The position numbers were made by a program, and so were the translations under genes. Positions 1 through 64,000 of a stretch of DNA of 64,000 nt are shown piece after piece. A model generated the notes under the pieces. The model did no database searches. It was not told the DNA's origin and worked only from the letters and a program-made list of their open reading frames with translations. The stretch's first letter is position 1; the number at the start of each line of letters is the position of its first letter. This DNA is from Amyelois transitella (lineage: Eukaryota > Arthropoda > Insecta > Lepidoptera > Pyralidae), in NCBI RefSeq assembly GCF_032362555.1, contig NC_083525.1:7921501-7985500 (forward strand). The letters run 5' to 3'.

Positions 1-1
1 T

Positions 2-1102
2 GCTTTTAATACTGTCGATTTCGATATTTTGGTTGAAATTTTACGTACTTTAAATTTTTCCTCAAATGCCCTCTGTTGGTTTTCATCTTACCTTACTGGT
101 CGTAAACAACGTATAAAATTGAATGATTGCTTCTCAGATTGGTGTGATCTAGTAGCTGGTGTTCCGCAGGGTGGCATTCTTTCTCCGGTTCTGTTCTCAA
201 TATTCGTTGATGGCATTACTGCATCTCTTTCCTCTAATTTTCATCTTTATGCCGATGACTTACAGATCTATGCGTCTGCTAGTCTGGATGATATTAATGA
301 TGCTTTTAGTACCATTAATTCGGATTTGGAGAGGATTGCAGATTGGTCAAGCCGTTTTGGTCTTTTAGTTAATGCTGCCAAGTCACAGGCCATTGTTATT
401 GGTAGTCCGCATTATATTTCGAAATTGGAAAATGTGATGGTTCCTAGCCTAGTTCTGAATAACAATATTATTCCTTTATCTCCCAAAGTGACTAATCTGG
501 GTATCATCATTGACCAGACTCTCTCGTGGATTCCCTATATTAATGAAATCAGCCGTAAGATGTATGTGTCGTTACACTCACTTCGCCGAATGCAAAAATT
601 TTTACCCGTCGTCACTAAAGTTGTGCTTGTTCAGTCGCTTCTTTTTCCTCTTCTAGATTATTCCGATGTTGCTTGTTTGAACATTACTGAAGAATTGCTT
701 GACAAGTTAGAGCGTTTACAAAACCAGGGCATTCGCTTTGTTTTCGGTCTTCGTAAGTTCGATCATGTTTCAGAGTTTCGTCGCCAATTGAATTGGCTCC
801 CAATTCGCCTTAGACGTAATGTTCACACACTATCTCTCTTGTTTAATGTCCTTTTTAATCCTTCTTTCCCCCACTATCTTCATGATAATTTCTCATTCCG
901 TGAGACGGCTAGTCGTTTGCGGTCTCATAACGATCCCAAATTACTTATTCCTCCTTATTCCTCTCGAACTTATGGTTTATCTTTTAGTGTACGTTCTGCT
1001 CAGCTTTGGAATGATCTTCCCCAAGATACGAGATCTGCCCCTAACCTAAGTTCTTTTAAAACACTAATCAAAAGACTGTATTCTGATGCATCTAACATTT
1101 GA
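2..1102 (+). CDS. CR1/jockey-like LINE reverse transcriptase, C-terminal part
   Basis: The open frame runs in from the window edge and is uninterrupted to a TGA stop, so only the C-terminal ~366 residues are visible. Reverse-transcriptase landmarks are present: a GVPQGGILSPVLF block and the catalytic YADD box inside HLYADDLQIY. The C-terminus ends with an LWNDLP...LSSFK block, typical of CR1/L2/jockey-group non-LTR retrotransposons. The protein would copy its own RNA at a nicked chromosomal target; the endonuclease and any ORF1 would lie upstream of the window. The intact frame suggests a fairly recent insertion. It sits in an intron of SELO in the same orientation. Clade assignment within CR1/jockey is uncertain. 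Confidence 0.85.
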   Translation, partial: AFNTVDFDILVEILRTLNFSSNALCWFSSYLTGRKQRIKLNDCFSDWCDLVAGVPQGGILSPVLFSIFVDGITASLSSNFHLYADDLQIYASASLDDINDAFSTINSDLERIADWSSRFGLLVNAAKSQAIVIGSPHYISKLENVMVPSLVLNNNIIPLSPKVTNLGIIIDQTLSWIPYINEISRKMYVSLHSLRRMQKFLPVVTKVVLVQSLLFPLLDYSDVACLNITEELLDKLERLQNQGIRFVFGLRKFDHVSEFRRQLNWLPIRLRRNVHTLSLLFNVLFNPSFPHYLHDNFSFRETASRLRSHNDPKLLIPPYSSRTYGLSFSVRSAQLWNDLPQDTRSAPNLSSFKTLIKRLYSDASNI

Positions 1103-1383
1103 GTGTACTTATATTTATGTATGTTTATATATATTTTATTTATGTATGTTTATCATTAATTAGTTTGTAATTTATTGATTATTGTAACGCATCCTCAATG
1201 CTTTTAACTGCGCTGCCTCTTTGACTTTGATTTTCCTTTTTATTTTGGTTGACTGGAAGAAATCCCGATTGGGATAAGTCCGCCATTGTACATATTCTTT
1301 TATATTCAATGACTGTTCTGATTTTGTTATATTTATTTTTATGTGCAATAAAGAGTTTACAAACAAACAAACAAACAAACAAT
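1103..1383 (+). mobile_element. 3' UTR and (AAAC)n tail of the CR1/jockey-like LINE
   Basis: About 250 bp of AT-rich 3' UTR follow the RT stop. It contains an AATAAA polyadenylation signal at 1347-1352 and ends in an AAAC microsatellite tail at about 1359-1383. A second piece of the same 3' UTR occurs at 10726-10850 on the other strand. The tail stops about 12 bp before the SELO splice acceptor at 1395. Confidence 0.8.
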
Positions 1384-1395
1384 ATTTAATTCCAG

Positions 1396-3681
1396 ACAAA
1401 CATACTTGATCAAGCTCGGTTTGACCACGATCCAAGATGGCGACGATGAACTGGTGGACAACTTTCTGACCATCATGGAGAGGACGAGGGCTGACTTCAC
1501 CGCCACCTTCCGGCAATTAGCTGAGGTATAGTCGCCCATACATACATACATCCCGGCCAGGGCAAGATGAGACAAGAACTTTTTCTGATTGGCCTGGGTC
1601 TTGGATATTTATCTATATAAGTATAAGTATTTATTATAAAATATAGTATCGTTGAGTTAGTATCTCGTAACACAAGTCTCGAACTTACTTCGAGGCTAAC
1701 TCAATCAGTGTAATTTGTCCCGTATATATTTATTTATTTATTATACATACATAAAATCACGCCTCTTTCCCGGAGGGGTAGGCAGAGACTACCTCTTTCC
1801 ACTTGCCACGATCTCTGCATACTTCCTTCGCTTCATCCACATTCATAACTCTCTTCATGCAAGCTCGGCGGTTTCTGGTCGTCCATACTAATAATTTAAA
1901 TCGACGGCCTCTGTAGCGCAGCGGTAATACGCTTGTCTGTGGCACCGGAGGTCCCGGGTTCGAATCCCGGCCAGGGCATGATGAAAAAAGAACGTTTTCT
2001 GATTGGCCTGGGTCTTGGATGTCTATCTATATAAGTATTTATTATAAAATATAGTATCGTTGAGTTAGTATCTCGAAACACAAGTCTCGAACTTACTTCG
2101 AGGTTGACTCAATCAGTGTAATTTGGCCCGTATATATTTATTTAAAAAATCTTTGTTTGATTGTTATGATGACGCTAAATTAGCGCGTGTAAGTAAGGCT
2201 CTTAATTCGCGCATGTAGGTGGTACTTAATTCTCGAGGGCGAATCTGCGGGTAAAAGTTTGTAATTAATAAGAAATAACAGAATAAGATGTTATAAACTT
2301 TAATATCCTCGAAGAGGGCCCATTTTAGGAAGTAGGTACAAATTTCCAATATTTACATTCGGCGGAAAATGCATTTTGTGAAGAAACAAATTCTGAATCT
2401 GATCCAATTAGGTACAGGAATTAGCAACCTGTCACTATTTGAATCTCAATTCTATCATTAAGCCAAACAGCAACGCTCCTAACGGCAAACCAAAGAAGTC
2501 TGACTCACACAAAATAATAAACTTAAACAATACCTTTATGAACAGGTGCCCCAGAGTCAACTAACCGACAAAACTACCCTGGAAAGCAAGTGGTCACTAA
2601 ATAAAGTACAAGAGGCCTCCGACTGGAGTGCTTGGGTTAACAAATACATCGACAGGCTCCAAGCTGAGAAAGGTAAAGAGCATTCAACTTGTTTTAACCC
2701 CCCACGTACATTGAAGGGTGTTATATGTGTTCGTACGTCATCATCACATCGTCCAGATATATAACTAATTGGGTGAAACAAGTTGTTTCTTAAACTCCGC
2801 TCTTGCCCCCGTGGCATGGCACGCGCGACGCTGTTTTTATCGCGCGATAACTATTGCCGGTCCCGTTTCACGTCATTATAAAAAGCGAACGTACCTATAA
2901 TTTATAATTTTTTTTTAATAAAACAAAAAAATAACCAGCCATGGATACAAGTCATTTAAAATCCTCGTTAATTTATTTAAACCTTGTCATAACACACTAG
3001 TGTGTTCGATTGATAAAGATAAAATGTAATTTATTAAAAAAAAATTCAATGCTAGAATGAGCGTTTATAGGTTATTATTTTTTATTTTCTAATTTCTAGT
3101 GTCAGAAGAGGAAAGGACATCACGTATGTGTAAAGCGAATCCCGTGTACGTCCCTCGCAACTGGATAATGCAGGAGGCCATCAATGATGCAGAAAATAAC
3201 GATTTTGAAAAGGTAACATTTTATTTGTAGGTAAGCACATTCGGATTTTGGCTGAATGGTCAGGTCAAGAGTACCTTTTGCCAGGACGTCCTTGATTTTC
3301 CTACGTTATTCAGTTTTTGTTTTACGGATCTTTATTTATTCAGCTACACCAAGTGTTTACATGACACAGTTTCTATAGTTCTCAAATCTAGGTACTAATG
3401 CAAACATTGGCTATACATATAAGTGTTAATTAAATAAATTAATCATAAAATGTCCCATAATAATAATAAAAAAAAATATTTGAAGTAAATTAGAAGAAGC
3501 TATGGGTAACTAAATCATTTTATAATATGCAGTAATATATGTACATTTTATTTCACAGGTACGATTCCTTCTGAAACTGTTCGAGAAACCATTTGAACCG
3601 AATGAGGAGGCGGAAAAGCGAGGGTACTCATCACAACCACCGAGCTGGTCTTACGGACTTAAACTAAGCTGTTCCAGCTAG
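1396..3681 (+). CDS. SELO: Selenoprotein O homologue (protein adenylyltransferase SelO), C-terminal four exons, Cys form
   Basis: SelO is a kinase-fold enzyme of mitochondria and bacteria that transfers AMP to protein Ser/Thr/Tyr residues. Exons, with phases that join cleanly, are 1396-1525, 2546-2672, 3100-3212 and 3559-3681. They translate to IKLGLTTIQDGDDELVDNFL..., an SDWSAWVNKYIDRLQ block, NPVYVPRNWIMQEAINDAE (the family's NPKYVLRN-type motif) and a final exon ending LKLSCSS-stop. All acceptors are AG and all donors GT. Earlier exons, with the catalytic kinase-like fold, lie outside the window. Human SELO has selenocysteine two residues before its C-terminal residue. Here that codon is TGT (Cys), followed by Ser-Ser-TAG, so no recoding is needed. 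Introns 2673-3099 and 3213-3558 hold nothing recognised; the first visible intron holds three repeats. The 3' UTR contains a LINE fragment, and an AATAAA at 4141-4146 is a possible poly(A) signal. Confidence 0.9.
1549..1742 (+). mobile_element. tRNA-derived SINE, 5'-truncated
   Basis: It starts inside the B-box region (CCCGGCCAGGGCA) and carries the family's body and the GTCCCGTATATATTTA tail. The tRNA-like A box is missing. Confidence 0.75.
1743..1882 (-). mobile_element. RTE-like LINE, 3'-end fragment
   Basis: On the minus strand it encodes the LINE C-terminus ([18 protein letters not shown], then a YPSGKEA stop) and ends in a short (ATGT)n tail. It lies between two tRNA-derived SINE copies in the SELO intron. 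Confidence 0.85.
1903..2143 (+). mobile_element. tRNA-derived SINE, full-length copy
   Basis: The head has an A-box-like TAGCGCAGCGG and an exact B box, GGTTCGAATCC, about 45 bp downstream: an internal RNA polymerase III promoter. The body follows and ends GTATATATTTATTTA. A tRNA function is unlikely because the same unit recurs at 22412, 38409, 46086, 49092 and 50054. Confidence 0.85.
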
Positions 3682-3694
3682 TTTTTTTCCGCCC

Positions 3695-3780
3695 GCCTCA
3701 CGCTTTTTCTCGGAGGGGTAGGCAGAGACTACATCTTTCCACTTGCCACGATCTCTGCATACTTCCTTTGCATATATAGA
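3695..3780 (-). mobile_element. RTE-like LINE, 3'-end fragment in the SELO 3' UTR
   Basis: The recognisable block is GAGGGGTAGGCAGAGACTAC followed by CTTTCCACTTGCCACGATCT. It lies only ~15 bp after the SELO stop codon, so it is probably transcribed as SELO 3' UTR. Confidence 0.75.
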
Positions 3781-3784
3781 TACA

Positions 3785-3965
3785 TGTATGTAGTGTTGAA
3801 AAGACTGAAAAGGTCATGTTCAGCTGTATGACAAAATGATGTAAATAAGATGAATGAAAAGACAAGAAAAATCACAAGTTTATAAGCCTTTCTCTTATTC
3901 GCCTTTTACGTCATAGGTGGGAAAGACATGGGGTGGTCTTATTCTAGAATGTCGGGAAATGCCGA
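3785..3965 (-). mobile_element. RTE-tailed SINE, old degenerate copy
   Basis: Matches to the family remain at AAAAGACTGAAAAGGTCATG, TTCAGCTGTATG, GTTTATAAGCC and CGCCTTTTACG. Both ends are eroded. Confidence 0.6.
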
Positions 3966-5007
3966 CCGAGAAACCACTTCGTATATATACATATACAATT
4001 ATTTTGTTTCATTCACATTCGCCAATATCATCAGGCTAAGTCGTAGGTTTAGGGTACTCTTGACCTGACTTTACGCTATAAATTCCCAGATTTGATCAAG
4101 GTACTAGACGGAGGTACTAGAATGTACAAGAGATTTAAGAAATAAACTTTCACTCTGATTGGGTGAAGGCGAGAGGTAATTGTTGACGTATGCAAACGTC
4201 ATTTGTGAGTAACATATGTAAAAATAAACTGGGATTTAGGAAAATATTCTTAAATTATTATGGATTATTAATATATAGATATAAGTATATACTTACGTTG
4301 CTATTGTATTGTATATCATTAAAATATGCAAATTGTAGATGCAAATGTTATGTTATTATAAATTTGATTAATATGTATAATTTAATTTCATATAATATGA
4401 GATGTTAAAGCAATAATTATTAAGTTTATTTTTTTACTATAAAAAATGTCATTATTTTATAATAAAACTTTTTTTTACCAGTATTCTTGTTTAATTATAG
4501 TACTAGCTGCAGAATCATCTTGTCATCAGGACTGTAGGTTTGAAATTCGACAGGGTCTCAATTTCTAAAAACACAACTTCGACTTAAATTGCTTAGACAA
4601 AGCACACCTTCGAAAAATACTACTTTGACAGAAGCCATTTTGAAATGTACTTACATACTTGTTCAGCAGATTTTATTTCGACAGTACTTAGCTTCGACAG
4701 ATTACTGCGCTGACATGTGACAGAGGTATGAAATAAAACGTCATGTCATGCCTGACCTCGATTTAACTAATTTCAGGCAAAATTTCATCCAAATAGGTCT
4801 AGTGGTTTAGCCGAGTGTGTCTTAATGCTCTTAAGTCTATATTGCACAGACAATTACGTAAAAGTGATTGATCATGGACTTGAGATAATAAAAAAAGAAA
4901 TATAATCAAAATAATATAATTATCTCCACAATCTGCTTATCATAATTTGTACAATAACTAAAACATAATTTTTCACCTTTGAATAAACAAAAACATAAAA
5001 AAAACAA
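3966..5007. other. SELO-RAD54 convergent intergenic region, no gene seen
   Basis: AT-rich sequence between two convergent genes. I see no exon, RNA gene or well-preserved repeat, only candidate poly(A) signals (AATAAA at 4141-4146 on +, and TTTATT near 4673, which reads AATAAA on -). A frame at 4190-4408 is low-complexity AT and is not supported. Confidence 0.5.
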
Positions 5008-7302
5008 TTACTCATAATCTTCATCTGCGCTATCATCTGGCTCAGAATAATCTTCATCAATAATCTTCCGTCTCTTTCTCTCCTGGACATTTTCCTTATC
5101 CTCATCCTTATCTGCCACCTCTTTAGCCTCACACTGCGCCGATCGGTGATGGAAAACAAATGAAATACTCTTAGCCAAGTCCCAGCACTGTTTCAGGACA
5201 AGATCCGCCAAGCTCTTCTTATCCGCACAGTGATACCAGTTGGATAAATCAGACGTACAGTCCGAATTCTCCGGGGGAAGTGTCACCTGAATGTTATTCA
5301 CGCATCTACGACACTTGAATTTACTGTGCGTATCAGACAATGTATTCTCTTCTAAACGGAACAGGTCTTTCAAGTCGTCTGATGTAAAGTGACGCAATGA
5401 TTCTTCATTTTGATCAACAACAGTGTCGCTCAATGCTTTCTTGTGTGCTTGTCTTTGGAATATCTTTTCCTCGATTGTCCCCGTTGCCAGTAACCGATAA
5501 ATGTAGCACGGCTTCTTCTGACCATCTCTCCAGACTCTGGCCATGGCTTGATCGTCATTCGCCGGGTTCCAATCAGGATCGAACATGATGAGACGGTTAG
5601 CGCCAATCAAATTCAAGCCGCAGCCTCCAGCTTTTGAACTTAACATAAATATCCACTCCTTTGAATCCTTCTGATTGAAACTTTCAACCACTTTCGCTCT
5701 CTTCTTAATTGTCATCGAACCATCCAGTCTCACATACTGATAACACCGTTTCCTACATAATTTTTCAAATAAATCTAATGTCTGAGTGTAGTTTGAAACT
5801 AGAACTATTTTATCATCTGTGTTTGTTTTCAAATTTGCCAATATACAATCTAGGATCATAAGTTTACCTGAATACTCAGGTTTAACATCTTTTATGTCAT
5901 AATTACTTGGTAACAAGTCTCTAGCCTTTTCAAAACCTTCGGATCTTTCTATGATTTTATCGTAAACCAAATCGGGATGGTTGCATAGTTTCTTCAAAGT
6001 TGTAATACTAGATAAGGCACTTAATGTGTTCTTCTCACCCGTACCAGAGAATTTGTTACGAATGGCATCAGAGTTTATGAAATTCTTGTAAATTTGGGTC
6101 TGAAGTGGAGTCATCTTTACGCATATGACTTGTTCAAACTTCACAGGTAAATATTTAGTGAGCAATGAACTTGTTCTACGTATCATACACTTATTGACGA
6201 TAGATGTAAGGGTTTGTAGACATTCCTGTGCCTTCTCCCTCTCTTGTACTGATGCTAACGCATCTTGACCTTTCAAAATTGGATTTTCGTATCTCTTCTT
6301 AAATTCTTGTGCGGTACCCAAAATTCCTTCATTCACAAAGTGCACCAAGCTGAAATACTCGGTCAAATCATTCTGGATTGGAGTGCCTGATATCAAAATT
6401 CGCCGTTTAGCTTTCAAGCCCATCAGAGCCTGGTATGTTTGGTTTTCACTATTCTTCAGCCTGTGACCTTCGTCACACAAAACCAAACCCACTTCAGATG
6501 AGTGCAATATATTTGAATATATCCTAAATGTTTCATATGAAATTATCAACACTGGTGTAGCTACTCTTAAAGCCGCAAATGTATTCATAAACTGTTGGAG
6601 TTTCAATGTTATATCAGCTTTGGAGCCTCCATCCATAGCCAACGCATTGATTCGGGATCCTAACCATTTCCCAATTTCATTGTACCAATTTTTTACCAAA
6701 CTGCTAGGACACACAATAATCGCTTTACAAATAGTCGGCTTACAATCCGGTCCTTGCCTTAATAATGTCCAAAGTAGCGTGATACACTGCAAAGTCTTCC
6801 CTAAACCCATTTCATCAGCCATGATACATCCAAATGCGTTTTCAATCTGTTTTCCTGTGACACAATCGTACATAAACTTAACCCCATCTCTTTGATGAGG
6901 TCTCAATATGTTCCCAAGCACTGGATCAACCACAACAGCTACTTTAATGTCATTAGGGCTCATTTTCATCTTTTCGTGCTCCGGAATATAAGGAGGACGG
7001 TATAGAACAAGCGCATTTGGTTCATCGGGATCGTGTAGCGCTCGGCGCACTTGAGTCCGTTTTAAACCAAGACTCTTACTACAATATGATGAAACGTAGT
7101 TCGGTATAGGTACTTTAAAAGGCTTGCTAAGTATCTGCCGGATCAGATTTTCATGTTCTGAAGTAGATAAAGATTGAGATGGAGATTTCTGTGCGAGTGG
7201 GATCCGGGCGCATTCCCTTTTCTTTCGTTTCTTGTCAATTAGTGGACTCTTGAAGACGCTGTCGCTGGAGCCGATCTGGCTAGGCGCTAAACTGCGCCTC
7301 AT
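5008..7302 (-). CDS. Rad54: RAD54 (okra) SNF2-family DNA-repair translocase, intronless
   Basis: A 764-residue protein, complete at both ends. RAD54 is the nuclear Swi2/Snf2 ATPase that works with RAD51 in homologous recombination, driving strand exchange and branch migration and removing RAD51 from DNA. The N-terminus MRRSLAPSQ and the [13 protein letters not shown] and [13 protein letters not shown] blocks match vertebrate RAD54. ATPase motifs: Walker [10 protein letters not shown] at residues 162-170, DEGH at 277-280, SGTPIQND at 305-312. The C-lobe carries [11 protein letters not shown] (555-565) and [11 protein letters not shown] (585-595). The C-terminal CRRC zinc-type cysteines are kept (665-668). 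After these comes a tail of about 40 residues, basic then acidic ([22 protein letters not shown]), not known to me from human RAD54. The whole protein is in one exon, unlike every other gene here except the retroelements. Length is close to the family norm (about 750). Confidence 0.97.
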
Positions 7303-7685
7303 TTTACTTAGTTAAATGCTACTTCCTTGTAATATTTGGTGAAAAGTTAATATACAAAAACAAAACAAACAAATCCCCACAAACCAAATCCCACATTTGC
7401 GTTGCGCGGCGCACGAATTTCGAAACTGTCATTGTCATTCAAATCCTAGTCCGTCACACTGACATTTGTCAGAAAGATGTTGCCAGTATCATAATGTGGA
7501 AAAACACAAAAATATCCAACTGAAAAATTTCAAATATTAAACTTATAATAATCACAAAGATTTCATACACAACGTACCTAATGCGTCTAAAAGTAAGTTA
7601 CATTTTATAGTATTCATCCATATTAAACTAATATTTATAAAGATTGTATCTATATTGCGCCGTGTGGATCCATGCATTTTAGAAT
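7303..7685. other. RAD54 5' flank
   Basis: This holds the presumed RAD54 5' UTR and promoter, with a GC-rich patch near 7395-7420 (GCGTTGCGCGGCGCACG). No exon, TATA box or repeat is evident. Confidence 0.4.
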
Positions 7686-7689
7686 AGGG

Positions 7690-7850
7690 CCACTTGATAT
7701 CTTTCCTACAGGACAGCCCAATGAACTTGGTATCCTTATGTAGGCTATGGGCTAGCAGTCTGTCACTTTTTGAATCTCAATTCCACCTTAAGCCAAAAAG
7801 CTCTTTCTACCCCGCAAGGGATATAGACGTGAAGTATGTAAAGATTGTAT
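7690..7850 (+). mobile_element. RTE-tailed SINE, degenerate copy
   Basis: It keeps GGGCTAGCAGTCTGTCACT, TTTGAATCTCAATTCCA and the end block CTACCCCGCAAGGGATATAG. The 5' head is lost. Confidence 0.7.
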
Positions 7851-7924
7851 TTTTATGTGTAGAAACTAATAAACTCAAAACTAATGGACTTGACGATATT
7901 TGGCACAGATATATAAGACCTTGA

Positions 7925-8035
7925 AGATTTGCATGAAGAGAGTTAAGAATATAGATGAAGCGAAAGAAGTACGCTGGGATCGTGTCAAGTCGAATGATGT
8001 AGTCTCTGCTTGTCGTGATTTATGTTTGTAGATAG
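7925..8035 (+). mobile_element. RTE-like LINE, degenerate 3' end
   Basis: Recognisable blocks are GCATGAAGAGAGTTAAGAAT, GATGAAGCGAAAGAAGTA and GTAGTCTCTGCTTG. It directly follows a SINE copy of the same orientation. Confidence 0.65.
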
Positions 8036-8263
8036 ACTGATAGGACAGGAGTCACAATTGCTACATTTTATTAAAATCCCCACAGGAACGAAGCACAAAG
8101 TAAAATGCCATTCCAATGTTCATGAGGTTTGTAGTATCGTGCTGCCATTGGTATATCGTGCTATTTTATGACTTACGGTAACTATGAATGTAAAAAGGAA
8201 ATAGTAAGAGGTTAATTTTAAAAACATCCTAACATTTAAAACGCATCGGATTTATAAAAATAC

Positions 8264-8269
8264 TTTATT
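8264..8269 (-). other. Candidate poly(A) signal of LRRC47
   Basis: AATAAA on the minus strand, about 600 bp after the LRRC47 stop. Another AATAAA overlaps the region just after the stop (8859-8864). Which is used cannot be told from sequence. Confidence 0.35.
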
Positions 8270-8866
8270 CAAAAAAACAGACAACGAAAACTTGCTCTTA
8301 GTTTAACATTCATGATGTGTGACATCGACGACTTGATACATTCAATCACAGACAATTTTATAACATCCCTTCTTTGTGCATGTATAAAACAAATTAAAAA
8401 AACAGCTTTGCTTGAAAAAAACATTGGACTCAATTACAGCTTGGCAATTAACGGAAATACTGATTCCATTATATTATACTCTGTTTTTCCCTTATTATAT
8501 TACCAAACTATATTGACACCACAAATTAATAGCGTATTGGCGATTCGTGTTTCACGCCGACCATAAAAACTTAAAGCTATCAAAGATAAATATAGCACAC
8601 AGGATAATTTAACTAGAAAAACAAAATACTGTAAATTTTTGCAATAATTTCCGCTTAAAAACATAATCCATGTAATTTACTTAATTAAATGGCAACACTG
8701 AGTAGGCGAATTCAATTTTCAAATGTATTGAAGAAAAAAAAAATAACATTAACACTGGCCAGTTTTTCATTTCCCTAGTCAAAAAAAAAGTAAGTAATCG
8801 AGCAGCGAAAACATGCATTAAGTTGACGCGCCATTTTTGTTTTTGTTTTTTTTTTTCATTTATTTT

Positions 8867-14125
<5,259 letters not shown>

Positions 14126-14489
14126 TTTCTAACAAATTTAAAGTAGAAATATAAATAAATGAATAAGTAAGTACCTAACAAAATTTACAAATTACGCACG
14201 CCACGAACAGTTTCAGATTAAAACGTAAAACAAATATTTGACTTATCCAATAGTAACGTCAAAATTATTGGCAGTCAGCTTCAATCCAAAAACGACAGTG
14301 ATTAATTTCAACAGTTGTCAAATTGATGTTGAAATATTTAAAATGACTTTGACGTCTTTCTCTATACAAATTTGTTTTGATTGCGTATTGCGTTGTTTTT
14401 GCTTGGAACTTAGGAGCATTTACTTGCTATTTAGTATATTTTATTTACTTACATATATACCGATTGTTTCAATTATTTTTGATTCTGAA
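14126..14489. promoter_or_regulatory. Bidirectional promoter region of LRRC47 and the HTH gene
   Basis: Only 364 bp separate the two divergent start codons, so both promoters must lie here or overlap the 5' UTRs. No TATA box or clear initiator was identified. Any transcription start is inferred. Confidence 0.5.
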
Positions 14490-15806
14490 ATGGGGAAAAA
14501 CAAAACTATTCCCAGTGGAGAGCGGACTATTATATTAAGAGTCCTGCACTTTTTTGAAGAAGAGAAGAAAAAGGGCTCGCCTCTTCTTCCTCTGAAAAAA
14601 GCATTAAGCAGGACAAGCACAGCTACAGGCGTCAGTTTAAGTACAATAACTCGCATAAAGAAGGAAGAACTGAAGATTATTCAGGTAAAAATTGTCATAA
14701 CTTTTACCAAGAAAATGCCTACATTTCATGCAAATGTACAATATTTTACATTACAAACGGGGTAAACAGAGAAAATTGTCTAGAAAAAAGGACTTAAGCC
14801 ACATTTACTTCAATGAATTCAGATAGTGATAGGGTGCTAAGTAGGAAGCAAACCCTAGGCTCTGAGGCTTAATGGCAGAGGGTGCAACAGGGAACACACC
14901 AGGATAAAATAGAGAGGATGTATGTAAGCTGATTGCGATGACATACAAAAACGTTTTCTCATGTTTCAGGAAATTTCTCATACGAAACCGCAAGAATCAT
15001 GTTCTGAACAAACTGCACCAACTCTAGTTTCACAGTCAAGGCCCGAAGTAATCCTGCCGACACCAGGAAAGAAACGTGGTCCTGCACACAATAAAATGGT
15101 TATTGATGATAGAACAATTTGTGCTATAAAAGACATAGTGAACAACTTCTACAAAGAAAAAAATGAATTGCCAACATTAAAAAAAATATTGGCTGTAGCA
15201 AAAGCAAATTTCAATTTCCCAGGCCAAAAGGAAACTCTACGCAAAATTTTGAGGGAAAAATGTGGATATACATTTACTAAATGCGTAAGGAGAAGTGATA
15301 TTTTGAAAGGTAGAAATGAGGTGGGCTTTTGGAGAGCTCGCAATGTTAAAACGAAGGAGAAGAAACAGTTTGGTAAAGATAAAAAAAGGAAAAAGGTTAA
15401 AATTGAAGATTTAAATAAAACTAATTTTGATAAAATTGAAAATTCACAGAGCCAACTTAATAAAACTATAAATGAATGCAGAGAAATAGTATATGAACAT
15501 AGCAAAATGGTAAATAGTCATAGCGAAATTGTTAACAGACATAGTGAAATGGCCAGTGAAATGGTGAATAATTTTAACAAATTCGATAACAGACATAGCG
15601 AAATGGGCAATGAACAATGTGATAATGTTACTGGTTGTAATGAAATTGGAATTGTTCATAGTGAAATTGGAAATGTACACTGTGGAATGGCTAATGAACA
15701 CAGTGAAATTGGAAGGTATACAGTTAATACAATGAAAAATGAACAGATAGAATTGAGAATAGATAAGCAATATGTTGGTGTTGAAATGTCTATGGTAGAG
15801 TATTGA
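14490..15806 (+). CDS. Transposase-type HTH protein with seven-residue repeats, no DDE domain
   Basis: Two exons, 14490-14684 and 14970-15806, join in phase to 343 residues. The N-terminus (IPSGERTIILRVLHFFEEEK, then KKALSRTSTATGVSLSTITR) and the second exon (ELPTLKKILAVAKANFNFPG, then QKETLRKILREKCGYTF) resemble the paired helix-turn-helix region of insect DDE/Tc1-like transposase proteins. The region after about residue 165 has no catalytic DDE domain. It is Lys-rich and then carries diverged seven-residue units built on HSEM or HSEI (residues ~225-315), which could form a coiled coil. The role is unknown; DNA binding is inferred from the fold. It shares a promoter region with LRRC47, suggesting a host gene, perhaps a domesticated transposase fragment. 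The exon model rests on one clean GT-AG intron. It could instead be a decaying transposon. Confidence 0.6.
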
Positions 15807-15944
15807 TCAATTTGTTGAATTAAGTAAAAAAAAATTGTAATATTCTTTCCCAAGGTGGGGACCAAAATGCCTTAAACACAAACTCAAACTCAAAATATTT
15901 ATTGCATAACTGTGTAGACATGTCAATGGATATTGCCACATCTT

Positions 15945-16045
15945 TCTGCAACATACATACATGCATACATTTTAAATCCCTTGCGGGGAAGACATAGCCG
16001 ACAGTCTTGAAGGGACTAAAAGGCCACATTTGGCTATTATTTTGC
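15945..16045 (-). mobile_element. RTE-tailed SINE, tail-side fragment
   Basis: CATACAT repeats, CCCTTGCGGGGAAGACA and GACAGTCTTGAAGGGACT are recognisable; the rest is lost. Confidence 0.65.
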
Positions 16046-16554
16046 ATTGTATACAACCATTGGTTCGAACATTCTTTGCTGCATATCATCAGGCATGTTA
16101 CCTGGTGAAAAATCTTCCCTTTGGTGGTGGTCAGGTCAGAAACATCGCAAACTGTTCTAGAAAGTCACAAGCTGTTGCAGTCATTCACAACAGCATTCCA
16201 TGCTGAGAATAAGGGATTGATCATGTAACTAGAAACTAAATGCTTCCACAATTAAATTGCTGAAGATATATGGAAAAAAATATTGATGGTTTTATTTGAG
16301 GCCTAAAACCATATGGCAGAGGGAAGGCCCTGAATATGGATGATGACAAGTTGTTAAAACAATATTAATTAGTAAATAACATGATACATGCATTTTCTTA
16401 AAGTTTCTAAAAGTTCATTTTAAAAATAAATAAAAAAATATAACTTTGCCATCAGTGAATAAAAAAAATATAGAACAACTTTTAATAACAAATCCATAAA
16501 CGCAATAATTAAGGTAGCTTCATGATGCGAACAAAAAACTCAGGTGTAACGTCT

Positions 16555-17350
16555 TACTTGAGTAATGGTACGTAAGAGGCGTTTTGGAGCCTATCCCTTA
16601 GTCGCCTTAGACATCCATGGGAACAAGATGGGACGTATTGTAAAACATCATAATAAATAAGGTTTTGGGAACACACCATTATTAATTTTGTAGCTAAAAT
16701 ATGTAGTCTGGAAGATTTTAAGAAAGAGTGAATATTATATTATTTTAATATTATCTTATGTTATTTTATTTGCGTTACTTATTCAGGAACTGTAAACACT
16801 CGAAATAAACTCCGGACCGGTTGTTAGCCCATGGCCAAAAATAATCCCACGTTTATAAGCGTGTTCTTTAGTCGCCTTTTACGACATCAGTGGAAGAGAG
16901 ATTTAGTAATAAATTTAAGTTTAGGTGTGGACGCAGCCGGGATTAATGCCAGGAGAATGAGTAACATACACACACATAATCACGTTTAACAATTACGGTA
17001 TTAACAGAGCCAACAGTCCAGAAAAAACTGAAAGACCATGTTTATCTTATGATGGAATTGAGATTCAAATAGCGACAGGGTGCAAGCCCATCGCCTATAA
17101 AAATAATCCTAAGTTAAAAGGCCTAAAAGAGGAATCCCAAGTTCATAAGCCTTTCCCTTGATTGACGTTTATAATATGCGAGAGATGCAGCTGGCATACG
17201 CTGTTTTATTCTTCTCTACCAGACCACCATAAAAGTTTCTATTCCCTTAGTCGCCTTTATCGACATCCATGGTAAAGAGTTGTAGTGTGTATAAGAAGAC
17301 TACATCGAATATGAAACACTACTTCTAAGGTGTCAGGAACCACACGGCCA
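16555..17350 (-). repeat. Cluster of degenerate RTE-tailed SINE pieces
   Basis: Separate fragments are visible near 16570-16640, 16815-16905, 16970-17175 and 17235-17350 (blocks CCTTAGTCGCC, GACATCCATGG, GAACCACACGGC). They seem to be several old, partly overlapping copies. I see no exon here. Confidence 0.6.
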
Positions 17351-18700
17351 ATGATGGTGGTATGAGTGTCAATTGATTATATTTAATCTGACGCATACTT
17401 TATTTCAGGGTTGTTCCAGCCTACCTTATGTTTAATTATGTTTTTTTTTTATCCAAGTGTAATTATTATCTAAGTACTCTGAATATCTTAATCTTCAATA
17501 TCACAGGAAGTCTTATCTTTTAATTCAATAATCTGGCATTGTTGTTTGTTGAATGGGCATGTGTATTAAAAGTGATAATAAAATAGCTTATAAGTCTACC
17601 TACTTTTTCCTTCTAGCGTTAGTTTATCCCGGTCAAATCCTCACCTCTTTTTGGACCATGATCCTGGATAGGTAATTCAGGTTTTTAGATGAAGCTAATT
17701 TCGTCTGATCAGCAAATATTTAATAGAAATAGATTTATTTGCAAAATAGGATACAATGTTTCACTTATTGAGGTATCGCTTATATCTTCCAAAGCGCTGG
17801 TTTAGAAGAAGCATGAGAACGAACTACACTGCAGCATTTCCACCGGATGTCAATTTATATACCTATCTGTCACTGGAAAATAAGAAGAATCGCAAATTTA
17901 TAAATTTCCTTGGAAATTTGTAAACTTAAGTACGATTCTAAAAGAGAGATGAATGGAATAATCTTAGGTTGACATTTTCTCTCTTGGTTAATTTATGAAT
18001 TTTCATTTGCATTCGTAAGATTCTAAACACAGACGAGCTTTAAATTCCCGCTATTTTTAAAACACGGCAAATAACACACATGACACAGCTCTCTGGTCGA
18101 TGTTGACAGTGATAGTTTCTTATCTATGTCGCTCATTACGGGTCTACTTTAAAAAAAAAAGAATGAAATAGATGATGTCAGTGTAAAATGAATGGAAATT
18201 ATTCTGATCTCCGATGTTGTGTTTATTCTTAATAAATATATCTGACCGATAATAATTGCAATTTTTTTTTTATAAAATTATCTATCAACATCCTGCGGAA
18301 ATTAATCGCCTTGTGTGCTGATTAAAAACTACTTAACTCATTAAAAATAGATTGAGCGCATGTGCGCTTTTTGGCCAAGTCTTACTAGCTTAAAAAAAGA
18401 TCCGTGGATTTCGAAGGAGACTATATCAATTGAAATTATATTCTATAATCAATGAAAATCTTGATTAACACAATCTACAGATCTTAGACACCCGCGGACC
18501 CCTCTCCAGAGAGGTGAGGATGCAACCGGGACTAATGTGATGACGATTTTGTACCTAAGCATAGTAAATCCCTAAGACGGATTGGTGATTAGAAGGTGGT
18601 AGCATTAATTCTTTGGCCTCTGGCAAGTTCAAGTTACAAGCTGCCTGTAATAGATTCCTGGCTTTCAAGTCAGCAGCATAAGTCAGCAGTTAAGTACGAA
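17351..18700. other. Intergenic region, no gene seen
   Basis: AT-rich sequence. A LINE 3'-UTR-like piece lies at 17735-17880 (AATAGATTTATTTGCAAAAT, minus orientation; relatives at 35690, 38670, 52390 and 62405). A repeat of the GTGAGGATGCAACCGGGACT type lies at about 18505-18545. Nothing else is recognised. Confidence 0.5.
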
Positions 18701-18707
18701 TGAAGAA

Positions 18708-18832
18708 GAACATGAAGAGAGTTATGAATGTGGATGAAGCAAAGGAAGTATGCAGGGATCGTGGCAAGTGGAAAGAGGTAGTCTCTGCCTACCCCTCCGG
18801 GAAAGAGGCGTGAGTTTATGTATGTATGTATG
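18708..18832 (+). mobile_element. RTE-like LINE, 3'-end fragment
   Basis: It encodes the LINE C-terminus ([20 protein letters not shown], then YPSGKEA stop) followed by TTTATGTATGTATGTATGTA. Confidence 0.85.
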
Positions 18833-19424
18833 TAAGTACGAATGAAAGAAAATGGACTGGACACCTAAGTATTTGCGTGTGTTGCCGCTTTTTCTGCACT
18901 GACGCTTTGGAAGAGGCACTTAATTTAAGGTAATTAATTCGACGCTAATAAATGTAATGACAATTATTAAGTGATGTTCGAAATGTCCCATAATAATAAA
19001 TAAAAGAATTGTATTAAATAATACCTTATGTCATAAAACAGAAAATCGAGTTTGAGCTGAATTTGATACGAATGTCTTGTTAACTTCTTACATAAAAACA
19101 AGACAGGGTTGTATAACAAAGAATGAATGTGAATGAAGGTAAATTCCCTCCAGAAATTTATATAAAGGTCGTTGCTCATTTGCACGAACCCACTTACGCG
19201 CAGCGATGCCAATCGGGGTATTGAGTACACGTATTGGACGAAAGAACAATCGAAAATGCCACTTAATGATGCACGGGGTTGAAGCAAAGGAATGATAGTA
19301 CACAAAATTAGGGCTCGACCGCCCAAGGTAAGATCTTTCGCCTGCCTGGGTTTACTTAGGTATTTTTTTAAGGTTTGTAACGATGTTATTTCCGGAGGTT
19401 GTAATAATGAATCAAATCAAATAA

Positions 19425-19628
19425 TAATGAAGCCCTCAAGGTTGAATAATTTTCTCCGTTGTTTTCACATTTTCTATTATTTCTTTGAGGTGTTATATAG
19501 CCTAAAGCCTTCTTCGATAAATGGTCTATTTAACACAACAATAAGTTTTGAATTCGAACCAGTAGTTCCTGAGATTAGCGCGTTCAAACAAACAAACAAA
19601 CTCTTCAGCTTTATAATATTAGTATAGA
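19425..19628 (-). mobile_element. Helitron-like nonautonomous element, 3'-truncated
   Basis: On the minus strand it begins at the TCTATACTAATATTATAAAG end and runs through AAACTCTTCAGC/GCGCTAATCTCAGGAACTAC to the CCTTGAGGGCTTC block. The CTAG end is missing. Confidence 0.75.
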
Positions 19629-19648
19629 CTAGATGTGCTGTATAATAC

Positions 19649-20214
19649 AGGGTGACTTTTAATTCAACTGCATAAATTTAACTGTTAAGTGTACTCATCT
19701 AAAGGATATTTAAAAACGTTAAAAGAAAATATCGGTTCATATTTCAGAAAGTACGAAAAAAAATAAAAGTATCAAAATCCGCGATCCTAAATAGACGATC
19801 CTAAAGCGACGCGTAAGATTCAGAGGTCAACGACACAATTCATTCAGGTACCCAATGTCCGACAGACCACCAATGATCGACACATAAAAAGTAAAATAAA
19901 AAAAGGATATAAGTAGGTACTAATGTTGTGTATTTGAACGTAAACGAAGCATAGGTTTAGACAAGGTTCATCCAGCTCTCATTGCAAGTGTAGCTGAGCG
20001 ATCTCGACAACTTTGTACTTTACTTGATCTTGATACTAGAAAAATAATTTATTTTTCAGACATTTATTTACATGTTAAGTTTTAATTTCTTTTTGTAGTA
20101 TAGGTTATGTGAAAATGATGACGTTTAATTTAAATAAAAATAGGCTCAAACGGCTCAGAAGCATGGGTATAGTCTAAGTTTAAAAGGATGCAGTTGTTTT
20201 AAATGTCACCCGGT
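19649..20214 (+). mobile_element. Mariner-like MITE with CAGGGTGAC/GTCACCC inverted ends
   Basis: The left end CAGGGTGACTTTTAATTCAA and the right end (...TTTAAATGTCACCCG) are imperfect inverted repeats of ~25 bp, flanked by TA on both sides. No coding frame is seen inside. A second copy is at 51855-52176 on the other strand. Confidence 0.75.
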
Positions 20215-20418
20215 ATTATATATATTTATTTAATTGGAGTATATATTTATATATATAATTTATTTGGTCGTCGCCTCACCTATAAATGTGGGAGCGGCGC
20301 CGAACAAGTGGGCTCCGACCTTTATCTTGCCATCGAAATCACTTAGGACTGAATTACATCAATCATTAATATACCTAAGGAATTAGTTTCATCCACTTAT
20401 AATCTGTAACACTGATAG

Positions 20419-20450
20419 TTAATAAAGCGTTGTTTGGCTACACAATCAGT
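20419..20450 (+). promoter_or_regulatory. Candidate core promoter of protease 1
   Basis: A TATA-like TTAATAAA at 20419-20426 is followed about 26 bp later by ATCAGT (20445-20450), a match to the arthropod initiator. The start codon is 15 bp further on, giving a very short 5' UTR. Confidence 0.5.
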
Positions 20451-20464
20451 ATTGTCGCGACACC

Positions 20465-23400
20465 ATGGCGGGAAAGGCTGCTTTGGTCTTCTTGCTCGCC
20501 TTGATTGGTGTCTCGGTAAGTTTCTTTTGTAGTTTTTTTTTTAAATAAAAAGGTCCAATAACCATTATCCAACCTGGATGTCTATGGTAATGTTCCAGCT
20601 TAAAATGGCTTCCATGCGGTAAAAAAAAATTGTGTGCCAGCTGTTTCTGTTCCCGTCGTCTGTAAAAGTCTATCAAGGGAAAGGTTGATTCTTCTTTTAG
20701 GCGATAGCAACCTGTCACTATTTGAATCTATACTATATGTAATCTATACTAATATAATAAATCTGAAGAGTTTGTTTGTTTGTTTGTGCGCGCTAATCTC
20801 AGAAACTACTGGTTCGAATTGAAAACTTCTTTTTGCGTTGAATATACCATTTATCGAAGAAGGCTTTAGGCTATATAACATCTTGCTGCAACTCTAAGGA
20901 GCAAAGAAATAATAGAAAATGTGAAAACAACGGGGAAAATTATACATCCTTGAACGCTTCAATAATGCCCAAAATAACTATTCCACGCGGATGAAGTAGC
21001 GGGCACAGCTAGTTAAGAATAGAATAGAATATAATAGGACCGCTGACCTTTGTGATTCTACTTGCATACTATTGTAGCGGGTATTAGGTTAAGTTTAAAA
21101 TTTGTATAATAATTAATATGTAAAGATTTTTATTATTTGTAAATTATATCGTATTTAAGTTTCTGCTGAGTCCGGCCCCTAGAATACGGTCCTGTCTCTT
21201 AATAGAATACCTAGCGCCTGGCAATTTGAAATCGCGGAGTCTTCTATGAATTTCGTTGCGTTTTAGTTCGATAGTTTTTTGTTTCCTTTCACATTTTTTC
21301 CATCATTTATTTTTTATGTTAGTGTATTGTATAAATAACATCCAATATACATATATTTATTTTGTAAATAGTATTTTTCTTTACATAATTCGCAAGTTGC
21401 TATACTATATGTAATTAAGGTATTTCTTCATGTTGATTTACCAACTCTTGTCTTAGGCTGACCCTGGGGTCCACCTTAGCTCTGCCAAAAAGGATCGAGC
21501 TCGGAATGATGAAATGTATTTAGATATTTAAACGGCGTAGTTTATGTGCCGTGTGGTTCCCGGCACAAATAAAAAAAAGAATAGGACCACTCCATCTCGT
21601 CATCGTCCATCTCATCCCATGGATGTCGTAAAAGGCGACTAAGGGATAGGCTAATAAACTTGGGATTCTTTTTTTAGGCGATGGGCTAGCAACCTGTCAC
21701 TGTTTGAATCTAAATTCCATCATAAAGCCAAACAGCTGAACGTGGCCATTCAGTCTTTTCAAGACTGTTGGCTCTGCCTACCCCGCAAGGGATATAGACG
21801 TGATTATATGTATGTATGTAGTATTCCAATAATTTTGGCCACATCATCCTTCGTCCATTATTCCTGGTTGCGTCCTCACCTCGCTTGAGAGGACTTCGCA
21901 GTAGACATGTATGCCACAATTCTGAACTGTTTACTCAGGTATATTTTGCAGGATAACCTAACCCATTTTCAAACAGGGTTATAACATCCAGTTGCCTGTA
22001 TTTAAAACTGTGTGTTGGTAAAAATAAAGAAAAACTTTAATAAAAAACTTAATACATAAAAATATCCTAACTTCAATTCGTCTTAAATAATTGTTGTGAA
22101 ATTTAACAAAAGAAGAACATCATTTTTCATTTTAATTTTTTTTTTATTTTTCTTAGCGGCCAGTGCGCTATACAACTTTAAACAGCCTGAATGTGTACGG
22201 TTCCTCACGATAATTTCCGACTTCATAAAAGCATCGGTTAGTCAATCAGACATAGTTCTTCTTGGCTACTCTTCATCCTCTCTCGATGAAATTCTCGTCT
22301 TTTTGGAGACGAGCCCAGGGTGCGCATTTTGACTATAATCTAGATTGGAAGTCAACGACTACAAAATAATATAATTTCTTACTCCAAATCTAGTTTCTTG
22401 ATAGGTGTGGGATCTTCTGTGGCGCAGCGGTAATACGCTTGTCTGTGACACCGGAGGTCCCGGGTTCGAATCCCGGCCAGGGCATAATGAGAAAATAACT
22501 TTTTCTGATTGGTCTAGGTTTTGGATATTTATCTATATAAGTATTTATTATAAAATAAAGTATCGTTGAGTTAGTATCTCGTAACACAAGTCTCGAACTT
22601 ACTTCGAGGCTAACTCAATCTGTGTAATTTGTCCCGTATATATTTATATATTTGTCCCGTATATATTAGTGTTCGAGTTTACAAACAAATTGTATATAAA
22701 CTCTTGAACGATCGCTTTCAGGTGTCGGCTGAATCCCTGTTATCATTCCCAGAGGATGCGAGAAGTGGTAAGTGATATTTTGTTCACATCTATACTAATA
22801 TTATAAAGCTGAAGAGTCAGTTTGTTTATTTTGAACGCGCTAATCTCAGAAACTACTGGTTCTAATTGAAAAATTATTTTTGCGTTGAATAGACCATTTA
22901 TCGAGGAAGGCTTTATCTATGTTGTTGATATTATAAAGCTGAAGAGTTTGTTTGTTTGTTTGAACGCGCTAATCTCAGGTAAGTAGTACTGGTTCAAATG
23001 GAAAAATTCTTTTTGTGTTGAGTAAACCATTTATCGAGGAAGGCTTTATTTATGTTGTTGATATTATAAAGTTGAAGAGTTTGTTTGTTTGTTTGAACGC
23101 GCTAATCTCAGGAAGTACTGGTTCAAATTGAAACACTATTTTTGTGTTGAATAGACCATTTATCGAGGAAGACTTTACGCTATATAACATGACGCTGCAA
23201 CTATTAGGAGCAAAGAAATAATGGAAAATGTGAAAAAATTATCGCGGAAAATTATTCATCCTTGAAAAATTATTTTAGGGTTTGCTTCTAATTCTTTCTT
23301 GCCCTCTTCATTGTCTTTTTGTAAATTTATATTTTATTCAGGTCTAATAGAAATTAATGGAATTTAAAATTAGCCTTTTTGTATTAATAATTAGGCCGGT

Positions 23401-26400
23401 ATCTTATCATGCAATGTTTTAATCTTGTCAAATACTTACATGCGCTTAAGATATTAACACTTATGATACTTATATTTTACGATATATGTATTTATGACAT
23501 TTCTCGTTGTAAAATGAGAATGATGTTTTTTTAAAATATCATGGTCTCACGCTGGACGCTATAGCTGATTAGCTGCTCAAATCTTCTATTTATGTTTTCC
23601 AATTCTTCTATTGTGTCATGTGGTTCCCGGCAGCAAACGAAAAAAGAATAGAACCACTCCATCTTTTTCAAATGAATGTCGTAAAAGGCGACTAAGATGT
23701 AGGCATGTAAACTTGAGATTCTTCTATTAGGCGATGGGCTACCAACCTGTCACTATTTGAATTTCAATTTAACATTAAGGCCGTAATAGTTGAACGTGTC
23801 CTATTGGTCATTTCGAGACTGTTGGCTCTGTCTACCCCGCAAGGGATATAGACGTGATTATAAGTATGTATGTAATTCTTCTATCTTGAAGATCACCGAA
23901 TATTCTTCTTTAAAAAAAAATAAAAATAAACAAAAGATTCTTCTTCCCCTTCTTCCCCAGGTGCCCGTATAGTCTCAGGATGGGAGGCGGAAGAGGGTCA
24001 GTTCCCGTTTCAGCTGTCACTGCGCATGGTAAACCCCGCAGGGGGGGTCACGGCTTGCGGCGCCTCCATAGTTCATCCTGAATGGGCCATCACAGCGGCA
24101 CATTGTACTGCTACGTAAGTCTACATGCATATAGTCACGTCTATATCCCTTGCGGGGTAGACAGAGCCAACGGTCTTGATGGGCCACGTTCAGATGTTGT
24201 TTTGGGTTAGTGATAGAATTAAGATTCTAATAGTGACAGGTTGCTAGCTCATGGCCTAAAAGAAGAATCTCAACATACATACATAAATGATCACGTCTAT
24301 ATCCGTAGCGGGGTAGACAGAGCCACCAGTCTTGAAAAGACTGATAGGCCACGCTCAGCTGTTTGGCTTAGTGATAGAATTGAGATTGAATCGAATCTCA
24401 ATATACAAGCAAATCCCTCTTAGTCGCCTTTTACGACATCCATGGGAAAGAAATGGAGTAGTACTATTCTTTTGTCTATTGGTGCCGGGAATCACACGGC
24501 CCATATTTTGATTTTTATGATCTATATTCTTTTTTGTGAACTCAATTGCTGTGACCTGTAGATACTTAATTTGCATCAAACCTTGTCTGTTTGTCCTTAA
24601 CAGTCGTATCTCGGTGATCGTCCGCGCAGGCGCCGTCAACCTAACCAGGCCGTACTATATCTTCGAGACTACTGAGTATTACAATCACCCCCTTTACAAC
24701 GAAGCCCTGCAGGGCTTGGTTCAGCCTAATGATATCGGGGTCGTCAGATTTAACAGACAACTCGTTTTTAATGGTAAGTTGAATTGGTGTTGTGCCGTGC
24801 GGTTCCAAAAAAGAATAGGACCACTCCGTCTCTTTCCCATGGATGTCGTAAAAGGCGACTAAGGGATAGGCTTATAAAATTGCGTTCATTTTTTTTTGGC
24901 GATGGGCTAGCAACCTGTCACTATTTGGATCACAATTCCATCATTAAGCCGAGCAGCTGAATGTGGCCGTTCAGTCTTTTCGAGACTTTTGGCTCTGTCT
25001 ATCCCGTAGGGGATATAGACGTGACTATATGTTGAATTGGTCTTTTTTAACTTATGTTGTGAGAATTTGTTTGTTTAACCGCGGTTTATTTCATAAGAAT
25101 AGGTACAACTAATATTAATTAATTAATTAATAATAATAAAAAAACTATTCTAAATTACATACATACAGTCACGTCTATATCCTTTGCGGGGTAGACAGAG
25201 CCAACAGTCTTGAAAAGACGGATAGGCCACGTTCAGCTTTTTGGCTTGATCATCGAATTGGGATACAAATAGTGACAGGTTGCTAGCCCATCGCCTAATA
25301 GAAGAATCCCAAAAGTAGTTTATATGTTATTCTGGATCTTCAGCTACCTACATAACAAATTTCATCGTAATCGGTTCAGTAGTTTTTGCGTGAAAGAGTA
25401 ACAAACATCCATACTACTAGACATACTCACAAACCTTTACATCTATACTAATATTATAAAGCTGAAGAGTTTGTTTGTTTGTTTGATTGTTTGTTTGTTT
25501 GAACGCGCTAATCTCAGCAACTATTGGTTCGAATTGAAAAATTATTTTTGCGTTAAATAGACCATTTATCGAGTAAGGCTTCAGGCTATATAACATCACG
25601 CTGCAATTTTTAGGAGCGAAGAAATAATGGAAAATGTGACAAAAACGGGGAAAATATTCATCCTTGAGGGCTTCAATGATGCCCAAAATAACTATTCCAC
25701 GCGGACGAAGTTGCGGGCACAGCTAGTTTATAATATTAAGTAGGATAAAATAGTAATGTATCTTTTGCAATTTCAGATAGAGTCGCGCCAATCAGAGTGC
25801 AGCGTTCGGATGACAGGAACCGGAACTACGCCGGCCTCAGGCTCACTGCTAGTGGATGGGGGCTCACCTGGACTCAGGGTAAGCCTTCGAGAAATGTATA
25901 TCGCGGTCCTATTTTAACTTGAGCAACGCGACAAGGATAGCTTTATGTTTCTGGTCGATTGAAGTTTTGTCTTGTTTTCGACATTTGGTTCTTTAGTTTG
26001 ATATTGGAAGGCAGCTGCTGGATCTGACTGACTGACTTTCCCACCCTGGTTCCTAGTAAGTAAGTAAATGCTTTATTGTTCACTAAAGGAGTACTTTACA
26101 AATATTAAACAGTAGTACAGTGCAAAGGCGGGCTTATCCCTAAGTGGGATCTCTTCCAGCCAACCTGACTATAAGAGGATCGCACACATAATTGACGCAA
26201 GGGTGAACAACAGTTCATACATATAAAATATATAAACATGTGCCGTGTGGTTCCCGGCACCAATACAAAAAACAATAGGACCACTCCATCTTTTTCCCAT
26301 GGATGTCGATAAAGGCGACTAAGGGATAGGCTTATAAACTTGGGATTCTTTTTTAGGCGATGGGCTGGCAACCTGTCACTATTTGAATCTCAATTCTATC

Positions 26401-29400
26401 ATTAAGCCAAATAGCTGAACTTGGCCATTCAGTCTATTCGCGACTGTTGGCTCTGTCTACCCCGCAAGGGATATAGACGTGACCATATGTATGTATGTAT
26501 GTATAAACATGTATGTATACTAAAATAAATTAAGAACCAATTCAAGACTTGAGAAAGAATTTATTAAGATTATTTTTAATGAATAAGAAGAAGTGGACAA
26601 TTTTATATAAAGAGGCAGTTTATTCATAAGGCGTGCAGCCAACTCGGAAAATGACTTACCGTTAGTCAAGTAAGTAGTGGTAGGCATGCCTTGGACTGTT
26701 CTGCTAAGACGTTACAATCGGGGCAAATGTTAAGAAGATCATAAACATACTCGTATCTAACTTCGAAATTTTTCTTCAGGCAGTTCACCAGAAAACCTTA
26801 ACTGGGTGTACCTGAGTGGCACCAGCAATCCTGAATGCTCTTCAGCATTCGGCGGCAGCTCCATCATCCAGGATTCCACGATTTGCGCCAGAGGGTACAA
26901 CTTGACCACTCAGTCTACTTGTTCCGTAAGTATAAAGATAAAACACTTTATTGCACTGTTTATTTTTTTATTTATTTATTTATTTACATAGATACATAAT
27001 ACATTATATTATTCCGCAAGGGATATAGACGTGACCATATGTATGAATGTATGTATGTACAAACATATATTCACGTCTATATCCCTTGTGGGGTAGACAG
27101 TGCCAACAGTCTTGAAAAGACTGATAGGCCACGTTCAGCTTTTGGCTTGATGATAGAATTGAGATTCAAATAGTGACAGGTTGCTAGCCCATCGCCTAAA
27201 AGAAGAATCCCAAGTTTATAAGCCTACCCCTTAGTCGCCTTTTACGACATCCATGGAAACGAATCCATCTCTTTCCCACGGATGTTGTAAAATGCGACTA
27301 AGGGATAGGCTTACAAACTTGGGATTCCTTTTTAGGCGATATATAGCGACGTCTGTATTCCGCAAGGGATACAGACGTGGCTATATGTATGTATGTAGAT
27401 AGATAGATATATAAACACTTTATTGTACCATAAGAGTAGACATACAAAAATACCGTGAGAATATTTATGGTCGTATTTTCATAAAAACTTTTTTGGGTAC
27501 TTAATCCCTTTTGCGTTTGGTAATACCCGTGGGAAGAAAAAATACGCGCTGGCATAAAGCATCACACCTGATCGCGTCCTCCCGTCTCTGGAGAGGAAAA
27601 CCAAACTATGTAGATACCTAACTACATACATACATACATAAAATCACGTCTCTTTCCCGGAGGGGTAGGTAGAGACTACCTCTTTCCACTTGCCACGATC
27701 TCTGCATACTTCCTTCGCTTCATCCACATTCATAACTCTCTTCATGCAAGCTCGGCGGTTTCGGGTACTTTTGACCTGACCCTTCACCAGGACGTCCTTA
27801 ATTTGATCAAGATACGTTCGTCTAGGTCTTCCTACTCCGACCTTTCCCTCCACACTCTCCTTGTATATCTGCTTAGTCAACCTGCTTTCATTCATCCTCT
27901 CCACATGACCGAACCATCTTAACATACCCTTTTCTATTACATACATACATACATACATACGGTCACGGCTATATCCCTTGCGGGGTAGACAGAGCCATAG
28001 TCTTGAAAATACTGAATGGCCACGTTCAGCTATTTGGCTTAATGATAGAATTGAGATTCAAATAGTGACAGGTTGCTAGCCCATCGCCTAAAAGAAGAAT
28101 ACCAAGTTTTTAAGCCCATCCCTTAGTCGCCTTTTACGACATCCACGGGAAAGAGATGGAGTGGTCCTATTCTTTTTTGTATTGGCGCCCGGAACCACAC
28201 GGCACCCTTTTCTATTCCTGTAACTAACATAATGTTTTATGCGCAGGGTGACAGCGGCGGTCCACTCACCGTGATCGATGAGGACGGCCAGCCTACCCTG
28301 GTGGGGGTAGCTTCCTTCGTGTCAGCTGCTGGGTGCCACGCCGATTTCCCAGCTGGTAAAGAAACAATAACATCATAATCCTACACCCTAAGTGGTGAAG
28401 TGGTATCTGACAACAAATTAAAGGCAAAAGCTTTCAAACTAGGAATTCTCTTTTAATCGATAGGCTAGGAACTTGTCGCTATCTGAATCTCAAAATAATT
28501 ACATCACAAAACCATGCAGCTGAACCTTAGCCTTTTTAAGTAAGAAAGAAGAAGTTATTGCCTCCGTATATGTGTGTACTATTCGGATTTCCGCGACTCA
28601 ATGAGATTGGAGGTGATAACCATTAGCTAATAAATTGTATTAAAAAGTTATTTTATTAAGTTCTAAATTTGTTTCAGGTTTCATCCGCCCTGGTCACTAC
28701 CAAGATTGGTTTTTACAAGTGACAGGCATAGATTTTGATTGGGATTACGAAGAGCCAACTACGCCACAGCCGGAACCGGAACCTGAGCCAGAACCAGAAC
28801 CAGAACCAGAACCGGAACCGGAACCTGAACCTGAGCCAGAACCAGAACCGGAACCGGAGCCTGAGCCTGAGCCAGAACCCGAGCCAGAACCCGAGCCAGA
28901 ACCTGAACCAGAACCTGAGCCAGAACCAGAGCCGGAACCGGAACCGGAACCTGAGCCAGAACCAGAGCCAGAACCAGAACCGGAACCTGAACCAGAACCT
29001 GAGCCAGAACCAGAACCTGAGCCAGAACCAGAGCCTGAACCAGAACCGGAACCTGAGCCAGAACCAGAACCTGAGCCAGAACCCGAACCCGAACCCGAAC
29101 CCGAACCCGAACCCGAACCCGAACCCGAACCCGAACCCGAACCCGAACCCGAACCCGAACCCGAACCCGAACCCGAACCCGAACCCGAACCCGAACCCGA
29201 ACCCGAACCCGAACCCGAACCCGAACCCGAACCCGAACCCGAACCCGAACCCGAACCCGAACCCGAACCCGAACCCGAACCCGAACCTGAGCCTGAGCCT
29301 GAGCCAGAACCCGAACCAGAAACAGAAGAAAGTGGTGAGAGTTCTGAAACTAATGAAAGTGATGATAGCTCCGAATCTGAAAGTTCCGAATCACAGAATG

Positions 29401-29495
29401 CTGAAAGTTCGCAATCGGAAAATTCCGAATCCAATGAATCGGAACAAGCAGCAAAATATAATAGTTTGAAATCAAACAGGATTCGAGCTTTTTGA
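20465..29495 (+). CDS. Chymotrypsin-like secreted serine protease 1 with (Pro-Glu)92 tail
   Basis: Exons: 20465-20515, 22722-22767, 23961-24114, 24604-24773, 25777-25878, 26780-26925, 28247-28355, 28678-29495; 531 residues. Residues 1-20 are a signal peptide ([20 protein letters not shown]), followed by a short propeptide with activation at Arg35-Ile36 (IVSGW). The S1 triad is complete: His80 (TAAHC), Asp127 (NDIGVV) and Ser226 (GDSGGP). The residue at the base of the specificity pocket, six before the active Ser, is Ser220, which predicts chymotrypsin-like rather than trypsin-like cleavage. Six cysteines fit the usual three disulfides. After the domain ([10 protein letters not shown]) come 92 Pro-Glu dipeptides and a Ser/Glu-rich acidic tail ending IRAF. 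The enzyme should be extracellular (gut, haemolymph or silk; the sequence does not say which). It is a tandem paralogue of the gene at 33444. AATAAA at 29718-29723 is a possible poly(A) signal. Confidence 0.92.
20628..20730 (+). mobile_element. RTE-tailed SINE, internal fragment
   Basis: Matches include TTCTTCTTTTAGGCGATAGC and AACCTGTCACTATTTGAATC. It is cut off by the Helitron-like element that follows. Confidence 0.6.
20743..21012 (+). mobile_element. Helitron-like nonautonomous element, full length
   Basis: It begins TCTATACTAATATAATAAAT and ends GCGGGCACAGCTAG, with a short GC hairpin (CGCG...AGT/CGCG) before CTAG. It has no terminal inverted repeats. These are Helitron hallmarks. Confidence 0.75.
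21546..21820 (+). mobile_element. RTE-tailed SINE, full length
   Basis: Intact head GTGCCGTGTGGTTCCCGGCAC and intact end GACGTGATTATATGTATGTA. A short duplication of CTCGTCATCGTCCATCT sits after the ACCACTCCATCT block. Confidence 0.9.
22412..22650 (+). mobile_element. tRNA-derived SINE, full length
   Basis: A box TGGCGCAGCGG and B box GGTTCGAATCC are intact. The tail TTTGTCCCGTATATAT is partly duplicated. Confidence 0.85.
22790..23277 (+). mobile_element. Helitron-like element with internally triplicated 5' segment
   Basis: The 5' part (from ATATTATAAAGCTGAAGAG through ATCGAGGAAGGCTTTAT) is present three times in a row, at about 22800, 22925 and 23050, with a period near 125 bp. The third copy continues into the family's body and stops before the CTAG end. 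Confidence 0.75.
23612..23874 (+). mobile_element. RTE-tailed SINE with target-site duplication
   Basis: Head GTGTCATGTGGTTCCCGGCA, end AAGGGATATAGACGTGATTA. AATTCTTCTAT flanks it at 23600-23610 and 23874-23884. Confidence 0.9.
24125..24503 (-). mobile_element. Two RTE-tailed SINEs in series, one truncated
   Basis: A tail-side piece at 24125-24272 ends abruptly where a second, almost complete copy (24273-24503) begins with ACATACATACATAAATGATC. This suggests one copy inserted in or beside the other. Both lie in protease 1 intron 3. Confidence 0.8.
24789..25030 (+). mobile_element. RTE-tailed SINE with target-site duplication beside exon 4
   Basis: The 11-bp GTTGAATTGGT occurs at 24778-24788 and 25031-25041. 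The upstream copy starts five bases after the exon 4 boundary, so the insertion spared the GTAAG donor. The head lacks the CCGGCAC half. Confidence 0.9.
25155..25312 (-). mobile_element. RTE-tailed SINE, 5'-truncated
   Basis: Runs from CATACATACAGTCACGTCTA to GCCTAATAGAAGAATCCCAA, then stops; the head half is missing. Confidence 0.8.
25330..25422 (-). mobile_element. Second Helitron-like family, fragment
   Basis: ATCTTCAGCTACCTACATA, AATCGGTTCAGTAGTTTTTG and CGTGAAAGAGTAACAAACAT match, in reverse, the element at 48299-48503. Confidence 0.65.
25442..25726 (+). mobile_element. Helitron-like nonautonomous element, full length
   Basis: Starts TCTATACTAATATTATAAAG after an A and ends GCGGGCACAGCTAG before a T, the A/T target expected for Helitrons. 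It is one of the best-preserved copies in the window. Confidence 0.8.
26060..26215 (-). mobile_element. Probable LINE 3'-end repeat
   Basis: GTAAATGCTTTATTGTTCAC, then GGCGGGCTTATCCCTAAGTG, looks like a reversed AATAAA-containing LINE 3' UTR of a type common in moths. Class assignment is from memory and weak. Confidence 0.4.
26242..26501 (+). mobile_element. RTE-tailed SINE with target-site duplication
   Basis: TATAAACATGT flanks the element at 26231-26241 and 26502-26512. Head and (ATGT)n tail are complete. Confidence 0.9.
27010..27400. mobile_element. Rearranged RTE-tailed SINE pieces in inverted order
   Basis: A plus-strand tail piece (27010-27055) is followed by a minus-strand copy truncated at GACATCCATGG (27060-27258). 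A plus-strand copy with a deleted middle follows (27262-27400). Together they could fold back over ~70 bp. Confidence 0.7.
27612..28228 (-). mobile_element. RTE-like LINE 3' fragment split by a SINE
   Basis: LINE sequence runs from the tail at 27625 to ACCCTTTTCTATT at 27926-27938. It resumes at 28204 with the same 13 bp and continues CCTGTAACTA, as in the uninterrupted LINE at ~30930-30950. The repeated 13 bp are the SINE's target-site duplication. The resumed LINE ends about 20 bp before the exon 7 acceptor of protease 1. Confidence 0.85.
27939..28203 (-). mobile_element. RTE-tailed SINE nested in the LINE fragment
   Basis: A complete copy from (CATA)n to GGAACCACACGGC, bounded by the 13-bp duplication of LINE sequence. 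The nesting shows SINE activity after the LINE had inserted. Confidence 0.9.
28770..29321 (+). repeat. Hexanucleotide array encoding (Pro-Glu)92
   Basis: 552 bp in one frame read as 92 uninterrupted Pro-Glu dipeptides. The flanks mix CCG/CCA/CCT with GAA/GAG. The block 29082-29285 is 34 identical CCCGAA units, pointing to recent slippage or unequal exchange. None of the six frames of the pure block has a stop. Confidence 0.95.
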
Positions 29496-29579
29496 TCAGT
29501 AGTAACATATATGTTTTCAAACTTATACCTAAATGAATTTAACGAAATGTAAAATTAAATATCTAATATATAGGTACGT

Positions 29580-29675
29580 ATAATCACGTCTAGGTATATC
29601 CCTTGGTAGACAGAGCAAACAGTCCAAAAAGTATGAAAAGCCACGTTAATCGTTCAGCTGTATGAATAGAAATAC
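29580..29675 (-). mobile_element. RTE-tailed SINE, short degraded fragment
   Basis: TAATCACGTCTAGGTATATC and AGACAGAGCAAACAGTCC remain; it lies just 3' of protease 1. Confidence 0.55.
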
Positions 29676-29807
29676 AAATAAATAACACTTACATAATTAT
29701 ATTAAACAATTTTTCGAAATAAACTTGTTTTATTCTCATTCGTGTTAGAATGAATGTATACGCCAATGCCAATGATTTGCTGTAAACTATGTTAAAACAG
29801 ATATACA

Positions 29808-30012
29808 TACATATATATGGTCACGTCTATATCCCTTGCTGGGTAGACAGAGCCAACAGCCTTGAAAAGACTGATAGGCCACGTTCAGCTTTTTGATTTG
29901 ATGATAGAACTGAGATTTAAATTGTGACAGGTGGCTAGCCTATCGCCTTAAAGAAGAATCCCAAGTTTATAAGCCTATCCCTTAGTCGCCTTTTACGACA
30001 TTAATGGGAAGC
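29808..30012 (-). mobile_element. RTE-tailed SINE, head missing
   Basis: From ATACATATATATGGTCACGT to GACATTAATGGGAAG. The sequence beyond (30013-30330) holds nothing recognised. Confidence 0.8.
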
Positions 30013-30375
30013 GTGAACTGTCTATGTAGTCTATAGCATAGATTGCTATGGTCTGTAGTCTACAGTTTGTCTTAATTAACACAGTTGTATGATTCCTTAG
30101 ACTCAATAGGATATTTTACAACAGGTCAAATCAGATGCTTTTACACAGAATATTTATCTATATCGTTATCATATATTGTATCTCTTAACTGTTTGCATTT
30201 TTCTTATATGGTCTTCGTATGTACACTGTTTTTGAATTTGTAGTGACGATCGTAACTTTATAATTTTACTACTATGTATATTTTTACTACAATTTGTTAT
30301 GTGTATTTAAATAAATAAAAAAAAAAAGAGGAGTGGTCCATTTCTTTTTTTTTATTGGATTAATAATAATAATTA

Positions 30376-30560
30376 AATTAAGGACGTCCTGGCAGAGGGT
30401 CAAGAGTACTCGAAACCGCCGAGCTTGCATGAAAAGGGTTATCAATGTGGATGAAGCGAAGGAAGTATGCAGAGATCGTGGCAAGTTGAAAGATGTGGTC
30501 TCTACCTCCTACTATTCCGGAAAAGGCGTAAATTTATGTAGGTATGTATGTATATTGTAA
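30376..30560 (+). mobile_element. RTE-like LINE, 3'-end fragment
   Basis: GGACGTCCTGGCAGAGGGTC, then ACCGCCGAGCTTGCATG and the C-terminal coding block, ending AGGTATGTATGTATATTG. A small insertion (TCCTACTATTCC) disrupts the final codons. Confidence 0.8.
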
Positions 30561-30622
30561 AGAAATTGAAACACGGATGAGATATTATTTTCACTGACAT
30601 CAAATTTCACAAGTTACAACTT

Positions 30623-33261
30623 ACATACATACATACATACATAAAATCACGCCTCTTTCCCGGAGGGGTAGGCAGAGACTACCTCTTTCCACTTGCCACG
30701 ATCTCTGCATACTTCTTTCGCTTCGTCCACATTCATAACTCTCTTCATACAAGCTCGGCGGTTTCGGGTACTTTTGACCTGACCCTTTACCAGGACGTCC
30801 TTAATTTGATCAAGATACGTTCGTCTAGGTCTTCCCACTCCGACCTTTCCCTCCACACTCTCCTTGTATATCTGCTTAGTCAACCTGCTTTCATTCATCC
30901 TCTCCACATGACCGAACCATCTTAACATACCCTTTTCTATTCCTGTAACTACATCTTCTTTCACATCACAACATTCCCTTATCACGCTGTTCCTTATCCT
31001 GTCACTCAATTTCACACCCATCATACTCCTTAACGCTCTCATTTCCACTGCATTTATTCTGCTTTCATGCTTCTTTTGCCATACCCAACTTTCACTCCCA
31101 TACATTAATGTCGGGACCAACACGCCCCTGTGCACAGCCAGTCGAGCCTTTTTGGATAGTTTCTGACTGCTCATAAAGGCATGCAAAGCTCCATTCACCA
31201 TGTTCCCCGCGTTCACTCTCCTTTCAATATCACTATCATACTTGCCATCTGATGTAAACTTTGATCCTAGATATACAAACTCTTTCACTTGCTCCACTTT
31301 TTCTCCTCCAATCAAAATATTACATGCTGTCATTTCTTTCTCCATTTCAAAACCAGTGTTTTAGTTTTACTTACGTTCACTTTCATTCCTTTCTCTTTTA
31401 AAGCTTCATGCATACAGTTTACCATCTCCTGTAACTCCTCCGCTGATGACGCCAGTATAACCTGATCGTCGGCATAGAGCAGACATTTGACGAGTAACTC
31501 ATTCATCCTTAATCCACTTTTAGACTCTTTCAAATCTGTCAAACAGCTATCCATAAATAGGTTGAACAGCCACGGTGACGCAACACATCCTTGCCTAACG
31601 CCTTTCTCAATCTTAAACCACTCAGTGTGCGCTCCGTTTATCCTGACACAAGCACTCGAATCCTCATATAAGGATTTCAGTGCTCGTATTAAGAGACTGC
31701 TCACCCCATGCATAGAAAGTGCTGACCACAATTCATTCCTCTCAACTCTGTCATAGGCCTTTTCCAGATCTACGAATGTGCAATAGACTTTTTGACTCTT
31801 GGCCAAAAACTTTTCGGCTATGCACCGCAAGGAAAAGACCTGATCAGTACATCCCATTCCCTTTCGAAATCCCGCTTGAGCATCCCATATTTTGTCATCA
31901 GTTTCATTCCTGACTCTATTAATCAATACCTTAGCATACAATTTGCCGACGACGCTAAGCAGGCTTATACCACGATAATTTTTGCAGTCCAGCTGTGACC
32001 CTTTTCCTTTGTAAAGTGGCACGATAACAGCCTTACACCAATCTTTTGGTACTCGGCCGCTTCTCCAACACAAATTGAAAAGGCAGTACAACTGACTAGC
32101 TACTACGCCTTTTCCTGCTTTAAGCATCTCGACCGACACTCTATCACACCCAGCAGCCTTTCCCGCTTTCATACTCTTAAGTGCTTCCACAATTTCGAAC
32201 ATTTCAATTTCGCCTTCCATCTCATTCTCTTTTTCTTCGCTATAGCAGAAATCTTTCTTATTTCCTTCCTTTTTTTCAAATAAACTTTCAAAATAGTCCT
32301 TCCATATCTTTAGTACACATTCTTCTCCTTTCACAACGCTACCATCCTGGCATCTGATCCTAGTCAGCTCTCTGGTTATAGTATTTCCTCGGGCTGACCT
32401 TACGGATTTCCAGAATACTTTCAGATTTGACTGAAAGTCTTCTGATAGCCTTTTATCAAAATCCTCTTTATACTCTTCTTTCTTTCTAATCACAGCTTTC
32501 TTAACCAAATCTTTAATTTTCTTATATTCCTTACGTGCTTCATTCACATCTTCATCTATAACCTCTTGCATTCTTAAGTTAGCTTTTGCTGCTAACAAAT
32601 CCAGCCATGCTTTCTTCTTTAATCGCACAAGTTCTTGCACATCTTTACTCATCCACGCATTTTTGTGATTTTTTCCTTTCCTTCTTCTACTTACACCACA
32701 CACTTCAACAGCTACTTTCACAATTCTTTCTTTAAATTCCTTCCATCCATCTTCAATATCGCTCATTTCCTCTAAATCTTCAAATTCATCCTTCAGTCTA
32801 TTAATATACTTCTTACCTACATCCATATCTTGCAAATTTTCTACTTTTACTCTTTCCAAAGCGCTGGTTTGCTCCCTTACCCTGTGCCGCCAGCGATTGA
32901 AGATACCCCTTATCCGGGATATCACCAGTAAATGGTCCGAGTCAATGCCAGCACCGCGATATGCACGGGTATCCAGCACTTTGTTCTTCAATCTTTCATC
33001 TACAATCACAAAGTCTATCATACTTTTTAAAATACCTTCCACTCTTGTGTAGGTGTGGATCTCTTTATGTTGAAACATTGAGTTCGACACAAAAAGATCC
33101 CACTCTAGACAAATTTCTAATACACTTCTTCCATTATCATTCACCTTTTCGTCACCAAACGCACCAAGCACCTTTTCATATCCATCACGCTTTACACCCA
33201 CCCATCCATTAAAATCACCTAACATAATAATCTTCTCATTTGGCTTGGTAACTTTCAATTT
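30623..33261 (-). pseudogene. RTE-like LINE, 5'-truncated, endonuclease-RT frame broken once
   Basis: Longest copy of the family. On the minus strand an EN-RT frame starts in the endonuclease (MLGDFNGWVG; catalytic SDH in GIDSDHLLV). It continues through the RT (AGCDRVSVEML, YRGISLLS, AQAGFRKG, GVRQGCVASPWLFNLFMD, catalytic CLLYADDQVI). A one-base frameshift near 31340 moves the rest ([40 protein letters not shown]) to another frame, which ends YPSGKEA-TGA. The stop is about four bases before the (ATGT)n tail, so there is almost no 3' UTR. AGTTACAACTT at 30612-30622 and 33262-33272 looks like the target-site duplication. The N-terminal endonuclease is missing. It inserted between the two proteases, antisense to them, about 180 bp before the start codon of the second. 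Confidence 0.9.
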
Positions 33262-33379
33262 AGTTACAACTTGATCGTAGAAAAGCCGGTTACCAAATTA
33301 ATGAATGATCTATTTCTGATAAGACGTTACAAATTGATAGCAAATCTGATTAACAATCTTAATCTGTTAGAAAAAACCC

Positions 33380-33430
33380 TGATATTAAGTATATTTAGAG
33401 TGTTAATTAAATTTATTAATTATTAGTGTA
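33380..33430 (+). promoter_or_regulatory. Candidate promoter of protease 2
   Basis: A TATA-like AGTATATTTAGA at ~33388-33399 precedes ATTAGTGT by about 30 bp, and the start codon is near 33444. The remaining 5' flank before the LINE is only ~180 bp. Confidence 0.35.
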
Positions 33431-33443
33431 GTGTTATTCCATC

Positions 33444-36400
33444 ATGATAGGTCACACGAGCTTCGTTTTCCTTCTGACTTTGTCCGTGACTACGGTAAGT
33501 AAACTTGCATACATACATACATACTAGCTGTGCCCGCGACTTCGTCCGCGTGGAATAGTTATTTTGGGCATCATATTTATTTTTGCAAACATCCTCTTCG
33601 GCTTTATCAATTATAGCTGCTAATTGTTATGCGACTTGACGACGACTTGGCCCACATCATTACCCGCGACGGAACGGAGACCGTATAGTGAGATGAGAGG
33701 CCTTTGCCCAGTAGTGGGATCAGGCATTACAGGCTGATACTTTACTTTACTTTAAAATAGTAATATCTTCTAAGATGTTCATTGAAATTAAGTGATATCA
33801 AAGACAGTTGTGTTTACAATTAAATACTCATAATCAACAACAATCTTAAAAGATAGACATAATCAGTTTAAAAGTAGGTAAGAGGTAAAAACAGACAAAC
33901 ATACAAAGGAAGTATTATAAGTAGAATGATACCTATCTATATGTAGGAAGTAGGATAGAGCAGGGCGATCGAAAGATGCGGGGTGAGGTCAGGCGGTCAC
34001 GCGTATTAGAAAGAACGCTGGTTCGCCGTATTAAATGTTTCGCTGCAAATTGCTTATAACGACTATATCTCAAAACCTATTCGTCTGATTTATATACTGT
34101 AAATGGCAATTTTAGTCTACATGAAAAGCCGAAAGTAATAAACATATTTATTTGGATAAGGATTAATACTGAATTAAAGAAAATTGGTTTCAAAATAACT
34201 TATGTTTATAATGAAAAAATAATCTTAAAAAATGAACATAAAAGTGGTTATTGTAAGTAAACCTTAAGAGATAGATATATGCTCTCGCGGACTTTTTTGT
34301 GGCAAAAAATGAGTACTTCACATCTTTAGTACATTGTTTTACTATATCTTTGTTGGTTTGCGCAGCGTTCGCGTGGAAAGCTCGCAGATGGCCGACTCAT
34401 TCAACTTTCACCTGCATTGTTGACGTTTCCCGTAGGAAATCCGGGATAATAGATAGATAGCCTATAGCCTTCCTCGATAAATAGACTATCTAACAGTGAA
34501 AGAATTATTCAAATCGGTTCAGTAGTTTCTGAGATTAGCGCGTTTAAACAAACAAACAAACAAACAAAACAAACTCTTCAGCTTTATAATATTAATATTA
34601 ATTATTAATATACATACATATGGTCACGTCTTTATCCCTTGCGGGGTAGACAGAGCCAACAGTCTTGAAAAGACTGAATGGCCACGTTCAGCTATTTAGC
34701 TTAATGATAGAATTGAGATTCAAATAGTGACAGGTTGCCAACCCGTCGCCTAAAAAGAATCTTAAGTTTGTAAGCCTATCTCTTAGTCGCCTTTTACGAC
34801 ATCCATGGGTAATTGATGGAGTGGTCCTATTCTTTTTTGTATTGGTGCCGGGAACCACACGGCAAAAAGTTTACAAAGAGGTAGGTACATCCAACTCTTC
34901 CGTTACTGAATGACAGACGATGAACAGTTAAAGCCGTTTCGCAAAATTTATGTTAGTATTGTGATCTTGCAATATATGTATGTATATTGACGGACGAACG
35001 CTTTGATAGTGAAGAGCGTCAGTGGTCGAATCAGTGAGTTGCCCGGTTTAAATGCGTATGCGCATAAAGGCACAAGTCTGAATCCCACTTCGGCCTTGTA
35101 CATATACATACATCCATTCATATAGTCACGTCTATATCCCTTGCGGAGTAGACAGGGACAACAGTCCTGAAGAGAGTGACAGGCCATGTTCACTTCGGCC
35201 GTGTACAATGACTATTTTCGAAGTTATCCAAATTTAAATACTAACCGATGCTCTTACGGTGAGGGAAAACATCGTGAGGAAACCCGTACATTCTGGCAAC
35301 TGGATGTGTAACCATGATCGATCCGATACGGGTTAGGTTTACCTGCAAAGATTGGGGAGGTTAGATGGGAGTCGCTTCGTGTAAACAACTAACTCATCCA
35401 ATCCAGGATCCATGGTCAAAGGCATACCCCGGGCTTCTCTTCAGAGTGGTGAGGATGCAACCGGGACTACAGCCAGGAGGAAGAAAAACGCTTTAACCAA
35501 TAGTTTAAAAGGTCTACAAAGGTTGCGGATGTCAAATGGGAGTCGCTTCGTGTAAACAACTAACTCATCCAATCCAGGATCCATGGTCAAAGGCATACCC
35601 CGGGCTCCTCTTCAGAGTGGTGAGGATGCAACCGGGACTACAGCCAGGAGGAAGAATAACGCTTTAATACTGACGCCATCTGTATAGATGAATAGAATAG
35701 AATAGATTTATTTTCAAAATTGGATACGAGGTATCACTTATTGACGTCACATCACTAAGGGATAATCTTAATATTAATCTGAAAAACATAAGAACTGAAG
35801 TCATATATACATGTAACGTCTTTATCCTTTGAGGGGTAGACAGAGCCAACAGCCAATTTACTATGACTTTATTTTCAGGTTTTGGCTGACCCTCTTCTGG
35901 CATTTCCCGAAGAGGCAAGAAATGGTAACGTATTTATATAAGCTTTATTAATATACCCCGGTTTCGGGTTCTGTCTACCTTACAGGGTAGACAGAGCCAA
36001 CACCAACAGTCTCGCTAAGACTTAAATGCGACGTTCAGCTGTATGGCTTAATGATGCAATTGAGTTTCAAATAATGACAGGTCGCCTCTTTTCCGGAAGG
36101 GGTAGGTAGAGACTACATCTTTCCACTTGCCAAGAAAGCGATGAATGTGTGAATTAGGAATGCATGGATTGATGAGTGACACATATTGAGTTAGCCTCGA
36201 AGTAAGTCCGAGACTTGTGTTACGAGATACTTACTCAACGATACTATATTTTATAATAAATACTTATATAGATAAACATCCAAAACCCAGGCCGATCAGA
36301 AAAAGTTCTATTCTCATCATGCCCTGGCCGGGATTCGAACCCGGGACCTCTGGTGTCACATACAAGCGAACTACCGCTGCGCCACAGAGCCCGTCAAAAT

Positions 36401-39400
36401 ATAGTACCTAAATAAAGGAACAGACAGCTACTTAACCTTAATAAAATAAAAATAGGTAATAAACGTGTAAAGTTTCTCCAGAAATAAGTTTTGCGTATCT
36501 AATCATCCAATAATCCACGTAAAACACGCGAGATTAAAGTATTAAAACTTAATGAGATATTGATCTGACAGGATGTGACTAACGCAGTGTATAGCTACTG
36601 ATAAATCAGTATTATCTTTATTTGATAAAAAATAATTACCAGTGTCGTTTCCGACGAAAGAAATGGATGTCGTGAAAGGCGACTAAGGGATAGGCTTACA
36701 AACTTGGGATTCCTTTTTAGGCGATGGGCTAGCAACCTGTCGCTATTTGAATCTCAATTGTAGATTATTAATTATCTTTATATGGCCATTCAGTCTTTTC
36801 AAGACTGTTGGCTCTTTCTACCCCCAAGGGATATGTATGTCGATTAACAATGGTGTATGTGGAGCACGCGCGAGAGACGATCTTGAGAGAGAGAGACAGC
36901 TATCTTGTACTTCAAACCTTAAAAACTTTGTAAAAAATTATTCGATTCCTAATTTTTCCATCGTCATTAAAAAAAATTTACAAAAATTTTCTTTTCAAAT
37001 TTCAACTTTGTCCCCAGGCGCCCGTATCGTTTCTGGATGGGAAGCCGAAGAGGGCCAGTTCCCGTTTCAGCTGTCCCTGAGAATGGTGAACCGGGAGGGG
37101 GGAGTGACTGCATGCGGCGGTTCCATCATTCATGCCGAGTGGGCCATCACAGCTGCTCATTGTACTGCCACGTAAGACCTTCATCATGATGATGGTACCT
37201 GTGCAGTAATCATGATTCCAGATGGATATTATAGCCGCTTGTTTATTGGATAGAAGACTAAAGGATAGGCTTATTAACTTTGGATTCTTCTTTTAGGCGA
37301 TGGGCTAGCAACCTGTCACTATTTGAATCTCAATTCTATCATAAAGCTGACAGCTGAACGTGGTCAATTAGTCTTTTCAAGATTGTTGGGTCTGTCTACC
37401 CCGCAAGGGATATAGACGTGATTTTATGTATGTATGTTTATTAGATGGTGTAGAGGGTTGGTATTCAATGGTACAAGGCATCCTGATATTATAGACAAGC
37501 AAACAAAAATTCTCATCAACTTCTGTTCAGTGTCTTGTGGTTCCCAGTACTGATACAAAAAAGAATAGGACCACTCTATCTCTTTCCCGTGGATGTCGTA
37601 AAAGGCGAACAAGGGATATGCTTATAAATTTGGGATTCTTTTGAATGCCAATTCTAAACAGCTGAACGTGGCCTAGGTATCAGTCTTTTCAAGATTGTTG
37701 ACTCTGTCTACCCCGCAATTGATAAAGACGTGACTTTATGTATGTATGTATATAAATTCAAATTCAAACTTTTATTTGCATAATATGAGTACAACAAGGT
37801 CTTAAATTTATATGTATACCAGATCTTCATATTTACCCTTTCGGATGTTGCAAAGCATTTATTATGTATTATTAGACATACATACATACATATGATCACG
37901 TCTTTATCCCTTACGGGGTAGACAGAGCCAACAGTCTTCAAAAGACTGATAGGCCACGTTCAGCTGTTTGGCTTAGTGATAGAATTGAGATTCAAATAGT
38001 GACGGGTTGCTAGCCCATCGCCTAAAACAAGAATCCCAAGTTTATAAGCCTATCCCTTAGTCGCCTTTTACGCCATCCATGGGAACGAGATGGAGTGGAC
38101 CTATTCTTTTTTTTATTGGTGCCGGGAACCACACGGCACTATTATTAGACATACAAACTTATACATAAAGTATAAGTTTGTATGTATTGTTTGTAAGTAT
38201 TTCTGTTACTTCCACAGTCGCGTCTCAGTCGTGGTCCGCGCCGGCGCAGTCAACCTCACACGGCCGTACTACATCTTTGAGACTACAGAATATTACAACC
38301 ACCCTCTTTATATTGAAGCCCTTCAGGGTATAGTCCAGCCGAACGATATTGGTGTCGTTAAGTTCAACAGAAGAATTGAGTTTAATGGTAAGTTCATCAG
38401 TTCAATGACGGCCTCTGTGGCGCAGCGGCAGTACGCTTGTCTGTGACACCGGAGGTCCCGGGTTCGAATCCCGGCCAGGACGTGATGAGAAAATTACTTT
38501 TTCTGATTGGCCTGGGTCTTGGATGTTTATCTATATAAGTATTTGTTATAAAATATAGTATCATTGAGTTAGTATCTCGTAGCACAAGTTTCGAACTTAC
38601 TTGGAGGCTAACTCAATCCGTGTAATTTGTCCCGTATATATTTATTTATTTTTATTTATTGTTGTATTCTGTAGAATAGAATAGATTTATTTTCAAAATT
38701 GGATACAAGGTAGATATCACTTATTGACGTCACATAACTTAAATCTAATTATAACTTCTACAGTTCAATATAAATAAAATGTCATCGTAATTATTTAAAT
38801 TATGGCAATATTTAAAACCTTCACGGCAGCTTAAAAGACCTAAATAATATACGAGTAAGGGTCATAGTCAGAAAGTCAGATTGTCTACTCCTAGCCTTGA
38901 GGTGTTAAGGAGACATATACCCCGGTTTTTTTTCATCTATACTAATACGAGTATTATCTATACTAATATTATAAAGCTGAAGAGTTTGTTTGTTTGAACG
39001 CGCTAATCTTAGGAACTACTGATTCGAATTCAAAAATTATTTTTGTGTTGAATAGACCATTTATCGTGGAAGGCTTGGAAGGCTATATAACATCACGCTG
39101 CAACTATTAGGAGCAAAGAAATAATTAAATATGTAAAAAAAAAAAAACGGGAAAAAATTATTCATCCTTGAGGGCTTCAATGATGCCCAAAATAACTATT
39201 CCACGCGGACGAAGTCGCGGCCACAGCTAGTGAGTAATGAAAAGCTGAGCATCTTCACCTTTAGATTGTCAGATTATAGCCAAATATTATTATTTATACA
39301 GCGCGGGAATGCTGCCTGCGTGATGAGAACCCTTCCTAGGGGTCAAAATTTAAACAATAATGATTTTAGCTTGTAATTTAGAATAGTTTTTCTTTTTTAT

Positions 39401-41986
39401 TATTATAAAATAATTAATATTAGTTTAAATATATTTAATTAGGTATATTTATTATTAGTACTTTGCCAAATATTAATATGATTACAGACAGAGTGCAGCC
39501 AATCAGGCTTCACCGTTCGGAAGACAGGAACCGGAACTACGATGGCGTCCGGCTGACTGCCAGCGGTTGGGGCCGAACCTGGACCAACGGTAAGCAATTG
39601 TTGCATATATCCTTTTAAAAAATATATAATCAGTAATGGGTAGAGTGCCGTGTGGTTCCCGGCACCAATACAAAAAAGAATAGGACACTAGGGTGACTAA
39701 GGGGTAGGCTTATAAACTTGGGATTCTTATTTTAGGCGATGGGCTAGCAACTTGTCACTATTTGAATCTCAATTCAATCTTAAAGCCAAATAGTTGAACG
39801 TGGCCTATCAGTCTTTTCAAGGCTGTTGGCTAAGTTGTATACATATGGTATAAGTAGCCGTATGTTTTCTCAAAATTCCATCGGGAACAAAAGTTTGTTA
39901 TCCTATTATATATTTGTTTCCGCTGGAATTTTAAGATTCAACATTAGAAAAATTTTGGCTTTTCCTGTCATAATCCAAAGGTCGACTAAACCGGTCAATA
40001 AGATCATGAATCATTTATTTGCTTAAATAACATTTTAGTTATTCATTTATATATATATATATATATATATATATCAAAGCTAATTATTACACAAGTTTTA
40101 AAAACAAATCTCATTGTTACCAGGAGCATCCCCCGAGAACCTTAACTGGGTATACCTGAGAGGTGTCACCAACGCGGCCTGCTTGGCAGCCTTCGGAGGC
40201 GGCTCCATCATCCAGCCTTCCACCATCTGTGCCAGGGGATATAACGATACTACGCAGTCTATTTGTCAAGTGGGTAAAAAGTAAAAAGTAACAAACAAAA
40301 TACATACATAATTACGTCTATATCCCTTGCGGGGAAGACAGAGCCAACTGTCTGAAAAAGACTGATTAAAACTAAATTATACATACATATATCACGTTTT
40401 TACCCCCTCACGGCGTAGACAGAACCAACATTGTCGAAAAGTAGTAAAGTAATGATAGAATTGGGATTCATATAGTGACAGGTTGCTAGCCCGTCGCCTT
40501 AAAGAAGAATCCCAAGTTAACAAGCCCTACAGCTGAACATGCCCTTTCAGTCTTTTCAAAACTGTTGCCTCTATTAATTATATGTTATGCCTATTTGCCA
40601 TGCCTGTCGGATACTCTTGACCTGACATATATATGACGTATAGACGTGATTATATGAATGAGAGTGCCTGTGATCAGCTCAACTCATGACTTGATATTTC
40701 TTTTTCAGGGTGACAGCGGTGGTCCTTTGACTGTGGTTGATGAAGATGGAGTGCTGTCTCTAGTTGGAGTCTCATCCTTCGTCTCCGGAACAGGTTGCCA
40801 CACGGACTTCCCAGCTGGTAAGCATGCATGAAAGCCTTTTCAAGGTAGGCAAAGGCTGACGGCCTCTATGGCGCAGCGGTAGTATAATTGTCTGTGCCAC
40901 CGGTGTCCCGGGTTCGAATGCTGGCCAAAAAAAGAATCTTCTGATTGGCTTGGGCTTGGATGATTATTTTTTTAAGTATTTAATGTAAAATGTGTAATAG
41001 AGGCTTACTCAATATGTGTAATTTGTCCTGTATATACATATTTCATTTAATTTTATTTTAATATAGACGTGACTATATGTATGTATGTAATACACTAATA
41101 ATACTCTTTATGTTTAGGTTTTATTCGCCCGGGACATTACCACGATTGGTACTTAGAAGTCACGGGAATCGACTTCGATTGGGAAGAATATGAAGTGTCT
41201 ACTACTACCACTACTACACCATTGCCAGATACAACCATTTATCCGGGTCCAAACACCACCTATACTGTACCAGATACTACCTTATATCCGGGACCAAACA
41301 ATACTACACCGGCACCAAACACCACCTATACTGTACCAGATACTACCTTATATCCGGGACCAAACAATACTACACCGGCACCAAACACCACCTATACTGT
41401 ACCAGATACTACCTTATATCCGGGACCAAACAATACTACACCGGCACCAAACACCACCTATACTGTACCAGATACTACTTTATATCCGGGACCAAACAAT
41501 ACTACACCGGCACCAAACACCACCTATACTGTACCAGATACTACCTTATATCCGGGACCAAACAGTACTACACCGGCACCAAATACCACCTATACTATAC
41601 CAGATACTACTTTATATCCGGGACCAAACAATACTACACCGGCACCAAACACCACGTATACTGTACCAGATACAACTTTATATCCGGGACCAAACAATAC
41701 TACACCGGCACCAAACACCACGTATACTGTACCAGATACTACTTTATATCCGGGACCAAACAATACTACACCGGCACCAAACACCACGTATACTGTACCA
41801 GATACAACTTTATATCCGGGACCAAACGCAACATACCCAGAAATTGGTAGTACCGTATACCCAGTACCAAATACCACTTATGCAGTACCAGATACAACAA
41901 TAATTGACTCAGTTCCGGAAACTAAAATGAACGACGATGATGAAACAATTCTGAAATGGTTCAAATCGAAATTACTGTTTTTCTAA
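33444..41986 (+). CDS. Chymotrypsin-like secreted serine protease 2 with Thr/Pro/Asn repeat tail
   Basis: Exons: 33444-33494, 35879-35924, 37018-37171, 38218-38387, 39488-39589, 40124-40269, 40709-40817, 41118-41986; 548 residues. The first seven exons have the same lengths (51, 46, 154, 170, 102, 146, 109) as those of the paralogue at 20465, so residue numbers coincide: signal peptide ~1-20, activation at Arg35-Ile36, triad His80, Asp127 and Ser226 (CQGDSGGP), pocket Ser220. The protease domain ends GIDFDWEEYEV. The tail is unrelated to the paralogue's: a Thr run, then eight 22-residue units (NTTPAPNTTYT...) with partial units on each side. Nearly every unit carries two Asn-X-Thr sequons, which predicts a heavily glycosylated, mucin-like stalk. 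The last residues are charged then hydrophobic (KWFKSKLLFF). AATAAA at 42078-42083 is a likely poly(A) signal. Substrate and tissue are unknown. Confidence 0.92.
33524..33577 (-). mobile_element. Helitron-like 3'-end fragment
   Basis: CTAGCTGTGCCCGCGACTTC, then CGCGTGGAATAG: the CTAG terminus with its hairpin, read on the minus strand. The rest is deleted. Confidence 0.75.
33640..33750 (+). mobile_element. LINE 3'-end repeat (GGCCTTTGCCCAGTAGTGGGA type)
   Basis: GAGAGGCCTTTGCCCAGTAG, then GGCTGATAC, a block I recall as a common lepidopteran LINE/SINE 3' terminus. Only one copy lies in this window. Confidence 0.5.
34445..34605 (-). mobile_element. Helitron-like element, diverged 5' half
   Basis: On the minus strand ATATTATAAAGCTGAAGAG, then GCGCTAATCTCAGAAACTAC; on the plus strand the sequence ends in CTCTTCAGCTTTATAATATT. 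The TTGAATAATTC block differs from other copies. Confidence 0.65.
34612..34865 (-). mobile_element. RTE-tailed SINE, full length
   Basis: From TACATACATATGGTCACGTC to GGGAACCACACGGCA, near-consensus throughout; protease 2 intron 1. Confidence 0.9.
34990..35340 (+). repeat. Unnamed interspersed repeat with a SINE fragment inserted
   Basis: GACGGACGAACGCTTTGATA, AAGGCACAAGTCTGAATCCC and CATCGTGAGGAAACC are blocks I associate with lepidopteran interspersed repeats. A minus-strand RTE-tailed SINE piece lies at 35105-35200, and CACTTCGGCC is repeated on each side of it (35090 and 35191). Confidence 0.5.
35345..35668. repeat. 171-bp tandem duplication
   Basis: The segment from ATGGGAGTCGCTTCGTGTAA through CAGCCAGGAGGAAGAA to ACGCTTTAA occurs at ~35365-35500 and again 171 bp later (~35536-35668), with only a few differences. 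Confidence 0.85.
35690..35785 (-). mobile_element. LINE 3'-UTR repeat (GAATAGAATAGATTTATTTT type)
   Basis: The same block, followed by GGATACGAGGTATCACTTAT and TGACGTCACATCACT, recurs at 38670 and, reversed, at 52240-52420. On the minus strand it carries AATAAA near a TTCTATTCTATTC tail. Confidence 0.6.
35800..36080 (-). mobile_element. RTE-tailed SINE fragments around exon 2 of protease 2
   Basis: Tail-side fragments at 35805-35860 (ending 18 bp before the exon 2 acceptor) and 35960-36080 flank exon 2 on both sides. Confidence 0.65.
36085..36150 (-). mobile_element. RTE-like LINE, 3'-end scrap
   Basis: TCTTTTCCGGAAGGGGTAGG and CTACATCTTTCCACTTGCCA are joined directly to a SINE fragment without an intervening tail. 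Confidence 0.6.
36183..36393 (-). mobile_element. tRNA-derived SINE, full length
   Basis: Reversed B box GGATTCGAACC and reversed A box CCGCTGCGCCA are intact. It is the only minus-strand copy of this SINE in the window. Confidence 0.85.
36655..36840 (+). mobile_element. RTE-tailed SINE, 5'-truncated
   Basis: Starts at ATGGATGTCGTGAAAGGCGA, has a short insertion near TTGTAGATTATTAATTATC, and ends AAGGGATATGTATGT. Confidence 0.8.
37245..37750 (+). mobile_element. Two RTE-tailed SINEs in direct order
   Basis: First copy 37250-37440 lacks the head; second copy 37531-37750 has the head TGTGGTTCCCAGTACTGATA but an internal deletion after GGGATTCTTTTGAA. Both end in ATGTATGTAT. Confidence 0.8.
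37875..38139 (-). mobile_element. RTE-tailed SINE, full length
   Basis: From ACATACATACATATGATCAC to GGGAACCACACGGCAC. The short flank ATTATTAGACATAC is repeated at 37866-37879 and ~38140-38153, a probable target-site duplication. Confidence 0.9.
38409..38655 (+). mobile_element. tRNA-derived SINE, full length
   Basis: Starts 20 bp after the exon 4 donor of protease 2. A and B boxes are intact and the tail is TTTATTTATTTTTATTTATT. Confidence 0.85.
38670..38740 (-). mobile_element. LINE 3'-UTR repeat (GAATAGAATAGA type)
   Basis: TTTATTTTCAAAATTGGATA, then AAGGTAGATATCACTTATTG and ACGTCACATAAC; the second direct copy of the block at 35690. Confidence 0.6.
38957..39230 (+). mobile_element. Helitron-like nonautonomous element, full length
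   Basis: TCTATACTAATATTATAAAG to CCACAGCTAG. A partial second 5' terminus (CATCTATACTAATACGAG) lies immediately upstream at 38934-38956. Confidence 0.8.
39645..39835 (+). mobile_element. RTE-tailed SINE, 3'-truncated
   Basis: Complete head GTGCCGTGTGGTTCCCGGCAC, a deletion across GATGTCGTAAAAGG, and an end at AGGCTGTTGGCTA with no (ATGT)n tail. Confidence 0.8.
40049..40074. repeat. (TA)n microsatellite
   Basis: Thirteen uninterrupted TA units in protease 2 intron 5. Confidence 0.9.
40300..40660. mobile_element. Broken RTE-tailed SINE pieces
   Basis: Minus-strand scraps at 40300-40370 and 40380-40525 and plus-strand scraps at 40525-40580 and 40630-40660 fill the intron before exon 7. No full copy is present. 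Confidence 0.6.
40859..41046 (+). mobile_element. tRNA-derived SINE, degenerate
   Basis: A box TGGCGCAGCGG kept; B box GGTTCGAATGC has one change; most of the 3' body is deleted. Confidence 0.75.
41234..41893 (+). repeat. 66-bp minisatellite encoding the protease 2 tail
   Basis: Eight full 66-bp units plus partial units at both ends. Each unit encodes 22 residues. Units differ by a few silent changes (ACCTTATAT/ACTTTATAT, ACCTAT/ACGTAT) and rare replacements (Asn to Ser, Val to Ile), so the array is young and kept in frame. Confidence 0.95.
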
Positions 41987-42258
41987 TATAGAGAGATATA
42001 CGAGGAATATTATAAAGAAACACTTTCAAGGCACTAATGATCTAAATACCTCTTTTTTTATTAGTTGATTTGTATTAAATAAAGTTTTTATTTACCTACG
42101 TCAAATATTTTTTTTTATTCATTGCCAAAGTGTGTTGTTTGATAGAGTGTGGCTGAGAGTAAAAGAGATGGATGGCAAAGTAAATTTAAATTTAAAGGTA
42201 ATTTTTCCTTTATGAATTAATTTAGCTATTAAATGAAAGCAAACTCAATTATTTATAA

Positions 42259-42496
42259 GTGCCGTGTGGTTCCCGGCAATTGAAAAGAAAATAAGACCGC
42301 TCCATCTCGTTCCCATGGATGTCGTAAAAGTCGACTTAGGGATAGGCTTATATACTTAGGATTCTACTTGGAGTGCGATGGGCTAGCAACCTGTCACTAT
42401 TTGAATCTCAATTCAGCCATTGAAAGTTTGAATCAATTTTTTTCAAGACTGTTGGCTCTGTTTACCACGCAAGGGATATAGACGTGATTATATTTA
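42259..42496 (+). mobile_element. RTE-tailed SINE, full length
   Basis: GTGCCGTGTGGTTCCCGGCA to GACGTGATTATATTTAT. A Helitron-like element adjoins its 3' end without a gap. Confidence 0.85.
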
Positions 42497-42758
42497 TAGC
42501 TGTGCCCGCGACTTCGTCCGGGTGGAATAGTTATTTTGGGCATCATTAAAGGCCTCAAGGATGAATAATTTCCCCCGTTTATTTTCACATTTTCCATTAT
42601 TTCTTCGCTCCTTATAGTTGCAGCGTGATGTTATACAGCCGAAAGCTTTATATAAATGCTCTATTTAACACAAAAATAAGTTTTGAATTCGAACCAGTAG
42701 TTCCTGAGATTAGCGCCTTCAAACAAACAAACTCTTCAGCTTAATAATATTAGTATAG
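42497..42758 (-). mobile_element. Helitron-like nonautonomous element
   Basis: Minus strand from TCTATACTAATATTATTAAG to GCGGGCACAGCTAT; the terminal CTAG is changed to CTAT. Confidence 0.75.
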
Positions 42759-42959
42759 AAGATAAGTTCCTTAAACACTTGTCACAATATATGCACTACA
42801 CATATTGAAACTGTGTTTTAAATAAAAAAATATATATATATTTATAATTTACTTACGGAACCCTGAAATGAAAACTAGCACAGTGCAAATATGTCATTGC
42901 CTCACACATAGTGCCTTACTTAAAATATGCAAAAAGCTAAATGTTGTTTAACTTACGAC

Positions 42960-43045
42960 ACAAAGAAACAGGGTGACTGCGTGTGACGTCGCCGTATTGC
43001 GGTATTGACCGGCGCGCATGCGCAACGGTGTTGCCATTCATTTTA
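42960..43045. promoter_or_regulatory. GC-rich patch with an NRF1-type site and a CRE-like core
   Basis: CGCGCATGCGCA at 43013-43024 is a perfect NRF1-type palindrome, and TGACGTC lies near 42984. This suggests a promoter or CpG-rich regulatory stretch, but no exon was found next to it. Confidence 0.35.
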
Positions 43046-43258
43046 TGAATGATTATATTAATGCGAAAGTAACTTTGTCTTTCTGTCTGTTAAGCGTTCA
43101 CGATTTCTCGACGACGAGCGAAACTCCTGAATTGATTTTGATGGAATTTTGTATAGAAACAGAGTTAGCACCGAGGAAGAAGATAGGTAAAACGGGAAGA
43201 CGGGGTTAACATATTGTTAGTAAACCTTTACCGCGAACGATCGCGGGCAACAGCTAGT
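43046..43258 (+). mobile_element. Third Helitron-like family
   Basis: Starts near ATTATATTAATGCGAAAGTA and ends GATCGCGGGCAACAGCTAG. The CTAG terminus and preceding GC hairpin fit Helitrons, but the body differs from the other families. Confidence 0.6.
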
Positions 43259-43452
43259 TAACTCATAAATTTGGAGAAAGATTTCGATCATATCTGACAT
43301 GGAGATAGATTAGATCATCAGGAGTAATATGCTATTTTTGTTCCTAGAAAAGACTTCAAGCACGCTGAAGTCCGGGTAAAGGGAAAAGTAGAATGTCCGA
43401 AAGTGAACCCTAGGCCTTGAAGCATAGTGGTGGAAGATGACTTATATGTTGA

Positions 43453-43517
43453 AATATAATAGTATTTCCATGAATGCAAAGTACAGGGCTTTGCATTCAT
43501 GGAAATACTATTATATT
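43453..43517. repeat. 29-bp perfect inverted repeat with 7-nt loop
   Basis: Arms 43453-43481 and 43489-43517 are exact reverse complements (centre ATGCAAAG-tacaggg-CTTTGCAT). The hairpin would be stable as RNA. It could be a precursor-like RNA hairpin or a foldback left by a rearrangement. Confidence 0.9.
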
Positions 43518-43599
43518 ATATATCAAATATTATATATCAAAAGCTAGAGAAATTTATAATCAATAAAATACCTCGAAACATAGGTAATACCGCGACACT

Positions 43600-43885
43600 G
43601 GCAACCCCGTCCAAAGTTTGGCGCGCGCGCGATCCGCACCTTCAAATCAACATGGCGTCGGCCGTAGCTGCTCGCCTTACACAATAACGTTGCCGGAAAA
43701 CCGCTTTTCCGCTGCTGAACCGGTGTTAAAACCTATGGTGTTGTTAAAATGTTATAGTGTTTAGGTGTTACCACTGTTTCCTTTCAAGTGTAAGTGTTAA
43801 GTGTTTGCATGTGTGATACCGATGTTGTGGGAAGTACGCGGGACGATGGCCCTGATTCGCCGGGAAGCACGGATCAATTAACGTT
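43600..43885 (+). promoter_or_regulatory. Candidate distal promoter and non-coding first exon, possibly of the ABCA gene
   Basis: A GC-rich island in AT-rich surroundings has an E2F-type TTTGGCGCGC near 43615 and a CAACATGGCGTCGG block near 43650 (YY1/pho-type). It is followed by transcript-like sequence up to a possible donor (AAC/GTTAGT near 43881). The next gene downstream on this strand is ABCA. The link is inference only. Confidence 0.3.
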
Positions 43886-45364
43886 AGTAACTCTGTTACA
43901 TTTTTTTTTGGGAAAGTGTTTTATTAGTTCTAGGAAAAATTGACGTTCCTTTCCACATAGCCTGGATGTTTATTTATAGTCTGTGATGCCAAAACTAATC
44001 CGTGCGTCATATTTTTTTTTATATCGTTAATAACACTGGCCGGTGAGAAATTAAAAAAAAAAAAAAAATTAGTAAGACGCTGGATTTATTGTGGTCATTT
44101 AAAATTGTAAGTGTTCCAAATAGGTTACTAAAAAAACATTAGCAAACATTGAATAATTGAATTTTAAACATTATATTATTGAAAAGTACATAACATAAAA
44201 TAATATAAGTATCTACACTGTTTCACAAATAATTATTACTCGGACTTAATGACTTAATTTCCATTAAAAATTGTTATCTTTCGACATTGGGACGCCATGA
44301 ACCAAATATTACTTACCATAAAAAAACTACTAGGTTTCCATAAATTTATCAAGTCAATGCTACGAACCAAGCTACGAGCTACGCTCTCCGGTAACTCTAC
44401 GCCGTAGCTGTCGTAGGAAATCGTAGAGCCTCTACGGAAATAAGCTATTGTCTACTTTAATTACTTACATTTTGAACTAGTTGTGCCTTGCGGCTGTATT
44501 TTCGTGGGAATTTTTGGACAAGGGTGTTAGGGTTTCTTATATGAGAACAGCATGTATTAAAATTGAAGGTTTTCTTCATTTAAGTGTCGGATTAAAACGA
44601 TTATTAACCGCCTTCAAAAAATGTTGTTTCTCAGTTTGACATGTATGTATGTATATGTATGTTTGTCGGAGATTATCTCACGTTTCCCCGACCCGATTTT
44701 GATGCGGTTTTCAGGAAAGTATTTGTCACACATAGGAGAAAATTTTACGAATTAACCGACTTTAAAAAAGGAGGATATCGATCGGAGGCAGTTCTCTTTT
44801 TACAAAAGTTCTACACACCCTAATGTCAGATGTTTAGAGTCGTTTACTTGACATTATGACATTGCACATTATAATTAAACAGCAATAGTAGTAAGAATCT
44901 TAAATTAAATATATTTAAATAACGAATAATCAAGTCTACGATAAACTTGAGAAAATAAAATCATCTGTTTATCTGTACATTAACTTAAATATCGGAAACT
45001 AATACACGGATTTCAGTGAAACTCTTGCGACTTGCGACTGATCAGACCATTTTTGAATCATGATAGAATCTGCACCATATAAATGCGCTTATTTCTTTAG
45101 TCGCCTTTTACGACATACGACACGGGAAAAGGATGTCCCATTCTAAAGTGTCAAGAAGCACACGGTGCATTTGTTTAAAACTTGTGTATTGTCCAATTAG
45201 TTGTACTACTACTCAATGCCCATGAAAATTCACGTGTTAGAGTCACGGCTGGCTCCCCGCCAATATGACGTGACGTACAGACAGCCCTGTCACGTACAAA
45301 GGGCAATTTTATAGTCGACATAATTTATACTATACATACATACACATCCATAGAAATCTATATT
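43886..45364. other. Gene-free stretch with scattered repeat scraps
   Basis: 44600-44790 carries ACCGCCTTCAAAAA and ACCGACTTTAAAAAAGGAGG, blocks typical of a moth interspersed repeat with related ends. 45090-45175 is an eroded RTE-tailed SINE (minus). Nothing coding is supported. Confidence 0.5.
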
Positions 45365-45368
45365 AAAC

Positions 45369-45619
45369 ATACATACATATATTTACGTCTATATCCCATG
45401 CGGGGTAGACAGAGCCAACAGTCTTAAAAAGACTGATAGGCCACGTTCAGCTGTTTGGGTTGAATTGAGATTCAAATAGTGACAGGTTGCTAGCCCATCG
45501 CCTAAAAGAAGAATCCCAAGTTTATAAGCCCTATCCCTTAGTCGCCGTTTACGACATCCATGGGAACGAGATGGAGCGGTCCTATTATTTTTTTATTGGT
45601 GCCGGGAACCACAAGGCAC
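45369..45619 (-). mobile_element. RTE-tailed SINE, full length
   Basis: ACATACATATATTTACGTCT to GCCGGGAACCACAAGGCAC. It lies next to a GAGGATGCAACCGGGACTA repeat block at 45620-45655. Confidence 0.85.
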
Positions 45620-46085
45620 GAGGATGCAACCGGGACTAAAGCTAGGAGGAAGAAGTTTTTCCCGGGACGTCCCCGGTTTAATTAAGGTGCCTTCCTCAGG
45701 GCAGGCTTACCTACAACCCGGAGTCTGTAACCATTATCAGTTTTAACATAACGAGATAACCATCCGACCTTAAAAATTCTTAAACACTAGTGACAAAAAA
45801 CTCAAAGCTATAACAAATAAAATAATTAAAAAAAAAACCTTGTAAGCGCAATAAAGATTAACCATCAATTAATCAGGTTCATTCATTCAGAATTCCTTCG
45901 GCAATTAAGCTAGTTCGCAGCTCTTAGATGTCAGTTCAGCTAACTAGATAATAGCGTAAGGCCGATCACACGTTTCATCAGCGCGGGTCACACGCGTTTA
46001 TAATTCCACTGTGATAATACTAACGCACGTGTAAACGCGCTGGTCGTTTTGAACGATACGATACTCGTTTTATAGCGGACGAAAG

Positions 46086-46318
46086 GTCTCTGTGGCGCAG
46101 CGGTAGTACGCTTGTCTGTGACACCGGAGGTCCCGGGTTCGAATCCCAGTCAGGGAAAATAACTTTTTCTGATTGGTCTGGGTCTTGGATTTTTATCTAT
46201 ATAATTATTATTATAAAATATAGTATCGTTGAGTTAGTATCTCGCAACACAAGTTTCGAACTTCGAGGGTAATTCAATCTGTATAATTTGTCCCGTATAT
46301 ATTTATTTATTTATTTAT
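46086..46318 (+). mobile_element. tRNA-derived SINE, full length
   Basis: Both Pol III boxes are intact; a small deletion occurs after CCCAGTCAGGG; the tail is TTTATTTATTTATTTATA. Confidence 0.85.
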
Positions 46319-46721
46319 AGCCTGGCATTTTATAATTAAGTAGGTAGAGAGTTAAGGCTAAGGCTGATTTCAGAGTGACGCCGGCGAGTAGCGCCGTTTA
46401 TTGAGCGCGCGTGCTTGACCGGTGGAGTGCTGTGAAACGAGTATTGCTAAGGCATTCGGTAAATAGCAGTATATCATACCGAAAATCAAGCGAATTAGCT
46501 TTTTATACTATAGCTAGGTTTTATATATGTATATTATAAGCAACTGCATGTCAAGTCACCCTGTATGGATGTGTAGCGGGAGCGATGATTCCTCTTCATC
46601 TTCTTCCGCCAGGTAAGGCTTTCCGCCTCAACATCTTCCGCCAGGCTAGGTGTGATGCCTGGGGAACCGCGCGACAGACGATGTTGTGTCGGAGGTTGTA
46701 TATATATATATATATATGCTC

Positions 46722-46830
46722 CAATCCGTGAAATCTTCGTAATCGCGATGTAGATTCTTCGCTGCTATTGATGATAGCGTCGCGTGATTTTATTTTTGTG
46801 ACTTGTGGCGTATAGATGTCGCCACAGAAG
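46722..46830 (+). repeat. Second copy of the repeat at 10445-10555
   Basis: GTGAAATCTTCGTAATCGCG and GATAGCGTCGCGTGATTTT, then ATAGATGTCGCCACA, align with the copy in the LRRC47 intron. A (TA)n run at 46698-46718 precedes it. Confidence 0.6.
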
Positions 46831-46917
46831 TAGGTATATGTGTAGTGTGTATACGCCCTATGGCGGCGCTGGCAATGGCGCGCGTCTCACGACATCCTGG
46901 TGTAATTAAACAGCCTT

Positions 46918-47440
46918 ACATTGTAAGGCTGGTTTTAGAGTGACGCCGGCAAGACGCGTCGTTGAGCAGCGCGTTCCAAGCCGCGCGCATGATGCGTTTG
47001 AGTTGCTTGACTTTGAAACAGGGCTATTTAAATTTACTATAATTGTAACCGGCTCTGCCGCATGGTTCCCGGCACCAATAGAAAAAATAAATAAAACCAC
47101 TCCATCTCTTTCCCATGGATGTCGTAAAAGGCGACTCAGAGATAGGCTTCTAAACTTGGGATTCTTCTTTTAAGCGACGGCCTAGCGACCAGTCACTATT
47201 TGAACTTCAATTCTATCATTAAGCCAAATAGCTGAACGTGGCCTCAGCTATTTGGCTTAAAGACTGATAAGTCTTTTCAAGACTTCGGGCTCTGATTCGG
47301 ATCGGATTAAACTTTGACCATATGTACATACATACATATGTATGTGTGTGCTTGGCGCTAATTAAACGCGTGACTCTGAATTAAGCTTAAGAGCGCGCGT
47401 GTGACCGGCGCTGATCAAACTGTAAAACAAGCCTTAAAAG
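46918..47440. mobile_element. Possible DNA-transposon remnant with inverted ends, SINE inserted
   Basis: AAGGCTGGTTTTAGAGTGAC at the left and (reversed) AAGGCTTGTTTTACAGTTTG at the right form imperfect inverted ends. A similar left end, AAGGCTGATTTCAGAGTGAC, occurs at 46358. A rearranged RTE-tailed SINE occupies 47050-47340. The family is not recognised. Confidence 0.4.
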
Positions 47441-47624
47441 AAGTCTCTGGACGCGACGAAGCCGGATGAAGTGTATTAGTTTATGAGTGCGATGGCCTCC
47501 CACGCCTTCACGGTTAAAGAGCGCGATGTGTGCGACTTTATTTTTAGACGTTACAGAAATACGTTGACAAACGTGGTTAGTAAAGTCATGATCACATCTA
47601 ACTTTTCTTTCTAAATAGCCAAAG

Positions 47625-47878
47625 GTGCCGTGTGGTTCCCGGCACCAATACAAAAAAGAAAAGAACCACTCCATCTCTTTCGCATGGATGTCGTAAAAGG
47701 CGACTAAGGGATATGCTTACAAACTTGAGATTCTTTTTATTAGGCGATGGGCTAGCAACCTGTCACTATTTAGATCTCAATTCTATCATTTAGCCAAATA
47801 GCTGAACGTGGCCGATCAGTATTTTCAAGACTGCTGGCTATGTCTACCCCACATATATACGTATGTACGTATGTTTGT
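47625..47878 (+). mobile_element. RTE-tailed SINE, full length
   Basis: Complete head; the end block CTACCCCACATATATACGTA lacks the AAGGGATATAGACGTG segment, a small 3' deletion. Confidence 0.85.
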
Positions 47879-48169
47879 GAACTTAATCTAGAATCCTAGA
47901 TCCATTCTAGGTCACGCGAGACAGACCCAGCGGCGTCTGGGCCTAGGCTTGGCATTGCCCCAGTAACATAATGCTTGGTATGTCGTAAAATTGATTAAGG
48001 GCATTCACTACACTCGGGTTAGGGGGGCGCGTTCCGTTTTAGTCGTATTGAATTTAATGGTTGCTCTTTGGTTTATTAAAAAAAGAAAGGTATATTTTTA
48101 AGACGTGTTACGACGTGTATTTAAGTGTGAAGTAAATCATGTATTTATGCCTTCACGTTCAGTTTATAG

Positions 48170-48253
48170 TGCCGTGTGGTCGGAACTTTAGTCATCACTC
48201 CATCTCTCTCACTCATCACTCTTTTTTTTTTGGTACCGGGAACCACACGGCAC
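48170..48253. mobile_element. SINE head palindrome (solo foldback)
   Basis: GTGCCGTGTGGTC at the left and GGAACCACACGGCAC at the right are inverted copies of the RTE-tailed SINE head, with only ~55 bp between and the whole body missing. Confidence 0.7.
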
Positions 48254-48298
48254 TTGAATGTTTCATGCAATACCTTAGAATCCTACTTCCTACTACTA

Positions 48299-48503
48299 TC
48301 CTACTACTATTATAAAGGCGAAAGTTTGTATGGATGTATGGATGTTTGTTACTCTTTCACGCAAAAACTACTAAACCGATTACCATGAAATTTGGTATGT
48401 AGGTAGCTGAAGACCCAGAATAACATATAGGCTACTTTTTATCCCGGAGTTCCCGCGGGATTGATACGGTTTCCATGCGGACGAAGTCGCGGGCAGCTTC
48501 TAG
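48299..48503 (+). mobile_element. Second Helitron-like family, full copy
   Basis: Starts TCCTACTACTATTATAAAGG and ends GAAGTCGCGGGCAGCTTCTAG. The body (ACTAAACCGATTACCATGAA) differs from the TCTATACTAATATT family. Confidence 0.7.
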
Positions 48504-48509
48504 TATCCT

Positions 48510-48596
48510 ATAATGTCAAAGTATCGTTGAGTTTTTGTCTAACTAATAAAACTAACTTGGCTAGCTCAATTTGTGTGACTTGTCCGTATATGCCAG
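48510..48596 (+). mobile_element. tRNA-derived SINE, tail fragment
   Basis: AAGTATCGTTGAGTTTTTGT, then TGGCTAGCTCAATTTGTGTG and ACTTGTCCGTATA; very diverged. Confidence 0.45.
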
Positions 48597-48747
48597 TTCG
48601 GGACTTCTTGTTCATATTGACCCGACGGTTGATTGCGGCTGTAACGTCGTCATGGCCGTAAAGTGACGTCATAGGTCACGTACGAACTTTTATCACTGTC
48701 GGAGTTTATTTTTGTGAGAAATGATATGTTCACGTGTCTCTCTATTA

Positions 48748-49046
48748 CATACAAACATATGGTCACGTCTATATCCGTTGCAGGGCAGATAAAGCCAACA
48801 GTCTTGAAAAGACTGATAGGCCACGTTCAGCTATTTGGCTTAATGATAGAATTGAGATTCAAATAATGACAGGTTGCTAGCCCATCGCCTAAATAAGAAT
48901 CCCAAGTTCGTAAGCCTATCCCTTAGTCGCCTTTTACGACATCCATGGGAAAGAGATGGAGTGGTCCTCCATCAAATACAAAAGCGGCACCAATACAAAA
49001 AAGAATAGGAATTCTTTTTTGTATTAGTGCCGGGACCACACGGCAC
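48748..49046 (-). mobile_element. RTE-tailed SINE with foldback head (copy 1)
   Basis: Before the normal head comes CGGCACCAATACAAAAAAGA, facing its own inverse across AATAGGAATT; this gives a 22-bp inverted repeat. Confidence 0.85.
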
Positions 49047-49091
49047 GTCTATGTATTATTGTTTAAGTACTATTTTTAAGTACTATTTAGA

Positions 49092-49333
49092 CGGCCTCTG
49101 TGGCGCAGCGGTAGTACGCACTGTCTGTGACACCGGAGGTCCCGGGTTAAAATCCCGGCCCCGGCATGAGGAGAAAAGAACTTTCTCTGATTGGCCTGGG
49201 TCTTGGATGTTTATCTATATAAGTATTTATTATATAATATAGTATCGTTGAGTTAGTATCTTGTAACACAAGTCTCGAACTTACTTCGAGCCTAACTCAA
49301 TCTGTATTCTAATTTGTCCCGAATATATTTATT
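49092..49333 (+). mobile_element. tRNA-derived SINE (duplication copy 1)
   Basis: A box intact; the B box is GGTTAAAATCC, changed from GGTTCGAATCC, and the same change is in copy 2, so the pair share one ancestor. Confidence 0.85.
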
Positions 49334-49511
49334 TATTATTACCTCTAGCTCTGAAGCATGGCTCGCGCGACGCGCGATATGGAGTAATTCTTATTCTTAA
49401 GTTTCGGAAACAATACGATCATTAGAAACAGGATAGCGATGAACGGTCTCTATCTTTTACGGGGTAGACAGAGCTACTTCTCAAAGACTCGACGTTCCCA
49501 TTAAACTTCTC

Positions 49512-49700
49512 TTAATTAAGGACGTCCTGGTAAAGGGTCAGGTCAAAAGTACCCGAAACCGGCGAGCTTGCATAAAGTGAGTTATGAATGTGGATCAAGC
49601 GAAGGAAATATGCAGAGATCGTGGCAATTGGAAAGAGGTAGTCTCTGCCTACCCCTCCGGGAAAGAGGCGTGATTTTATGTATGTATGTATGTATGTATT
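49512..49700 (+). mobile_element. RTE-like LINE 3' end (duplication copy 1)
   Basis: GGACGTCCTGGTAAAGGGTC to GGCGTGATTTTATGTATGTA, the usual C-terminal coding block plus tail. Confidence 0.85.
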
Positions 49701-49709
49701 AAACTTCTA

Positions 49710-50008
49710 CATACATACATATGTTCACGTCTATATCCCTTGCGGGGTAGACAGAGCCAACAGTCTTGAAAGGACTGAATGGCCACGTTCAGCTATTTGG
49801 CTTAATGATAGAATTGAGATTCAAATAATGACAGGTTGCTAGCCCATCGCCTAAATAAGAATCCCAAGTTCGTAAGCCTATCCCTTAGTCGCCTTTTACG
49901 ACATCCATGGGAAAGAGATGGAGTGGTCCTCCATCAAATACAAAAGCGGCACCAATACAAAAAAGAATAGGAATTCTTTTTTGTATTAGTGCCGGGACCA
50001 CACGGCAC
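49710..50008 (-). mobile_element. RTE-tailed SINE with foldback head (copy 2)
   Basis: Same foldback as copy 1. Its tail end is closer to consensus (CCCTTGCGGGGTAGACAG) than copy 1 (CCGTTGCAGGGCAGATAA). Confidence 0.85.
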
Positions 50009-50053
50009 GTCTATGTATTATTGTTTAAGTACTATTTTTAAGTACTATTTAGA

Positions 50054-50300
50054 CGGCCTCTGTGGCGCAGCGGTAGTACGCACTGTCTGTGACACCGGAG
50101 GTCCCGGGTTAAAATCCCGGCCCCGGCATGAGGAGAAAAGAACTTTCTCTGATTGGCCTGGGTCTTGGATGTTTATCTATATAAGTATTTATTATATAAT
50201 ATAGTATCGTTGAGTTAGTATCTTGTAACACAAGTCTCGAACTTACTTCGAAGCTAACTCAATCTGTATAATTTGTCCCGAATATATTATTTATTTATTA
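50054..50300 (+). mobile_element. tRNA-derived SINE (duplication copy 2)
   Basis: It carries the same altered B box as copy 1; one small difference is TCTGTATAATTTG against TCTGTATTCTAATTTG. Confidence 0.85.
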
Positions 50301-50473
50301 TTACCTCTAGCTCTGAAGCGTGGCTCGGTTGACGCGCGATATGGAGTAATTCTTATTCTTAAGTTTCGGAAACAACACGATCATTAAAAACAGGATAGCG
50401 ATGAACGGTCTCTATCTTTTACGGGGTAGACAGAGCTACTTCTCAAAGACTCGACGTTCCCATTAAACTTCTC

Positions 50474-50652
50474 TTAATTAAGGACGTCCTGGTAAAGGGT
50501 CAGGTCAAAGTACCCGAAACCGCCGAGCTTGCATGAAGTGAGTTATGAATGTGGATGAAGCGATGAAAGTATGCAGAGGTCGTGGCAAGTTGAAAGAGGT
50601 AGTCTCTGCCTACCCCTCCGGGAAAGAGGCGTGATTTTATGTATGTATGTAA
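50474..50652 (+). mobile_element. RTE-like LINE 3' end (duplication copy 2)
   Basis: As copy 1, with GATGAAGCGATGAAAGTATG and GGCAAGTTGAAAGAGG as distinguishing changes. Confidence 0.85.
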
Positions 50653-50791
50653 TAAACTTCTCTCTTTGGAAATCTAAGATGTAACCCGTCTAGCATGACC
50701 TTAGTCAATCGATTGGTGGTTTGCGTCAACAGACTCGCCCTACGGTAGTAAAAGTTCACGACTTAAGTATCGTATATACATACTTACATCA

Positions 50792-50959
50792 GTGCCGTGT
50801 GGTTTACGGCACTCTCAAGATTCATATAGTGACAGGTTGCTAGCCCAACGCCTAAAAAAGAATCCCAAGTTATCCCTTAGTCGCCTTTTACGACATCCAT
50901 GGAAAAGAGATGGAGTGGTCCTATTCTTTTTTGTATTGGTGCCGGGAACCACACGGTAC
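50792..50959 (-). mobile_element. RTE-tailed SINE with heads at both ends
   Basis: GTGCCGTGTGGTTTACGGCA at the left faces GGGAACCACACGGTAC at the right; the tail half of the element is gone and replaced by the inverted head. Confidence 0.75.
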
Positions 50960-50962
50960 TCA

Positions 50963-51169
50963 GGAACTACTGGTTCAAATTGAAAAATTTGTGTTGAATA
51001 GACCATTTATCGAGAAAGGCTTTAAGCTATATACCAACCCGCTGCAACTATAAGAAGCGAAGAAATAATTAAAAATGGGAAAAAAAACAGGGAAAATTAT
51101 TCATCCTTGAGGGATTCAATGATGCACAAAATAACTATTCCACGCGGACGAAGTCGCGGGCACAGCTAG
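50963..51169 (+). mobile_element. Helitron-like element, 5'-truncated
   Basis: Begins at GGAACTACTGGTTCAAATTG and ends GTCGCGGGCACAGCTAG. Confidence 0.75.
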
Positions 51170-51412
51170 TTTTCTACATAAATGGCTAGACTAATAATCC
51201 AGTTTGAATCTAGCCTCGCCCACATCCGGTGGAAAACTTTTACAATTTGTAAACAAAATTATACATAGGTATAAAAACATCCTCTTTAAATCCTTTGAAG
51301 ATGCGTCGTGCATTATTAATATGAATGCACAAATGTGCATTGCATGATTGGATTCCATTTGCGTCTGTGCGTCATTCTGTGGAATACTATGTACAGTAGG
51401 TTTATCATGGAA

Positions 51413-51657
51413 TGCCGTGTGGTTCCCGGCACTTAAGAATAGGACCACTCCATGTCTATCCCATGGACGTCGTAAAAGGCGACTAAGGGATAGGCTTACA
51501 AAGTCGGGATAATTTTTAGGTGGTGGGCTAGCAATCTGTCATTGTTTGAATCTCAATTCCATCATTGAGTCATACAGCTGAACGTGGCTTTGTCTTTTCA
51601 AGACTGTTGGCTCTGTCTACCCCGTAAGGGATGTAGACGTGACTATATGTATGTGTA
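51413..51657 (+). mobile_element. RTE-tailed SINE, full length
   Basis: TGCCGTGTGGTTCCCGGCAC to GACGTGACTATATGTATGTG; short deletion before GAATAGGACC. Confidence 0.85.
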
Positions 51658-51854
51658 AAAAATTAACATCATCATCATCAATCATGAATATTATGGTTAT
51701 ACCTGAGTATATTCTCGAAGGAACTCTCACGACAACCACAATACTCGTAGAATTGTCTGCGGAATCCAAGGTCCCTATAATAGCAACATTGAGCATGGTT
51801 ACGCCATGATTTTGTTAAGTTCGAGGTCACTAGTTGCAGGCATTGCGGATTTAT

Positions 51855-52176
51855 ACAGGGTGACATTTAAAACAACTGCATCCATTTAAACACAGACTAT
51901 ACCCATGCTTCTGAGCCGTTTGAGCCTATTTTTATTTAAATTAAACGTCATCATTTTCACATTTAAAAAAAAACCCTCAAAAACTACGTCACACGCTTTA
52001 TAAAAGACCAATACACAAACTTAGTCGCCTTTTACGACATCCATGGGAACGAGATGGAGTGGTCCTATTCTTTTTTTTTTATTGGTGCCGGGAACCACAC
52101 GGCTCTTAAAACTTTTAATGTTTTTTAATACACTTAACAGTTAAATTTATGCAGTTGAATTAAAAGTCACCCTGTG
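51855..52176 (-). mobile_element. Mariner-like MITE, second copy, interrupted by a SINE fragment
   Basis: CAGGGTGACATTTAAAACAA at the left and AGTCACCCTG at the right match the ends of the element at 19649 in reverse. A minus-strand SINE head half (52018-52105) lies inside. Internal blocks CTTCTGAGCCGTTTGAGCCT and TTAAACGTCATCATTTTCAC are shared. Confidence 0.75.
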
Positions 52177-52239
52177 TATTTAACTAGTTGTCGCCCGTAG
52201 CTCTGCCTGCGTGCTCAGATACATAACAATTGTGATGAT

Positions 52240-52420
52240 TAAGATCTAAGATATTTGTAAATTGACGTCCGATGAAAATGCTGCAGTGTAATTTGTTCCG
52301 CCGCCTTCTTTAACACAAGCGCTTTGGAAGCGGTATTTAATTTTAGTGATGTGACGTCAATAAGTGATACCTTGTATTCAAATTTAAAATAAATCTATTC
52401 TATTCTATTCAACACACGAA
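52240..52420 (+). mobile_element. LINE 3'-UTR repeat with TTCTATTCTATTC tail
   Basis: GCGCTTTGGAAGCGGTATTT, then GTGACGTCAATAAGTGATAC and AAAATAAATCTATTCTATTC. It is the forward copy of the blocks seen reversed at 35690 and 38670. Confidence 0.65.
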
Positions 52421-52429
52421 AGCGACAGC

Positions 52430-52610
52430 CTCGGAAATATTGCAAGCCCATCGCCTAAAAGAAGATTTCAAAGTTTATGAGTTTATCCCTTAGTCGCCTT
52501 TTACGACATCCATGGGAAATGGAGTGAAAGAAATGAGGGGAAGATATGTGTGGGCCACTCCATCTTTTATATTTTTTTATATTTGGTACCGGGATCCACA
52601 CGGCACATAA
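52430..52610 (-). mobile_element. RTE-tailed SINE, diverged, tail missing
   Basis: GCCCATCGCCTAAAAGAAGA to GGGATCCACACGGCAC; an insertion follows GGAAATGGAGTG. Confidence 0.75.
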
Positions 52611-52784
52611 TTATGTATTTATTTTCTTATTTATGATTCGTATTGTTGAAATAATAATATTATTTGTCAATGTAATTGTATTTAATGAAAAATAAAAAGA
52701 CTAAACTTTAATTTAATTTATTGAAAAGTTAAATGACATGGAAAAGTACTTGCGAAGGCCTATTTACTCAAGAAAATACATCTT

Positions 52785-52945
52785 TACACGTCACGTCTAT
52801 ACTTATCCCTTGCGGGGTAAACAGAGCCAACAGTCTTGAAAAGTCTGAAAGGCCACGTTCAGCTGTTCGGCTTAATGATAGAGTTGAGATTCAAATAGCG
52901 ACAGGTTGCTAGCTCATCGCGTAAAGGAATAATCCCAAGTAAATT
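52785..52945 (-). mobile_element. RTE-tailed SINE, head missing
   Basis: CACGTCTATACTTATCCCTT to AAAGGAATAATCCCAAGT. Confidence 0.75.
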
Positions 52946-53470
52946 CGTTCATCCTAGGTCGCCCAAATAAATTTTGAGTTTTATACCCAATCTAAGATCA
53001 TGGTCAACCGGGATCTTCTCTTAAGAGATGACGTTAGGAAGAAGAAGAATATACAGGCAGTTTCGTATAAACAAGATACCAAAAAAATTGGGAACCCTAA
53101 CTAGGGGTCCAAAATATTTTAAACATATTTTTTTTAGTTTGTCATTTTGAAATTTAATTTTATTATTAGCATAGTTTAATTATATATTAATTCTGTATTA
53201 TATTAGAAACAGCGTTTTCCCAGAAACTCTTTTTATCACTCTCGGAGTGGAAGATTTTTTTTAAATCTATCTATAAGATTTTCTTCATAAATTCAGAAAT
53301 ATCTTATTGCGATGTGCGTTGATAAATATGTCAGTCATTAGCCGACTTATACTTACCTTGTATATGGTTTGCAAGACTTGGCACTTTTACTCGGAAATGC
53401 TGACGTAATGTATAACATCTTAAATATAAACAAAATGCGAGTATTAATTTATAATTAAACACGGGCTTTT
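52946..53470. other. Intergenic region, nothing recognised
   Basis: AT-rich; no exon, repeat family or structured element seen apart from a weak GGATCTTCTCTTAAGAGATG repeat block near 53010. Confidence 0.4.
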
Positions 53471-53473
53471 TAA

Positions 53474-53722
53474 ACATACATACATATAATCACGTCTATA
53501 TCCCTTGCGGGGTAGACAGAGCCAACAGTCTTGAAAATATTGATAGGCCACGTTCAGCTGTTTGGTTTTATGATGGAATTGAGATTCAAATAGTGACAGG
53601 TTGCTAGCCCATCGCCTAAAAGAAGAATCCCATGTTTATAAGCCTATCCTTAGTCGCCTTTTACGACATCCATGGGAACGAGATGGAGTGGTCCTATTCT
53701 TTTTTTTATTGGAGCCGGGAAC
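53474..53722 (-). mobile_element. RTE-tailed SINE, nearly full length
   Basis: ACATACATACATATAATCAC to TTATTGGAGCCGGGAACC; the last few head bases are lost. Confidence 0.85.
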
Positions 53723-53841
53723 CTTTTTAAAAGCTAATTTTATACTTATTACCTACCTAACTCAAAACCGAGGATGACGACTTGATAATTAAATGTCGAA
53801 AAGTGGAATATGAATCCTAATATGTATAAATAAAAAGTATT

Positions 53842-54113
53842 GTGCCGTGTGGTTCCCGGCACTAATAGAAAAAAGAATAGGACCACTCCATCTCTCTCCC
53901 ATGGACGTCGTAAAAGGCGACTAAGGGGTAGGCTTATTAACTTGGGATTCTTCTTTTAGGCGATGGACTAGCGACCTGTCACTATTTGAATCTCAATTCT
54001 ATCTTAAAGCCAAATAGCTAAACGTGGCCATATCAGTCTTTTCAAGACTGTTGGCTCTGTCTACCCCACAAGGGATATAGACGTGACCATATGTACATAT
54101 GTGTGTATGTATC
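53842..54113 (+). mobile_element. RTE-tailed SINE, full length
   Basis: GTGCCGTGTGGTTCCCGGCAC to GACGTGACCATATGTACATA. Confidence 0.9.
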
Positions 54114-54379
54114 AACAACACACTAATATGTGCAACCCTTGCTGCACCTTTCCACTAACTGATCAATACAATATCGACTAAAGTCACCCTAATTTGCAAT
54201 AGTGGGGTTGCAACCGGCAGCCCCCCTGGCGCCAAGACTTCCGGTCACCATTATCTATTTCCGGTTCGCTTCTAACGTGACAATATGACTTATAACTGAC
54301 GGTTACGTAAAGCTTTGATGTTTTAATTTACCTTTTGTAACAGGTTTGATGTTAAAAAAGTACATAATTTATTCATACA

Positions 54380-54612
54380 TACCTACATACGAGTATAATC
54401 ACGCCTTTTTCCCCGGAGGGGTAGGCAGAACTTCAGCTGTATGGTTTAATGATAGAACTGATTCTGGTGAGATTCAAATAGTGACAGGTTGCTAGCCCAT
54501 CGCCTAAAAAAGGAATCCCAAGTTTATAAGCCAATTCCCTTAGTCGCCCTTTACGACATCCATGGGAAAGAGACGGAGTGGTGGTGGTGGTGCCGGGAAC
54601 CACACGGCACAT
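54380..54612 (-). mobile_element. Chimeric element: LINE 3' end joined to SINE body
   Basis: The tail side reads AATCACGCCTTTTTCCCCGG and AGGGGTAGGCAGA (LINE type) and then passes directly to ACTTCAGCTGTATGGTTTAA and the SINE body, ending GGGAACCACACGGCAC. Confidence 0.75.
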
Positions 54613-54809
54613 TTTACACAAATTTATAGGGTTTTGTGTTTTAAACCTGACGATTTAAGCCAATTTTTCTCCCAATTATAGAATTCCATATAGAATTGTC
54701 CCCTCTAATAATCCGCACCCCTCGTTGGCAGGCGGGTCACGCGTAACTTAATTATTCAGCCGTTAGCCATGATTGACAGCGACTCGACGCCGCAATTTAT
54801 ATCTAATAC

Positions 54810-54976
54810 ATACATACATACATATGTTCACGTCTATATCCCTAGCGGGCTAGACAGAGCCAAAAGTTTTAAAAAGACTGATAGGCCACGTTCAGCTGTT
54901 TGGCTTAAGGAATTGAGATTCAAATTGTGATAGGTTGCTAGCCTGTCGCCTAAAAAAGAATCCCAAGTTTGTAATT
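54810..54976 (-). mobile_element. RTE-tailed SINE, head missing
   Basis: ACATACATACATACATATGT to AAAAAAGAATCCCAAGTTTG. Confidence 0.8.
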
Positions 54977-54994
54977 TATATCTAATTATATTTG

Positions 54995-55166
54995 TCAACT
55001 GTGCTGCGCAGCGTATGGTCAACTTATCTTGCATACTCTGGTGTTAAATTATTGCAATTGTCTCATACAGTATACGCATACAAACTGCGTTGCGCAACGT
55101 ATGGTCAACTCATCTTGCATACTCTGGTGTTACATTTTTGCGATTGTCTCATACAATATATAAAGC
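54995..55166 (+). promoter_or_regulatory. Two-copy 86-bp tandem repeat with palindromes and a TATA-like box
   Basis: TGCGCAGCGTATGGTCAACT at 55005 and TGCGCAACGTATGGTCAACT at ~55091 start two diverged copies. The second has the perfect palindrome CGTTGCGCAACG. ACAATATATAAAGCAGAG follows at 55155-55172. It could be an ABCA-proximal promoter about 440 bp before the first coding exon. Confidence 0.35.
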
Positions 55167-55603
55167 AGAGCTGACTGTAAAAGTGGGACAGGGCCGGCCT
55201 CGTCAAACTTTCAAGGACCAAAATTCGTTTGTCTGAAAAAAGGGAGATGATAGGAGTAACCGTAATCGTCGTATATGCACAAAAAGAGTTATAAGCGTGA
55301 AGGAAGCGGGAGGGATCTGTAAATGTAGACAGATGTGACGGTTTGTACGTATGTAACCCTTACAAACAAAAATCCCGCATCAAATTTGCAAAATTTACTT
55401 CTTTACAATCTTACTCGTATTTATATAATTCTCGTGTCAACAATGTTCGTTCCCGTGTTCCTCCGAAACGGCTCGACCCATAACTCATGAAATTTTGTGA
55501 GCATATTGAGTATATCTGATCTTTCATCTCAATGTGCAGGAAATGCGCGAACAAAGACTGCGATCTGGACTACGTGGCTGTAGGTAGCCGGCTGCGGGGC
55601 GCC

Positions 55604-58600
55604 ATGGGCACCCGCCCCCCGGCGCGATTCTGGCCCCAACTGTGGGCCACCGTCGTGAGGAACCTGCTCCTCAAGAAGCGGGACACTAGGAAAACCCTCG
55701 CTGTAAGTCCTTCTTCCAAATTATTGCCAGATATCTGATTGATCATGACGTTTTCAAGAGTGGTGTGAACCACACGGCACATTTATCTGAATACTGAATA
55801 GATATCTCTACATATATATATATATAATCACGTCTATATCCCTTGCGGGGTACTGAGACAACCTTGAAAAGACTGATAGGCTACGTTCAGCTGTTTGGCT
55901 TAATGATAGAATTGAGATTCAAATGGTGACAGGTTGCTAGCCCATCGCCTAAAAGAAGAATCCCAAGTTCAAAAACATATCTCTTAGTCGCCTCTTATGA
56001 CATCCATGGGAAAGAGAAGGAGTGGTCCTATTCTTTTTTAGCTATTGGTGTCGAGAACCACACGGCATTTACTTACTTACTGTAATTGTTCACAGGAGGT
56101 TCTTGTCCCACTATACTCTTTGGGGGTGCTGATCTTCCTCAAGATGCTGGTGCCCAACCCCAACTTCCCCGAGGTCAGGAAACCAGGGAGGATGTACCAC
56201 ATCCACCACGACGCCTTCCCTGAGAACCACTCCGTCGCTGTGGTGGCTGACTGGCAGAACGCCAATGGCACTGTTGTAAGTTATCAATTATATATGGTCA
56301 CGTCTATATCCCTTGAGGGATAGACAGAGCCAACAGTCCCGAAAAGACTGAATGGCCAGGCTCAGCCATTTGGCTTAGTGATAGAATTGAGATTCAAATA
56401 CCGAAACCCTCAAGAGTGAATAATTTTCCCAGTTTTTTTCACATATTCCATTACTTCTTCGCTACTTATAGTTGCAGCGTGATGTTATATAGCCTAAAGC
56501 CTTCCTTGATAAATGGTCTATTCAACGCAAAAATATTTTTTCAATTCGAACCTGTAGATCCTGAGATTAGGGCGTTCAAACAAACAAACTATCAAACTCT
56601 TCAGCTTTATAATATTAGTATAATAGATAATACAAAAAAATATGCTATATTTGACCGCTTAACTTATCCTTTAAGCATCCAAGATTATGAGCAGAAATTC
56701 TGACATATCACTCATATTTGTCCACAGAGCTTCCTAGAAGAGATCAACGCTCTACTCATGGAGTCTCGCCACCACGCCATCAACTGGATCCGCTATAACG
56801 ACACCATAGAGCTGAATGATGCATACCACAACGACACCAGAAACTTTCCCATCGCAATCATCTTCCATTCCGACCCAACGGCTTATGGGGAGCCTCTGCG
56901 GTAAGTATTGAATTTATTACAGTAATATATTAAAGAATGAATGCCAAACAGCTAAACGTGGCCTATGTATTAGTCTTTACAAGACTGTTAGCTCTGTCTA
57001 CCCCGCAAGGGATATAGACGTGATTATATGTATGTATGTATGTAAGTTTTTGAAAGAAATTTTCTGGGATGTAGTATCCGAATACCAATACAAAAAAAAG
57101 GACCACTCCATCTCTTTCCCATGGATGTCGTAAAATGCGACTAAGGGATAGGCTTACAAACTTGGGATTTTTTTTCAGGCGGATGGGCTAGCAACCTGTC
57201 ACTATTTGAATCTCAATTCTATCATTAAGCCAAATAGCTGAACGTGGCCATTCAGTCTTTTCAAGACTGTTGGCTCTGTCTACCCCGCAAGGGATATGGA
57301 TGTGACTATATGTATGTTAAATAGGTGATGAACATGTTAAATTTGACAAAGTTTTGGTGTAGCAATAGACGTTATCTTGGACAAGAACACGGCATTTATT
57401 TAACATCATCTCTCTTTTCCAGTTACACAATCAGAACTAACCCATCCCACGCTGGCACCCCGTCCACAAGAACCTTAACCACGTCACCAGCCAAATGCAG
57501 AGAAAGAACTGGAGTGAAAGACTGGTCTTCCGACTGGTCCAGGGGGGGGCAACTCATACCCTTGTCAGAGATGCATAGAGAAGACGCTTGTCCAGTGTTG
57601 CAATATTATTATTCAGGATTCCTGGCGCTGCAGATGCTGGTGGATTATGTAAAGATCAAGGTGCGGTTTTGTCTTTATTCTTCATCATACATACGTCACG
57701 TCACGTCACGTCTATATCCTTTGTGGGGTAGATAGAGCCAACAGTCTTGACTGATATGCCACGTTCAGCTATTCGGCTTAATGATAGAATTGAGATTAAA
57801 ATAGTGACAGGTTGATAGCCCATCGCCTAAAAAAAAGAATCCCAATTTCGTAAGTCTATCCCTTAGTCGCCTTTTACGACATCCACGGGAAAGAGATGGA
57901 GTGGTCTTATTCTTTCTTGTATTGGTGCCGGGAACCACACGGCACCAATGCACCATAATGATTTGACCACTGACGCTCTGTCACTATTTGAATCTCAATT
58001 CTATCACTAGGCCAAACAGCTGAGCGTGGCCTATCAGTCTTTTTAAAACTGGTGGCTCTGTCTACCCCGCTAGACGTGATCATATGTATGTATCTATGAT
58101 TGACAGATCGTGTGTGACCTTAGTGATATTTCCACAGCTAAAAAGCGAGAGTTTCAGCTTGGTTTGGTAGAAATATTATCTACTGTTCTACCCCTCAAGC
58201 CTCAGATTTTATCCATGTACAGTCCACAACATTTTATCATATATACAAAATATTCATGTAAAAAAATCATTACAAATTTCCTGCTGGTTCTCGACTACCA
58301 ACAGACAGAGAACCTTTTACATCCATTAATTTAAATACTAAATATGGCGAAATCTTATTTATAATGTTAATACTAAAAAAAAACCCTTTTGCTGTTTTGT
58401 TATAATGGGTTTAATTTTCTCTAATTCATTTCGCTGTTATATGTTTATTCTGTTCATATTCGTTAGTTGTATAAGTACTCTTTGTGGGGAGAGGCTGGTG
58501 TACTAAGATACAAGCCCTGCTTAGTTCAGACTCCAGTCTCTCACAAACTTACTTTGTATAGTTATAGTTAACTTTTGTATACTTACATACCTATTTTTGA

Positions 58601-61600
58601 TTTAAGTTGGTGTAGAGAAAAATAATGAAATTTGAATTTGAATTGAACATATCAACAGCCACAATTCTGAGCCATGTTTCTCACATTTATTCCCCCCATT
58701 CCAGCTGGACTCCGGCCGAGCGTTTCCACCCCCCGACATCCAACTCCTCCAGTTCCCCAAACGCCAACACACTGGTGATTGGCTGGTCATCTTCAGGGTC
58801 ATCATGCCCATGTACATGGTGATGACGTTGTCGCAGTTCATCACCTATTTGTTGATGTTCGTCGTTGGCGAGAAGGAGAACAAGATCAGGGAGGGTATGA
58901 GGATTATGGGGCTGAAGGATTCTGTTTACTGGTAAGTGGGTGAAATTTTTTATTTTTAATGATTTCTATGAAATCTTTTTTTTGTAAGAAATTGTAGGTA
59001 TTAATTAAAGTAAAGGATGTCGTAAAAGGCGACTAAGGGATAGGCTTACAAACTTGGGATTCTTTTTTAGGCGATTGGCTAGCAACCTGTCACTATTTGA
59101 ATCTCAATTCTACCATTAAGCCAAATAGCTGAGTGTGGCCTATCGGTATTTTCAAGACTGTTGGCTCTGTCTTCCCCACAAGGGATATAGACGTGACCAT
59201 ATGTATGTATTAAAGTATAGTTTCATAGGCAGAATAATTTTAAAAAAGCCAATCAAGGGAAAGGCTTAATTCATTCGGAATTCCTCTTTTAGGCGATAGG
59301 GTAAAACAAATATGAGAGTAAATTCCATCACTAAGCGATCCAGTTGAACGTTTTGTTGTTGAACAAAACGGAACGGTTTGAACGGTTGTTTAAAATGAAT
59401 TGGAAAACATACCGGCCACTAATAAAAAAAGTAATTATACCTACTTTTTATTCAAAGAAAAATCACGATCGTCTTTTGTTTACGATTATTTTCACAACAA
59501 AGTTTTCAGTGGTATTTCGGTCTTTTTTTAATACTGTTGACTCTGTTTACCTCGTAAGGGATAAAGACGAGATAGTGATATATGTTATTTATTGCTTTCA
59601 GGGGTTCCTGGTTTCTCATCTACGCTGTGTTCGTCACTATTCTGTCTTTAGTGAGCACCGTACTGTTATTTACATTGAAAGTAAGTTAAATATTACATAC
59701 ATACATATGTATAATCACGTCTATGTCCCTTGCGGTGTAGACAGAGCCAACAGTCTTGAGAAGACCCGACATCAATAAAAAAAAGGATAGGACCACTCCG
59801 TCTCATTCCCATGGACGTCGTAAAAGGCGACTAAGGGATAGGCTAATAAACTTGGGATTCTTCTTTTAGGCGATGGGCTAGCAACCTGTCAATGTTTGAA
59901 ACTTTATATCATTTAGCCTAACAGCTGAACGTGGCCTATCAGTCTTTTTCAAGACTGTTGGCTCTGTCTACTCCGCATAGGGTATAGACGTGATGATATG
60001 TATTTATGTATGTATCATCATTATTAGTCAATAGTTCTAAACAATAATTGAGAGTGTGAAGGGAAAGGTCGGAGTGGGAAGACCTAGACGAACGTATCTT
60101 GATCAAATTAAGGACGTCCTGGTTAAGGGTCAGGTCAAGAGTACCCGAAACCGCCGAGCTTGCATGAAGAGAGTTATGAATGTGGACGAAGCGATTCCTT
60201 CGCTTCGTCCACATTCATAACTCTCTCACTCAACTCAATGTGGATAAAGCGAAAGAAGTATGCAGAGATCGTGGCTAGTGGAAAGAGATGGTCTCTGCGT
60301 AACCCTCCGGGAAAGAGGCGTGATTTTATGTATGTATGTATGTAATAATTGAATTAACACGTTTAAACTTTTTTTTTTAATAATTCATTTTAATTTTTTT
60401 TTAAAGGTATTCCAGCACTCCTCCTACGTGCTCATCTTCCTCCTGATGCTTCTCTTCGGATTCACCATCATCACCTTCGCTTTTATGCTGACGCCCTTCT
60501 TCGACCGAGCGCGGGTACGTATTTATTATTTCTATTCATTCATTCATTTGTTCGTTCGTTCATTCATTTATTAGTTCGTTCATTTATTAATTTATTATAT
60601 ACAGTAGCATTTAATACAGAAGTAATTCTAGTACAAAGGTGCTACTCATATTAATAGAAATATCTTCCAGTAGACCCATCTATACTTAATATTATAAAGC
60701 TGAAGAGTTTGTTTGTTTGTTTTTTTTTTTGAACGCGTTAATCTCAGGAATTACTGGTTCGAATTGAAAAATACTTTTCGTGTTGAACAGACCATTTATC
60801 GAGGAAGGCTTTAGGCTATATAACATCACGCTGAAACTATTAGGAGCAAAGAAATAATGGAAAATGTGCAAAAAAACGGGAGAAATTGTTCATCTTTGAG
60901 GGCTTCAATGATGCCTAAAATAACTATTCCACGCGGACGAAGTCGCGGGCACAGCTAGTCTTATATGTATATAAAATTCTCGTGTCACAATGCTCGTTCC
61001 CGTATGGGCTAGCAACCTGTCACTGTCACTATTTGAATCTCAATTCTATCATAAAGCCAAATAGCTGAGCGTGGCCTATCATTCTTTTCAAGACTGTTGG
61101 CTCTGTCTACCCCGCAAGGGATATAGACGTGACCATATGTATGTAAGGAATTAAGTAAATAAATAAATAAAATAAAAAATGTGTGGTTCCCGGCACCAAT
61201 AAAAAAAAGAATAGGACCACTCCATCTCGTTCCCATGGATGTCGTAAAAGGCGACTAAGGGATAGGCTTATAAACTTGGGATTCTTCTTTTAGGCGATGG
61301 GCTAGCAACCCGTTACTATTTGAATCTCAATTCTATCACCAAGCCAAATAGCTGAGCGTGGCCTAACAGTCTTTTCAAGACTGTTGGCTCTGTCTACCCC
61401 GCAAGGGATATAGAGGTGACCATATGTATGTAAGGAAGTAAATAAATAAATAATTAAATAAAAAATGATTTATCCCCCAGACGGCTGGTATCTTGGGCAG
61501 CTTCGCCGTGAACCTGATGAGTGGGCTGTACTTCATTCAGGTCTTCGTGTCGAATGCCGACTCCCTTGCTTTTTGGTTTGTCTCCCTCATCAGCTCGAGT

Positions 61601-63813
61601 TGTTACGCGCTCGCCATGGACAAGGTAAACAGTTTTAGCATAATGTTCTTGAAGTAAATTCTCTTCTATTTCTTAAAATATTGATGTTCCATCGAATATT
61701 TTTCCAACTTTTAATCAATTGCGAAGAGTCACAAAGAGAGAGAGATATTATACTCATAATATCCGACACCCCTATAATTTACATACTTATAGTCACGTCT
61801 ATATACCTTCAGGGGTAGACAGAGCAAACAGTCTTGTAAAGACTGATGGAATTGAGATTCAAATAGTGACATAAATTTTATTAAGCCTAGAGAGAGTCTG
61901 CAAAGCCTAAGTCTTTGGCCTGAGCACGTGCTTCAGAGCCAAAAAATGAAAAGTATGACGCACATATCAGTATCATCACATTTTTTTTTTACCTAAAAAG
62001 TTTTTTAAAGGCAGCCTTAAAAAGAACAGAGGATCCCAACAACCTTTGACCGAGTGAACTATGATAATAAAAGTGGAAATTTGCCCAAGATAGAATAAGA
62101 ATAGAAGATATAAAAAGACTAAAAGGTCCGACCGTATCTTAAACGGTGACGCATTAAAATAAAGGACTTCTTGCCATCTCTACAAGTAATGTTTTGGGCT
62201 TAAGGCTTGCTGTAATTGGTAGAAGAGCTTAGAACCGGCAAGTGTTACTGAGAACATGCCAAAACGAGAGAGATAATTTTATTGTCCGGTGCCGTGTGGT
62301 TCCCGGCACTAATAAATAATAATAAAAAAGAAAAGGACCACTCCATCTCGTTCCCATGGTTGTCGTAAAAGGCGACTGAGGGATAATATTATAAACTTGG
62401 AAATCTTTTTAAATTCAAATTCAAAATTTTTTATTCATTACTATAGGATACTATATATCGCTTAATAATTGTCAAAACGTATGGTTTAACAACATTGGTT
62501 GACGTCAAATAAATTACTTAAAAACTAAGTTTACTGCCGCTTCCAAGGCGTCAGTGCAGAAGAAGCGGTAACAAACTGCACTGCAGCAATTTCTTCATCA
62601 ACGTTAACTTCACAATATTAATTTAACTTAGAATAGAATGAATAAGTAAAATAAATTTAGTCGATGGGCTAGCAATCTGGCACAATATGAATTACAATTC
62701 AATCATTAAGCCAAACAGCTGAATGTGGCCTATCTGTCTCTTCAAGACAGTTGGCTCTGTCTACCCCGCAAGGGGTATAGACGTGATTGTATGTATGTAT
62801 ATGATAATTTTATCTATGGATTTCCCTTCCACCAGGCTCTGGTCCTGGACATGGCCGGCGTGGGGGTGACCTGGGAGAACCTCTGGAGCGGACCCGGGGT
62901 CCCATTCGGGGGCAGCCTCATCATGATGGCGGTGGACACCGTGCTGTACGCGCTGGTGGCGTACTGGCTGGACGCGGTGATACCCAGTGAGTACCTCTGA
63001 CGACGACAAGGGGTCTTCCCATACTCCCAAGGAGGAGTCGGAGTAAATGGTCAGGGCTTTTGGCCCTCTCCATTAGCTTGTAGCGGGAGCGACGCTCCAC
63101 GTTGACGAGCAAAGCTCGGTCAACCAGGTACTTAATATTTGATCCAGGATCAGATGTTGTTTATGATTAGTTACTTTAATTTGAGTCGTGGGTTCATCTT
63201 TAATCTATCATCCAAAAGGTGGTAAAGTCAGGTTATTTCAGGGGGTGACTACCGTCTTCTCTCACCTTAGAGTGTTACCATACCAAAAGAAATAAGGTCA
63301 ATTAAGTTAACTGTCGAAACAATCTTTACAAAAGTGGAAAGTCTTACATACATACATACATATGATCACGTCTTTATCCCTTACGGGGTAGACAGAGCCA
63401 ACAGTCTTGAAGACTAAATGGCCACGTTCAGCTATTTGGCTTAATGATAGAATTGAAATTCAAAAAGTGACAGGTTGCTAGCCGATCGCCTAAAAGAAGA
63501 ATCCCAAGTTTATAAGCCTATCCCTTAGTCGCCTTTTACGACATCCATGGGAAAGAGATGGAGTGGTCCTATTCTTTTTTGTATTGGTGCCGGGAACCAC
63601 ACGGCACTACACGTACACGTACATAAAATACAATCAAGAGAGCAATATCTGTGAGCATTTTTTCATTCCAGGTGAGTACGGCATAAAACAGAAGCCCTGG
63701 TTCTGTCTGCTGCCTTCCTTCTGGCTGGGCAGCCGCCGCGGCAGAGTTTCAGCTATACACTTCCACTCCAATGGAGAAGCCGCCCATAACAAGGATGTCG
63801 AGCCAGTACCCAG
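55604..63813 (+). CDS. ABCA-family ABC transporter, N-terminal membrane half (3' end beyond window)
   Basis: Coding exons: 55604-55702, 56096-56275, 56728-56900, 57423-57660, 58705-58931, 59602-59680, 60407-60514, 61481-61624, 62836-62986, 63672-63813; phases join without a break (513 codons so far). ABCA proteins are full-size lipid-type transporters with two membrane halves and two nucleotide-binding domains. Seen here: N-terminal basic segment (FWPQLWATVVRNLLLKKRDT), first membrane helix (VLVPLYSLGVLIFLKML), a large extracellular loop with N-X-S/T sites and cysteines, and the family motif IREGMRIMGLKDSVYW. Helices follow (WFLIYAVFVTILSLVSTVLL; VLIFLLMLLFGFTIITFAFM; ILGSFAVNLMSGLYFIQVF; SLIMMAVDTVLYALVAYWLD), then FCLLPSFW. 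No Walker motif is reached before the window ends. Start chosen at MGTRPPARFW; the ATG at 55532 is in frame but would be removed if the AG at 55538-55539 is a splice acceptor. Some lepidopteran ABCA2 proteins are Cry2 receptors; I cannot tell which ABCA this is. Confidence 0.92.
55808..56067 (-). mobile_element. RTE-tailed SINE, full length, ABCA intron 1
   Basis: ATCACGTCTATATCCCTTGC to GTCGAGAACCACACGGCA, ending about 30 bp before the exon 2 acceptor. A solo head (GAACCACACGGCAC) also lies at 55768-55781. Confidence 0.85.
56283..56402 (-). mobile_element. RTE-tailed SINE, truncated by a Helitron-like element
   Basis: Starts seven bases after the exon 2 donor and stops at GAATTGAGATTCAAATA where the next element begins. 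Confidence 0.8.
56405..56624 (-). mobile_element. Helitron-like element, 3'-truncated
   Basis: CCCTCAAGAGTGAATAATTT to CTCTTCAGCTTTATAATATT, minus orientation; no CTAG end. Confidence 0.75.
56940..57045 (+). mobile_element. RTE-tailed SINE, tail-end fragment
   Basis: GCCAAACAGCTAAACGTGGC to ATGTATGTATGTATGTAA. Confidence 0.75.
57072..57318 (+). mobile_element. RTE-tailed SINE, head partly lost
   Basis: ATCCGAATACCAATACAAAA to AAGGGATATGGATGTGACTA. Confidence 0.85.
57685..57945 (-). mobile_element. RTE-tailed SINE, full length
   Basis: CATACGTCACGTCACGTCAC (duplicated ACGTC at the tail junction) to GGGAACCACACGGCAC. Confidence 0.85.
57960..58100 (+). mobile_element. RTE-tailed SINE, tail half
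   Basis: CTGTCACTATTTGAATCTCA to GTGATCATATGTATGTATC; AAGGGATAT is deleted. It faces the previous copy head-side, with ~15 bp between. Confidence 0.75.
58101..58704. other. ABCA intron sequence, nothing recognised
   Basis: AT-rich, with a LINE-like 3'-UTR look near 58540-58650 (AAAAATAATGAAATTTGAATTTGAATTG). The frame at 58110-58334 shows no family resemblance. Confidence 0.4.
59005..59212 (+). mobile_element. RTE-tailed SINE, 5'-truncated
   Basis: AAAGGATGTCGTAAAAGGCG to GTGACCATATGTATGTATT. Confidence 0.85.
59240..59590 (+). mobile_element. RTE-tailed SINE, very degenerate with insertion
   Basis: AAGCCAATCAAGGGAAAGGC and TTCCTCTTTTAGGCGATAGG at one end, ACTGTTGACTCTGTTTACCT and CGTAAGGGATAAAGACGAGA at the other, ending just before the exon 6 acceptor of ABCA. 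Confidence 0.6.
59692..60018. mobile_element. Opposed RTE-tailed SINE pieces
   Basis: A minus-strand tail piece (59692-59768) is followed by a near-complete plus-strand copy (59770-60018) with no head hairpin. The pair starts 12 bp after the exon 6 donor. Confidence 0.8.
60050..60342 (+). mobile_element. RTE-like LINE 3' end with internal foldback
   Basis: GAGTGTGAAGGGAAAGGTCG begins LINE coding sequence. At ~60166-60222 GAGAGTTATGAATGTGGACG is followed by its exact inverse around a five-base loop, then the normal 3' end resumes and finishes in ATGTATGTATGTATGT. Confidence 0.85.
60679..60959 (+). mobile_element. Helitron-like nonautonomous element, full length
   Basis: TCTATACTTAATATTATAAA to GTCGCGGGCACAGCTAG, with a T9 run after GTTTGTTTG. 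Confidence 0.8.
61000..61468 (+). mobile_element. Two RTE-tailed SINEs with a repeated AT-rich flank
   Basis: A truncated copy (61000-61145) and a full copy (61181-61435) are each followed by ATGTAAGGAA plus an AATAAATAAATAA stretch of ~35 bp. This is either a long target-site duplication or a tandem duplication. The second flank ends ~12 bp before the exon 8 acceptor of ABCA. Confidence 0.8.
61780..61872 (-). mobile_element. RTE-tailed SINE, short copy with deletion
   Basis: TATAGTCACGTCTATATACC to GAATTGAGATTCAAATAGTG; a block around the TTCAGCTATTTGGC site is deleted. Confidence 0.7.
62287..62405 (+). mobile_element. RTE-tailed SINE, head half
   Basis: GGTGCCGTGTGGTTCCCGGC to AAACTTGGAAATCTTTTT, interrupted by a LINE-3'-UTR-like insertion (62405-62640); the tail half resumes at 62660-62800. 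Confidence 0.75.
62405..62640 (-). mobile_element. LINE 3'-UTR repeat inserted in a SINE
   Basis: TCAAATTCAAAATTTTTTAT at the tail side, then GCCGCTTCCAAGGCGTCAGT and AAACTGCACTGCAGCAATTT, which resemble (reversed) the unit at 52240-52420. Confidence 0.6.
62660..62805 (+). mobile_element. RTE-tailed SINE, tail half
   Basis: CGATGGGCTAGCAATCTGGC to GTGATTGTATGTATGTATA, ending ~30 bp before the exon 9 acceptor. Confidence 0.8.
63346..63606 (-). mobile_element. RTE-tailed SINE, full length
   Basis: ACATACATACATACATATGA to GGGAACCACACGGCAC, ending ~65 bp before the exon 10 acceptor. Confidence 0.9.
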
Positions 63814-63844
63814 GTAAGAAATGGCCGTCATATTTTTTAACTAC

Positions 63845-64000
63845 TTATACATATATAAAATCACGACATTTTCTCGGCGGGGTTTGCAGAGAATTACATC
63901 TTTCCACTTGACACGATCTCTGCATACTTCTTTCGCTTCGTCCACATTCATAACTCTCTTCATGCAACCTCGGCAGTTTCGGGTACTCTTGACCTGACCT
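63845..64000 (-). mobile_element. RTE-like LINE 3' end, running out of the window
   Basis: TATAAAATCACGACATTTTC at the tail side, then the C-terminal coding block up to GGGTACTCTTGACCTGACCT at the window edge. Confidence 0.85.

Follow-up and report, generated by a model that had tools for sequence, protein, structure and literature searches.

Tandem moth S1A protease genes with a common catalytic core and different repeat-rich C-terminal tails

When tandem duplicates share a protease core but end in sharply different disordered tails, the questions are how such tails arise, how old they are, and what they might do for the enzymes that carry them. The case discussed here lies in a 64,000-nucleotide stretch of Amyelois transitella DNA (the window), and positions given without a contig name are positions in that window. 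From open reading frames on both strands of positions 18000-46000 and inspection of the DNA, two tandem plus-strand genes were modelled, gene 1 at 20465-29495 and gene 2 at 33444-41986. Each gene has eight exons, all 14 introns (seven per gene) follow the GT...AG rule, and joining the exons at GT/AG yields proteins of 531 aa for gene 1 and 548 aa for gene 2.

Gene structure and catalytic core

20465..20515, plus strand: gene 1 exon 1, with the start codon and an N terminus resembling a signal peptide (by eye), a GT donor, and the 51 nt also seen in gene 2
22722..22767, plus strand: gene 1 exon 2, propeptide
23961..24114, plus strand: gene 1 exon 3, activation site R/IVSG and catalytic His80
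24604..24773, plus strand: gene 1 exon 4, catalytic Asp127
25777..25878, plus strand: gene 1 exon 5
26780..26925, plus strand: gene 1 exon 6
28247..28355, plus strand: gene 1 exon 7, catalytic Ser226 (GDSGGP)
28678..29495, plus strand: gene 1 exon 8, last catalytic segment and entire tail
33444..33494, plus strand: gene 2 exon 1, signal-peptide-like N terminus
35879..35924, plus strand: gene 2 exon 2, propeptide
37018..37171, plus strand: gene 2 exon 3, activation site and His80
38218..38387, plus strand: gene 2 exon 4, Asp127
39488..39589, plus strand: gene 2 exon 5
40124..40269, plus strand: gene 2 exon 6
40709..40817, plus strand: gene 2 exon 7, Ser226
41118..41986, plus strand: gene 2 exon 8, last catalytic segment and entire tail

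An earlier note on this DNA had claimed that seven consecutive exons are equal in length between the paralogues, that the catalytic triad falls at the same residue numbers, and that the sequence at the join, GIDFDW, is conserved. The spliced models agree on every point: exons 1-7 measure 51, 46, 154, 170, 102, 146, and 109 nt in both genes (7/7), the triad is H80/D127/S226 in both proteins, and GIDFDW begins at residue 276 in both. The equal exon lengths are unsurprising, since they are expected from duplicates with a constrained core free of indels. Past the stop codons, an ATTAAA lies 88 nt downstream in gene 2, and ATTAAA or AATAAA occurs 59, 182, 206, and 223 nt downstream in gene 1.

The two cores are identical at 220 of 281 residues. 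Trypsin is the sole Pfam family detected in both (1.1e-42 and 2.1e-44 for genes 1 and 2, or 146.7 and 152.4 bits against a cut-off of 20.6), and the triad contexts that mark S1A (trypsin/chymotrypsin) enzymes, TAAHC, DIxx, and GDSGGP, are present in each protein. Behind a signal peptide judged by eye come the zymogen activation sites SGAR/IVSG and NGAR/IVSG (the slash marks the cut). With these sites and full triads, genes 1 and 2 read as intact zymogens.

Kinship within S1A was judged from the single best match, which does not by itself define a subgroup, in a solved-structure search that had gene 2 as its only query. Hypoderma lineatum collagenase (1HYL) came out on top at 3.4e-38 and 135 bits, and the next of the best 60 of 543 matches scored 101.4 bits. 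This collagenase is like genes 1 and 2 in its catalytic domain, in the Ser that stands six residues ahead of the catalytic Ser (QSxCxGDSGGP), and in its TGI(K/D)F ending; unlike them, its solved chain has no tail. Because that chain terminates at TGIKF, aligned to TGIDF of gene 2, each tail starts just beyond the normal C-terminus. We take the Ser that stands six residues ahead of the catalytic one to be position 189, at the base of the S1 pocket, so the enzymes are presumably not trypsins. Both presumably resemble the azurocidin-like group of moth proteases. In the excerpts available of the papers cited here by PMC number, a Helicoverpa azurocidin-like proteinase occurs in brush-border vesicle pull-downs (PMC6283627, PMC4985599) and "Azurocidine" is one digestive S1 subgroup in Spodoptera (PMC5613006), and the excerpt of a Helicoverpa midgut expression paper mentions none of azurocidin, brachyurin, or collagenase (PMC13398162). 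A search of plasmid proteins returned only distant proteases, with all 161 matches below 60% identity (best 5 of 161 considered).

The Pro-Glu and Thr/Pro/Asn tails

Each tail contains a tandem array:

28773..29321, plus strand: hexanucleotide array of the gene 1 PE tail, 92 Pro-Glu with 34 identical CCCGAA units inside
41249..41827, plus strand: 66-nt tandem array of gene 2, 8.8 copies with 97% matches, encoding PNTTYTVPDTTLYPGPNNTTPA units

It is barely credible that the tails reflect an error of annotation or assembly and form no part of the translated protease. Exon 8 encodes the last conserved catalytic segment, no stop lies ahead of the tail, and the position and phase of the exon 8 acceptor are conserved with genes 3 and 4, two paralogues described below. 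The artefact explanation draws on the observation that four further frames, three of them on the minus strand, are open for at least 196 aa across the PE array, so that an open frame there is weak evidence by itself. Opposite the array runs a minus-strand Ser-Gly frame of 269 codons (28745-29554), which probably arises as a side effect of the hexamer and could mislead gene callers.

The tail of gene 1 is 250 residues long with a net charge of -106. Residues 291-474 of protein 1 are exactly 92 Pro-Glu dipeptides (184 residues) and are followed by a Ser/Glu-rich segment; the count of 92 dipeptides and an acidic Ser/Glu segment made in the earlier note was exact. The longest run without K/R/F/Y/W/L/M extends for 235 residues. 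Across the 92 units Pro is encoded by CCC 37 times, CCA 27 times, CCT 17 times, and CCG 11 times, and Glu by GAA 73 times and GAG 19 times, so its third position is A or G only. All eight possible silent unit types are found. The third codon position differs from the commonest codon 74 times, whereas the 368 first and second positions are invariant. This would be overwhelming for independent repeats; as repeats of an array are related, the independent changes were counted conservatively, from four (column changes) to seven (unit types); for that number of events and a transition bias of 1 to 4, the chance of an all-silent outcome in an unselected array is 0.006 to 0.00003. These changes are equally silent in the minus-strand Ser-Gly frame, and only the A/G restriction at the third position of Glu favors the plus strand. 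The pure block of 34 consecutive CCCGAA units is too young for any inference on selection.

The tail of gene 2 comprises 267 residues, including 77 Thr, 52 Pro, and 27 Asn. It had been described as a Thr/Pro/Asn repeat rich in N-glycosylation sequons, and a count bears this out with 26 N-x-S/T sequons, a number that falls to 19 when P is barred after S/T as well. The 66-nt array, as delimited by TRF, consists of eight complete units followed by a ninth whose end is divergent. Two amino-acid changes occur across the eight full units, V to I and N to S, with the sequons retained, and the tail sequence diverges in the ninth unit and beyond. There are 41 chymotrypsin-type sites in tail 2, and the longest site-free stretch is 15 residues; any resistance of this tail to proteolysis would therefore depend on its predicted glycosylation. 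Exon 8 of gene 2 matched no Pfam family, and a Pfam search of both cores and both last exons returned no binding or anchor domain. A GPI or membrane anchor was also considered by eye and found no support, as lysines lie within the only clearly hydrophobic end of tail 2.

Tail 1 turns basic after its acidic stretch, the last 15 residues carrying a charge of +4, and protein 2 ends in ILKWFKSKLLFF. Such ends would suit tails that are removed after secretion and serve only secretion, charge balance, or delivery of a short basic end. We consider this very improbable, given that the tail 2 end is no more amphipathic than its own shuffles (0.32) and that a role for the tail ends is conjectural.

Paralogues and the age of the tails

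The core of gene 2 was compared with its own genome (327 Mb, 33 contigs) in a protein search that gave 41 exon-by-exon matches. After genes 1 and 2, the next-highest per-exon identities, up to 75% for the last exon of gene 3, belong to two minus-strand genes on the same contig, C21, which were modelled for exons 3-8 only. An intron-free protease on contig C13 owes its high score to length only and has 35% identity.

About C21:7904328-7908115, minus strand: gene 3 exons 3-8, roughly 13 kb before the window
About C21:8371654-8374679, minus strand: gene 4 exons 3-8, from the genome search

Core residues in common with gene 2 number 135 of 246 aligned for gene 3 and 133 of 250 aligned for gene 4, and the intron phases of both agree with those of genes 1 and 2. 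Their exon lengths are near those of genes 1 and 2 as well (151, 167, 108, 149, and 109 nt in gene 3; 156-157, 170, 102, 143, and 115 nt in gene 4). Both genes have tails. That of gene 3 is a 34-residue acidic stretch, and the 112 residues of gene 4 pass from Thr/Pro repeats through a Glu/Asp run to ELSELMKKLEVKVKVRVRLNKYGKKKEHKHKHKVTL. Each of the four modelled paralogues has its own kind of tail, from 34 to 268 residues long, and the position of tail and last catalytic segment in one exon indicates that the tail grew in place. A separate tail exon, or exon shuffling, is ruled out, because the two are co-exonic in all four modelled paralogues.

The gene 4 tail closes with LEVKVKVRVRL and KKKEHKHKHKVTL (about C21:8371654-8372054, minus strand). 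The alternating cationic LEVKVKVRVRL is strongly amphipathic as a strand (shuffle fraction 0.0008) and may form a putative polyanion- or metal-binding end. In Samia ricini, Sr II proteases are described with a cationic motif, ELLKRLEVKVKVKVK, embedded in a C-terminal extension; the lineage has orthologues in Bombyx and Helicoverpa, and Sr II is transcribed in the Samia larval gut (PMC10926435, in excerpt). The Sr II lineage is like the genes discussed here in joining a chymotrypsin/brachyurin-like S1A enzyme to a long C-terminal extension, and ELSELMKKLEVKVKVRVR of gene 4 closely matches the Sr II motif. Judged on the motif, the orthologue of Sr II is probably gene 4. Unlike that lineage, gene 1 has a PE rod as its tail and gene 2 a 22-residue Thr/Pro/Asn repeat, and a cationic motif of the Sr II kind is absent from proteins 1 and 2. 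From the Sr II extension and the gene 4 motif it follows that C-terminal extensions on this enzyme type were already known. Shortened tail queries gave a single weak match outside genes 1-4, to tail 2 (C23:7103775-7104065, 45% alike, E 6e-5), which is perhaps another Thr/Pro-rich gene; the absence of other tail matches is weak evidence, since searches of this kind may mask low-complexity tracts. With the tail 1 query, matches to genes 2 and 3 arose from the catalytic segment that it included.

Over codons 33-281, genes 1 and 2 differ by a Nei-Gojobori dN of 0.113 and dS of 1.6 (0.111 and 1.68 by YN00). A dS of about 1.6 is saturated, so the duplication is old. The repeat arrays are young. With 34 identical CCCGAA units in one gene and 66-nt units 97% alike in the other, the present arrays must long post-date the duplication. 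The earlier note had taken the tails for local repeat expansions that arose after or just before duplication; the expansions, joined in frame to the protease, stand, and the timing needs qualifying, the present arrays being far younger than the duplication. The same note had called the tails unrelated, a term that loses ground with tails on all four family members modelled. Tail-start homology was not significant in any comparison (0.063 for genes 1 and 2, 0.31 for 1 and 4, and 0.22 for 2 and 4, each as a fraction of 5000 shuffles). Because no homology was shown between the starts of tails 1 and 2, "unrelated" may hold in the strict sense. The comparison shows that the tails, going by their sequences, turn over much faster than the core.

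Such turnover bears on the explanation that the tails are mostly tolerated slippage products on a disordered C-terminus, neither of them with a specific job. Slippage accounts for the youth and variety of the tails, four for four paralogues. The pure (CCCGAA)34 and the near-identical 66-nt units are typical of fresh expansion, and homology of the tail starts was shown in none of three comparisons. This account is the main rival to the tether reading given below; we judge it less likely than not, though a serious contender. The older part of the PE array varies silently only, both tails hold frame through to a defined stop, and the cationic end of gene 4 nearly equals a motif reported, in the excerpts available, across several moths.

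Possible roles of the tails and the surrounding DNA

TsetseEP of Glossina is a midgut and peritrophic-matrix protein with a long C-terminal Glu-Pro repeat (PMC2832768, PMC3998921), a kind of repeat that its authors call very rare in databases (PMC2832768). The peritrophic matrix contains it, and Gram-negative bacteria are said to increase its level (PMC3998921). In the excerpts of these papers it is a secreted insect gut protein whose repeat differs in length among species. Among the genes described here only gene 1 has a C-terminal Glu-Pro repeat of this type, and its product would be secreted, to judge from the N terminus. The likeness ends there: TsetseEP is described with a lectin domain and not as a protease (PMC3998921), and gene 1, set against that description, lacks the lectin-bearing N-terminal region, Trypsin being the sole Pfam family in its core. 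A second parallel is EP procyclin of Trypanosoma brucei, with Glu-Pro dipeptide repeats that reportedly withstand the proteases of the tsetse midgut (PMC2637416, in excerpt). Exon 8 of gene 1 scores 70.9 bits against the Pfam procyclin profile (Trypan_PARP), short of the cut-off of 100, and we read this match as reflecting composition; unlike protein 1, procyclin is a GPI-anchored parasite coat protein.

Our best reading, tentative and a little under an even chance, is that genes 1 and 2 encode secreted gut proteases with resistant tethers. The products of the tandem pair would be secreted S1A enzymes, brachyurin/collagenase-like in kind and made as zymogens cut at R/IVSG, whose C-termini could lengthen within exon 8 directly past the final catalytic segment. 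Protein 1 would thereby bear a 184-residue polyanionic Pro-Glu rod and an acidic Ser/Glu segment, and protein 2 a Thr/Pro/Asn tail predicted to be N- and O-glycosylated. The tails could act as gut-resistant tethers that partition each enzyme differently in a lumen-side matrix (peritrophic matrix, mucus, or glycocalyx), the PE rod resisting gut proteases via its absence of cleavable side chains and the stalk via glycan shielding. The rise of polyproline-II is 0.31 nm per residue, and the rod, fully charged and extended, would be about 57 nm long if it adopts that conformation. The earlier note had suggested that the tails position the enzymes, for example in a peritrophic matrix, silk, or mineral-like matrix. 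Positioning is plausible by analogy with TsetseEP in the peritrophic matrix, and no pointer to a silk or mineral matrix was seen in this sequence analysis. If the tails do localise the enzymes, the pair would provide a clean natural test of stalk roles in the peritrophic matrix.

A different use would be in gut immunity, with TsetseEP-like tails acting on microbes or on matrix permeability. Reportedly, in work by Kang et al., an azurocidin-like protein is induced by bacteria in the Trichoplusia gut, which counts in favor of this use, as does TsetseEP itself, whose response to Gram-negative bacteria is accompanied by protection from trypanosomes (PMC2832768, PMC3998921). The lectin domain described for TsetseEP in place of a protease argues the other way (PMC3998921), and by RT-qPCR the Trichoplusia azurocidin transcript was not significantly changed on a bacterial diet (PMC2235825, in excerpt). 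On balance we regard an immune role as distinctly improbable.

Returning to resistant tethers, searches of openly licensed literature found no paper on Pro-Glu or PE repeats, so named, in insect serine proteases, nor on dipeptide repeats in serine proteases of Lepidoptera. A survey of Tenebrio serine peptidases describes C-terminal transmembrane regions on a few peptidases, and its excerpt makes no mention of mucin, low complexity, threonine-rich, or proline-rich (PMC11172050). Precedents exist for both halves, in the Sr II extensions and in the EP repeats of TsetseEP; their combination, a long EP tail on a protease, was absent from those searches. The EP repeat, called rare, reported to resist gut proteases in a parasite coat, and borne by a tsetse protein, is now tied to an actual protease. 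A wider generalization, which we think unlikely, would make long Glu-Pro repeats a recurring, independently evolved protease-proof module (fly TsetseEP, moth protease) and the C-terminus an evolvable address, with four tails for different gut-lining layers.

The surrounding DNA holds further frames and repeats:

31333-33297, minus strand: retrotransposon frame between genes 1 and 2, endonuclease/reverse transcriptase (RVT_1 3.6e-40; Exo_endo_phos_2 below cut-off)
30647-31360, minus strand: further retrotransposon frame
22798-23177: 133-bp tandem repeat, 2.9 copies, in gene 1 intron 2
24130-24420, 27060-27250, 27960-28200, and 37880-38140: example copies of the "ccttgcggggtagacagagccaacagtcttgaaaagac" element
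5011-7311, minus strand: SNF2-type helicase frame without interruption (5.4e-77), Rad54_N match falling just short of cut-off
13442-14128, minus strand: leucine-rich-repeat frame

On its gene 2 side the open retrotransposon frame extends to a point 147 bp ahead of the start codon of that gene, so the element may have altered the gene 2 promoter. A blastn comparison of the gene 1 and gene 2 regions returned the exons and many dispersed-repeat copies, largely between non-corresponding introns. The short element around "ccttgcggggtagacagagccaacagtcttgaaaagac" occurs in many copies and both orientations in the introns of the two genes and looks like a SINE- or MITE-type element, and copies related to the 133-bp repeat lie near 25440 and 38960.
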